A stretch of 64,000 bases of DNA from Stropharia rugosoannulata. Its lineage: Eukaryota; Basidiomycota; Agaricomycetes; Agaricales; Strophariaceae. The stretch spans positions 3,792,001 to 3,856,000 of the forward strand of contig JANCIK010000003.1 in the NCBI GenBank assembly GCA_028532985.1, in the 5' to 3' direction. Of the stretch, positions 1 through 64,000 are shown in pieces. The first letter of the stretch is position 1. Each line of letters begins with the position of its first letter. Under the pieces are notes generated by a model. That model searched no databases and was not told where the DNA came from. It saw only the letters and a list, made by a program, of their open reading frames with translations. The translations under genes were made by a program, and so were the position numbers.

Positions 1-944
1 CCCATGCCCGCACCTCCGCCGATTATCTCGGCATAGATAGGGAGAATATTTGCATCCTGAGGAAAAATAAAATTAGAAGTCAGATTAAAGGGTCTTTCAG
101 GTGAAGTCCTGCAGTATGTATGGACAACTTGAATGAGACAGAAATAGTACAAAGGCAAGGACGGGGTAGAGTCATCTCCGCCTAGCTCCAAACATATCCC
201 CGATGAGATGATATGGAATACTGATACGACAACAAGGCCGACTTCGCGCAGAGCGGAAGGAAGACGTGCCCATTCATGCTCGAAAACAAAGTCGGACAAA
301 ACACTCACCCCGAAATTACCCCCGTCCCCGCCAACATGTGCCTTGTGAACAAAGTCAATAGGGGCAGAGGTGTATCGGCCCAGCGGGCTTCGAGCATATA
401 GTTCATCCTGCCAATCGTAAAGCGCAGAGTCCGTCGAAAAGGACAGCGAGATGGTTGTTACTTTCTTGGTGTTACTTGGAGGCGGTGCCACAGAGGTGTT
501 GGGAGATTTGTTGTTCGACAAGAGTCCCCCCCGTAGTCGGATTCCAAGGGAGTGAGCTGCCAACTCGGTCCGCTCGATGGCGATTATGGCGGAAAGTGAC
601 ACCCGTGTGCGCTTTGATGATGTTGGCTATGAGAAAGAAAAAAAAGATACGGTCAGCTACTGTCCGTCAACCATAAACTTCTCGAAAGGCACTGAGCCAC
701 ATAAAGCAACCAGATGCATAGCACGCATGTTAGCACTCACATTGACGATGCATAGCACCTCTTCGTCAAGCTCGAGGCGCCGTGGTTTCCAGGAAGCACC
801 GCGGAATGTGCTACGTTCCAGGACATCCGCGTTTCCTGTCCTGGTGGGCAACGCAGCGGCTGCGCCTAGCGCACGCGCCTTGGGAGGGTGTGTTGGCCTG
901 TAGCTGTTATCCGTCGAAGTACCTGCTTGGCGGGACATGGTCAA
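1..944 (-). CDS. cla4: Cla4-like p21-activated kinase, N-terminal part (PH and CRIB domains); cut by window edge
   Basis: Likely a Cla4/PAK-family serine/threonine kinase acting downstream of Cdc42/Rac in polarity and septation; only the N-terminal region is in the window. Exon 1 (944-741) opens with a low-complexity stretch and then PH-domain-like strands. A consensus donor leads to exon 2 (626-309), which completes the PH domain (a VERTEL-type strand, then FSTDSALYDWQDELYARSP). Exon 2 ends in a CRIB motif, TSAPIDFVHKAHVGGD, matching the pattern I-S-x-P-x(2,4)-F-x-H-x(2)-H-V-G. Residues such as EHEWARLPSALRE follow, but splicing past 309 is uncertain. PH followed closely by CRIB is the Cla4 architecture. 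The kinase domain would lie beyond position 1, so the symbol rests on domain order alone. The start at 944 is the first in-frame Met and could be internal. Confidence 0.7.
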
Positions 945-3379
945 CGCTATCTTGGATGTTGTTGGCGAGGGTAAAAAGGAAAATGGAGATGGCTGGGAGG
1001 GAAGGAGATGGTGGTGGGAGGCAAAGTAAAGTTATTACAGGCACTCATGTTGTCACTCCGTTACCGGCTGATCACGCCCAGCTTCGGGGAACACAAAAGG
1101 AGATCTAACAATAACAATTCACAATAACTTGCTCGTCAGAAGACTTGGAGCCTGCCTCGTTTATTCAGGCCCTAGAGCAGGCCATAGAAGCGTGATAAGC
1201 CATGGGATGTCTCCCCAGGCCCGCGGCCTAACGAGTGGCATCGCGTCCCAACTCGCGAGCTGCGGCGTAATTATAGGCTATTTCTGTTTTGTTTGATACA
1301 TACTTACTCGCCTTTTTACCTGTTGCATACAGCGGATGACTGGGGCTGCATACTGCGAAATCATATATGAATACTCTCTTCTATGTACTTGGCGATATTT
1401 CCCAAGACATTTTCTGTCTTGCATATCCGATCAACCGCGTAGCACGGGCGTTGAGCAGCAAAGGAGTCCTGAGAAATATCATCGCGTTTCGCCGGCCGCA
1501 GCGGCATCTAGCAAATGTCTAACAGGAAGCGGCAGTTCTGTCTTCTCGTTCTCATGCACTACGGTGTCGACCAAGTGTCGCTCAGTCGCATATGGCTCTA
1601 GCTCTGAAACCGCCTTTTTCGCATCCGCTTCCTCCACATTATTCCGCGCTCCTTGACCCGCATTACCTCCTTCAAGCAGGTATTACATTCAAAATAGTGT
1701 TTACACATGTCGTCGGATGTCATTACTAGCGTCCAGGGGGCGAGTGTTGCATCTGTGCTATCTATCAATTGGGCACATAGTAAATACTGGACGTGGCGCT
1801 CCCGGTGCGGCCCCAATTGAAGGCATGTAACTGTAAGAGAACAAGTTAAATTTGTGTGCTCACTGCTGTCTCAATATTTAGTTTGCCTATGTCTAGAGTG
1901 CGTCCTGAATTAGCTTGTCTTGAGGGACTATGTCATTTTGCGTTTACATATGATAACTGACTCAACCTTGTGCCTAACTATGAATAACTTCCTCCTCAAG
2001 CTTGCCTCAGGCTGGCAATTGTTTAACGTATAATACTCATGTTTAACTAAGGTTAAATCGAATACCACCAAGGCGGAGAAAACTGGAATGGAGATGTATG
2101 ACAACGGAGCATACCAAATCAAAGCAGAAAGAAAAGAGATGACCCGTATTCACAATCTATTTATATTGGATTCAATGCGTAATATACTGTACCATTTCAA
2201 ATGGTTCCCCTGTTACTCCAATTTTTTGACAACGGATTTTATATGGCAGATATATTGTGCAAAAAGTTTGCCTGTTTTTTGCAGAAGTAAACGGCAGATT
2301 GCGCGAAGTTGTCAGAGTTTCACGATGTTTTTTTGGTTGTACGAAGTAGTTTTATGTCTGTGACGAAGTTAATATTAAGATTCGAGGAAGTTGAACTCTG
2401 CGTCAAATGCAAAGTTGACAAGATTACCCAAGTTGATTCTTCTAATTCAGAGCAAGTTGCAGACCAATGCAGTGCAAGGTAATGTGTCTTGTTAATTTGA
2501 TGCTTTAAGGGCTGTCATAGTGTATACAAGTGTTGCCAAGGCTTCCCAGTCTTATCATTACATTAGGCTAACAGAACTTTGCTTAAGACCATAAACATTG
2601 TAGGTAAATAAAAGGAACATGTGTGAAATATTTGATTTGCAACTTCGCACTTTTACCTGAGAACTTCGATTAAGATATCTGGTGCAACATCGCCAATACT
2701 ATAAGAACTTCGATCGATCAAAATGGATAACTTGAGTAAGACCTGTAAACATCTGTGAAAAACATGAAAAATGGGCTATTTTGACAAAAATATATTTATT
2801 GCACAATATATGTTCCATAATTTTAGTTTCGAAAAATCTCATATGTTGGACGAACCCAGTCACAGAATTGGGAAGTTGATCGAGCTGCACCGTGCGAATA
2901 GTTATATAATACATTTTCCTTATCCGAACACCAACCGAACCGCGACAGACCGCGACTCCTTCCTTACACCCAACTTACACTCAAGTACTTCTTGCAGATG
3001 TCGAAATTACGATCGTATCTCTTCGCACATGTCTTCCTTTCTCAAATATCTGGACATACTCGTATATATGCGCCTAATTCAACGTTAAATACTGCCGATG
3101 TTTGGCTACTCAAATGGCTATTGCAAGTAACCAAGAGCAGACGGACGTCAACGCGGTTGCAAAGTCTTCGGCGCCAGTTAAACGGACGATGATAAAGTTG
3201 AAGCAAACAAGCAAAGCAACTTGAAAGCAACAATTGAATTTGGAGGCGTCATGGTTTCGAAGCAAAATGGCCATAAGCACACTGGCAAACGCTTTGAAGA
3301 CGGAACCCATACTAGCACCAACTAAGTATGTATAAAAAGTGTCATGATATCTGGGGACTGCATTCACAACACATCCTCA
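945..3379. other. Intergenic, no supported gene
   Basis: Short open frames occur on both strands but none joins into a plausible spliced protein. From about 2,000 the sequence is AT-rich and scattered with CAACTTCG/CGAAGTTG-like words. I see no terminal repeats or target duplication that would define a mobile element. Confidence 0.5.
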
Positions 3380-3975
3380 ATGCCTGCTGTCACGTCGTCC
3401 AGAGTCCTCGCCCATCACACGATCCCGACCGCGGTTAGAAAAGGTCTCACTAGAGATCCCGCACGCCTTTTTCCGTGTACAAAGTTTACTGTAGACCATA
3501 CAAGCGATACAAACACCTCAATAGTGCTTTGTCAAGGCCGAGCCGTGCGCCTCTTAGACTGTTGGACAGGAACAGCCCCATTAACCACCCCAAACAAAAC
3601 TCAACAACTCAGTGGCTTACAGTTCTGGTACAGAATACCAGTGAGTTTAAAATTTCGTCAATAGCAGCAAGATTCCCTGATTTCCTTAATTCAGGGGTCA
3701 AAAAATGGAAGACCGCTACAATTTCGTATTGATAAGGGATACAATACGCACGGATATATTGCTCAAATAGTTGCGGAAGTCTACCACCTGGAATTCTCGG
3801 TAAGATTTCATTGATTATGACACACGTACTGTAGTTCTGATCATATTTAAACTAGGATGGCCATGTACGCTTCGACATCAACTCTCTATGGATTACGGGA
3901 TTTAGGTGGTGTGACGATGAAGAACTATGGATACCTGTTCTCTACAGCCAAAACAAAGACTTGATGCTCTCATGA
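3380..3975 (+). CDS. Small conserved-looking protein of unknown function
   Basis: Three exons (3380-3640, 3695-3799, 3856-3975) join in phase through GTGAGT...CAG and GTAAGA...TAG introns to give 161 residues. The protein holds a motif like RAVRLLDCWTG, then GLQFWYRIP, AQIVAEVYHLEF and DGHVRFDINSLWITGFRW, and ends with a TGA. Clean phase and introns of 54 and 56 nt support a real gene. I do not recognise a domain; similar-looking proteins occur as hypothetical proteins in mushroom genomes. The first exon may start upstream (Met at 3344) or be preceded by another exon. There is no signal peptide or membrane segment. Confidence 0.5.
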
Positions 3976-4231
3976 GATGTTCCGATTCATTAATGTTTAT
4001 GTTTTCATGTTTTTCTCAAGGCAAGATAGTTTATATTTCTATCACCGTTACAAATTCTGATTCACGATATCAGTGCTATTTACAGTGTATGTATTTACGT
4101 CTCTCGGGCGCCTAAATAGTTCCCACCCGAGTCAAGAATAATATTTGTGATTGTGGAGGCATTAGGCAGCTGAAACACGGACCAATGATAGTAAATATCC
4201 AGGAGTTTACCTGTACTCGAAAGCTTCAGAT

Positions 4232-5854
4232 TTATACAGCGTTCAAAAGCTGTTTAATGCGCATTTTATCGAACAGCCAGGGTACCTCGTCGCGCTTCTT
4301 TGGGCAACACCTTACTTCGTGATCAGCCCCAAAATTGCAGTGAAAGCAAAGTCTGTCCTTGGTGGCGGTTTGCACTTTATTCTCAAAGCGCGCTTTCGAC
4401 ATTGGCTTAGGATTTCCTTCCATCTCGCATGCCGCGCTTACCAAGTATTTCCACGACATTTGATCGAGTCTCTCAAGTCCGAACGCTATAATCAATCTTT
4501 CACGCACGTCTAATCGGAACCCTTCAAATAGTCGTGCGCTCCGGTCTTTGGCCGTGGTGTATGGGCCCACGCCTGAGAGCGCCATGAGATTACCAAGCCG
4601 GCGCGCATAAGTGTATGCAGACTCTGCCGGGCGCTGTGAAGCGTTATTATACGCCCGGGACTGCGATGAAACATAATGCTTAGGAAAAAATTGGATCGCT
4701 AACTCGCTAAAGAACTGCTCTACTGTCCATGGTGTATGGCTACGATAATCGCAAGTACTATTAGTGTGCGAGCTGGAATATGGAAGGACGGCATGTGTGT
4801 ACCACGCATGGGCGTCACCTGTAAGGTAGGTAGCGAGCTCTTCGATCCGCTTCTCATAAGGGGTGTTAGATGCTATGATATGGGCCCAGCTTTCTTGGAC
4901 GAAGAGAATAAAAGCATCTGGGTTGGCGCGGCCATCGTAAGGGGTGGGTGGTAGAGGCATGTTCAGAATGGGCGGCGTAGTATATGGTGTAGAGCATTGA
5001 CTAGACAAGGAAGATTCAAAAGTCCCTGTTGAAGAGTCGTCCTCGGCAGCAAGCTGTTGGATGGAAGGGATAGGGTACAAATCATTGGAACATAAGTGTT
5101 TGGCAGAGTCTTCTTTGTCTGCAGACTCGCTGTTGCGTGCACCAATATTGATGATAGACAGAGCATCTTTCTCGATTAGAATGGTATTATTATTTCCTTC
5201 AACGTTAATCCAGACAGCGTATGGTGGATGTGTCTCTAAATCTACCGTGGGTCTGGTTCGGTATACGATTGAAGGAAAGGCGGCATTTGGCCGTGCGATT
5301 GGAAGCATTTTCTTGGCCTCATGGGGCTGAATAGAGATGCAGGCATCATGGTTCTCAGCGGTAATATAAACGTTGGCTTCGGACGAAGTCCCGGAGGAGT
5401 TATTGGTTTTATCCGCAGATAGAGAAGGCGGAGGAGGCCACACACATGACTTGGAATTGTCCGAGTGAAAGCCCTCCACTGGAAGGTAGAAACGTGCAGG
5501 ATTATTGGTTTGTTGGCTTTGGATCAGAGCGTCAGAGTTGTACTCGGAAGTTACATTTATGTCAGCTGTAGGAGGCACCGTCTTAGGCGATGGCTTCCTA
5601 CAATCAGACATAGAGGCTTCCCTATCTGAGGCTCGCGTGGTGGTGGTGATCTCAGGCTGCTGTTGTGAGGGTGAAGGGTCATTGTGTCTTTGAGTATTTG
5701 TCCGAACTACGGCATCACGGTAAGAAAACTGGCTAGATATCAAGCCTTTGGTCGCCTCAACCCTTCTGGTAGTATGGCTGGCTCCTTCACTTTTACTCAC
5801 GTTGAGAGCTGACAAGAGTTTAGAGTTAGGTATCAGTTTATAACCAACGGTCAT
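4232..5854 (-). CDS. Retrotransposon gag-like protein (Ty3 type), no pol
   Basis: A single open frame of about 540 codons from Met 5854; the frame stays open to a Met at 6097, but that extension is hydrophobic and unlike gag. The N-terminal half is Ser/Thr/Asn-rich and low in complexity. The C-terminal half carries a retrotransposon gag domain. It begins at LPPTPYDGRANPDAFILFVQ and continues through AYTYARRLGNL. A zinc knuckle follows (CFHCNFGADHEVRCC, CX2CX5HX4C, a slight variant of CX2CX4HX4C). No protease, reverse transcriptase or integrase follows, and no LTRs were seen nearby. It could be a relic or a domesticated gag. The intact long frame argues against simple old decay. Confidence 0.7.
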   Translation of the reverse strand: MTVGYKLIPNSKLLSALNVSKSEGASHTTRRVEATKGLISSQFSYRDAVVRTNTQRHNDPSPSQQQPEITTTTRASDREASMSDCRKPSPKTVPPTADINVTSEYNSDALIQSQQTNNPARFYLPVEGFHSDNSKSCVWPPPPSLSADKTNNSSGTSSEANVYITAENHDACISIQPHEAKKMLPIARPNAAFPSIVYRTRPTVDLETHPPYAVWINVEGNNNTILIEKDALSIINIGARNSESADKEDSAKHLCSNDLYPIPSIQQLAAEDDSSTGTFESSLSSQCSTPYTTPPILNMPLPPTPYDGRANPDAFILFVQESWAHIIASNTPYEKRIEELATYLTGDAHAWYTHAVLPYSSSHTNSTCDYRSHTPWTVEQFFSELAIQFFPKHYVSSQSRAYNNASQRPAESAYTYARRLGNLMALSGVGPYTTAKDRSARLFEGFRLDVRERLIIAFGLERLDQMSWKYLVSAACEMEGNPKPMSKARFENKVQTATKDRLCFHCNFGADHEVRCCPKKRDEVPWLFDKMRIKQLLNAV

Positions 5855-6590
5855 AGTGAGAAATGGCTTTGTGAAGTTGCGTTCGGAGGTGTGGTGGTGG
5901 TTGATGAAGAGAAAGGGCAAGGACAGGCCGGTATTTATACTATTGAAAACGCGATCCAACTCCGCTAAAGTGACTCCGAATAATAGAAGCAGCGAGTTGC
6001 ATACATGAGACGAGATTCTCCACGCGGGCTCAAGTTTAGCAAAGAAGCAACGTGGAACAGCATGAAACAAGAGGAGATTTCCGAGGCATGCTAGCAACTG
6101 GTAGCGTTTTGTAGAATATTCTCGAAGCAGCTGCAGGGCTTCTGAGCCTTCGTACTTTGTAGAGCGCAGATGTATTCGGACTGAAGCACATGGAAATCAT
6201 GTCTTATTTCTCATGACACAAAACTGAACGGACAGAACCTTTGGAGACTCTGAATCGACTTCACACTTGTTTTAAACGTTCTAACTGGCGGTGTACTTCA
6301 GAACGATATCTTTATTTTACCTGTGAGATGTTAGGTACTAGTATAGTGGTATATAAATTATGACTGATATATTCACGACCGTCCACAACAGCTACTATAT
6401 GCCAGTATTACTACAAGTGGCGTGTTGTGCCAAGTCAAATTCATTTGTTAGTATTTAGAAGCAGCTCGAGAAAGTAAATGTAGTGCCAAGTGTTTAGCTC
6501 CGAAGAAAATGTTAGTTAGATTGTATGCCCTGAAAGCTGAAAACGTCGGGTTTAATGGAAGTTATTTCCATTTCCAAGTTATTTCAGTTG
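5855..6590. other. Spacer between two gag-like frames
   Basis: Holds a 5' extension of the upstream frame (Met 6097), an AT-rich stretch and no recognisable LTR, polypurine tract or primer binding site. Confidence 0.4.
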
Positions 6591-8048
6591 TCACCAACAA
6601 ACATTTTCTTGGCACAGATTACATGGGATAGTGCACTCTACAAGTGACAGACCATTGAATTGCCTCTCAAAAGGTGCGGGCAAGAATATATAACACCATA
6701 GAAGTTGTACAAACACATCGAAAGTGCGCAAAGAGCGTCTGGGAAGCGACGGTCGCAAACAGGAGATGGGGGAATGGTGTTGGTTATCGAGGCGAAGCCA
6801 GTCATAGTAGATTCTGTGTGTCTTTGAGTTTCCTACCAAAAATTCGGATATGATAGAGACTTGATTCTCTGGGGGAACACTTTTAGCTTGTAAGTATCTG
6901 GTGCTCTCGTGTACGAAACGATCAAATAGAGCTTGGTTAGCCGTACCATCGTATGGCTTTGGAGTTGGAATGGTAGGAAGTCGGCGATCTTGCCTTCTCC
7001 GTTTGTTGCAAGCGTCACGGTTCAGCTCCTGGAGGTCAATCGGACCCCATATATTACTATTCTTCTTGCCAATGGCGTAGGTAGTCACACCCCAAAGACT
7101 CTTCACGCTGCAGTTAGCGTGCGACTGAGGCTTTGTGGCAACGGCGGTATCGTCCTTCGCCAGACTAAGCCAGACTTCGTCCCGGGAGGGTGGGGGCGTG
7201 CGCAGTGCTTCATCGTCGTTGCTACTTTCATTGTCACTGCGATTTTTCTCTGGGTAAGGTGGGTTCTTTGATGCACTCGTTGCTTGGAAGAAATACTTTG
7301 CGCCGCCGAGCGCACAAAGCGCGTTGCGGTTGGCTAGTGCGCGAGCGTGGTCGACATGGTAGGCATCGTCTTCGTGATTGAATAATGATGCAAGAGTGCT
7401 ATACGCACTTTGTACAGCCCATACGGAGAGGCTCTCCTCAGTGGATAATAACGCACGTTGCGCACTGGCCGGGCGTGGCAACAGCTCGGTGTCCTGGCGC
7501 AGAAAAAGCGCGTGCGCTGCCTGACTCTGTTCTCTGCTAGACAAATCATGTCCCGGAAAGCTGGATGATATAGGCGAGAGGCTGTTGGACGAGGTTTCGC
7601 ATGACATAGTGAAGCAAGATGCAGCTAGGCTGCTATATGTCGATGCGGGGGAGTAGACTGTCTCCGCATGGGAAAGAAATGGGGGTCTGTCGGTGACTTT
7701 GCTGTGGTACATTTCTGTGGTGGATAAAGGCGTTGCGACAGATAAAGCAGCACGATGCAAAGCCTGTACACGCCACTCCATATCAGCGCTCTGCCTTTTA
7801 AAAGGCGCGACCGAGCCACAGACTACGAAAGTTGGAGACGGCCTATTCGAAGGGTACTTTGACGACGAAGGCCATGAGTTCGGCTTCGCAACGCGTCCAA
7901 ACAGACGTCGTAACATACGCTTGTTATTATCTCGTGCTTGTTGGACGACATTAGCATCGCAGGACTGGCTTTCCGAATTCGCCTGCTTGTGGGATAACAT
8001 TTGTTGGGGTGAAGAATCGGGGGCAGCAGAAGTGAGGCTTGCCTTCAT
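6591..8048 (-). pseudogene. Second gag-like frame, C-terminally truncated
   Basis: A 485-codon frame starting at Met 8048, with the same layout as its downstream neighbour: a long Ser-rich N-terminal region, then a gag start at LPTIPTPKPYDGTANQALFD and QVSIISEFLVGNSKT. After RIYYDWL the sequence stops resembling gag. The residues expected next are readable in another frame, which suggests a frameshift. The zinc knuckle is missing from this frame. It is paralogous to but clearly diverged from the 4232-5854 gene, so the pair is not a recent tandem duplication. No pol genes are present. Confidence 0.6.
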
Positions 8049-8686
8049 ATCCTTTTAACCTGATTCCACCTTGTTACAATCTTCCTTGCAAGAGATGGCA
8101 CCGACGGCCACACCGTCTGAAGCGCATGACATCAGCACAAGTTTGCGGTGGCCACACCGGCAAAGTCTTATTCGTGTTCCAAATGGATTATAGAAGCAGC
8201 CTGGCCAGGGGCTCAGGTTAATATCGTCATTGGCATTGCTCAAGTTTGAGTGGCAGTGAATCTGCCAGCTAATGACAATCCAGATCTCTCTAGTTTAGTG
8301 GCTATTGCCTTGTAAGCCTTTAGTTGCGTGAAATGAGCAATTGAATGATTACTTTTGTGCCGCTTTCAGCTACATCATCCCGCAAGCCTGTATGACCATA
8401 GTTGGTGGGGTAAGAAAACATACTGAAGTATATATACCGAAAGTTGACTCTGAGCGACACACGTTGAATGAGAGATGAGGCGGCCTTGAGGATTTATGCA
8501 GGAAAGCGCTTGGAAAGCGCATGTGCATCCCCGCAAGCTTTATTTCTCGGATAAGGCGCCGAAATGCAAAGCAAAAGTGGACAAGACTCAAGCTGACTTA
8601 TGCATGACAAGAAGCTGATGGAATGTTTCGTAATCGAACACTCTCGCATCAAAAACGCGCTGCGAGCGCTTAAGCGCTTATACCCT
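8049..8686. other. Intergenic, no supported gene
   Basis: No convincing coding exon on either strand. The stretch ends at the target site of the adjacent hAT-type element. Confidence 0.4.
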
Positions 8687-8694
8687 ACCCAATT
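8687..8694. repeat. Left 8-bp target-site duplication of hAT-type element
   Basis: ACCCAATT directly precedes the terminal CAGTGTTGGCA. An identical copy follows the other end at 9742-9749. Confidence 0.85.
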
Positions 8695-9741
8695 CAGTGT
8701 TGGCAGTCCATGTGAGGACATCTCGATATTGGAGAAACCGGGTGTCCGGCTGTCTGGCTGGCTGGCTGGGAGGCTGTGCAGGAAGGGTCATGTGGTCAAC
8801 AGCTTCTATATAAAGCAGTGATCGAACCTGATTAGGCAGGCCTTGGGCGACCGTGCATCCGCCATTAATTATCAGTGAATGTGAATGTAGTTCTTCTGCG
8901 GCCACTAAAGCATTATACATGTTACAAGTAATAGAGTATATTTTTCTGCTGCTATATCTTGCCTGATTACTCTGTATTGATTAATGCAACGCCGGGCAGA
9001 AGATGTTTGGTCCATTATGTATTGAAATCTCGCCATATCCCTTGTAACTTACTCGGCCTTTTTGGGCTTGCAAAACCTGAACTTGAGCTCTGGTCTCTCT
9101 CAAATATGCCCCTGGATATTTGAGGTATGAAGGTGCTTGAAAATGTCTGCCAAATTATAGCTGTGTTGTTGCTTATAATAGTGACTATAGGTTGACTGTA
9201 AGTATTTGTAAAATATTGCTACAGTACATTTTGACAAAGGCGGAAAGTCTTAACACCATATATACATTAAGTTTACTGTCAGACGTCTGTGGGTGGCGCG
9301 TTGAACCAACTTCGTTAGCATTGGCACTGAGCAGCAAACACCACAGGGGCTACGGCAATGCACAATTGATGCCGGACCATCCCGGCCGAGGGTTGCCGAC
9401 CAGCCAGTCAGCCAGTCAACCGGTTTCTCCAATATCGAGATATTGTCGTCCATGTGGGATCCCACGTGTGGCCCACATCACATAAACCCACATGTAGCCC
9501 ACTCCACGAAAAGTGTGGGCATGGAGATCAAAAATTAGTCAGCCCACACTTTATGCCTCTAGTGGGTGACCCGGACAAGCCCCGTAGTCGGCCTGCCGCA
9601 CTATAAAATCCCACGAACCCGTGTTTCTCTTCACTGTGGGAATCTCCACGCCCACATTTTGCCCATGTGGGATCACACGTGGGGCCCACGGATTTCGTGG
9701 AGTGAGCCCTGGCACACATTTTCGTGGAATTGCCAACACTG
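8695..9741. mobile_element. Non-autonomous hAT-type DNA transposon (1,047 bp)
   Basis: Termini are perfect 11-bp inverted repeats (CAGTGTTGGCA ... TGCCAACACTG), flanked by identical 8-bp duplications (ACCCAATT). Eight bp is the hAT signature, and the CAGTG start fits hAT ends. A second, inner pair of inverted repeats of 20 bp lies at 8722-8741 and 9420-9439 (CTCGATATTGGAGAAACCGG and its complement). The right part (about 9450-9703) also contains GTGGGATC-rich direct and inverted repeats around 9451-9475 and 9665-9689, plus CACTCCACGAAA at 9500-9511 against its complement at 9692-9703. No transposase is encoded. The nested repeats suggest a composite or internally duplicated element. Confidence 0.85.
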
Positions 9742-9749
9742 ACCCAATT
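9742..9749. repeat. Right 8-bp target-site duplication of hAT-type element
   Basis: ACCCAATT, identical to 8687-8694. Confidence 0.85.
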
Positions 9750-10137
9750 CTTTGTTGGAATTTTGGGACGTTCGTACTTACTTGAAGCTATTACGCATTT
9801 AGGTACTTACATTTGACTTACATAATCTTACTTATATCTGCATGTATCTCGTAACGTACCCCCCATCCGTTTGTCCATCGAGCTCACTCGGACAAACGAA
9901 ATTCATCCTCTTTTCCGCACTCCGTCGCTTATTTCAACATTCTTATAATATGTGAAACCGCGTGTTCGCGAATAGAACACAATGATCATGTATGCAGTAT
10001 ATCCATATAAATAACGGTGGGTAAACTCAGAACGGGTGAACTAGTTTGCTACACAAAAGCCATCTCTCAGAATAGTAGCGCCTTCATGCACATGGTCAGT
10101 ACAAACACTGGTGATAATGGCCTGCGTTAGTTCGTAC
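9750..10137. other. Intergenic, downstream of a convergent secreted-protein gene
   Basis: AT-rich with no coding signal; probably contains the 3' end of the minus-strand transcript starting at 10998. Confidence 0.4.
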
Positions 10138-10998
10138 TTAAAGTGAGTAGTGTACAGGGCACCTACTTATGTACATGCACACAGCATCGAGCCTTGCATC
10201 AACAGCTGAGGATGGCTGCTTAGTAGCACTGGGTGTATTGGCTGTAATTGCCTCAGAGGTTGTTGAAGGCAAAGAAGAGCCAGTCGCCGCAGGCAAGGTG
10301 GAATTGGAACTATCAACAGCGGTGTAACTGCCGTGATTATGGTCAGAGAATCGCTACTGTAGCTGATACAAACCGCTTACATGAAGTCTATGAGAGAAAA
10401 TATCAAGGCACTGTTGGTTTGGCTGGAAAGTGTGCTGTTTGGAGACGGCCCTTTGATTGTAAGGCTTATACTGTGCTCTACAGTCGGATCCAATCCAGTT
10501 TTGGAGAAGAGGGGTTCACAAATGAATGGCGCCGACGGCCTGACACCGTCAATGTCTGTGGCAGATCCGTCCAAAGTCACAGTATAAATTGGAGATATAG
10601 TAGACAACAATGAGTTGACATAGATTGCAGTTCCTGTTAGAAAAGCAGAGTTAATTGAAGCGCTAATAGATGCTAAAATTTATACCGTTAAATTTCAATG
10701 ATGCTCCGCCGTTACCATCCTGCCCCATAGTTACGCTACTAGTGCAGTGAGAAGGCACATTGTAGCATCCCGGTTGAGACAAAATGATTCCATTCGGAGA
10801 GACGGCGCATATCGAAGCATTACCAACGTTTCCAGTGTACTGCACATACATAGGTAATTAGACTTTGGGCCTTATAAAAAACCCGGAGCAGAGCTAAACC
10901 TGAATAGCAGGATTTGTATTTGCAACCGTCACATTCTGTTGGGCTACAGCCAATGACACTGAAAGAAGGAGAGTAAGGACCGTGTGGAATAAGTTCAT
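10138..10998 (-). CDS. Secreted protein of unknown function, 231 aa
   Basis: Four exons (10998-10900, 10839-10686, 10633-10381, 10327-10138) splice in phase. The product opens with a signal peptide (MNLFHTVLTLLLSVSLAVAQ, cleavage likely after AVA-Q). An extracellular domain rich in Asn-x-Ser/Thr sites, with a few cysteines, follows. The tail is Ser/Thr-rich (about residues 170-215) and could act as a stalk. There is no clear C-terminal hydrophobic GPI signal. The layout is that of basidiomycete small secreted or wall-associated proteins. I do not recognise a catalytic domain. The divergent neighbour at 11835 is a secreted carboxypeptidase. Confidence 0.7.
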
Positions 10999-11834
10999 GG
11001 TGGATCTTGACAACAAATTTCTGGCGGGGCCGCTGAAATGTTGGTCAAGTTCAATTATAAGTCAATGCATTGTTTTGATGCCGTTACCTCCCGTCCTACT
11101 CGGGGTCTGAGAGTGTATGTACCAGTACCTAAGTACTATCTACTACTTAGAGGAGAGATCTAGCGGTTTATTCGAGTTAACTCGTAAGCCATATGACTTC
11201 TTCGTAACTGCTCGTGAAGAAACATACTCCTGCACGACGAGCTACAGCCTCGGATCACTTTATCTGTTTAATTCCAGTTGAACTTTGGTTGAACTTCCCA
11301 AGAACTTCCTGGCGGACTTCGGCGAACCATCAAATTATTTCGGCATGATAAACCGTGATGCCAAGCAGAAAAGATGCGGACGCCCTTTTTAGCCTTTTTA
11401 GCCCCTTGTACCTTCAGTTACCTTCAGCCACGCAAGACTCAAGAGCAATAAGGGCCAGAAGACCTTTCAAGATCTCGTAACCGGCAAAATGGCCATGGGT
11501 AGCTACTACGCTTAGCTTACAACTCAAAGCAAGTGTTGAATACTGCGCTTTTTCTTGCATGCAAGACACATGGTTTTTTGCGCAGCCCGTGACGCGAGTC
11601 AGCTATATGGCTAGTATGCGCAGCTAGACGCAGCTTTTCGACGACAGATTTTACATCCTATGAGATCCGCAGGCTCTCAGTTATACGAAGATCCTAATCA
11701 CCCCATGCGCCTGACACATTATTATCACTTCGTTGCATGCCGCGGCATCGGTTCCTGATAGCCCGCCACTCAATAAATGCTACCACGCGTCGCAAGTGTA
11801 GTACTGTTTCTCACTCCCCACTTTATTGAGCAGG
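10999..11834. promoter_or_regulatory. Divergent intergenic region between two secreted-protein genes
   Basis: Separates the start codons of a minus-strand secreted protein and a plus-strand carboxypeptidase, so both promoters must lie here. CT-rich sequence (TTTCTCACTCCCCACTTTAT) precedes the carboxypeptidase start, as is usual in fungi. No specific factor site can be named. Confidence 0.4.
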
Positions 11835-13725
11835 ATGATTTCCAAGACCATTTATACGACTCTATTGGCATGGACAGCCTTTGCGAACGCCCAGCAGCAG
11901 ATTCTAAGTGAGTAGCAACATTGGAACTAAACATAGACATTCCGAGTTCATTTCCAGCAGGCTCTTACGACGATGGCCTCTTTGTTCCTCTCGAAGAACT
12001 TTCTGCGCTATCTGACAAAGCCTATACGACGTTGGTGCATCCTGCTTTTCCGCGTCACAGCGTACGGGTGAAAAAATCGACCGATTTCTGTGATAACACA
12101 GTCAAGTACGTCCATTTCATGAGAATAGTGCACTTTGTTAAGTCGTTCCAGTTCATATACAGGCTATATCGATATCGAAGCGCGCCATTTGTTCTTTTAC
12201 TTCTTCGAGAGTAGGAGTAACCCTGACAAGGACGATGTAATTTTTTGGACCAACGGAGGTGCGGCCTCACTATTCCCTGATTAGGACACGGATATTTATT
12301 ACAGATTATAGGGCCTGGAGGATCCTCATCCATAGGGCTGTTTATGGAACTCGGACCATGCAGGGTGACTGAAACCAATGAAACCAAATACCATCCTGAA
12401 TCATGGAACTCAAACGCAAACGTCTTCTTCATTGATCAACCTATCGGCGTTGGTTTCTCATATGCAGAGTATGGGGAGACCGTCAGCACGACGGAGGAAG
12501 CAGCTAAGGACATCGCTGCCTTCGTGGCTATATTCTTTGAGCACTTCACGAAGTTCCGTGGGCGCGCATTCCACATGGCCGGAGAGTCGTATGGAGGAAG
12601 ATATCTCCCACTCTTTGCATCAGCTATCTACGACCAGAATGCTCACCTCGTAGAAGCTGGTATCGCGCCTGTCAACCTCACATCGGTTATGATTGGTATG
12701 TCGCTGGTACAGATCTGTGAATCAAATGTTGATAATTTGTCAGGAAACGGTCTCACGGATTTCTACACTATGATGCAGGGCTACCATGAGGTGGCGTGCA
12801 CTGGCGTTTCTGTATCCCCGCCCGTAGTAAACGTTGAGGCGTGCATACGCATGAAACAAACGGTATGTGTCCGCGATCACTTTATTGTTCGTCTCCCAAC
12901 ATCTAATTATGATTTGTTTTAGCTGCCTAGGTGTCAGAAGATGTTAAAAGAGTCCTGCATTGATATCTTCGACATGATATCTTGCCGAGCTGCTTCCCAG
13001 TTCTGTGAATTGGAGCTAATGATGCCTGTAATCGAGACAGGTAATTTCTATTGGCTATTTGGTACGAATGTCTGAACATCTGTATTATAGGCAAGAACCC
13101 ATACGACATTAGTAGGGAATGCAAGGGATCGTATGACGATACGACTTGTTACCCTATAACCAAGTATGATTTTAATCCTGCTCGCATTCATTATCTGCTT
13201 ACCTTGCATCTGCAGCTATATTTCCGCCTATCTTGACCGCCCGGAAGTGCGCGAACAGCTGGGCGTCGACATCAAAGCTATTGGTAACGGCAGCTTCCCA
13301 ACAGTCAACCTGGAGCTCAACCTTGCCTTCGAGGTGAAGTTGGACCGATATACTCAGACGTACCACTATGTTTCGGCGCTTCTTGAGCGAGGTGTGCGTG
13401 TGCTTGTATATGTCGGCAAGAATGACTGGATTTGCAACCACGTCGGAAATGAGGCGTGGACACGCGCGCTGGACTGGTCTGGGCATGACATGTTTGCAAA
13501 CGAGCCTCTCCGCCCGTGGAGGGTTGATGGAAAGCAGGCTGGGATGACGCGCACCGCGGGGGGCTTCACCTTTGCGACTATCGAGGGTGCTGGACATATG
13601 GTATGCGATGTATCGTTGTCACTCAAAGGACCCAACTTATTTTCTTCAAATTTTAGGTGCCGTATGATAAGCCCAAGGAGAGTTTGGAGATGGTGAACAG
13701 GTGGTTACGTGAAGAGCCACTGTAA
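11835..13725 (+). CDS. Serine carboxypeptidase, family S10 (secreted)
   Basis: Removes C-terminal residues from peptides in an extracellular or vacuolar, acidic setting. Several exons join through short introns. It opens with a signal peptide (MISKTIYTTLLAWTAFANAQ). The S10 hallmarks appear in order: FWTNGG followed across an intron by GPGGSSS (oxyanion region); NVFFIDQPIGVGFSYA; the nucleophile in MAGESYGGRYLP; the acid in VGKNDWICNHVGN; and the histidine in GAGHMVPYDKP, just before the end. An intron at about 13163-13216 links YPIT to NYISAYLDRPEVR, a typical S10 junction. All catalytic residues are present and no disruption was seen. Exact splice sites near 11905-11948 are ambiguous by three bases. 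Confidence 0.9.
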
Positions 13726-14193
13726 TAAGAACGGATAAGTGTGAAGAAGCTTCTGGTGACTGGCAGTACCGATCTCGCAGTTCCAAGTTGTGTAACGCCT
13801 TGTAACGCTTCTTTGCAATACCGTGCGTATAGAAGGTTATCAGATCCGGACGCCGCGGAATGGATGGTCGCATACAACTTCCAAACATACAAGTACTCAA
13901 GCTCAAGTGCTCGAGTAGGTTCAAATATTATACAACTTCTCACCTTCGCGTCCCCAAAATCTCACTTTCCCGATCTCGAACGCAAATAAAAATAAAAATG
14001 ATAGAACTTCCGAATTCCATAGTTTCTCTATCTGCGTACATGTGAGGAGATCTAAAATCTACGCAGAAAGTGTACGTCTACGACAAACTTCTCACTCGGA
14101 AAATGCATGGCCAACCAACGAGCGCGATACTATGAAATATCTAGTTAGTCAATCTGGAGTCACCGACAGCCCCTGTGAGGACGCGCTCACCTA
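13726..14193. other. Convergent intergenic region
   Basis: Between the ends of the carboxypeptidase gene and a minus-strand small secreted protein gene. Short frames on both strands show no supported domain. Confidence 0.4.
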
Positions 14194-14796
14194 TCAAGTG
14201 GACGCATTGAAAGAAAGGTTAGTGGTAGCCTGTCCAGATGCCTTCTTGTCTAGAGCAATGTTGGTGGCCAACTTCTTCTCCTCCTCAGCCAACTTTGATG
14301 CATTGCCGTTACCCTGAGCAGCCTGGATCTTGAGCTTCATAACAGTAGCCGTGAGCTTCAGGATCTTGTTCAAAATCTTGCCATTCTGTAAATATTGTTA
14401 ACAATCTGGCCATAAATCCCGAACAGGCGAAGAGTGACTTACTTGAAGCTTAGTCTTTGTTTCCGAATCTTTGGCAGCTGCTATCGCAGTGTTGTATGCA
14501 CCGGTCTCTGCGTCATTGGCAATCCTGTTGACGCGGTCCAGGAAGTCAAGATCGGCCTTTGCCACATCCTTAGCGTTGACCTTGGTGACGGCTGCAAGCC
14601 TGACATTTGCAAGTGCTGCACCATTTCCGGCCTTGCCGCCGCTTCCCCCTGAGATTGAGAGTTGGTTGAAGGACTGTTTCTTGAAGACAGCAGCAGCAGC
14701 CCGGGGCTCGACATCGAATGGTTGGGGCAAGGGAGCTGCTAGGGAAGTCGCGACGAGGGTGAAAGCGGCAATGACGGCGAACTTGGGGAAGTGCAT
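14194..14796 (-). CDS. Small secreted Ala/Lys-rich protein, 181 aa
   Basis: Two exons (14796-14443, 14385-14194) with consensus GTAAGT...CAG splice in phase. A signal peptide (MHFPKFAVIAAFTLVATSLA, ending APLPQP) is followed by a mature region rich in Ala, Lys and Asn, predicted helical, without cysteines. The C-terminal part reads like an amphipathic helix (KILKLTATVMKLKIQAAQG, then a KLAEEEKKLATN segment). An upstream in-frame Met (14946) adds a hydrophobic leader but gives an unlikely signal. It resembles helical small secreted proteins common in mushroom genomes; function unknown. High codon bias toward C/G third bases suggests strong expression. Confidence 0.75.
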
Positions 14797-15635
14797 GGTG
14801 AGATAATTGCAGTAGAAACGAGAAACCGAATGGAATGTAAATGAAAGTGGATAGCCCGCCTGTGGCAAAAGAAAAGAAGGGAAGAGTGAAAGGAAGAAAA
14901 GGAATAAAGGTTCGGAAGGAAAGAAAGTGCGTCTTATATTCCGCAAAAACGTGCTTACGCTGTTATACTAGTATGGTTACCATTGATATAACAACTCTAA
15001 TAAGCAGCTAATTTGTGGGCGAATGATCGCATACAATGCTCAAGCGCTCACCAAGAAATTTGCAGTTGTGCATCGATTGGATTAACTTCATCGTTACAAA
15101 TGGTATGATTTCAAAACTGTCCTTTGTCTACAAAGAAACATAGCTGTAAAGGCTAATACATAATGGGTGTTATCTCATGCATATCGATGATATTGCCAAA
15201 GTTGTCCGCATTCACTCCTGAGGTGTTTGGTGCCTGGTGACTGGTGATGCCACGCGCAACGCATTGTGGACACCTATGGGCGCTGCCAGGGTCTTCACTT
15301 ACCTAAGAATCGGTAATAACTGTTTCAACACTTTCCCTTTATGAGACCAGTTGTCCTGCACAATGCATAATATTTATTTTTCTCTGTTGAAATTTCTCAA
15401 AACTTACCCTATGGTAGGACTGGAGTGAAGTCTTGGCTTCGGAATTTACAAGATTTGATGGTGGCTACTTTCTCGACAACTCGACAAGTATTCATACATA
15501 AGTAGTGTCCTGACTTCCCACCTCTCCTCACAGACCTTCATATGTAATCCTAGGTATGTACATTGTTCCATTTAACGACCTGGATCGTAGTCCATTGAAA
15601 GAAAGAAAAAGGAAAAGTTCGTTACGTCCTTGTTT
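14797..15635. other. Intergenic region
   Basis: Contains the promoter of the minus-strand gene starting at 14796. No coding exon or repeat is supported. Confidence 0.4.
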
Positions 15636-16466
15636 TCAAGCCGGAACAAAATTCCAGTGCTGTTCACGAGACCCAATCGATGGAAGTAGTTCAATCTGCA
15701 AAAAGCGAACAGTCAGCTTAAGGGCGGCCCTAGTGGATACTATTGCATGAAGGAGAGTGACGTACAGTATTGGAGGCATCGGGAGTCCAGAGCTGATCAG
15801 CGACGACGTTCTTAATCTAAGAATTTAACATCAACATTATAAGTGACCTCTTTCGGCAGCAGGTGCCCGTGACGGAACAACATACGACATATTCTGCGCC
15901 ACCTGCACATTCGATTGCATAGGTGGTAGCTGCAGTGTTGGTCACGCCGACTACAGGTAGGAAGAGGTTCTAAACGATGGATTGTCAGATTCAATAAATT
16001 ATTAAATAGTGCCAAAATAAAGCGTGCGTACCGATTCGACGAGATGAACGCTAGTTACATTTCGTCTTAGTCCGACGTTGAGTATATGGTAGCCGCCTTG
16101 ATCAGCAGGGCTTATATTCCACTGAGTATATTTGAGTCCCAAAATCATATCTTAAGTCTTAAGAGAGCTTACGACTCCAAGCTCAGGCTGCGGTGCATTG
16201 CTTTCTTTGACAATAACGTTTCCAAATGTGCTCGGCGACCCGACGGTGAGGGGCACACCAGGAGTTATAGTAACGCTCTGAATGACATAGTTTCCGGGAG
16301 GAAGGATAACACAGGGCAGCTGCGTCGTGTAAGTACATTGTCATGCTGTAAACAAAATAAAATGAACGCTTACAGGCTGAGGAGGTTGAGGGGAAGGGAC
16401 GGCGTTCGTGGCTGTCGCAGCGAGTAGTGCCACAAGGGTAAGTGTAACTGACTTGGAAGAGAACAT
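15636..16466 (-). CDS. Secreted beta-trefoil-like protein (possible I66-type protease inhibitor)
   Basis: About six small exons join from Met 16466 to the TGA at 15636-15638. A clear signal peptide (MFSSKSVTLTLVALLAATAT) precedes LPPGNYVIQSVTITPG. WNISPADQGGYHILNVG, then AIECAGGAEYVV, QLWTPDASNT and HWNFVPA follow. Three repeats of the kind W-x-I/F ... Y-x-I suggest a beta-trefoil, as in fungal I66 serine-protease inhibitors. That assignment rests on pattern only. A frame running past YVV into a Cys-rich stretch is an alternative to the splice I prefer. The neighbourhood (three other secreted proteins) fits an extracellular role. Confidence 0.5.
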
Positions 16467-17391
16467 CGTTATTCAGATTCGTGGAGACAACCAGATATCC
16501 TGTCTGCTTGACGGTGCTAACCCTGGCTTTTATGAACTTTGGTGCAATGTACCTTTTTGCGCTTAACATCCCTGCTCAATCGCGTGTTACGACAAAGTAC
16601 AGGGGAAACCGTCACCGTGACCGATAGGCATCGAATCGTACACTCGTTCCTCTGCCATCGGCGCTTTCATATTCATAGCATGCCCAAATGAAGTAGCGTC
16701 TCTTGCGGATACTCTGTGTCGATGACAGGATAGCCATCTTACCCCGCACAACAGTTGCATCGCATCAATATCATGAGGCCTAACAGTCAATTGTAGGAAG
16801 TCAAGAGAGTCAAAGTCAGACTAGAGAATGAAGGTGGGTATATGTGCGGGTGGCGTTACGTCTTCCTTTGCAGGAACGCATGAAAATAGACCAGACAGGT
16901 CGCCAGAAAAGGACCTTGTAGCTGAAGAATTACTTGAGGAAGTGCATTCATGGAATAGAGCGCTCGCATTTTCATCAGGACATACTAATATCGCAGCACT
17001 TGTATTATTCGAGACTAAGTGTCTAGACAGGTTCCTAGTATCGGAGCTTACCTGGCTCTGACACCTGAAACGTGGACTGGTATGTCTTTTTATTACATAG
17101 ATGTAAGTAGGTGACTGAATGTGATTGGACCGCACTGAAGTCGCAGATTAGATTAAGTTTGTATTGAACATATCAGGTCAAGACATGAATGCATGCCACA
17201 ACTCACATATATTATTAGACATGCATTTATACACAAAAAGACGTTATTAGCTTGTTTCTATAGAATGATCAAGCCCTAAACCTATAGAGAGACATACAAA
17301 ACTAGACGGAATTGAGGGTGGAATTGAGGGCCCTTCTGTCGAACTGATCGACGATAACCGTTACCCACTGGGAGCAATTTCGGCTCGTTTA
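16467..17391. other. Intergenic region
   Basis: A plus-strand frame at 16828-17061 has no recognisable domain and I do not support it as a gene. Otherwise AT-rich. Confidence 0.4.
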
Positions 17392-18520
17392 TCATTGAGA
17401 GAAGTTGTACTTCTTGCCTGCCATCTTTTCGATAAATGAAGGCACGATCCAGTACAACAGGTGCGCGTAACGCATTGTCTCAGGCATGAACACGGCCTTT
17501 TCGCCATTATCCGCCGCCTGGATACATCGCCGGGCGACGTCTTCGCGCTTGAGGCCATGTGTGTTCGGATCCTTTTCACGAACGGGTCCACTATCTACGG
17601 CAGATGCTCGGAAGTCGCCCTCGACTGTAGAAGGCATGAAAAAGGTGAATGCGATGCTGGGATGTTCAATTGATAACGCCTGGTAAAGTACCAGCGAAGA
17701 TGCCTTCGTCGAAGCGTATAAGGTGCGCGTCGGGGCCGGAATAACGGACGCCAGAGAGTTCACGAGAACAATCGACGGAGCTTTGGAGGTTTTAGAGAGC
17801 ATTGGTATCTGTCAGAACATGTACATGAGTGCTGGTTGAGGTGATGATAGATGAATGTGATATTTACAAAGGTTATGGCGGAGATTAGGGGACCGACATA
17901 GTTGCCCCGGATAGCGGCCAGTGCGACGTCCGCGGTGTGCTGAATACCTTCCGCCGTAGCATCCTCCAAGGGGACACCATGTTCAGCTTCGACACCTGCC
18001 ACGGCCATGAGGGGCTGCAGAGCGGAGACGCCTGCAGCGATCACATGCGTGTCGAACCCGCCCCATACTGTTTAATGTCAGGAGCCTGCCTTACACAATA
18101 GAAGCAGTGCTGAGAACACTTACCGGTCTGGATTGTGTTCCTGACTTTAACCATGTCATCCGAACTGGCGAAATCGGCCACTACACTGAGAACGTCCGAG
18201 GGATGGGCAGGGAAGCCTGCCGAGGATCTGGCTTGGCGACATTCTGCTTCAACCTCTTGCAATAGGGCTTCCCGGCGGCCAACGATGCAAACACGCGCTC
18301 CCCGCAAGGCGTATTGACGAGCCATGGTTCGCCCTATACCACTTGAAGCTCCAACGACTAGAACGCGTTCCTGCGATTTCGGTACTTTGTTGCATCGACG
18401 TGACTTGTTCGTCAGAACTCGATTTAGAGCGAAAAGAAGGGGTATCAATGCCAGAGCCATGCCTCTCGTAGATTGCAACGAGAGGACATGACGAAGCAGT
18501 GGGGATAGTTCAAAGGCCAT
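17392..18520 (-). CDS. Short-chain dehydrogenase/reductase, membrane-anchored type
   Basis: NAD(P)-dependent oxidoreductase of the SDR superfamily. Three exons (18520-18124, 18067-17868, 17808-17392) splice in phase. A hydrophobic N-terminal segment (around residues 12-35) probably anchors it to the ER. The Rossmann nucleotide-binding motif VLVVGASSGIG follows, then an RxGARVCIVGR strand. The catalytic serine lies in VNSLASVIPAP and the YxxxK pair in LYASTKAS. The closest architectures are 11-beta-hydroxysteroid dehydrogenase-like and 3-ketodihydrosphingosine reductase-like enzymes. Substrate cannot be told from sequence. The C-terminus ends KKYNFSQ without a further anchor. An in-frame upstream Met (18688) is an unlikely start. 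Confidence 0.85.
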
Positions 18521-19379
18521 TCCAGGATCAGTTGGTGACGAGTACCTGCTATAGAGATTAAGCTTGAGGCAGATATTGAGGCAAGGGAAGATACTCGCCT
18601 TTAAAGTATTTATCCTCTGGCTTAAACTCGCCCTGCCTACGCTTCTTCGGAGGTTGACTACAAGTTGATTTGTACTTTTGAGGAGCAATGGCTTCGGGCC
18701 GCTGCTGATTGCAAGGGATAAACGTTAAACGGACGTAAGCAAATTTAGAGCGTCGTGGGCTTTGCGGATGATTTACCGGTGTGGGATAGAGGACAAAGAC
18801 AATCAGCTGAAAGCATGTTGGGCGTTGTGTGCGAGAAGTAAGGAGGAGTTTCAAAAATAGCCAAAAACGACAACTAGAGTATGTCAAGAGTGATCCGAAG
18901 ATATCCTCAGGCCCGAACCGCAACACAACTGACTAAGTGCCTTACTTGATGTAACTACATAACAAGGGACACAAAAGTTGTACAAAAATAATGTTGTTAG
19001 AGCAAAAGTGGACCTGGAGGTGCGAGAACTCTGTTTGCGAGTACACACAAGTCAGTGAACAAGAACATGTACAATTAAATTAATCAGTCAAACCTGAAGA
19101 TATACGGCCAGGAACGGCGTTGATCAAGTTTTACCTATATAAAGCTCATATAGAAGTCCTACTTCCTCCTGTCGCTGCCATCATCATCCCTTTTCGGAGA
19201 GGAACGTCTTTTGACTCTTATTCTCAAAGTTACTCTGGACATATTATCTAATCCGGTGTGTAGATAACATAGCATCTTGAGAAGCCATTTAGCGTTGGTA
19301 TTACGTGTCAAGTCGAAGGGTTCTTCTGGATAACTTCCTTTTGTTGATATCAGATACAGTGATCGTCAGGTTAATCTTG
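18521..19379. other. Intergenic region
   Basis: A long minus frame at 18558-18926 overlaps the upstream region of the dehydrogenase and looks random. No supported feature. Confidence 0.4.
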
Positions 19380-20863
19380 CTATTCGGTGCATCGGCAATA
19401 CGAGCGCCGATTTCATCCTCGAATGGAGTACTGTATAAAGAATGAAATGCATATAAAGGATCTGCACATCCTTCCGCGTTGGCTCAAACAGTGAGTATCT
19501 ATGGCTACTTCCAGCTCGGTGAATGGCTGAAGTGGCAGTTTCTTCGGAATAACATCGAGTAGATATTTGAGAGCAGGCATATACGGATTGTCGCGAGCCA
19601 TTAGGTAGGACACAGACGCATTTAATTTGAGGTTTAACTCCTCGACGCCGTGAAATTCTTCGTATCTTATGAGCGGGCCGAGCTTTAATAGAGCTTTCAC
19701 CGTGATAAATAACAAGGTTAGACTTCGCCAATATTTTGATATAATGTGGAACATACGTTCGATAAACTCGATCGCCAGTGTAGGTACGTTCTCTCCTAGT
19801 AGGCAGAGATCTTCATAGTTTCTGGAAATATTCATTGGGGGTCGATACATTACTGCGAGGACTTCGAGTTAATCTAGAAGGTGGCTCGCGACACGTAAAA
19901 AATCGGAGAACGCATGTAAACTATCGAGCTTCACATGAATGAGATTGAGATTCCGAAAAGGATCCATCACTGTCACCGGTCGTTTCTAATGTGCTAAGTT
20001 GGCGTTCCTTAAAATATATTTCTCGAATTGTGGACGAGCAGACCAGATTAGGCGGAATGCCAGCTATGCCTTCCAGGTGAATGATGGGTAAATAAGGACT
20101 GGTGAATAGGCTTCGCAGAGTTGCAACCATGTCTTCGTGCAAGTTCGAGAATGGAAATCTTTCGCTCTCGGGGTTGTTTTAATCCAAGAATAGTACTTAT
20201 AAGTATTATGTTGTCGGTAGCATTATATGGATTGAATGGCCCTCCGTTTCCCCGAAAAATGGAGCCGAGAATTGTGGTAATGAGTTTGTTGTGTAATGCA
20301 TCATTAGACTGCGCGTCTAGGGGTTGGTAGTGAAACTCAAATCCTACGAGGTGTTGCCACTGCGGGCACCCACCTGTATATGGCAACCAAAAATGTGTTT
20401 TTAAATACGTCTTGTATCTGTTTCGACATTTATGGCCTGAAAATAGGTTAGAAATGGCCTCGGGCTTACCATAAGTGGTAAGCCCGAAGTCTTTATCTCT
20501 GCCAAATGTATGTCTGGAAATATGTACATGACGTATTTTGAAACACATATTTGGTCGCCATATACAGATGGGCGCCAGCAGTGTGCGCGACACCTTCGTT
20601 CTGGGCCCAGACAGGATTGACGATAATGTTTGCAAGTGTTTCCAGATCTGCCATCGGCGAAGTGCCACAGGTGCAGAATTTATATATACGGAAACGATGG
20701 GCGTTGGTCAGATAGCGCCATCGACGAGCTACTAAAGCGAATGCCAATAAGTTTTAAGCTCTGGTTTCACAGGTGAGTTGAGAGCCCCCGTAATAATGTT
20801 GTCAATGAGTTCGACAGGCAAAGAGGGTACAACCGTAGATTTCGTAGCAGTCACTTGTGCCAT
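19380..20863 (-). pseudogene. F-box-like protein gene, broken by frameshifts and a MITE
   Basis: Starts at Met 20863 with an F-box-like opening (VPSLPVELIDNIITGAL) and continues in another frame as LLAFALVARRWRYLTNAHRF, so a one-base shift lies near 20755. The frame is then interrupted by a 226-bp element (20358-20583). It resumes in phase as QHLVGFEFHYQPLDAQ, shifts again near 20165, and continues through LRSLFTSPYLPIIHLEGIAG to a C-terminal part near 19400. The layout is that of the large F-box/LRR-like families of mushrooms, whose members act as SCF substrate adaptors. Two apparent indels plus an insertion make it a pseudogene. One shift could be a missed intron. Confidence 0.65.
20358..20583. 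mobile_element. CACTA-type MITE (226 bp) inserted in the F-box-like gene
   Basis: Ends are CACTG...CAGTG with imperfect inverted repeats of about 60 bp (left CACTGCGGGCACCCACCTGT, right complement CACTGCTGGCGCCCATCTGT, both continuing with ATATGGC[A/G]ACCAAA). A 3-bp duplication TGC flanks it at 20355-20357 and 20584-20586. Removing it with one TGC restores the host reading frame. CACTN ends with 3-bp target duplications are the CACTA (CMC) signature. It encodes nothing. Confidence 0.8.
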
Positions 20864-21219
20864 GATGGTGGTTCTTTGTTGAGTGCTAATTATAGTAAAG
20901 AGACTCTATTTTTGGTTAGTTTCCCTGATTTGGTGCTCACATTCAAATACTTAATCACACTTCAAACACACTCATGGCTCGGGAGACATATTATAGTAGG
21001 GTAATACTAAGCCTCTCATTGTTATCGCGGTTTGCACTATAAAGCTTGCGGAAATGCAAATGTTGTATATAAAATTACATTATTTAGTTCCTAAGCCCAA
21101 CCTAAGCCTCAGAGAACCGTTTGAACCAGGTAATGATACTTTGCGCCGACTGTTCCCTAGCCCAGCCTATATTTCACAGTGAAACGTTTAGTATCTTTGT
21201 ACGCATATTTCTTGACATA
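20864..21219. other. Intergenic region
   Basis: AT-rich. If the hydrolase frame ending at 21220 were extended past its stop, residues would continue here, but no splice supports it. Confidence 0.35.
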
Positions 21220-22279
21220 TTACTGACGAATATTCTCCACCTCCTTATCGCCTCGCGTAAATCCATGTTCAACGCCAGAGAAAACTTGTACGTGATAAGT
21301 CGCCTTTATTTCAGCTAAAATTAGCTCGGCACGATGACGCGAGGGAGTAGGAAAAGTGTGGTCGATTTCTGCAATTGTGATATCATTAGCACACACAATC
21401 ATCTTGGAAATAATTGCATGGTGGGATTACCTGCGCAGGACATTAGTAAGGGTTCTAAAATATCGCGCATTAATTCTAATATAGCTTGAAGGTAATAAAT
21501 TATCATACTGTTTATTTTCTTGAATTGGTCTTCATTCAAAAATGCTGGATGAGCGAAAGCAGCTAGCGATAGATTCAGTCGATGAGCCTGACGCTAAAAT
21601 AAGGACTTAGGCCCTCACCGGCAACAATCTTGTTCGTTGCTGCTAGGTCAATGGTGAATGGGCCTCCGAAGCAGTATCCTACAATAAATGCCTGGTGAAT
21701 ATCAGTTTACCGTCGAGGAGCCGGACTAACCAACTGCACAGTATTTCGCGTCTTGGCCTATTAGAAGTGTGAGCAATTGCCTCACTACTTGAGTCAAGAA
21801 TCAATATATTGTATATTACCATGGAGCTCTATCACTGCGTCTATCCACTTCTGGGTGGTCTTCAATGCTACGTCAAGCTTATTCCTCACCCATTTCAAAC
21901 GGTCGAATCCTTCAATATTCTCAAACTGGTCGATTGACTCCCCATAAAAGTAGTCTATACCCAGGACGTAGAATCCTGAACACCATTTTGTCAGCCTACC
22001 GTAATATTGGGAATCAAAATTTTCGCTCTCACCATTCGAAGCAAACCAGTCCTGTAACAGCTTTGTAGTATGGAAGAATGGTCCGTATACGTCTGCAAAG
22101 TACAGAATAACTTTCTTTGGGCCTGTCGACGTCTCTGATGCTGGTGGGTCTGCAATGTAAGTCTGAAACTCCCCGATAGTTTCAATACGCCCTGTAGGGT
22201 CTCCTTCGTGCTTCAAACTTGCTGTAAAACAGCAGTCGCCCACTGGTCCCGCAAGGACAGGAGAGGTAGTTGCAGCCAT
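21220..22279 (-). CDS. Dienelactone hydrolase family protein
   Basis: An alpha/beta-hydrolase of the dienelactone hydrolase family, which cleaves cyclic dienelactones or similar esters in aromatic breakdown. Multiple exons from Met 22279. N-terminal landmarks are SPVLAGPVGDCCF, HEGDPTGRIETI and ILYFADVYGPFF. The nucleophile is the Cys of AVGYCFGGPFTIDLAAT (near 21650). The acid is in AEIDHTFP and the histidine in GVEHGFTRGD. The catalytic Cys-Asp-His set is therefore complete. The frame stops right after EVENIRQ, whereas family members usually have another 15-20 residues, so the C-terminus may be shortened by a nonsense change or continue through an unrecognised intron. Confidence 0.85.
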
Positions 22280-22654
22280 GGCGTTTAGTGGGCAGTGGAT
22301 GGGGTCTTTATCTGAGGGGTTTGGGCTTATATAGAAGGAGAGTCATGCATGGGAGAAGATTAAATGAGTACTGACTTACCAATCCCATACGGAAATAGAA
22401 CGTTTCGATATCGAAGGACCTTCTGGGACCTGCTGACTTTTGTAATTTTTGAAATAGACTATAGTAAATAGTTGACGACATTTGTTGACTTGCTCGTGTA
22501 TTTCCTTTATGTTTTCCTTTCTCGTTTCTGTACTATACATTATTTGAATTCAATAGTAATAGGATAAGGTTGAGGAATCGGGAGTGACTTGTCAAAAGTA
22601 ATAAAAAATCAGATTTATACAAATACAGTCCTTATAACATGATAGCTCGCCTCG
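22280..22654. other. Intergenic region between two co-oriented genes
   Basis: Holds the 3' end of the E2 gene transcript (ending at 22655 on the minus strand is upstream of this) and the promoter of the hydrolase. No repeat or RNA gene seen. Confidence 0.35.
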
Positions 22655-24340
22655 TTATACCCCCTCCCCAATCAACCGCGCAGGCGACTCGACGTATGCC
22701 CGCCAGCACTCGACGAACGCCGCAAGTTCTGCTCCTTCCACTACACGGTGGTCCCCACTCCAACTTACGCCCATTTTCAACCTGCGCTCGCCACTCCCAT
22801 CCCCGCGGTCCACGTCCCACACCCACTTTGCGCGACCCAACGCAACAATTGCTACCCCACCTCCAGGCACAAGCACGGGAGATGCAAAGTCGCCAGCGCC
22901 AATCGCGCCCACGTTCGAGACGGTGATCGTCCCACCGCGCTTAGGCATCTCTCGCGGACTGAGTGCACATGGAATCTGCCTTCCGAGGTGAGAAAGATGT
23001 CGGAGCTGAGCAGCCAGCGAGTATATGTTGTGTGCATTAGCACTTTGAATGGTGGGCGTGTACAGGCCAGTTGGGGTGGAGAGTGCGACACTTATATCAG
23101 CCCCTGGGCGGATGGTGAGTGCTGGCTTGGTCTCGTTGGGAAGTGTGGTAATAGAGCTCCGGAAAAGAGGCCATTCGAGCATGGCTTTGGAGAGAGTTTT
23201 TAGGAGAATGGGCAAGTAGGTTAGTTTGGTGAATTGCTGAGTTTCCGGTATATCGAGGGTGGGTGCAGGGTATATTGATGAAGGATTCACGGCCATGAAA
23301 GGATTAGGTCTTGAGTTTGCCGGTAGATAATGAGTGGGTATATGCGCATTCAAAGTAGGTAATAACAGGTCATGTAATGCAGTCAGATCAAGAGTTGTTG
23401 AGTATCTGAGCAGATATATCGGGTTCAGTACTGGAGATCACAAAATTATTCGCGACGTACCCAAAATGTGGTATTTCAAGACTCTAGAAAGAAGGAAAGC
23501 AATCAGTTGAATTCTAATCTTTCTGGTAGCACTCACCTTAGTCATTGCTTTCCACATTCCATAACGCGTCCTGCCTAGCACCACAGTGACATCTTCCTGC
23601 TGAGGTGTATACGATGGCTTCTGCTCCTCGGATAGTTTCGTATTATCCTTAGCTTGCAATGCGGCCTCCACATCGCGCTTCTCGATGCGCCCATCTTTGC
23701 CGCTTCCTGGAATCAGTAGTGCCAAGTCTACACCATTCTGACGCGCAAAATATCTAACTGATGGAGCAGCAAGAACATTATTCGCCTTTGATGAGCCTAT
23801 ATCAGAGACATTCTTGGGATCAAGAGGGTGCATGCGACGCGTCTGGTAAGCTCCGCCCGAAGGCTCCGGTGAAGCAGGTAGCTCTGTAGTAACGGGTGTA
23901 GCCTGCGACGTGTTGACTGGCTCGAGTACTGCAGAGCTTGCGTCTTCAACGACTTCCTCCTCCACTTCGATGAGGCAAAGCCCAGCTCCAACCTTGGCGA
24001 TCTCGCCTTCCTTCACGAGCAGTTCGGTAACGACGCCATCAAAAGGACTGGTAATCTCTACGCTCGCCTTGTCGCTTTGTACCTCGCAAAGTGGGTCAAA
24101 GGCCTGCACTGGACTGGCTACTTTCACGCTCCTTTACGATGAGGTGAGCACATATTTCCGGCCGGAGCATCCACACACGCACCACTTAACAACTTCACAC
24201 TCTGTGATCCCCTCTCCAATGTCAGCGAGCTTGAACTTCTGTATGACTTTGCGCGACGCCCAGGAATTGGCAGTTGAATGAAAGTAAGATATGGCTCTGG
24301 GACGGTGTAGAAGTCGTCGCAGAGGTCGCACGATCATCAT
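22655..24340 (-). CDS. Branched-chain alpha-keto acid dehydrogenase E2 (lipoamide acyltransferase), mitochondrial
   Basis: Transfers the acyl group from E1 to CoA through a lipoyl-lysine arm in valine, leucine and isoleucine breakdown. Exon 1 (24340-24183) gives a basic mitochondrial presequence (IVRPLRRLLHRPRAISYFHS) and the lipoyl-domain start LADIGEGITECEVVKW. Exon 2 (24128-23537) carries the lipoyl lysine in EVQSDKASVEITSPFDG, an acidic/Pro linker, and a subunit-binding domain (LAAPSVRYFARQNGVDL ... GKDGRIEKRDVE). A micro-exon (SLEIPHFG) joins the catalytic domain. The ITVSNVGAIGAGDFASPVL motif and GDHRVVEGAELAAF end it. The usual DHRVxDGA has Glu here instead of Asp next to the catalytic His. 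SLEIPHFG is typical of BCKDH E2 rather than of pyruvate or 2-oxoglutarate E2. Confidence 0.9.
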
Positions 24341-24546
24341 GGTCAAAAGCAAACCGTGACGGCGTCATTGCAGAGTTCCGGCCGCCTAAATTAGCTTTCA
24401 TACTGCAACCGAGGATCCGAGGATCTTGGCTGACAAGCCGGCAATGCATCATACGTAAATGGATCAAAGAGAAGGTGTACATAGGGGAGAACGAGGTTAA
24501 GGACTTGAAATAAATGTACTAATAAACCCAAAACCCACAAAAGAGT

Positions 24547-25290
24547 CTAATCACCCAGCGACGGCTTCCCATTCTCCCTTTGCAACTCTTCTTGTGCCTC
24601 AGCGTTTCGCATCTCATTAATTGACTCCCATTTTATGTTCAGGGAATCAAACACCGACTGTGCAAGGCTTCGCAGAGCCGGCATCTGATCTAGCTCACCG
24701 TCGTCGGAAGCATTTATGTCCGCTCCCTGCTCTAACGCGTCTTCAAGCCTGGCACGAGCGAGAGCGTCCATAATATCGCGATCAATGCGCTGTGCCACAG
24801 CGTGCTCGTCAGTGCCGAACTGGAACACGGGCGGCGCACCTGAGCGCGTTGCAGGACCGAGCAACCTCTCTTCCTGCGCAGGAAGGTGTTTTACATTCGA
24901 CCTACTCTGGCGCTGCAGCTCCGCTTGCACCTTGGCCATCACTGCAGCACGCCGGGCGCGAGAACTACCTGCAATGGGACGAGCGGCTTTCTCGTTTTCC
25001 AACTTCTGTCGGAGCTTTACGCGCAGTGTCCCTACGACTTTTCGAGTGACATCGGGCATCTGTGGCTCATTCGTTATCTCCACGTCCTTGTTCTCGCTGC
25101 TTCCGCATGAACTCGCAACGCTATTAGCTACGGAAGGGGCTCGGGATAAGATAGGGGAAGAAGGCGTGAGTCTTTCATCGTTGGCTGCGGTAGCTTCGCT
25201 TGCATGTTTATCTGCCACTGCATCCAAGCCGCTATCGTTCTCGTAGTGGTTTGCGTTCATCTCGATGACTGTGGTGGTAGTGTCTGCCAT
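24547..25290 (-). CDS. Unknown intracellular protein, 247 aa
   Basis: A single-exon frame from Met 25290 (MADTTTTVIEMNANHYENDS); a longer frame to 25485 adds low-complexity sequence and is less likely. The middle is basic and helical (KVVGTLRVKLRQKLENEK, AVMAKVQAELQRQSRSNVK), with a strongly charged C-terminal half. It has no signal peptide or membrane segment. I do not recognise a family. GC-rich codon use like its neighbours and a long open frame support it as a gene. Confidence 0.6.
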   Translation of the reverse strand: MADTTTTVIEMNANHYENDSGLDAVADKHASEATAANDERLTPSSPILSRAPSVANSVASSCGSSENKDVEITNEPQMPDVTRKVVGTLRVKLRQKLENEKAARPIAGSSRARRAAVMAKVQAELQRQSRSNVKHLPAQEERLLGPATRSGAPPVFQFGTDEHAVAQRIDRDIMDALARARLEDALEQGADINASDDGELDQMPALRSLAQSVFDSLNIKWESINEMRNAEAQEELQRENGKPSLGD

Positions 25291-26001
25291 GATGATTGCC
25301 GTTCGTGATGGTGGAGGGGGAGTTGGCCGCCTAAAGCATACTATATGTGGGAAAGTAGGCTCCTTAGTAGCACGGGGCCCAATAACCTTATCCCTCTCCA
25401 TATGTGTTGGCTTGAAGATATTCGACTGAAGTGCGGATATTTGGTTAAGAGATTTTCGGTTTGTATGAGGATAGGAATCACACATGGCCAGATGCGTTAT
25501 ATAGATCCAATGGTGGCCCCGTTGTGGCCTACGGCGGGGCCATTTTCAATGCGCAATGGTTTTTGAAATGGTGTCCTATCGTGTTTTTGGAGTTTGAAGC
25601 GAGTAAGGTAATCTCTGCCATAGAACAATACTACTTACGGAATAATATCATTTTTAACCGCAAAGATATGTATTAGGTGCTGCTACATATCTCAGTTTAT
25701 CAAAGGAAGTAACATCAAAATTTTCTTTTTATAGTAAATTTCCCTATAACAGAAATCTACCCTGCTTTTGCACTCATATCCAATGACATCCGTGGGCTAC
25801 AACAACCAGCGAAGTAGAAACCTCAGAAAGCAACTTTATGACGTAGAATAAAGATACATAAGAGCGCTTTTGAACCATGTCTGAAGAACTGTCTCCTGCT
25901 ATACCTGTGGCACACTCAATCTTTGAAACACTATGCCGTTATATCCCCGCCGTCCGCCATGCACAGGCAGTGATTGCATCCTAGCATGCAGTACACACGA
26001 A
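25291..26001. other. Divergent intergenic region
   Basis: Separates the minus-strand gene ending upstream at 25290 from a plus-strand gene starting at 26002. AT-rich, no repeat or RNA recognised. Confidence 0.4.
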
Positions 26002-26738
26002 ATGCCAACAGCACTTACACCATACCGCCGTGTTGACATTGCAGGGTACTACAAGGAAAAAGATCCGCATAACTCAAAATACGGATCGCGCTTTCTGCAC
26101 AATTGGACTTTAGAGCATATCAACTTCCAGTTTAAAATTGCGGACAGACAGAGTAACCCTGGCGTGCCGCTAGACTTATGTCTAGATCCTAAGTCGCCTT
26201 TGCATAACTTTCTAGACCTAGCCAACCTACCTCCGCTGTCCATACCGAACAAGCTCAAGGTGCAGGTGCGTACTGCGGTAGGAAATGCTGAGAATATCTC
26301 CGCTGACTGCCAGTTATAATGATCATGCGTATCCTTCTGAAGTGGCCGGGCTATCCGACGCTTGACCAAACCGTTGATCTGCTCAAGTGCTATGAAAAGA
26401 TGACGTCTATGGAAGGGGGCAAAGACGCAGTTTTAAACTACGGGACCCTTTTGAGAGTCATCGCAGATATTTATCACAGAATTTTCCGTGTATGTGCCGT
26501 TGAATTGCAACATCATTATTATGGGTAAAATCTCAATAACTAACTATTCTTCATGCAGGCATTATGGACAAATGATGACCCGCGCATTCCTACTGAAAAT
26601 CGCCCAAAATGCGAAGATGAGAGATGGAGGATATCGCCTGACGACATTCAAATTGAACATCTCATGTTATCAGGACTGCGGCGCGATACAGAAGGGATTT
26701 GGCATGCAATCATTTATGTTAAAGAATTTGATACCTAG
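26002..26738 (+). CDS. Small conserved-looking protein of unknown function, 196 aa
   Basis: Three exons (26002-26265, 26343-26489, 26559-26738) splice in phase. The sequence reads LTPYRRVDIAGYYKEKDPH, then FQFKIADRQSNPGVPLDLCL, WPGYPTLDQTVDLLKCYEK and DDPRIPTENRPKCEDERWR, ending VKEFDT. A fairly even mix of aromatic and charged residues suggests a compact soluble domain; it has no signal peptide. I believe similar hypothetical proteins are widespread in Agaricomycetes but cannot name a function. It ends 177 bp before the 3' end of the convergent NRPS-like gene. Confidence 0.6.
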
Positions 26739-26914
26739 GAGCTCCGAGCATCTGACTTGGTCATAACGTACTTCAGAGAGCCAATGAACACACGAAATTC
26801 AAGAAGCAGATTTCTTTACATGTGAAAACTGTATTAATACGTGTCAGTGGCACGGTTTGTAGATGCGAGGAATATACAAATCTCAATGTTGGATACAAAG
26901 TAGAGAGACTTGGA

Positions 26915-29900
26915 CTAAACAAATCCAACTCCTTTCCAGTACGCAAACCATGTTCTTGCGTCGTGGACTGACAGTGGTCCTACTTCCGATAGAGAGGGAG
27001 AGAAAGATAAGGCGTTATTATTGTCGAGGTGGGGCACCCCGAAGGCCTCACAGGATGCAGCGTTTGCATTGATTAGCTTCCCAACGCGTTTAAAGAAACC
27101 CAACAAACGCAGTGTGGAAACTTGGCTAGTAGCCGTATTTGCAGTGTCCTCGAGCCTGAGGAGCCATTCCTTGTAAGGGACGAGAGGCACACCCAATTCA
27201 GATGCAAGTGCAGTGGCAATTACAGTCCATGGCGTCGGATTTGGGTGTGTGAGGTGAACCACTGCAGTTTCTGGCGCCTCCGTAAAATTAATCAGAGCAT
27301 GAGCCGAAACATGAGCGGGGATGAAAGAAACGGACTGTGTGGGGGAGCTATTAGAGGAGAGGAAGGAAGTATGAGAGCTATTTTTGAATTGTACCTACCT
27401 TCCCGGTGTCAGGGAAGCAACCCAAATGTTTCGCACTCTGCGCAATGGCAGGGAGCCACTGTTTGGTGTCCCAAAATCCGTTGGGCCCTCCTGATACCTG
27501 CCCGAGGCGAACGGTCACTGTCTTGAGGGGCGTCGAAGCAGATGCGGCTGCAAGCAACTGCTCAGATACCCACTTCGATTCATTATATCCATTGCTGACG
27601 GATACTGCAGCCGGAATAAGTTTTTCCTGTTCGGACGTACTGAGTATTAGGAGATTTTGAAAAACGCCGATACTACTGGTATAAACGATAGGAGTTGGTG
27701 TATCAAAGGGGGACTCAAGAGCAAAGTCTATAATGTTCCTCAATCCCTGGATGTTTGCTTCGAACGAGGCTAGAGAGAGGTTAAAGTCAACTGGCCATGC
27801 TACATCGTCTATTAGTCCACTAGTAGCAGCGGCGCTTCATATCCATACCATTGTGCATAATGTGTGTAGTAGATCCAAGCATCTGGAAGCAGTGAAGCGA
27901 GTGAGCTTTGAGTTGGCGAAATTTTGAACATTTAGAGATACCTGATTGTAGACCTCGCTAGAGAGACCCCAGTTCTCCTCTGATACTTGAGCCTCGAGTA
28001 AAACTATTTTGTGGGACTTCAATACTTCCAGCGGAAGGCCCTTATCTGCAAAAGAGTCACGGTGGCGATCCAAGACACTCTTTGATCCAGGCTTTGCTGG
28101 GCGGTTGATACAATAGACACGCTCAACGTTATCGCTGGAAACAAGTTCATTAAGAATGAACGCTCCAACACCTCCTGTTGATCCAGTGAGGATAAGAGTC
28201 TTGCGCGATGGTTTGATAGCTCCCCGGGAGTGGTGATCCCGAAAGTTGGCCGAGTACTTTGCAACCATTTGTTCCATCTCCCGTTGCCTGTCCAGGATGC
28301 TAGTGTTGCCGGGGACATTACCATTAACATTAGAAAGAAGAAAAACAGATAATTTAGCGATGGTCGGGTAGCTGTAAACGAAGTTATCTGTATTTCTTCG
28401 TGTGTCAGCTTTGAAAGTGGGGCTTATAACACGAGAGAGAGCATTGTGAATCCACGTTGCTTGAAGACTGTTAGGAGAGTTATGTAAATCGTCCACACAA
28501 TTCTAGCCATTGGAAACACACCTGTCACAACCATGCTGAAATATGTCGTCGTTATCCATAACCTTGCATACCAGAACATTCCCGATAACGTTCCTCACGA
28601 AGCCGGTGACGGAGTCAATGTCCCATTTATCGGGAACTGAAATGTTGGTCTGAGCGGTCAATTCTACCGTGTCGTATGCAGCTTCTATCTCTTCGGTATA
28701 ATCAATGGTGATAGCTCCGCGACGTGGGGTATTCTTAACAGTGTAAGTAAACGGTTTGCTCGGTTTGGCGACGAGGATCATCTCTTTGAATAGCCGGGAG
28801 TGTTTCGGGGCATAATTATTCAGTTTCTCTACAGATGACCTAAGTGTATTTCAGTATAATCCAATACCACAGTAAAGCGTATTCCCACCATATCCTATCT
28901 CTAAACCTTTCGAGGGCCTCTTCGTCATATGGGTCAAATTGGAAGGCAGGTATTGGATCAATGATGACGCCCGCCTGGAACTTCCCTTGCCCAAACATGA
29001 CCGAAGATTGTATGTGTGAGTCCTGGTTAAGAATAGTCTCTGCAAAATGAAATTATAAATCGTGATATGAGCTTGCAAGTGCACAGCTGTACACACCAAG
29101 TGGTCCAGGATTTGTCTAAGCAAAGTTTATCATTTTTCAACATTAGCTGCGGTAGAACAACAATAATTAATCAATTAATTGCTCGCCTTTTCACCGTTAC
29201 TATGCATGATCTGATCGTCTGCGCGTCCAAATATTTTCCAGTAGCCCGGCTTGCTTGGATGTGGCGTAAGTAAGTCATTCGTAGCATAAGCATTTTTGCC
29301 GTTGTATTTCATGTTTGGTAAACAGGGGTGACAACGTTCGTTTTCCTAACTAATTATTGAGTCATGTATTTCTCAGTTAGCGTAAGACGATATCCACTTA
29401 CGACCAATATCAGTTCGTATGTCTCCTCATCATACTGTACAAACTCTGGTGTGGCTGATCCATGACAGAACTGAAAATACTCCCAATCAGTGTCCGGTTG
29501 CCCTACCGCGTTGTGTTATGACAAAAAATAATTGGCAGTACATGTTGAGACTACACACCTTTGACGAATGGGCTAACGCCTGAGATCTCAGTGCTAATGC
29601 AAAGTGAATGAAAATAGTGTGTAGAGCAAGATATTAATACTGAATGACATACAGGCCGTATAGATTGAACATGCGCACCCCTCGGGATACCATGTCATTC
29701 CCCACAGAATTGTCTAATGGACTGCCTCCAAAAAGCTGTTGGTGTTAGTCTATCCAAGTCACTTTGTTAGCAGTCTTGCAACGCACAATTCCATCGCAAG
29801 TTGCGAGCCATTTGACATACTCGACATTCTTGTGCCATGCCTAGATGATAATTATTTGCATTCAGACGTGACGCTTCGAGTGTGCAACTTCCTGGCAGCT

Positions 29901-30219
29901 GACCTCAATCACAGACGGGATGCATGAAATAAAATTACATTGCGTAGCTCTGGCATTTTCCATTATAATGTCCGCAGTTGGTATCTCTGTGGAGGGCTGG
30001 GGTGCATATATACTTAGTACCGCGCCGCAAGTAGCCTGCATAACATTCTTTTTAGTAAAACCTGAGGATGTGAAGTGCGCAGTACTACATACGGTGATGA
30101 TGCAATGCAAAGACCCAAAGACATGGTATAACGGTGCACAATGAATTGAAAAGACTTTTCCAGTAAGGTCCACCTCTCCATAGTATGGATACATCCCCAT
30201 TTCAAGTAGATGATGGTGA
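26915..30219 (-). pseudogene. NRPS-like (A-T-R) enzyme, 3' part; gene split by a 29.8-kb transposon
   Basis: Carries the rest of the adenylation domain (from HLLEMGMYPYYGEVDL at the insertion point), FGGSPLDNSVGNDM, NLYG, TEISGVSPF and GRADDQIMHSNGEK. The thiolation domain has the pantetheine serine in FQHGCDSLQATW, formed across a 54-nt intron near 28453-28530. The C-terminal thioester-reductase domain has ILTGSTGGVGAFILNEL, the tyrosine region SNGYNESKWVSEQLL and RLGQVSGGPNG. It ends at 26915. Such A-T-R enzymes activate a carboxylic acid with ATP and reduce it to an aldehyde or alcohol. The 5' part is at 59988-60781. No nonsense codon was seen in the exons read, so the transposon seems to be the main damage. 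It is labelled pseudogene because the insertion splits it. Confidence 0.85.
30217..30219. repeat. Left 3-bp target duplication of the giant transposon
   Basis: TGA directly before the terminal CACCACGGGC; matched by TGA at 59988-59990. Confidence 0.8.
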
Positions 30220-30414
30220 CACCACGGGCAAACAGCTGTCATGTCGGCCAATAAATTGTCACGTCATGTCACGAGCATGTCAACCTCAGGTCGATTGTCA
30301 TGTGGGTTGTCAAGTTGCCCGCCTCATAAATCTGTGACTCGGCCTCAGAATGTCACGCTTTTTATCGATCATTGATAAGATAAAAGCTCGATAAGATATA
30401 AACAGAAATAAATG
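30220..30414 (+). repeat. Left terminal inverted repeat of the giant transposon
   Basis: About 195 bp; bases 30220-30361 match the complement of 59846-59987 exactly, then a few mismatches follow. It contains seven copies of the pentamer TGTCA in its first 142 bp, spaced irregularly. That is the kind of subterminal repeat bound by CACTA transposases. Confidence 0.9.
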
Positions 30415-31090
30415 AAGTTATCGTTGATGAAGGAGCTGATGATAGAAGAAGACACTTGTTGAGCATTTAAGGAGGTCAATGCTGTCGACACTGTGTACGA
30501 TTTGACAACCATAAGTCTGTATTGCTGCACTGCTTGAGAGTTAGGAATTGGTTACGAAAATCGAAGCACGCTCCGTCAAGTTGAAATCCAATACTAGATA
30601 TTAGCAAGCATAACGGACTCGTGGATGACGTAGACTTGTTTAACTTCAGCTCTTCCGAAAGCTCTCGTTAACAATTCAGATTGTTTGGTTGTGCAATCTA
30701 CATGTTATGAACGTCTCTGTCTCATAAAAAGCAGCGGCATTCCACCTTCTCTCTCAGTTGGGATGTCCAAATGTTCAATGACTCCAGGAGCCTTTCCTGG
30801 GAAGCAACTACTCTGGCTTCAGCTTTAGCATGTGGACTATGTGTACATCTGGGTGTGATTTTGGACTTCATATTTTTGCATCAGCGGCCAGCGCAATATT
30901 TGAGACTTTGAGTCTATCTGAGGCACCAGATTCAAATCAAATAAGCACCGTGCTGGCGCGCGCAGTGCTTACGGTTGACAGTGCCGTGATTCATATGTAA
31001 TGTTATGCTATTTTCAATTGCTCAATTCGATTAACGGCATCATTTATTACTTTGATTATACAAGACAAGCTGCTACAATGTTCACAGTGC
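30415..31090. other. Non-coding stretch between TIR and transposase
   Basis: AT-rich, no coding signal; probably carries the 3' end of the transposase transcript and subterminal sequence. Confidence 0.4.
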
Positions 31091-34000
31091 TCATTCACGA
31101 TACCTATGCAAACTATTAATAACGACTGTTGTTGCCTTTCTGATGCCGTATGTGCCGGGGGGGCGAAGATAGAATGCCACATGTCCTATGACGTGCTTTG
31201 CCTCCATTATCAGGAAACTAGACGCATCAGACACATCCGCTGAGTACACGATCTTGGCGAGGAGCCCTGGTAGACTGGCAATAGGGCTTTTGGAGAAGTC
31301 GGCTTCAGATAACCCTCTGTGCTGGGAAACAACGATGAAGGTTCGAGAGCCGGATGCATCACTGTTGTGCAGATTGTTAAATTTCCACATTGATTGGATA
31401 TAGCCGGAATCTGCTCCCATGTGCCCTTGTTGTATCTGGAAAGACAAGGCGCTGTTACCTGGATGAAGGTCAAACGTTGAGTAGCTGTGTCCCTTGTGTA
31501 AAAGATGAAAAATGGGAGTGGCTGCCCTAGGAAGAACCGGTGCACCGTCCGGATGAGGCAGATCTTTAGCGTGTCGCATTTGCATCGTTCCGTTGCTATT
31601 CAAGTATGCAAGAAGTGCTCTGTATATGTTGTCTGGAATAAGTTTCAGGCCAGCACCGCTGGGGTCCTGCTTGTTGCAAGGCTGCCCCAGAAGGAACTCT
31701 ACACCGTTTATCACCAAATCAGAACTGGACTTTGTAACGGCCAGACCACGGAGATAGCCCATCAAGCGACCGCGACGGCACATTTGTCTGAGCATGGTAT
31801 AGTCCAATTCCCCTAGATGACTGTTAGAGGTGTATATAGGCATGAATCTCCTTTACCCACAAAGATGATTATTTGTGTTGGTGTCTTGTAAGTCACCATT
31901 AAGTTGTTTGCCAGCAAATTCGCTTATACACATTAAAGGTCCCCAGAATCACATCAGGTGTGGGTTATGCATAGCGTAGTGATGATTAGGTGTAGACCGC
32001 CTGCGAGGAAACAGAGATTTAGCAGATTGCCTGTATTTGATGTAGTTGTCCTGGTACGCTGCAGGGGCCGACTCCGGGACCGAGTATGAGCACAGTATAT
32101 TTGTACATGTAACCAGATGATAGAAGTTTTCGAGTAAGAGAAGCTTATCCAGTGGACGGCGCGAATTTGTTTGCCCACCCAAACTCCATATTTCTGGCAA
32201 AATAAGGGGAAGAAACACTGAAATCAGGACAAGCCACTGGTCAGCCTTCAACTTGCCATGAGATTTATTTCCAAGATTCGCAGGTGGTCTGGCTAGATAG
32301 CTTGGCACTACAGCATCAGCGAGACACGACCTGATAATTTTCAGCTCTTCACGTGAGAATACACAACCTAGTAGCCATTTTTCTTTGTCTGATTCTTCAC
32401 CATCTTCGGAATCCAATTCCGAGTTGCTATCGTCCGCGGGGGCATAGTCTGTGTCCTCTTCTTCGTTCCCTGAGCCTCCATTACTATCTAGCAGCATAGA
32501 CAAGTGCGTGCGAAACCTTAAATATGATCCTGCATTTAATGGTGCATCGTTGAATCGCCTGCTCTCTTCATACAACACATCCATTTCGTCTTGGGAAACA
32601 GTTTCCGTGGAGAACGTAAGGTCGGTTTCTTGGGAGGTTGTACAAACCAATTTGCGTCTGGTTTTGCACTGTTTATGCGCCCTACTGTCGTCATCGCCTT
32701 GTGAGAGATCGGGATCCTCTGAGTTCCGTGCCTTCTTTTTCTTTTTCTTGCGGTCAGGAAAGCCTACGCCCCAGAGGACTTGGACATGGTGCTGCAAGAC
32801 GCCTTCCAGCCAGTTGTGCATTATGCCTAGCATGGTGTGCTGAACAGGGTCTCCATAAGGAAGCGCATGAAGGGAGGACCAACGAATGCCGTGATTTCGA
32901 ACAAGGTCGTCTTTCTCACCGTGTGTATCTGCGTCCTTCCAAGCGATAGCAAGTGCCAGTACTTCTTCAGCCGTACGCATTTCCCATGCTTGATAGTTGA
33001 GATCATCTCTATCAGCTAACGCAAGCTTACAGAAGGAACAGAAATTCTTCTTTGAAGCCGTTCCTGCAAAGCCCAACGCTTTTTTCGAAGCGTTCAAATC
33101 CGCTATCCTGGCTAGCACCCCAACCTGTATCCAAGCACCATCAGAGTGCTTATATGTTCTTACAATCCGCCCTTCCCACCAAGGTTTGAGGCTTTCAATG
33201 ATAGGATTGGCCAGATGTGTAATGGTGGTGACGGTAGGTTCTTTAGGAGGAGGAGTGATACCAGCAAAATATGTGTTTTCAGCTAGGTGCTGCTGATCAT
33301 GAGGAAGGTTCAAACAGAACATCATGATTGCTCCACATGAGATGGTTTTGCCTGCGGTTTTATTGTAGAATGGATTGAACCAGTCAATGTAGTAGCTGAA
33401 TGTGAGATTTCCTCTAGTGACAGAAAAAGTACCATCGTCCCCAAGACTTCGCCATGCGGGACTGTCGTAGACGGATCGCATATTGCTAGGATTAGGGATG
33501 TGATTATATGACGCTTCAATGAGGTCTTCAACTTCCGGTCTCGCCAGGAAATATTCAAGCCAAGAATCAAAAACTTGAGTGGAGTAAAGCATTCGGGGGA
33601 CGAGGCGTATGCCTCCTCTTGTAGAGCGTTTGACCTGTAGTTGTTCCTGACATGGCCTGGATCTTGATGTTTCCCGATAGAGGCATATTGCAGGCAACTC
33701 TGTCAAGCTGTACGTGGTGAAGCACTTCAGACAGCAAACGGTCTGCCTTATCTCGGGTTCAAGATGAAGGGCCGACATAGCAGTGCGCACATCTGCCGGT
33801 AAACGAAACAATGAGTTGGAAACCTTTTTGCCAGAGCTATTGTGCCAAGTAAGAACTTATTCATCTTTGCATAATCAATAGCGTACTTACTGACCTGATC
33901 CACCTAGAGTGAGTGACGAAAAAGCGATACCAAGCTTTATCGCCAGTTGCACGATAACATTCAACACCTTCAACGCTTTGGAAGACGAATCTCGACTAAG

Positions 34001-34545
34001 ACCACATGCAAGATGTAGCCAAGAAAACAAGCAGCACGTAAGGACATATATAGACTCCTTGAAAGTGCCGATTCCTATTTCCATTGTCAAAAGATTACAG
34101 AGATAATACTATGTTTTAACTACCAGGTTCTTCCGGTCTGCAGTCAGCGAAGAAGTCTGCGCGTTCGGGGTCACCGCTGGCTGGAGAGTCTGCTTGAGGG
34201 GCAGTACCGGTCGGGTCAATGGAATCTGTGTCTTCGGAACTACGGGTGGCGAGGGGGGCTACTCGAGGGGCAGTACCGTTCAGATTCGGCGTGATTGCCA
34301 CTTGAATTTCGGCCTAGTCTATTCAATCAGCCTCCTTCTATATCAGCAAGAACAGATAGCTTTACATCTTGCCTATAAACCGTTGCAGCAGGGTTGGTCA
34401 AGTCGTTTTTGAGGTGGTACCTTCTGGTAGAATAGGGGACGTATCGTCCTGATAGAACCTGACCAAATGCATCGATCACCGTTTGTGCGCGGCACACAGT
34501 GCATGTACAAAGATATCTTTTTCTAAGGTTAGGAGCATCTGCCAT
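31091..34545 (-). pseudogene. CACTA/Tnp2-type transposase, one in-frame stop
   Basis: Cut-and-paste transposase expected to mobilise the surrounding element. Five exons (34545-34381, 34313-34124, 34074-33891, 33836-31857, 31820-31091) join in phase to about 1,082 codons. Landmarks are an N-terminal Cys cluster (YLCTCTVCRAQ), a helical region with WLHLACGLSRDSS, a second Cys pair (TVCCLKCFTTYS), the core SYYIDWFNPFYNKTAGK and GAIMMFCLNLP, then FCSFCKLAL, DPVQHTMLGIMHNWLEGVLQ and the C-terminal LDYTMLRQMCRRGRL and HVAFYLRPPGTYGI. This order matches Tnp2-like transposases of Agaricomycetes. A TGA at 31949-31951 interrupts the frame between HNPHLM and FWGPLM; homologous context continues on both sides. 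It is either a nonsense mutation or a readthrough site. Confidence 0.85.
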
Positions 34546-35348
34546 GGGTCTGAAAGAGTTTAGGAGGGTAGTCAATACGGGTGAGGAAATGGAAGGTACT
34601 CTTCATTTAACACAACGTCCGTACCGATTGTTCCATGAGTCCGAGGTGTAAATCGGCCATTGAAGCCGTTATTAAAGTTTGAATTTAGTGGGATGGATTT
34701 CTATAGCAATAAGACTAGTAAGTCGGACAGTTGATGTTACGCAAGAACAAAGGCTTAACTATCGAGACTCAGTCCGTTGTTATTATCCATCATGGTCGTT
34801 GGAGCACTATTACAAGAGCACGTGCTCATGCGCATAATGGAAATAATTAGGAGCCTGACACACCATTGTATGCGTACGTTGTCAATGTCCTTAACAACAC
34901 GTTGGTATCGATGCCTTCTAGCAAGTGGCATCCGAATCCCTGACATAGCGGGCAGTACCTTTGAGTACCTTTGTTCTTTCCTTTGTCATGATTTAATTGT
35001 TGTCTTTAGTTTACGTACGTTCTGTAGAATGGTTGCTATATAACATTCGCTGGACCTTTGTCTGACCCCATGAAACCATCTAAGGCTCTAATTGTCCAGT
35101 CGCCTTTAGCATCGCCAACCTGTATTATTCCGATTCACTTGCTCAGTGCGTGACTATGTGCATATGAGTCTTACCAGAGGGTTTATGAATGACGTTAAAG
35201 CCAGACGCCCACCATGAAACCAGAGTTGCAATTGGTTACCTCTATGAAGGCATTCTTGCGATTGCTGGTTCTTGCTCCCGTACATGCATTCCTGCGATTG
35301 GTTCTTGTCCCTTTGTATTGCACGCTAATCTGATACTGTCTTCGATTA
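34546..35348. promoter_or_regulatory. Divergent region between transposase and the next cargo gene
   Basis: Non-coding; must contain the transposase promoter and perhaps the first exon of the membrane/coiled-coil gene. No specific site recognised. Confidence 0.35.
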
Positions 35349-36380
35349 TTGTTGGTTTCTGTGTGCTTCTACCTTATTTTCTTGCTACTGGGGCTCGCAA
35401 CTAACAAAACCGCTGAAGTGATACGGTACCGGCCTGGGACTGTCATGATTAGCACTGCAACTCGCACTCCTGCGGAGCCGACATGGCCAGAGCCATATAC
35501 ATTCGCTGTTGTGGGATCATTTCCCGTATTTCCCTTGGTGTCTACGACAGAGGAGCTTATCATTTCCGTCGAAGTGAGGAGGGCAGAGCTTATTGCGCTC
35601 AAATTGGAGGCAGTCCTCACCAAGGCGGGCCGTAACATAAAGGCTCGGGATAGTCTAGCCAACCACATCTTCCTGTTCCACCAAGACTCAAAGAAAGCTG
35701 CCAGACAACTTCGTAAACTTGCCGTGCAGACAACGGAAGCTGCTAGCATGTGAGTGCTCCATCATACGGTTGAGGAAATACATTAACAAAGCGTAGAATG
35801 TTGGTGATGAACAACGATATCTTGCAAGCGATTAGAGGCCTCCCATCTCCCATCCCAACCTTCTCAAACACAGACCACAAACTCCGTGACTCCTGCAATC
35901 TTCACAGACAGAGTCATGTCGATATCATCTAGCATGGAGTTCATCATATCCGAGATAGAATGCAGCCTCCGTAATCTGAATAACCTTGAAGAACGTCTGC
36001 GCACCATACGAAACGTCTTGGCATTGGAAGTGTCATCTCTGAGGACGGAACAGTCGACGCTTAGCGATAGTATTTGGACGAAGATGGGTGGGAACCAGCA
36101 AGCGCTGAAGAGCTTGGACAGTCATGCACTACTTCTTCAAGAGCTGGAATGGCATACTCAAGGAGCCCTTGTATACGTTGCAAGAGCTTTACAGGCTCTA
36201 CTCAGGGTAAGTACTGATGTAGAGGACCTGCAAGAAAGAGCTTCTTGCTTTTATTCATTGGATCAAGCTATCCCAGAAGCCTACGTGAGCAGCATTCAAC
36301 TTGGTTTAATGCGCTTGCGGGATGCTGCGCGTCAAATAGGAAAGTCTTTGCCTTGGGGGGGTTATACGGAGAATATGTGA
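35349..36380 (+). CDS. Membrane-anchored coiled-coil protein of unknown function (cargo), possibly frameshifted
   Basis: Exon 1 (35349-about 35749) has an N-terminal hydrophobic segment (FYLIFLLLGLATN) and then a helical stretch with many Leu/Ala heptads. After an intron (GTGAGTGC...GCGTAG) a second segment begins ILQAIRGLPSPIPTF. The third frame (to 36380) has strong coiled-coil character (ECSLRNLNNLEERLRTIRN, SLDSHALLLQELEWHTQGAL, STDVEDLQERAS). The second and third segments are one base out of phase near 35880-35920, so either a small intron was missed or the gene carries an indel. Similar coiled-coil proteins of unknown role are, to my knowledge, common in mushroom genomes. Confidence 0.45.
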
Positions 36381-36527
36381 ACGGGGACTCGGTGTTATGT
36401 ACATATTGTTTATTTACCGATCTTGTTAGTGCAGAAATAAGCGACCATGATATTGGTTCAGAAACAATATAGTACATAGAGGTTAAGCACAAAGTGAATC
36501 ATCTTTCTTTATAACACCTATCTCTGA

Positions 36528-36923
36528 TCAACCCTCCCTTTTGCCGTCTGTGTCCCGAGAAGCATTATTAGGCGTGTCCGATTCCTGGAAATGAAGTAGT
36601 TTAGAAATTGGTTTAGGGGGCCTTCCTCCCGTCGACATGCGAGCAGTAGGTTTAGGCTGCCGAGATTTTCTCTTAGTAGACCGCCTGGGTAAGGGCAATG
36701 ATGAGCAAGGGCAGGACTGATCTCTTTGTCGAACAAAGGCTCAGGTCAGTATTCTGACTATAGTACTATAAACCAAATGAACTTACGCCCTAGCAACTGC
36801 ATCGGCGGCGCTGAGATTCTGATCAGCTCCAGAGGATGATCTGTTAGCATCGGCTAACGGAGAGGCTTCAATAAACGTGTCGGTGAAGCGACGCTTCTTC
36901 GGTAAGGAAAGGGAGCTCTGCAT
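36528..36923 (-). CDS. Histone H3 tail-like basic protein, 110 aa (cargo)
   Basis: Two exons (36923-36787, 36723-36528) joined through a GTAAGT intron with a CTGAC branch motif. Residues 8-12 (PKKRR) look like a nuclear localisation signal, and residues 58-70 are strongly basic. Residues 70-88 read KPTARMSTGGRPPKPISKL, which aligns with the histone H3 tail from Lys4 onward. T6, A7, R8, S10, T11, G12, G13 and P16 are conserved. Lys9 is replaced by Met75, and Lys14 by Arg. There is no histone fold, so it is not a histone gene. Lys-to-Met H3 peptides are known inhibitors of H3 lysine methyltransferases. A role in blocking H3K9 methylation of the transposon is inferred only. A longer upstream exon from Met 37120 is possible. 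Confidence 0.55.
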
Positions 36924-38357
36924 CTAATGTACGTTGAATGCACGACTACAAAGTAGCTTTCGCTCTGCATTTTTATGCCGTTACTAGGATTTGAATTACT
37001 AAGTAATCCCAGTAGTAACACTGGTAACTCCGATTTACTCGGCCTGACAGTTTCGACCTGCGCGACCCATTCTTGCTTGACCCGTTCCATGATTGTTACT
37101 GACATTCGTTGCTTGGCCATGTGCAGTTAAATTCAAATTCTTCCGTTCGCTTCGCTTCACTTAACGTTTCTATGAACTGATATTCAGACGGGTGGGGACT
37201 CGGGAGGCGTGAGTTGTCCGACGACGAGTTCCACATGATCGTAAGTCCCCTCTACTGAATCACAACTGTCCTCTACCCTGACACAAATTGGACACAAATG
37301 GCGTTCCTAATTTAGTTACTGTGGAGCTGGTGTCAATGTGCGTAGTACAACACGTCCTAATTCCTTGCTAATGCTATAAAATCAATAATAGTTATTATCA
37401 TGGCCTGGTGATATATGTAGAGTACACCAGGATAAGCTAAACCGCGTCAAAATAATGCATATCTCAGGAGTTATACTCTGACAGTCCACATGGACCTACA
37501 AGAAGTTATAACATCATAAATAGATACTCAGACTTACCCGAGCACTTGCAGCACAAGTTTAGCATTGTCGTCGAAGATTCGCATGTTATTACAAATAATA
37601 GCGGTTCACGCAACAGTTTCGGAAGAGATTAATGTCTCCGAGAATACGCCGTTTGAGGAACGTGGTCGGCAAAATTGGAACAATGAACTGTCTTCTATTG
37701 CCCATTGGCTCTTAGACGTCTGCCAGTCACTTGCAGATGGGGTTAGATCGATCCACCGTGGATTGGTTACACGCACACTACAAGGAACTTTCCTGACCAG
37801 AGCTGTCAAATGGCAACATTAAAAGGAAGAATCAATTGAGCACTTTGACATTGCCTAATAACACAGCCTGCCCAGAAAGCACCTGATGGACCCATTGTGG
37901 CAGGCACGTCATGTCTCTTGTAGTGATACTGCATCTATGCGAGCCTACATTCTGGTTGTAGTTAGTGGCATGTACGGATCTCAGAACCTAATACATACTT
38001 TTAAAATGGTAAGTATTGTTATTCACTTACCCACAGATGTCGGCAGAAAGTTGTCAGGTTTCACGAAGCTGCCTTTGCTAACCATAATTATCAGATGATT
38101 AATGCGATGCAACATTATTGAATTGCAGCAGCAGCTAGAATCTTTGGTTAAGACGGTTATGATGATATGATTACATCCACGACTGGTAGGCGTTTTCAGC
38201 CTGCTCCACAAATGGCAAATATCGAACATCTTTCGTTGGTCGCTCCTATGTAGCATATAATCGTTGAGATAATTTGCATCTATAAAATGGCTTAGATATC
38301 TATTTGTGTGCTTGAACTAATCCCAGCTTTTCTGCACCTCCAGACTCAGACGTCTTC
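36924..38357. other. Spacer inside giant transposon
   Basis: Contains a small minus frame from 37120 that may be an alternative 5' exon of the H3-like gene. A segment around 37305-37510 is distantly repeated near 40730-40945. No other gene supported. Confidence 0.35.
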
Positions 38358-40055
38358 ATGCCGTTCCCAGCTACCACATACATAGGAGTTGACCCGCGTC
38401 ACAGAGTAAATGCTGTAGTGTTCTCCCCTAATGGGAAGCTGCTTGCTGTGGGGACATACAAACAGGAAGTGCAGGTATGATTATGTACCAACTAGTAATT
38501 ATAAAAATTCCATCACTAAACATGGTACAGATTTTCCACCTTGAAAGTGATGAATCATGGACGGCTCTTGCTTGCTACAAACAGCCAGTCACAATGACTA
38601 GCAATGTATACGGCACCATTGTCTCTATGATATGGCATCCATACCTCGTCGGCAATCTGTTGATTGCTCACTCTACCGGACTGATTCAGTATACCAGCAT
38701 AAATAATGGACAAGTACTAGGTCACAAATTCTTTCCATACTTGCATTTGCTGATCCCAGTATACAGGGGTCCGTAAATGGGGAAATAAAGTTATCAGACT
38801 TTCAGCATTTCGGAAATTTTGACTTCGTGTCTACAAAGCCTCTGTTGTTAATATGTGCACACGATAACGGACGTGAGCTTACCGGCATATTTGATCACAA
38901 CTGACTCTTCACTGCTCACGGTGCATGGGGTGAGCAATATTTCACTTGTTTTAATATCAGCCAGGTGATTCTTGCGCTCAAGAAAATGGACTAGAGCATA
39001 TTATTGTGTCAGACCCGCGTTTAATCCAAGACGGTCTCCTTACAGAAGAAGAGAAACCGCTGTTCATGGAATATATAGGCGAAACAACTTTCCTTGCCAT
39101 CTTTCCAAGGGCCTGTGTGTAAGTGTCATTAAATGAAGATGTGTGCGGGTTTTCTGATCTTAAGTCTAGTACATTTTCCTCCTCAACTCCATATAAGATC
39201 GTCTCTATTTTGAGAGTTCCTACTTGCAGAGCATTGTGAGTCAACTATGAGTGAGAGACAAATTAGATATCATTCAACTTTGATTACCAGCTCGTCAGCA
39301 ACTCTATCCCTTGACAAACAGACGATTGTCGGGATAACGACGTATGGCGAAGCTGAAATGTATTCTGTTGCCAATCGAACGTTCATTAGCAAGATTAAAT
39401 GTATTGGAGCGCCTATTCGACCAATTGAAAGCATTGCCTTTTATGACCGATACGCTGCAGCCGTGACTGAGCATCGCCGTTGCCCGGAAACAGGCAAAGA
39501 AATGTTAAGCATCACATTTCTGAGTGATATACTAAACAACTGCTCTTGTTATCATAACCACAACGTACAGCTGAACATCAAGCCAGAAAACGGCATCGGT
39601 CCTGCAACCGCGTGTAAGTGCTGACTTCCACTTGACTCTTACCTGGAAACATTGATACCATCAATCACACAGCAAAGACAGTTCTGGTAAGCGCTATTGA
39701 TTTGCTGATACACAGTGCACTCATATAAGTAGGCTGGATCTGTGTCAAACGGTATTGGTTGTGTGGCGATCTCTCTTGGTATACTGGGGGGTCATAACTG
39801 CTTAGCAATTGTTGTTCCCCAGGTAGAGTCTTCCATAATCTTCTACAGGGAGATGCTTAATATCCTGCAGGGGCTGACTGTTGGGGCTCGTAGTGAAATT
39901 GAGCATGATGGGTCTCAAATTCTTGATGGAAAGGATGATGGTAGGTGTCATACTACTGCATTGAAGTGTTATATTTATGTGGCCATATGTTAGAGGCTCA
40001 AGACGAGGATGAGGACAATGAGGCGTATAGCCAGGATGAGGACGATCAGACGTGA
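38358..40055 (+). CDS. WD40-like beta-propeller protein with acidic tail (cargo)
   Basis: Starts MPFPATTYIGVDPRHRVNAV and shows a WD40-type blade (NAVVFSPNGKLLAVGTYK, then across an intron VQIFHLESDESWT). A second blade-like strand follows (IVSMIWHPYLVGNLLIAHS). Later exons include TEEEKPLFMEYIGETTFLA, a 39247-39610 frame with repeated beta-like strands, and GCVAISLGILGGHNCLAIV. The last intron (39942-39992 region) joins to an Asp/Glu-rich C-terminus ending DEDDQT at 40055. WD40 propellers are protein-interaction platforms, and the acidic tail could bind basic proteins such as histones. Intermediate splice sites are not fully resolved and some frames may be damaged, so the gene model is approximate. 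Confidence 0.55.
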
Positions 40056-41708
40056 CTGGGCTCGGAGGATGGAGACCTGAGGCCTGAGTTGCCGGACCAG
40101 ATAGCCGACAGCTAAATCCGCTCGCCAATTGTTGATCCCATGTATAATAATGAACCTTACTCCGAAATCGATGCCAACAATAAGTTTCCAGTTTGCATAT
40201 GTTAAGTGTGAGTTGGACGGACAGCGGCTCAGGTCGGGCTCAGGGCTGTGAGGTCTTTTAGTAAATTTTGGCACAGAGCCTATCTGCATTACAAGTCCTA
40301 TTCATCACGAATTGCTTTCTTTTACTAACTCACATTCCTGTGGGGTAAAACAGTAGGTGACGAGAATTTCCTTTGTCTTAGTATGTCATTATCATGATAC
40401 ACTTGGGTGGTGCTTAGAGGCAGTGTACCCAAAATGCACCTTTGGATCAGAAAGGGCTCGCTAGGGCTTGCCTACTAGTGTCCGACAAAGAACCTCCTGC
40501 CATATAGCTTAGAGAAGAAGGAGGGCAGGGAAGCCAAGCCTTTGAGGGATTAGATAACGGCAAGATAAGGTCACGGTAGTCTTCTAATGACTTGTGGCTA
40601 TTTGTGTTAAGGTTCAACGTTTCAACTACGGCCCGTTTCACTAATCGCTTCTTGTTCACCAGCGAGCCAACTGATAACGGTCTGTTACACAAATGCGCAA
40701 CCCTGCAAGGTCACAGGTGGCAGTGTGAATTATCCTAATCCAGTTACTGTGGGGCCCAATTCGTCTTACAACAGCTAATACAATAGCATCAACCCGTCAT
40801 GTAAGTCCAGTCTATGTGTAACTAGTAAAACACATCTTAAAAGTCATATCACTTGTCCAGCCTCCCGCAACAAGCACAGTTTATTTGCTCTTATTGCTTG
40901 GCAGTCCGCATGGACCCACAAGACGATATGACATCACGTTGCCCAATGCCAATGAGACTGTATGTGGTTCATTCAACATGCATTGGGCATTGGGTACTCA
41001 TTAACATTGTTCAATGCCACCGACCGGTGGTGTACACAAGGTGTACATAAACAAACATACATACGACGCCTCTATAGTAAACAGAGAGATCAATACATGT
41101 TGAGTCCCAATTAAACCAATACTAGGGCAGTCGATAAGAAGTCGTAAATGAGTTCAATGCGCAGGCATGTTGAGGCATTCTGAGTTTCAAAATACAGCGC
41201 CACTGACGCTTACTAAGTGAAATTCTCTGCAGACAGTCACATCGCGACTAGTGAGTGGCACCATATGCAGAATGTCCAAAAGTCAGGTTGAGTTGAGCCT
41301 CTTCGCGCAGGCGGTAACGTTCATAGGCGTACAAATAGGCTGATAAACCTAGAACCGTCTTTATTCTCTATAGAACGAAGCAAAATTTCCAGAGAACTGC
41401 AGCACATTGGCAGGACACCTTTGTGACGGAGTGGCATCACAAGAAGCTCGCACAAAATGCAATAATGACATCCTAATAGAGTTATGAAATTAAAAAATGT
41501 ATACATGGATATCTTGGAAATGAATAAGCAGAATCAAAACTGGTTTCTGTGTATTTTGTACGTAATGACAGTATTCGGTGTACCGTGTACTTATACGGCA
41601 CCTGCGGTTTTGGTGGAACCCAAAACAATTCTCAACGCACCTCTCCTGTGCAGATAGTCCTATACGCGACATACTGTCTTACATATTCCTCCAGACGCTC
41701 AAAAAAAG
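40056..41708. other. Spacer inside giant transposon
   Basis: No supported gene. Minus frames at 40447-40692 and 39990-40289 look random. It holds the second copy (about 40730-40945) of a diverged duplication. Confidence 0.35.
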
Positions 41709-43015
41709 ATGAACCAGAGTGGCAGCACCGCTCAAAATCAGCATCCAACTCTCCCCCGATGCCCAGCTAGTAACATTTGTCAACAAGAAAAATACGTAGG
41801 TAGTCGGAGAAAAATGTGTCCATAGCAATCTTACCAGCGGCTCTTGCTACAGGCCGAATATATAGATTCAGCGGCGTCAGCAGGAGACCAGACTTATCCC
41901 TTCCCCTCACCGCCGCATCAGCCTCCAGTCACCCCCGTATATGCCATAAACGACGGTAATGTAGTACATTATGTATGTGCCTCATATATGTACAGTTCTC
42001 TTACTAACTACCAAAGATTCACGGATGTCCGAATTTAAACGCGGCATCGGAATACCAGACTTGGCCTTCCCCTTCACAGCAGCCTGTCACCCCCGTACAT
42101 GTCACCAACTTCGCTCAGGCGTGGGCCTATGTAGGCGTTTTTTTTGAGCATCATTCTCGTTTCTGAATGAAGTAAATTGGGAACAGCCTTTTACTTACCA
42201 GCCCTTCCTACAAACGTCCTATCTGCCTCTTCCCATCACCGACTCACAGGCCAGTAATGTTTGGCGCGCAGAAAATCTTGTGAGTAAATTAGCATATATC
42301 CGGCCTTTAACACTCTTTTTTAAAGACCCTAGATTCAGGACGAAGGTCTAAATGCAGCTGCCTTAGCAGGTCGTCAGGTGTACCCTTTCCCCTGGCCGCA
42401 CCACCCTCCTCCCGCCATCCCCGTGCATGCCACTGTCAATGATACGATATATTATGTAGGCATTTTCTTTACCTGCTTCTAGTCTCAACGAAGTTGATTC
42501 GGTACAACTTTCATATTAGGCTTACCTACCATTCCCCCGGGCATACCAGCCCCTTCCCACCCCATACGCTACCAACGTAGGACTCACAGGAAGTTATGTA
42601 TGGATCACTCTCAGCATATCCACATGGCATTCTTACTAATGGCCGTAGTTCTGGGCAGAAGCTCTAGATACAGAGGCCTCAACAGGACGCCAGACGTACC
42701 CGTTCCCCCCACTGCAGAATCAACCTCTATTCATGCCCGTACATGCCGCATGCGTCGAGCAGCCAGGAAATCCGGTACTTACTTTTGTTTACACTTACTC
42801 AGGCGTCTCAATAACGACCTCGGTTTAGGCTGGAGCTTTAGGACCATCACCCCTCCCTGCAAGACGCCCAACTTACCCCCACTTTCCCTCACCGCATCAT
42901 GCCTTGTCTACCAATATCCAGGGCAATTATTGCAGCTCCCCAGGTACAGTCACTTGTAACTTTCATCCTGAGAGACTCGCACTTATTGCACACTTATTGA
43001 CTCCGCCGTCGCAGG
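41709..43015 (+). repeat. Tandem Pro-rich mini-exon repeats upstream of the PUF gene
   Basis: After a Met-initiated segment (MNQSGSTAQNQHPTLPRCPA at 41709) come about five diverged copies, near 41845, 42040, 42345, 42680 and 42860. Each encodes a peptide of the type YPFPSPPHQPPVTPVYA and is followed by a GTANGT-like donor. They appear to be duplicated exons feeding a Pro-rich N-terminal region of the adjacent PUF protein. Reading frame and inclusion of each unit are uncertain. Confidence 0.45.
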
Positions 43016-44463
43016 CCGCAAAGTTGTGAGAGGTAACGTGACTGCTCACTTAGACGTACTACCGTCTCAAAACGGCTACGTTTCTTCGAGAGAAAAAATT
43101 AAACAATTTAACGCTGTATTGGAGGACTTCAAGAAAGATCCAGAAAGATACAGTGGTCTTAAGGTTTGCATTGTTATCCTTTCCTACCAGAAAATACTTG
43201 ACACGTTTATTTGGCGCTGGTCTAGAGTATATTAGGACACATTTCAGACTTCAGCATTGACTCATCGGGTCAGGAATTCGTGGTGGACCACCTCCGAAAC
43301 GCTTCTGAAGAAGAAAAAGACTTGGTCTTCAAAGAAATTGTGTCTACTACTAAGCATTTCGATAATCTTGCAAAGAACCTTTATGGCAGTGACGTAAGCC
43401 TCTCCCATGTTTCGAGTCCGAAATTAATCTAAAGCTGTTTGATTGAATCATCATGGCGGCTAGGTCGTTCGATCACTGCTTCAATTTGGGAAGCGCCGGT
43501 ATGCAACGGAGACTCTAACGGTGCTTGACCAGAAGCTTGGTCCGTTGTCTCTGAGTTTTAACGGTTATAAAGTTGTACAAACGGTTCGTTATCCCTTACT
43601 TCGAGATTCCGTAGTACTGAGCGCATTTATAGTTGATAGAAGTTTCTTCTAATGAAGACCAGGCACGTATCATAAAGCTTTTGAAGCCACATGCGTTTGC
43701 ACTTATGAGAGACTTTAAGGGGCATCAAGTGAGTATTGTGACGTTCGGCTCTGGCGCTGTTAAAACCTTACGATACTACTAGGTTATGAAAACGTTGATC
43801 GAGCATATATATCCTAATTTATGTTCTTTCATGCTACAGAGCACCATTATGAACAATGTCTTTCAACTTTGTATTCATCCTATTGCATCTACCGTCATCA
43901 AACATTGCCTGGAACGGTTCCCTATTCAATATTCTTGCCTGTTATGGGACCGTGTGCATTGCCATTTTATGCGACTGGCCAAAGATGCTGTCGGGGTGCG
44001 TCGAAATCAATTCAACATATCTATGTATGAATTCTAATCGTATATTCCAGACCTTCGTTATACGACACGCCTTGGAGAAAGGGGACCGTATGAATAAAAA
44101 CACCACCCTCAGCCTCATACGGCGTAATGTACTGCAGCTTGCTAGTCATAAGCTCGGTTCATTTGTTTGTGAGACAGCATTGGACTTTGCCGATCCGGAT
44201 GATCGAGAAGTTTTAATTGAAGAAATTCTAGAGGCGGTTCAAGTTCAACATCTGCACCTCATGGCTGTTGATCCCCATGCAAGTAAGTAAGTCCAGTACA
44301 TTGTCTAACAGCAGACACTGATAATATGCTTCTAGAATATGTTCTTAAAAAAGCATTAGATCTTTCTAAAGGGCAGCAAAGGGATATATTTTTAGAAAAG
44401 CTTGGATCCATTGTTAAGGTATTAGACAGTTTGAAGCTTGAAGACTTTCGTCCATGTATCTAG
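43016..44463 (+). CDS. Pumilio/PUF-type RNA-binding protein (cargo)
   Basis: PUF proteins bind 3'UTR elements and repress or localise mRNAs. Exons joined by short introns encode successive PUF-like helical repeats: GHISDFSIDSSGQEFVVDHL, then VVRSLLQFGKRRYATETLT, FALMRDFKGHQ joined to VMKTLIEHIYPN, then LQSTIMNNVFQLCIHPIAS, TFVIRHALEKGDR and SHKLGSFVCETALDFAD. It ends KYVLKKALDLSKGQQRDIF and a TAG at 44461-44463. The H/N-x-x-x-Q/V-x-x-x-I pattern in helix two recurs. The N-terminus probably includes the Pro-rich mini-exons at 41709-43015. Some repeats are less canonical, so binding specificity cannot be predicted. Confidence 0.7.
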
Positions 44464-44472
44464 CCTACTGCA

Positions 44473-44625
44473 TTTGTCCAAGCCCTAGACTTGAATATAT
44501 TGGGTTTTACCGCAATAAACGGATGCTCATCAGATGGTCACCACTATATTTGTCCAAGACGTAGACCTGAGCATATTGGGTTTCGCCGCAATGAACGGAT
44601 GCTCATCGGACGGCCATCATTGCTC
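44473..44625. repeat. Tandem duplication, two copies of about 76 bp
   Basis: TTTGTCCAAG...GGATGCTCATC at 44473 is repeated at 44549 with several substitutions. It lies just after the PUF stop codon. Confidence 0.8.
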
Positions 44626-45869
44626 TGACATCAATCATCCCCGGATCCACATGCACTTATGGGTTTTTGCATTAAAGGCTAAACAAATAACATTAGGCGA
44701 CGATAAAGCAACGGAGTACATAACATTTGCATAAACTGCTAGCCATGTTTGTTAAATGACTAGGGTCGCATGATTCTACAACTCGGGTAATTTGCTCCAG
44801 CTATTCAAGTCTCTGCTCCACTTAACAAATCTTCCATTGTTGACAAAGTGTATTAACGTAGAACAAGGTTTCCTCAATGGAGCTCCCGAAGATCATATGC
44901 CCTCCTAGTGTGTCGCAGAGTTTGTGGACGTATGCCCCTTCTTGATGCGACATGCCTTGCGGCACGGGTTGGCAAGACTCATGGTCTTGCAGAGGCCCGG
45001 GGGGAGGCCTTGGAAACATCTCGCCATTGGCTTTCCTTGCCCGGGAAGCTGTGAAGGTGCCGGAGGCGGGTTGAGCATTGACGGCGCTAATTTGGGTGAC
45101 TACAGGGTTGTTGGTGCATTCCTCCAATGCTTCGCAAGCCTGGTAGGCATTTTCAAGTCATCCAGTGCGCGTACGAAGTGATACGGAGCGTATTCGCGGC
45201 CGGAACCAAGCCGAAACACGTCTGATAAAGACAAGATAAAGACCGCCGCAACGTGGGATCGGGATATATGTATTGAGAGAACGCGAGGTGACATATATCA
45301 CGTGCCTTACGCCGGAAAATCCACGAAGGACTCGGAAGCTCTGACCTTGAAGATCTTCACCCATGAGCTATTCCAAGCTCGTTCTAGCCACGCGATCGAT
45401 CACAAACCAGCAGGAGAATGCGAAGTCTGAGGGTTCTCTTCAGATGCACTCGGTCTTAAAGCTTCCGGCTCTTTCTATAGCTCAATGCAGGATCGTAAAG
45501 TCGATACATCTGATATGACGACGAAGATAAGGCCCTACATCCATATTCAGCCTCTGCGACGCTGACTGAACAACGCAGGGAGCTTTGGGCGATTCCAACG
45601 ACCGCCGGAGGTGCTGAGAGGGTTTTGAGAGGATCGGCATAAAAGGTTGTGGGTCTCTACGGTTTGAGGCTGTTCCTTCAGATTGTACAGTTGTACATTG
45701 ACAAGTTATGAGCTGTTTGCCGTTGGTTATAGAGTGAAAGTCTAAGAAATTGTTGACAAGCACTGGACTCAAAGGGTATATACTAATGTTACAGGAAATT
45801 TATCAGAAGACAGTCCTTGCGATATAACTCTATCGACTCGTCCAGCGAGCGACCGTATGGATGATGGAT
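44626..45869. other. Spacer with possible minus-strand exons
   Basis: A minus frame at 45127-44822 (starting EECTNNPVVTQISAVNAQPA) and one at 45294-45100 (with GREYAPYHFVRALDDLKMP) might be exons of one unknown gene. I could not join them convincingly. Confidence 0.3.
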
Positions 45870-48056
45870 TTAGATGTCTTCATCCTCTACAACCGTGTCC
45901 TCTTCTGACGCATCCCTTACCACTTCTAAACAGCGGCGCTCTGCCTGGGTTTCCTCTTCTAGGCCGCGGCGCTCTGCTTCCAGATCATCATCTTCCAAGG
46001 CTTCTTGCTCGTCTTCGGACATGCTGCTGCCTTCGCCTATGGTTTCCTCATACTCTCCCGCTCCCGCCCATTCTTCGTCGCTGTCATCGTCCTCCTCACC
46101 GTTGTCAGCCATGTCAGCCTCAGTCACCATGTTGTAGCGCCTCAAAACATCGGGTGCAAACCTCCTGTCAAATGTCTCGTCCCGAAGGCGTTCTTCTGCA
46201 CACCATGTAAAGGATCGCTCCATGTTAGGCAGCATGGAAACATGGGGAACAGCCACCTCATGACGAAGTTTTGGTTGAAGATTGTTGTAGAAGGTCGGAT
46301 CGAAATAGTCAATGGGAAGACCCTTCGGCAATTCCTCAAATTCGGAGTACGTCCAAGCGTCTGTGTTCACAGGTCTAAAGCGCTTACGCTCCCGCCATTT
46401 TTTAGCCGACTCCTGCTTTGCTGCCTTCTCCCTCTTGGCGTCTAACATGCGGAAAAACGTCTCGGCCTGTTCCGACCTCTCTCGGCGGCAGCGGACTACG
46501 TAGACATCGCGAACCGGGTCGTACTCGTCATCAGACGTCGCTTTGACATTGATTAGCTTGGAATACCGGCTAGGGTATTTGTTCTCAGAGAGAAATTTCA
46601 TCCTCGCCTCCGCAAGCTATGTTCATCTTCAATCAGTGACAACCTTTCAAGAACCAAAGAAAACTCACCCTTTTCCTTGCTGTGTACTGCAGGTTATTGG
46701 TCAAGTCCTTGGCTACGCTACCAGGACGTCAACATTCCTGTGTGTATCTCTTCTTCATGTAGTAAAAGACGAAGTGGTCGAAAAGCTTCATGAGTAACTC
46801 AGAATGGGAGGCATAGATGGTGTTGGGATTCAAGTACGTGTATGTATGCGAGACCAATGCTTGTTTGAAAGTGTCGATTGCAATGATTCTACATGCACTG
46901 TTGTAGAGCAAGTAAGGCGATTGACGGAGATCGGGACACCAGATAGGTAGGCCGAACTTGCTCAGGCAGCCCTCCATGTAGCTAACCATGTTATCTTCAA
47001 CAGCACGTGCCTGAATATAGATCCTGCTCGCAGTTCCTGATGCTGTACGAGCGGTCCCTACGCGAACGTGCTCCCTGGAGATTAGATCCTGTCCGTTATT
47101 AAAGGCAGACAGCAGCTGCAACTCGGTGGTAAAGTGGGCTTGGAAAGTGGCAAGTACGGTAGCGGGAGGATCCCCTGGAACAATGCTGGGGTCAAGAAGG
47201 CCCCACAGTATCCGGACATGAATCTGTAAGGCCACCTAAAAACAAACTCAATAAACAACGTGACGGGCACGACAATTGTAACACAAAACGTATGTTCAGT
47301 CCACCCATGTCCGTAGGCATGTCCCTTAGACGAAAACGGTGGAGATTGCCAGCTGTTTTTTTATTAGGTGCATTAGTGGAATTCGACGGATTGGCTTGGT
47401 TCCTGCGGTCGCTTCGTTGTTCGCCGCCCTGTCGAACAGTGGCTCTGGGATTGAGCAATGGCATCTGCAACTGCGAGTTGCCAATGGCCTGATTAGCCAC
47501 AGTCTGACTAGCTGCGGTCTGTCTTGCCAGCATACCACGCGTTGTGACTCCAGAGGTGTTAGAATCAGCGCTGCTGGTAGCAGACCAGGTTCTGGATGCA
47601 GCTCGAGCAGCTCTCCTTCGTGGGCGAGAAGCGTCTCTCTGTCCATCGGCAGGCATAGCCTGCGGAGCTTCTTGACTAGATCTGGTGCACGTTTGCGTGT
47701 CATTCTCACTGGACATCGTCCGTTAGTGATGCTGTCAACGATGTAGAAAAGGAATACACTTGCAGCGTCCGAGTCAACGATGAGTGCGCAAGTTGCGCTG
47801 TCAGCACGTCTAGCTGTCTTTGCATTGCAGCTTGCGCTTCAAGCAATGCTTGTTCCTGGCTACGCCAATTCATAGATTGAGCATTCGTCGCATCTCTAAT
47901 GCGATTCTCTATCACTTGATCTATGACAGCGCGGACGCGGGGATCCGGGACAAGCGTGAGATCGATGACTAGTGAGTCCGGAGGGTTCTGCATCGAGGAG
48001 TGCATGGCATCCTGCAGCTGGGGTATATCGACGGGCAATTGGTTTGTGTCAGACAT
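45870..48056 (-). pseudogene. Large protein of unknown function (cargo), one in-frame stop
   Basis: Four exons (48056-47758, 47708-47285, 47235-46669, 46616-45870) join in phase to 678 codons. Region 1 is a coiled coil (QALLEAQAAMQRQLDVLTAQ). Region 2 is basic and Ser/Thr/Gln-rich. Region 3 is a folded-looking domain with LQIHVRILWGLLDPS and YASHSELLMKLFDHFVFYYM. Region 4 has LAEARMKFLSENKYPSRYSK and SDDEYDPVRDVYV, ending in a long acidic tail. A TGA at 46729-46731 interrupts the frame; beyond it RPGSVAKDLTNNLQYTARKR continues to the splice site, so the stop looks like a later mutation or a readthrough site. I recall similar proteins, of unknown role, in many Agaricomycetes. Confidence 0.6.
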
Positions 48057-49744
48057 GATTGCAAAGATGGTGGGTTTTCAATAACTGGGTGATTGCTTGG
48101 ACTAATGTCGTCCCAGTTAAAATTGCAGGTATTTATAATGCCTCAGCTCAGTGTGGCTGCAGCAACCGTGTCTTGGGCCGACATATCTAGAACAATAAAG
48201 GTAGAATTTTTAATCGCATTCAATATGCTATGTTCCAAAGACACTAACAGAAGAACAATAGCTATTGATGCTGAGCTTCTCGATTGGATCTTCTTGTCCC
48301 TCCAGGTCATCGCTAAGGCATCTAAAACACCTCTGGGCGATATCTCTGAGGGAAAAGGCGAACGAAAGTAAAGGAGAACGCCGCTGACATCAGTAATGAT
48401 GCCGTTTCAATGGCAGACAACGCCGACATTATACAAAACCTTTATTCCGAATTGTACCCCCGGTCCATCTCTTTGTATCTGGTATCTGGTACTGACAGCT
48501 GCTCTCTACAAAATAGAGATATATACAGTTAATGGAGTCAAGCTGAGGTCAAGTGATGAGTTTTATGAGAAATCAAGCAAACAACCCATAGATCTTCTGG
48601 AGCCTTACTTTTCAATGAGTCGTCAACTATTTAGATGCGCCAACAATCAGACAACCAGACCAACTCTCCCCAATTCAATGGATAGCGAGGCAATAGGCAT
48701 CGATATCGACCAAGAGACCGTCCTCGTATTCACACATGCAGGACTGTCAAAAGAAATTTTACAAAAGAAAGTAAGTAAATAAATGGTTCAAAATATCATC
48801 TCAATCAATGCAGGTAGACCAATCGACCTTCGATCGGTGAAGGGAACATAGCTGCTCTTTTAGAGCATAAAGATGGACTCATTCAGTTGGGACAATATCA
48901 TATAAAGAACTTACGCGCAGAGCGAGACACTGCCTTGACAAAGATTGAAAAGATAAAGAAGGTGAGTTCACTGCAATGTCTATGTTCTCTGTAACAACTA
49001 AACATGGCCTAAAGAAATATGCATCCTTAATAAGAAGCTGACCGCCGACTTGTAATTACCGAAATTTTAGTACAGTCGCAGCTCTCATAGGTAGATGCAT
49101 CGCCAGTGACTTGGTGAATCTACAATATGTACTTGGAAATCCACTCTTACTATGTATGTCTTGCTGCATCCACCACCACACAGTTGGTTCTTGATAAACC
49201 CAAAAATAAATGTCCTCGTTAACAAACCAAAAGGGTCAAACTCTACTTGACACTAGTCTGCCAGGTATTCAGTCAGCAGTATGTTCCTTACTAAATTCAG
49301 AGTACTTGTAAGTTCCCTCCGAGCTCCTTATTCGTTGAAGTCACAGTATGGAATTTCATCTCCAGTGGTATGTTGAACCTATTCACCATGTCTGGACTTG
49401 GATGAATTTGGCTAATATCATGCTTTGGAGCTGTCTACTTTATTGAAACGAAGAACACGAGCCGATAGATGCCTATCAATGCATTCTAATAAATACTAAT
49501 ACACAACTAATGGCTTGTCGCAGTGCACACTATTCGCTTCCATCAAGATCTCTGAAGAAGCAGTATTACGTGAACGCCATGCACTCTTTCTTCTTGATCG
49601 AGTTATCACAATAAATATTTTAATTTTCGGGAGCAGTATGGTTGTATACGACAAAAAAAAGTATTTTTTGTTTTTAAAAAAAACCGAGTTAAACGCTAGC
49701 ACGTAAAGAAGAGCGTAGGAAACAAAGAGATATGAACATGAACT
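48057..49744 (+). CDS. Coiled-coil protein of unknown function (cargo), approximate gene model
   Basis: Frames at 48132-48371 (PQLSVAAATVSWADISRT, then IAIDAELLDWIFLSLQVI), 48530-48770 (EIYTVNGVKLRSSDEFYEK, then AIGIDIDQETVLVFTHAGL) and about 48845-48960 (LLEHKDGLIQLGQYHIKNL, RAERDTALTKIEKIKK) look like exons of one gene. Donor-like GTAAGT and GTGAGT sites sit at their ends. The last part is a coiled coil. I do not recognise a family. The 3' end is undefined and the stretch after 49020 holds nothing I can support. Confidence 0.35.
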
Positions 49745-50905
49745 TTAGCGATCAGTGTTACTTTCAGAAGGGCTGTCGTCGACAGTGACAACAGTAAGAG
49801 TGATGGGCTGGTTATTGGAATCCATGAGTTGGTTTCTGAAAGTTAATGGATGGCTGTTGGGATTTGCGGAGCCGTTATCGGGATTTGCGCGGTGTCTGTC
49901 AGACATCCTACCCAATAAACCGGCTATAACAGGGGCATTGGAAACTAAAATGGAAATAGATGCCTGGATGGTGAAATAGTTCCATGTTAAACGCGTTGCA
50001 AGAGAGAGAACAGCCACGCACCGATATATGAGAGAAACAGAAGTATAGAGTAGGTTCGTCGGCATTTGCAGAGTACAACGCCCAGAACACGATATTAACG
50101 CTGAGGACAGCAAAACAGCTGGCGAAGCCTAGAAGAATTATGACTTTAGTGGATGCCCTGACATTCCGCAGCCGCTGAACGATCATAAAATTGTGGTAGC
50201 TAGTAACGCCCACGGCAAGATCAATGCAAATACCACCTTCAAACCAATAAGAGACCTCTCCAATAAGGATGACGTTGTTACTCACTGGCAAGGGAAGCAA
50301 ATACAAACCCAAGGGGTAGGCAGTACAACTCGTCTTGGTCAAGGTTCTCCGCTTCGGCGCATAGCTCAGGTGCAAGAATGGCATATGTCAATCCTAGGCC
50401 CATGAGCAATGCCATGGTCAGAGAGATCCGAATATAGGAGTGGGGCGTAATGCGTGAGCCAGTCAACGCAAAGGACGCCCTGGACAGCCTTCATAGTCTT
50501 AAGTATGTAAGAAGACAACTACGCAGCATCAGGCTTACCAGGAGACGACAAAGTAAACAATAAAAGACGAAATATAGAGTTCCGGGGTGAGGGAGTCCGT
50601 AGTGGCTGTCGCAGCCCAAAAATTAGACGTCGCCCTTTTGGCTTTTGGAGAAAATGTGCATGTACTTACTTGAAAGAACGACGATGACAAGCAAACAACC
50701 GCCCCCCAGAGCAGCTGCAGCAGCCAGATAGTCATCAACCCAAATGTATAACTTTACACGTGTATGAATGCGGAGAATAGCCGCATAAAGGGCAAAAAGA
50801 TGGAATAGATAGAGCGTAGAAAGGATGGCTAGACACAATAAGTACGAGTGGTCCCCATCTTAAAGAAATCCTCACCAATAGAGAACGACATTAGGTCAAA
50901 GGTCT
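49745..50905 (-). CDS. 7-TM integral membrane protein, fungal-rhodopsin-like family (cargo)
   Basis: Multi-exon gene whose pieces splice into a polytopic membrane protein: CLAILSTLYLFHLFALYAAI (TM1), then WVDDYLAAAAALGGGCLLVI (TM2), FIVYFVVSW joined to LSRASFALTGSRITP (TM3), TMALLMGLGLTYAILAPELC (TM4), and SGICIDLAVGVTSYHNF (TM5, joined through GTGAGT...GAAG). VIILLGFASCFAVLSVNIVF (TM6) and a last exon with SISILVSNAPVIAGLL (TM7) follow, then a polar tail ending at 49745. The WxDD after TM1 and the S-R-x-T-P loop after TM3 fit fungal integral membrane proteins with a rhodopsin-like fold. Ligand or role is unknown. The start codon is unclear, near 50903. Confidence 0.6.
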
Positions 50906-51591
50906 GTGGGCAATACGGCTTTTGCACTTAATGATGGTGGTAAGACGACAAAGAACATATATGACAGCCAGGTTTAAGTACCCGAATCAGGACGCCCGGC
51001 ATCTGAGTTTAGGAAATTTGATGCACCTGGTATGCGGAGAGAAGGGCCAGGGCCAAGCGACGTTAAGCTGCGAGAAATACAAACAGATTAGAGAACCAGC
51101 GGATTAAACCATTCTTGAGGATTAATCCAACCTTTCATGAAGCTCCAAGCCATCGTAGATGCATAGAACGACTGCACTGCTGTTTATATGAACGTATGTT
51201 CCATATAAGCAGCTCAGGGATAAATGGCACGCTTAAGGATGACACTCATCTGTATGCCTCTTCGGCATCGCGTCGAGTTTGCTATAAGTCTTTGGTCCAT
51301 TGGCTGCGGGGGATCCTGGTCATAGCTATGAGCTTCTACTTCGATTAGCCTGTGGGTGGTGCTGTGTTTGGTGCTGTGTTAAGAATACTGAAATGCGACC
51401 GGTTGGTTTGTCAAAAAGAGGCTTCTAAGACGCTATGAGAGCCATTTAAAAGAGGCACCGTACCTTTTATTCATTACGGAGGAGTCCTTATGAGCTTTTC
51501 CGGTAGGTATGCAGCCAGCAATTAGAAACAACTATGTCCATGTACCAACGGAGTAGTCGTACAGAAGATGGGTGAATGAACACCGCATTAT
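50906..51591. other. Spacer inside giant transposon
   Basis: No supported gene; short plus-strand frames only. Confidence 0.35.
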
Positions 51592-51933
51592 TCAATCGTT
51601 ATGGTTGCAAATACTTGACATTACCAATGTAAGGTTTCCTGACGGAACAGGAGCCTTATAGGCGATATTCGGATGCTCAATGCGTAGAGTTTTGTGTTTC
51701 AGTTGTGCATGATGGAAGAAGTCTAAAGGAGGAGTGTTCAAAGAGCTCAACAAGTTAAAGGAGTGGACGAGACTCGGATGGGTGAGAGCATGCTCGAGCA
51801 GGTCAAACATGAGAAATAAGCGGCTAACGACTGTGTTAATCACATCTTCTGCACCCGAAGTTATAGAAATTGGTAAAGGCGGGGTAAAGGGCGGCGACAC
51901 AGATAATAGCTTTGTTGAATCACTGTTTGCCAA
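51592..51933 (-). CDS. Hypothetical 113-aa frame
   Basis: Opens MANSDSTKLLSVSPPFTPPL and is Leu/Ser-rich with no recognised domain. It overlaps, on the opposite strand, a plus frame that may belong to the ORF interrupted by the LTR element, so one of the two is probably not real. Confidence 0.2.
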   Translation of the reverse strand: MANSDSTKLLSVSPPFTPPLPISITSGAEDVINTVVSRLFLMFDLLEHALTHPSLVHSFNLLSSLNTPPLDFFHHAQLKHKTLRIEHPNIAYKAPVPSGNLTLVMSSICNHND

Positions 51934-52045
51934 TGGGTGAATTCATACCGTCCCAGAGGTCAGAAAATTAAGTGAACGAAGCATAGTGGTTGAACAATCA
52001 AAGCAGCGAGAGCAGGAGATTGGTACAAGGACATCAGAAAACCAG

Positions 52046-52534
52046 TGATACGCTGAAGCTCTCTATGAGCGCGTACAGGTGCGAGGTGGTTTCACACGGC
52101 TTCTAACCAACCCAAAACAACACAAACAAGACGAAATGACGTGAGAACGAGGGAGTGTAAGCTGCAGCGTCAGCTTCGAACCACTCCTGGACGAGGTATA
52201 CGACGAGAACGAGAACTGAGACGAAAACTAGGGCACTAAGACGAGGGGAAACGAAATCTTCTTTTTTCTACATAAAGTACATGCTTTATATATGTAAAAT
52301 CAAAGCATAGCCTACGGAATAAGTGTAATCCTAGAATGTAGGTGCTGAGTAAGTAAAGGAGCAAGGAAAGACCTAGAATTAATGAGTAATGTAATGAAAA
52401 ATGCTCGAAATGCAGGCGGGATATAGTTGTTCCGAGTGCGATGCAAGTCGGATTGTGGCACGGTGGCTGTGCGACGTGGGAACACGGACTTGTGCGTGAC
52501 GGATTCCGTGGCCGTAGATGGGCGCGGCTCATCA
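52046..52534 (-). repeat. 3' LTR (in element orientation)
   Basis: 489 bp, same length and apparently same sequence as 54815-55303. Confidence 0.9.
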
Positions 52535-52547
52535 TCTCCTCCCTACT
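52535..52547 (-). promoter_or_regulatory. Polypurine tract
   Basis: AGTAGGGAGGAGA on the minus strand directly abuts the 3' LTR; primes plus-strand DNA synthesis in LTR elements. Confidence 0.75.
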
Positions 52548-53038
52548 GAAATACTGACTGTCCTCAGTCAGCTGTAAATGAAGGGGATAAAACAAAACAA
52601 GAAAAAACCGAAGCAAATAAGGAGAAAAATGCGAATGCAGAAGCTGCACCAATATAACAATACCAAAAACAAAAGGAATAATCAAATATAAAAGATAAAG
52701 GAAAACAATGCAAAGCAAATGTAACGGAACATTAACGTGCATAAAGGCATAATATAAATGATATACTGGCGCATAAGGTTTTATACCATAAAAGAATCAT
52801 AAAGATCTATCATATAAACGAAATAAGTGAGCATATATCCATAAACATATCTGAATAAATCATAAATCATAAAAGAAACGAAATACGTAGCGGCATAGGG
52901 GCATAAAGCGAAGGCAGGGGGTCCTCCCTACTTAAATATAAACTTCTGGATGGAAAAATAAAGTTGAACATAAAAACGAGATGTCGAGCGATCCTGGAAC
53001 ATGTAAACAAGGCTGGCATGTGTGGGGGGCAAGATAAA

Positions 53039-54678
53039 TTATCCGGGGCGCCTAGGACGAGGGCGGCGACGTCTGGGTATGAAACAATCACTATAGGCGA
53101 TATTGGGGTGAAATATACGAGTGGCAGGTCGACGGAGTGCATTGAAATTGACTAGAGACGGTGGTGATGTGCAAAAACGAGAGAATAATCCTTTATCCGA
53201 GTTGCAGCATGTTCTGGTTGTAAATAATGGTCTATGAAACAGTGGCGACGACTTGGGGGGCTGTAACTTGACTATAACTGTGTTTGACTTCAATATGTCA
53301 CTGCTAGGCGTAATGGACGATGGTGGCGAAGAGGAGCGATCTATGTGTGACGTCTGGGGTGCAGGAAACAGAGTAGAGGGTGCAGGCGAAGAATACATGG
53401 ACGAAATATACTTCTGAGGTGGTAAGTCGATGCTGGATGGATACGTAGGTGTTCTAGGATGTGTAGCGACAATTTGGGACGAGAAGACGCTGTAATATTT
53501 CTGTGAATTTGACTGAGCAACACGGGGCATTACTGAAACGTTTGAGGCAACGTTTGGGACCTGGTGACGGAGTCTGGCAATTTCCTGTTCGATTTCTGCA
53601 ATCCTGGAGTCAATATCATCGATGTACTGCATGTCTGATTGATTGTGTGACGAGGTAGCGAATGCGGGCGCGAAAACACTTTGTAAAACGGTTGGCGGTG
53701 ACTGATACAACGTTCTTGACTGTCCTGGATGTCTTCTATACCATTCATCGAATTTTTCCTTCAAAAATCGGCCTGGAATATCTTCTGGAATGTAAGCACC
53801 GGTGGGGAGCACTACTTTGCCGTCTGAGTTGCGTATAACTTTTCCTGAATGCATGTAGTCGTCAACGAGGGTGCAATGTCGAATAAAGTGATTTTCTCCG
53901 CAGAACTTGCACTTGAAAACGCGAGGCTTCTTGCTGGGGCGAGTTAATGATGTAGACGACGGCTGAGATGTACTTTGGATTTCCTGGATGATCGACTTCG
54001 TAAATGCTGCGAAAATAGTCCGAAAATCATCGAGATTAATGTTTGTATTTGAGGGGACGACTGGGACAGTATAGGCGACGAGTTGTGCGAGTAAACCGAG
54101 TGCGAGGCGCGCAAAATAAAAATGGCGGCGGCGTAGACGTCTGTGATAGCGTGGGGATCGTCTGGATAATGGTCTGGGAACTTGAGCGCTAAACGCGTCG
54201 AAATTTTTGTCCAAAGCGACGGGGGAAAGGCACGAGGGTACATGCGCTTCTGCTCGAGATCTGATAGGCGTTGTTTCGAAATAAGGAACCGCGAAGTCGT
54301 AATAAAATGTGTATGGTAATCCGAAAGGTCTTCTAGAGTATTCATGCCGATGTGCAAACGATTTTCAATCAATAATTCGAGGTTGGCGAGGGTGTACCAA
54401 TAATTGTCGTTGGCAGATGGGTAAAGCTCGAAGACGGCGTCCTTAAAATTATCAAAGGTCGAGAAATTGTCCAAAAATTGAGGAAGCGACTCCCAAAGGT
54501 CGGCGGTGTCGTTATCTACGTAGCGTATGGCGTAACACTTCTGCTTGGAGGCGGTAACAATGCCGGATGTGCTGAATAAGTACTGAAGGTCGGAAAAATA
54601 GTGCTTGAGCCCACGGGGCTTTGCTGGGTCGAAAGACGGTGCACTAGGGTCTCCAAAAGCTGGCATAGGAAGGGACAT
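53039..54678 (-). CDS. Ty3-type gag polyprotein, in two overlapping frames
   Basis: Frame A (54678-53944) starts MSLPMPAFGDPSAPSFDPAK and gives a capsid-like gag domain (LFSTSGIVTASKQKCYAIRY, then FDNFKDAVFELYPSANDNYW). Its C-terminal part is replaced by frame B (54214-53039), which carries DDFRTIFAAFTKSIIQEIQS, the zinc knuckle CKFCGENHFIRHC (CX2CX3HX4C) and a Ser/Pro-rich tail. The switch, near 54110, needs a frameshift: either a programmed one or an indel. Because the LTRs look identical, a programmed shift or an indel in the source copy is as likely as decay. Confidence 0.75.
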
Positions 54679-54792
54679 ATTGAGAAACGAGTGTAGACGG
54701 ATGACGAAGTGTTGGAGGAATTGATTGTGAATTAATGTCGAAATTGCGCGAATAAAACGGGATTAGCTGAAGTCCAGTGCATAGGAAACTCA

Positions 54793-54811
54793 CCCCTCGC
54801 GGTGGGCTCCA
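54793..54811 (-). promoter_or_regulatory. Primer binding site
   Basis: TGGAGCCCACCGCGAGGGG on the minus strand, three bases inside the 5' LTR. It begins TGG, complementary to a tRNA CCA end; which tRNA was not determined. Confidence 0.65.
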
Positions 54812-54814
54812 AAA

Positions 54815-55303
54815 TGATACGCTGAAGCTCTCTATGAGCGCGTACAGGTGCGAGGTGGTTTCACACGGCTTCTAACCAACCCAAAACAACACAAACAAGA
54901 CGAAATGACGTGAGAACGAGGGAGTGTAAGCTGCAGCGTCAGCTTCGAACCACTCCTGGACGAGGTATACGACGAGAACGAGAACTGAGACGAAAACTAG
55001 GGCACTAAGACGAGGGGAAACGAAATCTTCTTTTTTCTACATAAAGTACATGCTTTATATATGTAAAATCAAAGCATAGCCTACGGAATAAGTGTAATCC
55101 TAGAATGTAGGTGCTGAGTAAGTAAAGGAGCAAGGAAAGACCTAGAATTAATGAGTAATGTAATGAAAAATGCTCGAAATGCAGGCGGGATATAGTTGTT
55201 CCGAGTGCGATGCAAGTCGGATTGTGGCACGGTGGCTGTGCGACGTGGGAACACGGACTTGTGCGTGACGGATTCCGTGGCCGTAGATGGGCGCGGCTCA
55301 TCA
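54815..55303 (-). repeat. 5' LTR (in element orientation)
   Basis: 489 bp; see the matching copy at 52046-52534. Confidence 0.9.
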
Positions 55304-55349
55304 CCAGACGGTGTTCAAGCATATGTTCCTGTCATTACCGAAAGGCTAG

Positions 55350-58300
55350 ACATTTGAACGGCGGCTAAACCCCATATCTCAGACAGAAGTGCGTCTCTGT
55401 TGAGTTTGCATCCGGGTCTACGAGCACTGCTGTAACTGCGAAGGACGATGACCGTTGGAGGACCGTAGCATTCATGAGTCTCTTCTGGGTTGCAAAAAGG
55501 ACTCGAAAAAGAGCACAAGCATCGGGGTGAAGCTGTCTTGCCAAGGTAGGGTTGCGTTTCCATATACAATACTAGATTGCAGGTTGGGTGCAGGAAAGGG
55601 TTGATTGAGGCCAGCTCGAGTGTCACGATGACGGTGTGGTAGGAAGGTTGCGGTTTGTTATTCATCATGTGATGCCGCTGCGACTTATCCGTACTACCTT
55701 CCAACTATCTGCTGGACCTCTGATTGACTCCCTGTAGCGGCTGTTTTCCCTACGGTTCCCCCTTGTTCAGACGTTCTCAATGCAGATGGTGGCTCATCCA
55801 TGGCATCACTAAGCGCTTGCTGGATGCATCAAGTTGCTCTTTCATAGTTCTACCACAACTTTGAACGAAGTACGCAAGTCAACAAGCAAAATATCACACT
55901 GGAGACAAATCGAGTCAGCATATGCAACGTTGTGTATTAAAACATTAAGACGTACTTGAAAAGCGCATTGGGCTCAAAACGAAAACATACGTCCATTGGT
56001 TACCAGTCCTACATCCGCTGTTTTTATCGCAAACAACGGTACGTACATCATACATAGGCCCATCTCGTCCGACGCTACTGAACCATACAGCTTTCGCCAC
56101 TACCGAGTGAGAAGCGTGGCCCCTGTGGCTCAGTTGAATGTCGAAACATGTAAGTCGCTCATTTCCGTTTATCAATACTGCGAGATGAGTTATTGAGGCT
56201 CAAAACTAAACACTTGCCCCCGACGCCATCGTTAGAAGGGTTTCTAAAACATCCACTTCTTACTCACCTGAAAGACGTTGTTGTCGTGCTCAAAACCGAA
56301 CACCTGTATCTCGACGCCATCACGCGAAGGGTTTCTGGGACATCATTTCTTAATCACCTGCAACGTTGTTGGGCTCGAAACCGAACACTTGCATCACGAC
56401 GCAATCACATGAAGGGCTTCTGGGACATCCACTTCTTAATCACTCTACGGACTCGGGAGGGTGAGGAAGGCCTGATCAACACAGGGGAAAAGGGCATGTA
56501 GACGATTAGCAAGGTAAGTTACTTGCCGGTTGACCTTGGTGTGCCTGCCAAAGATGTTTGAGTCGGCGGTATGCTATATCTGTCGTCTGTTTACCAAGTG
56601 ATGATGGATTGTTACTAGTATGCCATTCTCCTGTTAACTGAACGGTGGACACACTTGCTTTCAGGTCTGTTTCTGGAACAGTTTTTCGTTGGTATGGTAC
56701 TGAAGCACAGTCGGTATATAGGATCAAAGTATGTCTTCTTTTACTGGATGGATAGGCTCAGTGGTCTTATAACTCCTTTTCCAGAATATTCCTGGACGGA
56801 TGTTGATCAATGCAAACTCCCTAGTGATATCAGCATGGGTATGTTGCACACGGCTCACCATATTTTGCATGTTTTCTGTACTTTTTTTGTTTAACAGTTG
56901 ACCAGGTAGTAATGACGACAAGCAAGCACTTATAATCGATCAGGACCACAGGGACGCTCGTTGAACGTAAATGCCTTCGACCTAGATTCCACCGTTGATT
57001 ACATCGGTTTTCATTCACCCGGTCTACCTGCAACTCATAACGCGTTAGTTATCTCCCCTCAAGCCTGCTCAGACCTTCGTTACCGTTTGTTATAGGCCGT
57101 TTCCCCCTTTGACTCATCGTGGTTGGCGCACTTGCCTGCTGAGACCCTACCTTGTCCGAGGCCGCTTTTAAGGACGAGAGATGTGGACATATAGCCAGCG
57201 GTCAGCTCTGTCTGAAGCAAGGCTGACTGGATTTCTTTGCATCCCCTTCCTCCTATGTCGCTCCCCTTCCGTCGAGGACCGTCGAGACCTGTATCGGTAT
57301 CCCCCTTGATCTGCATATCTAATTGGCTGTGTCGAAACAAACTGGTCAGTACCTCAGACATCCAAGCATGTTCTCCAAGCTATCAGGCAATCGCTGAATT
57401 TCTGCGACGACTGGCAGGATTAAGTGGCGGCAAGATGTATGGAGCAACGTCGATGTGCGTCTATCCTAAATCTGCTTATTCGTGTGTGGATGATGAAGAG
57501 GGGTGAATCAGCCCACGAAAGGCGGCGAGGCTGTCGACGGGAGTTATTTGACATTGACGACGGTGCTGACCTTTGAGGTATGTTGAGTGCCGCCTACAGC
57601 TCAGTCAATGCCCTGTGGGATGTCAGCATGCTGCAACATTGGTAGCGGTTGCCGTATTAGCCCATGCTACCGACGTTCTTGGTATCCGGGCATCGATAAG
57701 ACCTTCTGAAGAGCTAATAGCTCTGGGAGAGGGGCGGTTGACTGTCTGCTAGTCTACTGACCGGTAGCCCTTGTAGTAAGGTAAGGATTTCCGTTGGTAT
57801 GAGTTCTAGCAAATATTGAACTGCCTTCACCAGCCATGGTGTCCCAATTCAGCTCGTCTCGACGACCCATGTCACCCAGGCTATGAAATAGATTCCTCCC
57901 TGTTTCTGTACAATCAGTCGAACTTCTGGCGAAAAACCTCAATGATTTTGCGCTATGCGTACCTGGTTCATAATGTTCTTCAGTCCTTCGTCTCTTACCC
58001 CCTGGTACCTTGTATCACCCCTTTTAACTTCGGTTTCCTTCCAGAGGTACAGTTGAGCGAATAAAGGCAAGCAGTTATGGGAAGATGCCGTGGAGCATAA
58101 GATATAGAAGTGACCATGGTATGCCGGAAAGGCCTGCCCATCTTGCTCTCAAGACTGTCAGAACACCTGCCCCTTGCCTCTTTTAGATGTGGCATATTTG
58201 GTGCTATCACTTATATCCTTCTCTTCTTCCTTACTGGTACGCAGAATATTTTTACAGGTCTTGCTGACGCTACTATTAACTACTCTTTTTGTTTTGCTTT

Positions 58301-59792
58301 CCATGTTCATATGGCCATTCACCTATACTTTTCCGACGTGGATATATCAAGCATGGAGCCGTTGGGACTACGTTAAATTCAGCATGGTAAGATGCCACTC
58401 ATCTTACCTTACTCTTGCTTTCACCGCTCTTTTTTTTTTTGGCTATACAGAAACACTTTCTTTCCCCTGCTCCTGATGATTTCCGGAGCCATCACTAAAG
58501 GTCAGCGACTGAAGATGTATTGCTATGATAAGCTTGCCAAATGATTAAAATCACCTGCTTTTTGATGAGGAGAGGACATTTCTATCCGTAGCAAGCTGCC
58601 ACATACGTTGTAATATGGTTTCGGTCTTTCCCTCGTAAGAGGTTGTTGATGCAAACGGTCCGTGCGTTCCATCTGTCGCCCGTCACGATTCCAACTTAGC
58701 ACGGCATCCCCCACAATACGGTGAGTCCTGGCTTTTCACCCAGGGGAACTCTGCTAATCTTGTAGTCCTTGTGGACGAGTCGCCCATTTCTGCCTTCATA
58801 TTTGCTTATCTTTCTAGTCATTTCAATGTTCCACCTCTCCGTTGCCGCTACAGCCCTCCCTGACGATGTTCGACCACCAAAATTCTCTGAACCTAAACCT
58901 GTCAGCCCTAGTTACTACAGCAGGAAAATGAATTACCAAGGTGCCGGCTCTTGATGCAGGAACCATTGAAGCACGGTCAGAACTCAAGATTCCAACCAAC
59001 CATTCCTCGGATCGTCGAGGACCCAACCGTTTACTCTACCAGTGCCTTACCCTCGATCCCCGCTCTCAAAGATGCTACCGAAGCGTTTCGCGACGTCTTT
59101 CCGTGCTACCAGTAATGGTTACGTCTGCCGCAGCTCTTTTGGAACTTCGTTAGCGCCTGGGGAGACCCTTGACATCCTCTCCATTGCCCCTACCCAGTTC
59201 AAATTCTACTTTGATTCGCTCTGTAATCTCAAGGCAATACCCTTTCCAAGACACACCTAGTTTCAAGTGATGGTTAGTACGTCTAGTCAATTGGTCAACT
59301 CACTTAGCTAACCGCCTTACGTGGATTATGCATCTATGCGGGGGAAATGCCACTGTTATTGCTCATTCCGGCTTTTTTTGCTTTGAATAACTCAAGGGAA
59401 CGCGTCCGCTAAGTCTCGTCAAACACAGGGGAGCTCTTCTCGGACCCACCCTTACATGGGAGTACATGGGTCTCCGGTACGGGTGAGCATTAGTTTCTAC
59501 CTCTAACCAACCGTATACGCACCCAACATCTAGTTTTCAAGCAGACAGGACGCGATTATGTTTACCACGGAAACTTTTCATTTTTAACACTCCCAAGCTG
59601 TCTAACAACAGTCATCGAATTGCGCGGGAGCAAGCTCAACAAGTAATATGTGCCATCAGCTCCTTTATCACTGATAACTATATGGCTTGTCGGTCAAGTG
59701 ATTTTTTTTTCATGTTTTCTTGCTGTCGTATGATCCATTTTAGTGGGTCTTGACTCTGGACTTCGATCCTGTCATGCGCTAATAACGTATCT
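55350..59792. other. Right part of giant transposon: decayed or unrecognised frames
   Basis: A minus frame at 55704-55315 (with NPEETHECYGPPTVIVLRSY, LNRDALLSEIWGLAAVQ) may be a real exon. At 56655-56840 a plus frame has LFLEQFFVGMVLKHSRY. At 58174-58400 there are two hydrophobic segments (LLLTTLFVLLSMFIWPFTYT). At 58810 a signal-like stretch occurs, and around 58960-59115 a convincing exon (RFQPTIPRIVEDPTVYSTSA, then ALKDATEAFRDVFPCYQ) is followed by stop codons. These suggest one or two eroded genes. I cannot assemble a complete model or name a family. Confidence 0.3.
56198..56460. repeat. Three tandem copies of an 85-90 bp unit
   Basis: Units start at GCTCAAAAC/GCTCGAAAC (56198, 56288, 56373) and share CGACGC[C/A]ATCA and CACTTCTTAATCAC-like words, with moderate divergence. 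Confidence 0.7.
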
Positions 59793-59987
59793 CATATATT
59801 TTTGTTTACATCTTATCGAGCTTTTATCTTATCAAGGATCGATAGAAAGCGTGACATTCTGAGGCCGAGTCACAGATTTATGAGGCGGGCAACTTGACAA
59901 CCCACATGACAATCGACCTGAGGTTGACATGCTCGTGACATGACGTGACAATTTATTGGCCGACATGACAGCTGTTTGCCCGTGGTG
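59793..59987 (-). repeat. Right terminal inverted repeat of the giant transposon
   Basis: Complement of 30220-30414; the outer 142 bp are identical, including all seven TGTCA words. Confidence 0.9.
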
Positions 59988-59990
59988 TGA
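59988..59990. repeat. Right 3-bp target duplication of the giant transposon
   Basis: TGA, matching 30217-30219. Confidence 0.8.
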
Positions 59991-60781
59991 GTACGCGGAA
60001 CTACTTTGGGATAAGCCGTGGAGCCTGGATATCATAAGTTATCAGTACTACAACACTATAAATAGCAGCTCATGTCAAAACAAAGTACCTGAAGAATGAA
60101 GATATAGGGCTACTTGCTCGAGACCCTTCTTTTCAAGGACAGGTATATCCGTTTGGTGATTTGAAAAAGCAGACAATTCGGCGAAGCTGGGAATCGGTCC
60201 CAAAGTAGGAAGACAAGTATTGTCTGCGAGATAAACTGTTTTCCACGCCTCGAGCGAATTATTGGCCAAGTCCGTCATTGCCTGCTCTTTTCCAACAAGT
60301 ATGTGCTTAATTCCAGAAGCATTGATAAGATGAGCAACAGCCAAAGGAGAATTCCGCGGCGAAATAGGGAAGGCGATATAACCGGCACGTAGAATTGAGG
60401 CAACAGCAGTGAAGTAGGTTAGTGAATCTGACGGAATCAAGGTAAGCACTAGCAATAATATCAACCGTAATTGAGAGACAGTGTACCCGATAAAGCAAGA
60501 AGTCCAACAACTGGTACCGCTTCAGTGTCCTTGTTCAGCCCTAATGCGCTCCGCAAAATTCGAACACCGTTATGGATAGCTTTGACGACTTCCCCCCAGT
60601 ACACAGTTGTTACTTTTCCGTCTTTCCAGAAAACAAACAGCGGATGGTTCGCCGAGTGCTGAGACTGCCAGTCAAGAAGTTCTGGAAACGTGAGAGACCC
60701 GTCAAGTGGCGGTCTCACAAAGGTAGTAGACTGTAAAGCTTGGGTTAAAGGTGGGGTAGGAATACTGGTAGCAGTGATCAT
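59988..60781 (-). pseudogene. NRPS-like enzyme, 5' part (adenylation domain start)
   Basis: Starts at Met 60781. Exon 1 has RPPLDGSLTFPELLDWQSQH and a VYWGEVVKAIHNGVRIL helix. Exon 2 has YFTAVASILRAGYIAFPISP and IKHILVGKEQAM. It ends at LEQVALYLHSSG with a GTACTT donor, and the acceptor about 55 nt later begins the glycine-rich ATP-binding loop (STAYPKV). The frame runs into the transposon at 59988 in the middle of core motif A3 and resumes at 30219. With one TGA the codons join in phase. Expression of a full A-T-R enzyme is not possible from this allele unless the 29.8-kb element is excised. Confidence 0.85.
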
Positions 60782-60864
60782 GTTCGTGATTTGGAGTGAG
60801 TAGCTTGGGTATCAGATAGAGCTGTTTTTATACCTCAGCCACTGCCTATATGCAAAGTTATTAA

Positions 60865-61086
60865 CACCACTGGCGTCGACCTATATTTGGTGACCAAAAA
60901 GATGCTTCCAGATATGTCATGTTTTTGGTGGCATCGTTTTGGCGGGCAAAAAGGCATCGGTCTTACCATTTAAGGGAACCCCGAAGACTTTTGTGACCTT
61001 TTTGTGAGCCATACATGTCGATTTGAAAACATGACATATTTGCCGGCACATTTTTGGCCATGAAAAATGGGTAGGCGCCAGCAGTG
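60865..61086. mobile_element. CACTA-type MITE (222 bp) upstream of the NRPS-like gene
   Basis: Left end CACCACTGGCG, right end complement CACTGCTGGCG, with an imperfect inverted repeat over about 50 bp and a perfect 14-bp inner pair (ATATGTCATGTTTT at 60912-60925 and its complement at 61026-61039). Flanked by TAA at 60862-60864 and 61087-61089. Same family type as 20358-20583. It lies 84 bp upstream of the NRPS-like start codon, within its likely promoter. Confidence 0.75.
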
Positions 61087-63199
61087 TAATATTGGATCAG
61101 TCGTGCAAGATTACCAAATGGAATTACATGTATCACTTAGGTATTTATCTTCCGACTCAAGTTGCGATGCATCAGGCCAGCGCATTATGGTAACCATGGG
61201 CCTGCCCAAGAAAGTAATATGCTTCGTCTGAGGTGCCTAATCACTGTTGTGATTAGACTATGTACAGTATGAATACTACTTACTTTCAGTCACTTTTGCT
61301 TCCACATTGTAGCCGACAAATCACCAGGTCTCGGAAGGTGATCTATGTTAAGAGTGAGCTTCAGGAGACAGGTAAATGGACTGACACTTACCCTCTCTTG
61401 CCACTTAAAGCGCCATCGTCGAATGGTATCTGACACCGTAGCGGAAGCGTAATCACTGGCATTTGAGGGACACCCCGCCGTTAAACAAGCAGTGTTGAAT
61501 AGCAGTGAATTCGACGAGAAGACCTACGACGGAGTGCCAGATGAAATAAATACATGTTGCCTTCAGAATAGGCCAGACAAGTAGTCTACGACTTGAGCAG
61601 CAAACTCTTTGTCGTTCGGGTATAATTATGCGGCCTGTGCTCAGTTGTGAATTGAATACTGAATACAAAAATAATGATACGGACCTAAGGCACGGAATTT
61701 GTGTAGACTACACGGCAGGTGAGGAGCTTACTCAGGACAAGTAACTCCAACATATTTATTATAGCTCTATCTGGCGATGGAATCAGACCGGAGAATCAGA
61801 AATGTCATTGTGAATATTCTCGCAGTGATGACTTTGGGCGGCCCTATTCTTATCACGTTTGCACTGAGACTGAGATACTGCAATAGCCAGCGGATAAGTA
61901 AACTGAGTTGTTTTCAACTTGTATCCAGAAGCATTTCATTTTGCTGAGATTTGCACATCTTCACGGCGAGCTATTTAATTAACTGAGAAGTTTACCAGAG
62001 CAACTTTGAAGTAGTCATTTCGGCTTTGTTACGGGTATTTGAGATACCAGCTACAACCAAACTGTATTAGAGAATCGACACGTGGATGTATGAATCTAAT
62101 ATCGTCTGATATGGATAAGACTTACATACTCAAGTAGTTTGGTGGACCATTCGGTGATGCAAGTGAGATAGATCTCGACTTTTCTCCCTGTGTGATGTAG
62201 ATAAAGGTCACAAGGTATATCCTCGCGATGTATAGACCCTGAGGAAAATAACAAATGACGCAGACTCTGTTCCAGGTCCACCGGCACCAAGAAGCAACAG
62301 GTTGGCAATATATGCGCCGGATTCGCGTGAATATATGCCCGTAGCTCAAGAAGATGTACGCCATACATAGTCGCTGTCTTTCCATGAGCCAGTAACAGCA
62401 TCCACGCCTAGTGAGAGCGCGTTCGACTGTCTCCAGTCTTCATAAAACATACACGGATACCGGAACTCTTTTCTCCGGGACTAGACTCCTCGCTAGTTAT
62501 TATTGTCGACAAAAACACACATGTGTAGTGCTGGGTAGTCGTAGCGCGGGGTCCAACGGACTATGTCCTATATCAGAGATCAGTACACCGCGCGCCTTCG
62601 TCTTCATCTTGGAGAAAGCTTCGGACGCCAATGAGTTCAACCATCCCTAATGAAACCAAATGCACTTTTCGCGTACAGGCAGCGTTAAGTGTTGTCATAT
62701 TGTTGAGCATCCTTTCCGAACATATGTTTTTATGGAGTGTCGTCGGTATGGCATTTCCACTTTTGAAACTGAGTATTGCTCGAATTGCGTTTCAAGTTTT
62801 CATCTTAAAAAAAGACTGGGAGGGCAGTCCAGAATATTGCTACGAAGTGTCTCGTCGTCTGAGGTATCCTGTCCCGGTCGCGATCATGTCCGCAAAAAGC
62901 ATATCCATAAGTTAACTTCATCCAACAGATTCTTCATAAAGCCTAGGAGGGATGTAAAATAAACGAGTTCTGCTTTTAGATGGGGCGAAGTAGGAGCCCG
63001 GGTGAATTTGGGATGAATAAAGTAGGAGGAGGAGAAGAAGAAGGAGAAGCAACAGACAGCAACAGGCGGGCCATTCAACAAGCGGACAAACAAGCAAAAA
63101 TAGGCCGCGTTCCTGTACCAGCACCAGTCACACTTCGTTGTCAACGCCGGCGACAACAAAGTCCTTTCCTCTACTCCACTTTCGACGCCATTGGGCGCT
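61087..63199. other. Intergenic region
   Basis: A minus frame at 62401-62096 and plus frames at 62631-62960 (one hydrophobic helix) have no recognisable domain or clean splice partners. No RNA gene or repeat recognised. Pyrimidine- and purine-rich runs precede the dynein start. Confidence 0.4.
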
Positions 63200-64000
63200 A
63201 TGGAACCTCCAACGAGTCTCAGCAATGGCTCAGCGAGTCGTCATGACGCGGAACCTGTCCCTGCACCCCCTGCCCCGCCCTTCGACCCAGAAATCTTCCG
63301 CACATATCTGACGACATTACTACCACCAGTTATAGGTGCAAGAATCTCGGATCTTAACACTTTGTTCGACGACGAGTTTGCTGAACGCGTATCACGTTTT
63401 GCGGCGGACACTGGAGGGGTTATATATGTTGTGCAGATAAAAGAGGAGAGCGAAGGTGCGTCATAACACCAATTATTGTTGCATAAATGACATTCAGAAT
63501 GCCAACAAAACTGCAGACGACGCGAGCCCTACGTATACGTACCAGCTTACACCACATCTCGTGTACCATCCTTCGCACGTAACGACGTTGGCATTGATCA
63601 AGCGCGGGCCGACATTGGACCCTCTCGCGCCCCTGGGGACGCAACTACATTTTCTTAATCTGTTTGGTGGTGACGAGACACCTTATGAAAGTCTACACGC
63701 AGTCGTCAGCTGTGGCGTGAAGCCTTGGTTCGATGCATTCGTAGGAGCTCGGGGCTCAGGCAAAGATGGAGACGCGAAAATGGGTGCGCAGTTAGCTCTT
63801 TTGATCGTAATATTTATTAACATTCTGTAAGGTATTCCTATGACAAAGAAAAAATTTGCGGAACTCGAGCTGTCCTTACTTCATCTCCAGCAAAATGTCG
63901 AAATTCCGGAGACGCACTTTATCATACATCCTGTCATCCAGCGGGCGGTCGAGCAGGTGCGTATCAATTTCTACGGTGACTTTCAATCTTAACTAGGGTG
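63200..64000 (+). CDS. Cytoplasmic dynein heavy chain, N-terminal part; cut by window edge
   Basis: Motor subunit for minus-end transport along microtubules. Met 63200 (or in-frame 63191) begins [19 protein letters not shown]. Exon 1 ends at [13 protein letters not shown]. After a GTGCGT...CAG intron the text reads [36 protein letters not shown], and the landmark [20 protein letters not shown] with [16 protein letters not shown]. After a third junction (TAAG acceptor) comes [20 protein letters not shown] and [14 protein letters not shown], with a GTGCGT donor near 63958. This matches the tail domain of fungal dynein heavy chain 1. The rest lies beyond the window. Confidence 0.85.

Follow-up and report, generated by a model that had tools for sequence, protein, structure and literature searches.

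Giant gene-carrying transposons became central to the study of fungal evolution through the Starships, which depend on tyrosine recombinases for their movement and have ascomycetes as their best-known hosts. A 29.8-kb segment in the agaric Stropharia rugosoannulata (E1, positions 30220-59987 of the 64,000-nucleotide stretch of DNA analysed here, the window) raises the question of whether fungi also move large sets of genes with a transposon of another kind. The initial annotation described this segment as a CACTA-like giant element with cargo genes and contrasted it with Starships as elements described mainly in ascomycetes, to which we add that a basidiomycete case, in Tremella fuciformis, is also in print (PMC13066641, accessible text). 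Among the literature matches listed, in a search scope mostly outside subscription journals, no title or abstract opening described a giant, cargo-bearing CACTA/EnSpm element from a basidiomycete.

Ends, target site and further copies

E1 is bounded by inverted repeats of 196 bp with five mismatches, the outermost 142 bp of which are identical, and by a TGA duplication on both sides (Table 1), in agreement with the repeats of about 195 bp and the 3-bp duplication reported initially. The motif TGTCA occurs seven times within the first 250 bp of its left end. The element interrupts an adenylate-forming reductase gene: to its left, AMP-binding_C_3 (28506-28850) and NAD_binding_4 (27840-28502) both score over their cut-offs, and to its right the AMP-binding piece falls just below (E 3.8e-7, 29.7 bits vs 29.9). 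Paralogues give an approximation to the empty-site comparison proposed initially: at five other loci in the genome they have the AMP-binding and AMP-binding_C_3/NAD_binding_4 pieces 82-100 bp apart, which is about the spacing expected at the host gene without E1. On the left side the reading frame stays open as far as the junction, and on the right the next open piece starts about 90 bp beyond it. Of the earlier placement of the insertion in a coding exon, the position inside the gene stands, and the site may be either exon or exon-intron border.

Table 1. Features of E1 and of the interrupted host gene (positions in the window)
Feature	Position	Strand	Basis or remark
Downstream part of interrupted host adenylate-forming reductase gene (AMP-binding_C_3, NAD_binding_4)	27840..30218	-	domain matches
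Left target site duplication TGA	30217..30219	.	sequence
Left terminal inverted repeat, CACCACGG terminus	30220..30415	+	
G1, transposase gene (Tnp2/CACTA superfamily)	31091..34545	-	in-frame stop 31949-31951
G3, 348 aa	35189..36380	+	predicted model
G4, WD40-like protein	38358..39993	+	predicted model; PF12894 over cut-off
G6, Pumilio (PUF) RNA-binding protein	41272..44463	+	PUF part ~42.97-44.46 kb; N-terminal exons uncertain
G7, 652 aa	45870..48056	-	PF26792 in 13/13 database relatives
G8, small protein	48225..48994	+	conserved part 48519-48994
G9, predicted multi-pass membrane protein	49745..51268	-	six hydrophobic segments; exons past 50858 uncertain
Nested LTR retrotransposon	52046..55302	-	~490-bp LTRs; repeated ORF 53042-54364; flanked by ACCAG
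Conserved block shared with E4	55768..56092	.	72% nt; without clear frame
Conserved block shared with E4, partly with E2 and E3	58035..58342	.	73% nt to E4; without clear frame
Right terminal inverted repeat	59792..59987	-	
Right target site duplication TGA	59988..59990	.	sequence
Upstream part of same host gene (AMP-binding, profile 56-173)	60078..60521	-	just under cut-off

A search of the genome for further paired ends, suggested with the initial annotation, showed that six or all of E1's seven conserved genes recur at four further sites, each between matching ends, which supports the reading of a giant CACTA-type element with multiple genes. The five family elements (E1-E5) are 19-36 kb long. 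All ten of their ends start with CACC or CACG (CAC..GTG termini), and all five are flanked by perfect 3-bp target site duplications (TSDs) that begin with T (TGA, TTA, TGA, TCA and TCT). Directional TGTCA arrays are found in the ends of four elements; E5 has only two TGTCA motifs, lacks the Pumilio gene and has a weak G8 match (E 2e-4). Two of the five are 98% identical end to end, save for a 1.5-kb block and an insertion that carries a retroelement. Gene order varies among the copies, as in E2/E3, where the parts corresponding to 31-36 kb and 41-50 kb of E1 are inverted relative to each other, an orientation difference that we read as internal inversion.

The large size and the nested retroelements could point instead to a segmental duplication, a misassembly or a provirus lying between unrelated inverted repeats. 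An assembly error in the window, a concern raised initially, is very unlikely because five TSD-flanked copies lie at unrelated sites, and the exact ends of these copies argue against the other two forms as well. No Rfam family reached the gathering score over 30200-60000, no viral hallmark domain was present among the proteins scanned, and an IMG/VR scan with the transposase gave 82 pattern stretches, none of which was confirmed. Taken as a group, we consider these explanations to have very little probability.

The transposase and its relatives

Between the end of the G1 model and the left terminus of E1 lie 0.9 kb, the distance first noted. Its assignment as Tnp2-type is right at the level of the superfamily: all six genome relatives scanned (27-33% identity) match PF02992 (Transposase_21) over the cut-off, and 15 of the 108 database homologues listed carry it, while none of the element transposases scanned has a match to this profile. 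The motif residues are conserved, with D169 in 52/52 sequences, D264 in 49/52, C284 in 50/52, C287 in 52/52, and H635, H639, E655 and E659 each in 51/52. These D, D, C(2)C, H(3)H and E motifs are those of DDE transposases in which C(2)C and H(3-4)H stand between the second D and the E, and modelling of the E4 copy predicts a RAG1/Transib-like RNase H fold. The E1 copy is truncated by an in-frame stop before the catalytic glutamate region, a feature absent from the initial annotation.

The only Pfam match of the E1 transposase is to Plavaka (PF18759, E 3.8e-4), a group with agaric hosts and a related transposase, and E1 might therefore be a Plavaka-group transposon, of the fungal CMCT lineage that is sometimes tied to TET/JBP genes; PlavakaB families are also described as giving 2- or 3-bp TSDs (PMC12730594, accessible text). 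However, the match reaches only 20.2 bits in E1, 18.9 in E4 and 15.1 in E5 against a cut-off of 26.3, and E2 has none. The termini of E1-E5 are CACC/CACG rather than TGT..ACA or CATCA..TGATG, and CAC..GTG termini with a 3-bp TSD are what the same source, where accessible, uses to file elements under EnSpm. No TET/JBP domain was found in the seven E1 gene models scanned. A Plavaka identity is thus unlikely.

Fungal EnSpm/CACTA elements of the CMCT group share with E1 the CAC..GTG termini, the 3-bp TSD, the D-D-C(2)C-H(3-4)H-E transposase and basidiomycete hosts, and may bear an extra TET/JBP gene (PMC12730594, accessible text). They differ in that TET/JBP-carrying families are reported, with no mention of Pumilio, WD40 or cargo in that part of the source, whereas the elements described here are 19-36 kb long and contain six other genes. 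Enlarged En/Spm elements of the red alga Chondrus crispus (16-20 kb, 4-5 ORFs) are likewise giant CACTA elements with several ORFs, but, compared by description, they belong to another lineage and have fewer ORFs (cited in PMC6431247, accessible text). The 20.5-kb soybean element Tgmt* also has a 3-bp TSD, subterminal repeats, and transposase and presumed DNA-binding functions, and is inserted in a gene; it differs in that a single complex gene provides both functions, its TIRs are 13 bp, and conserved accessory genes go unmentioned in the accessible text (PMC2613891). Very large transposable elements have been catalogued in another agaric, Marasmius oreades, with a maximum of ~42 kb, class and genes being unnamed in the part of the source available (PMC9674265).

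In size and multi-gene content E1 resembles the Starships, giant fungal elements driven by a tyrosine recombinase captain (PMC12134995, PMC13066641, accessible text). In contrast, the E1 family has a DDE transposase of predicted RAG1-like fold, long TIRs (196 bp in E1) and 3-bp TSDs, and DUF3435 gave no match either in the scanned proteins, a set apart from some small ORFs, or in a genome search whose control genomes were also silent. We therefore regard a Starship-like origin as having a negligible probability.

The conserved gene set

Gene models were predicted from conservation and GT-AG rules. Of the roughly seven passenger genes proposed at first, six are conserved genes beside the transposase, and the remainder is the nested LTR retrotransposon, which is outside E1's own gene set. 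G7 is second only to the transposase in conservation; eight of its 13 database relatives are named, from Hypholoma, Gymnopilus, Psilocybe, Agrocybe, Panaeolus, Candolleomyces (two) and Agaricus. Our search found no papers on PF26792. No recognizable DNA-binding fold was seen in the low-confidence structure model of G7 (mean pLDDT 68, best PDB match E 1.3, 14 further rows). The Pumilio homologue search returned two proteins, the best from Mycena maculata (31%), so that gene order in other species lends Pumilio no support.

Gene fragments are the passive cargo of some plant transposons, and E1 could be an ordinary CACTA element that captured useless neighbouring host genes. The PUF and WD40 families are of host type, C4 has a solitary PUF gene of 42-45% identity, E5 lacks PUF, and the young pair E2/E3 has dN/dS of 0.30-1.08, all of which would fit such capture. 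Between lineages, however, the same six genes recur with dS of 0.85-2.96 (where measurable) and dN/dS of 0.10-0.34, calculated in windows with local identity of at least 30%. As measured by this comparison, the gene set common to the lineages is under purifying selection, and the label of passenger gives way to that of a conserved core, not opportunistic cargo. The genes in the elements also form complete open models, not fragments, and the G4-type and G7 genes seen in this genome all lie near transposases. Passive capture is accordingly improbable.

WD40-like genes of the G4 type also adjoin distant transposases, both on C1 and on C6, where the transposase has PF02992 and a weak membrane-protein homologue is present as well. 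This pattern suggests that some of the kit is older than the E1-E5 family.

Proposed movement and significance

We are confident that the segment at 30220-59987 is a DNA transposon of the CACTA type, giant in size and equipped with about seven conserved genes, which likely moves as one cut-and-paste unit through a transposase of predicted RAG1/Transib-like fold; movement of the whole set is likely because the genes recur between matching ends at four further sites. In the mechanism that we propose, the transposase, probably together with G7, would bring both element ends together and then cut, and the cut ends would be joined, with a stagger of 3 bp, to a T-N-N target. G7 may act on the TGTCA arrays as TnpA does in plants, a role suggested by linkage and analogy, given the weak structure model. 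E1 itself would now rely on transposase supplied by its sister copies. Since selection retains the Pumilio, WD40-like and membrane proteins like the transposase, they probably work for the element, either by controlling RNAs, be they its own or those of the host, or by helping it to persist.

On balance, we lean towards the view that Agaricomycete fungi have their own class of giant mobile element apart from Starships, a RAG1-like CACTA with a standing multi-gene kit (a PF26792 partner, a WD40-like protein, a membrane protein, two unknowns and, later, Pumilio) that has long belonged to the element and serves expression control and persistence in the host. If true, fungi would have a second, independent route to the mobility of large units, represented in an agaric by DDE, RAG1-like elements, 19-36 kb in size, whose multi-gene core is under selection. 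Several questions would also become accessible to tests: by what means a CACTA transposase copes with 30 kb, what use a Pumilio and a membrane protein are to a transposon, and whether such elements cross between species.

Ends, insertion site and genomic copies of the element

The inverted ends proposed for E1, the giant CACTA-like element, were recovered at 30220-30415 and 59792-59987 with five mismatches and the first 142 bp identical, and the proposed 3-bp duplication, TGA, flanks the element on both sides. The initial annotation had also placed the insertion inside a coding exon. Parts of an adenylate-forming reductase gene do lie in both flanks, with AMP-binding_C_3 and NAD_binding_4 each above cut-off on the left and, on the right, positions 56-173 of the AMP-binding profile (29.7 bits, marginally below the 29.9 cut-off); the site may fall within an exon or on the boundary between exon and intron. 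In a paralogue test, with no empty allele, the protein pieces nearest both ends were searched against the genome; they occurred together at five other loci, on the same strand and 82-100 bp apart, and four of the nine non-E1 loci that matched one piece lacked its partner. Three relatives of the interrupted reductase near the right end constitute a local gene family.

A search of the 48.0-Mb genome (20 contigs) for paired ends enclosing the same genes, as the annotation had suggested, found four further complete elements, E2 to E5. The E1 end as query led to a second family of ends, which was itself used as a query together with a 29-base end pattern (10 matches; reversed control, 1) to find more; the right end of E5 was identified by self-comparison. 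All 10 ends of the five elements begin with CACC or CACG, and every target duplication begins with T.

Elements and associated features (contig-prefixed coordinates refer to the genome, others to the window)
Feature	Location	Length (bp)	Inverted repeat (bp)	Duplication	Remarks
E1	C3:3822220-3851987	29,768	196	TGA/TGA	
E2	C7:2684738-2721192	36,455	50	TTA/TTA	
E3	C13:902665-931115	28,451	50	TGA/TGA	
E4	C7:2503844-2538413	34,570	about 190	TCA/TCA	
E5	C3:2714787-2734108	19,322	121	TCT/TCT	
E4 left arm	C7:2503837-2510714				diverged (70-81%) inverted copy of right arm, several blocks
E4 right arm	C7:2531329-2538420				
Lone E5-like end	C14:40271-40299				>50 kb from broken transposase at C14:94865
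Nested LTR retrotransposon in E1	52046-55302				LTRs about 490 bp, at least 300 bp identical; ACCAG on both sides
Tandem units	44467-44618				two units of 76 bp (82%), at end of Pumilio gene model
Reductase relatives (three)	C3:3861524-3934688				within about 83 kb of E1 right end
MITE-like inverted repeat	60864-60925 and 61026-61087		62		0.9 kb past E1 right end
Related MITE-like copy	20526-20584				
Possible small element	8720-8766 and 9395-9441		47		87% complementary, 628 bp apart
WD40-like homologue region	C6:2880975-2901847				within about 13 kb of distant transposase
WD40-like homologue region	C1:2291568-2322433				within about 13 kb of distant transposase

Gene set and its linkage to transposases

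Conservation-guided splicing yielded seven gene models in E1 and likewise in E2-E4. They encode the transposase (G1), a 348-aa protein with no assigned function (G3), a WD40-like protein (G4; ANAPC4_WD40, 8.8e-6, over cut-off), a Pumilio protein (G6; PUF, 8.6e-22), a 652-aa protein (G7), a 156-aa protein (G8) and a predicted membrane protein (G9) with six hydrophobic 19-residue segments above 1.5. G7 had no convincing match in the Pfam copy scanned; PF26792 is carried by 13 of 13 database relatives. Comparisons between E1, E2 and E4 gave 47-73% identity at the amino-acid level and, in 20 of 21 cases, a dN/dS of 0.10-0.34 (dS 0.85-2.96; one saturated), values biased towards the low side by the use of only stretches with at least 30% local identity. 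Outside genes, nucleotide similarity is mostly lost and persists chiefly at the ends and in blocks near 55.9, 57.8 and 58.2 kb. E5 has a transposase about 50% identical, and G1, G3, G4, G7 and G9 were matched there, G8 weakly (E 2e-4) and PUF not at all. A remnant on C2 retains G1 and G7, with a G4 match nearby. The roles of the PUF, WD40-like and membrane proteins are putative.

Relative to the 19 transposase loci of the genome (scored candidates only), all seven G7 loci lie within 28 kb, all ten G4 loci within 13.4 kb, eight of nine G9 places within 27 kb and four of five PUF loci nearby, in counts that include the non-independent E2 and E3 and two E2 G9 places that are one split gene; no more than 1.2% of the genome lies within 15 kb of a transposase, and no more than 2.4% within 30 kb. 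The PUF exception, on C4, shows 42-45% identity. The G9 exception, C4:262719-263679, is a homologue matched in three pieces (50-69% identity); no transposase was seen close to it, and it is a remnant or a host relative. G4 homologues also adjoin distant transposases on C6 (scanned, PF02992), beside a weak G9 homologue (E 8e-4), and on C1; both regions are candidate older giant elements. In Candolleomyces efflorescens, transposase and G7 homologues are consecutive genes (g8896 and g8895, both "partial"), each listed under a 12,307-bp contig.

Probable movement as a unit and internal rearrangement

Three blocks of 15,402, 4,842 and 6,761 columns align E2 with E3 at 97.8-98.5% identity and start and stop no more than 5 bp from the element ends, while the flanks of the two elements are unrelated over the 1.7-1.9 kb compared per side. 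Because the two are near-identical end to end within unrelated flanks, the whole gene set has been copied or carried onto another contig, with ends intact and a fresh duplication. E2 carries about 9.5 kb of extra sequence, which includes repeats of LTR type and, at 46%, a relative of the open reading frame (ORF) in E1's nested LTR element; this interrupts the E2 G9 gene, so its model is partial. About 1.5 kb present in E3 is absent from E2. Their dN/dS of 0.30-1.08, at dS about 0.02-0.03 (partial G9 higher), is little informative. A transposase of the family is presumably active, and its elements are presumably still mobile.

Gene order is reshuffled between copies while the ends are retained: the orientation of the transposase block against the Pumilio-to-membrane-protein block is reversed between E1 and E2/E3. 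The E4 arms form a composite or foldback-like end, with a second membrane-protein gene. The nested LTR element in E1 is probably a recent insertion; its ORF, gag-like by position, matches nine other genome loci at 78-100% identity and no Pfam family above cut-off.

Relation to known transposons

Judged by its termini, target duplication, motifs and predicted fold, the element is a CACTA/EnSpm transposon of the CMCT group. Within the two 250-bp ends of E1, TGTCA occurs inward 14 times (seven per end) and once in the opposite sense, with counts of 10, 10, 11 and 2 in E2-E5 and a mean of about 0.3 (maximum 4) in internal 250-bp windows. No other 5-mer with at least 15 counts is as strongly enriched, although TGTCA was chosen after inspection of the ends, which are related by descent. 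These arrays resemble the subterminal repeats described as bound by TnpA in plant CACTA elements (PMC2613891), and G7 may play the TnpA role.

A Plavaka identity is unlikely on score and termini. No Starship captain was seen, and the control was likewise silent; Starships have been placed in Pezizomycotina (PMC12134995), and eight are reported in Tremella (PMC13066641). The 20.5-kb soybean CACTA element (PMC2613891) is smaller than four of the five copies here and has fewer genes, and algal families of 16-20 kb with 4-5 ORFs (cited in PMC6431247) are likewise smaller in size and gene number. Among the papers listed in literature searches, none describes a giant multi-gene CACTA/EnSpm element of a basidiomycete in its title or abstract opening. 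As the largest element reported for an agaric TE library is about 42 kb (PMC9674265), and the tally in the M. oreades genome paper covers Plavaka and KDZ elements (PMC8290104), members of the E1-type family may sit undescribed in TE libraries.
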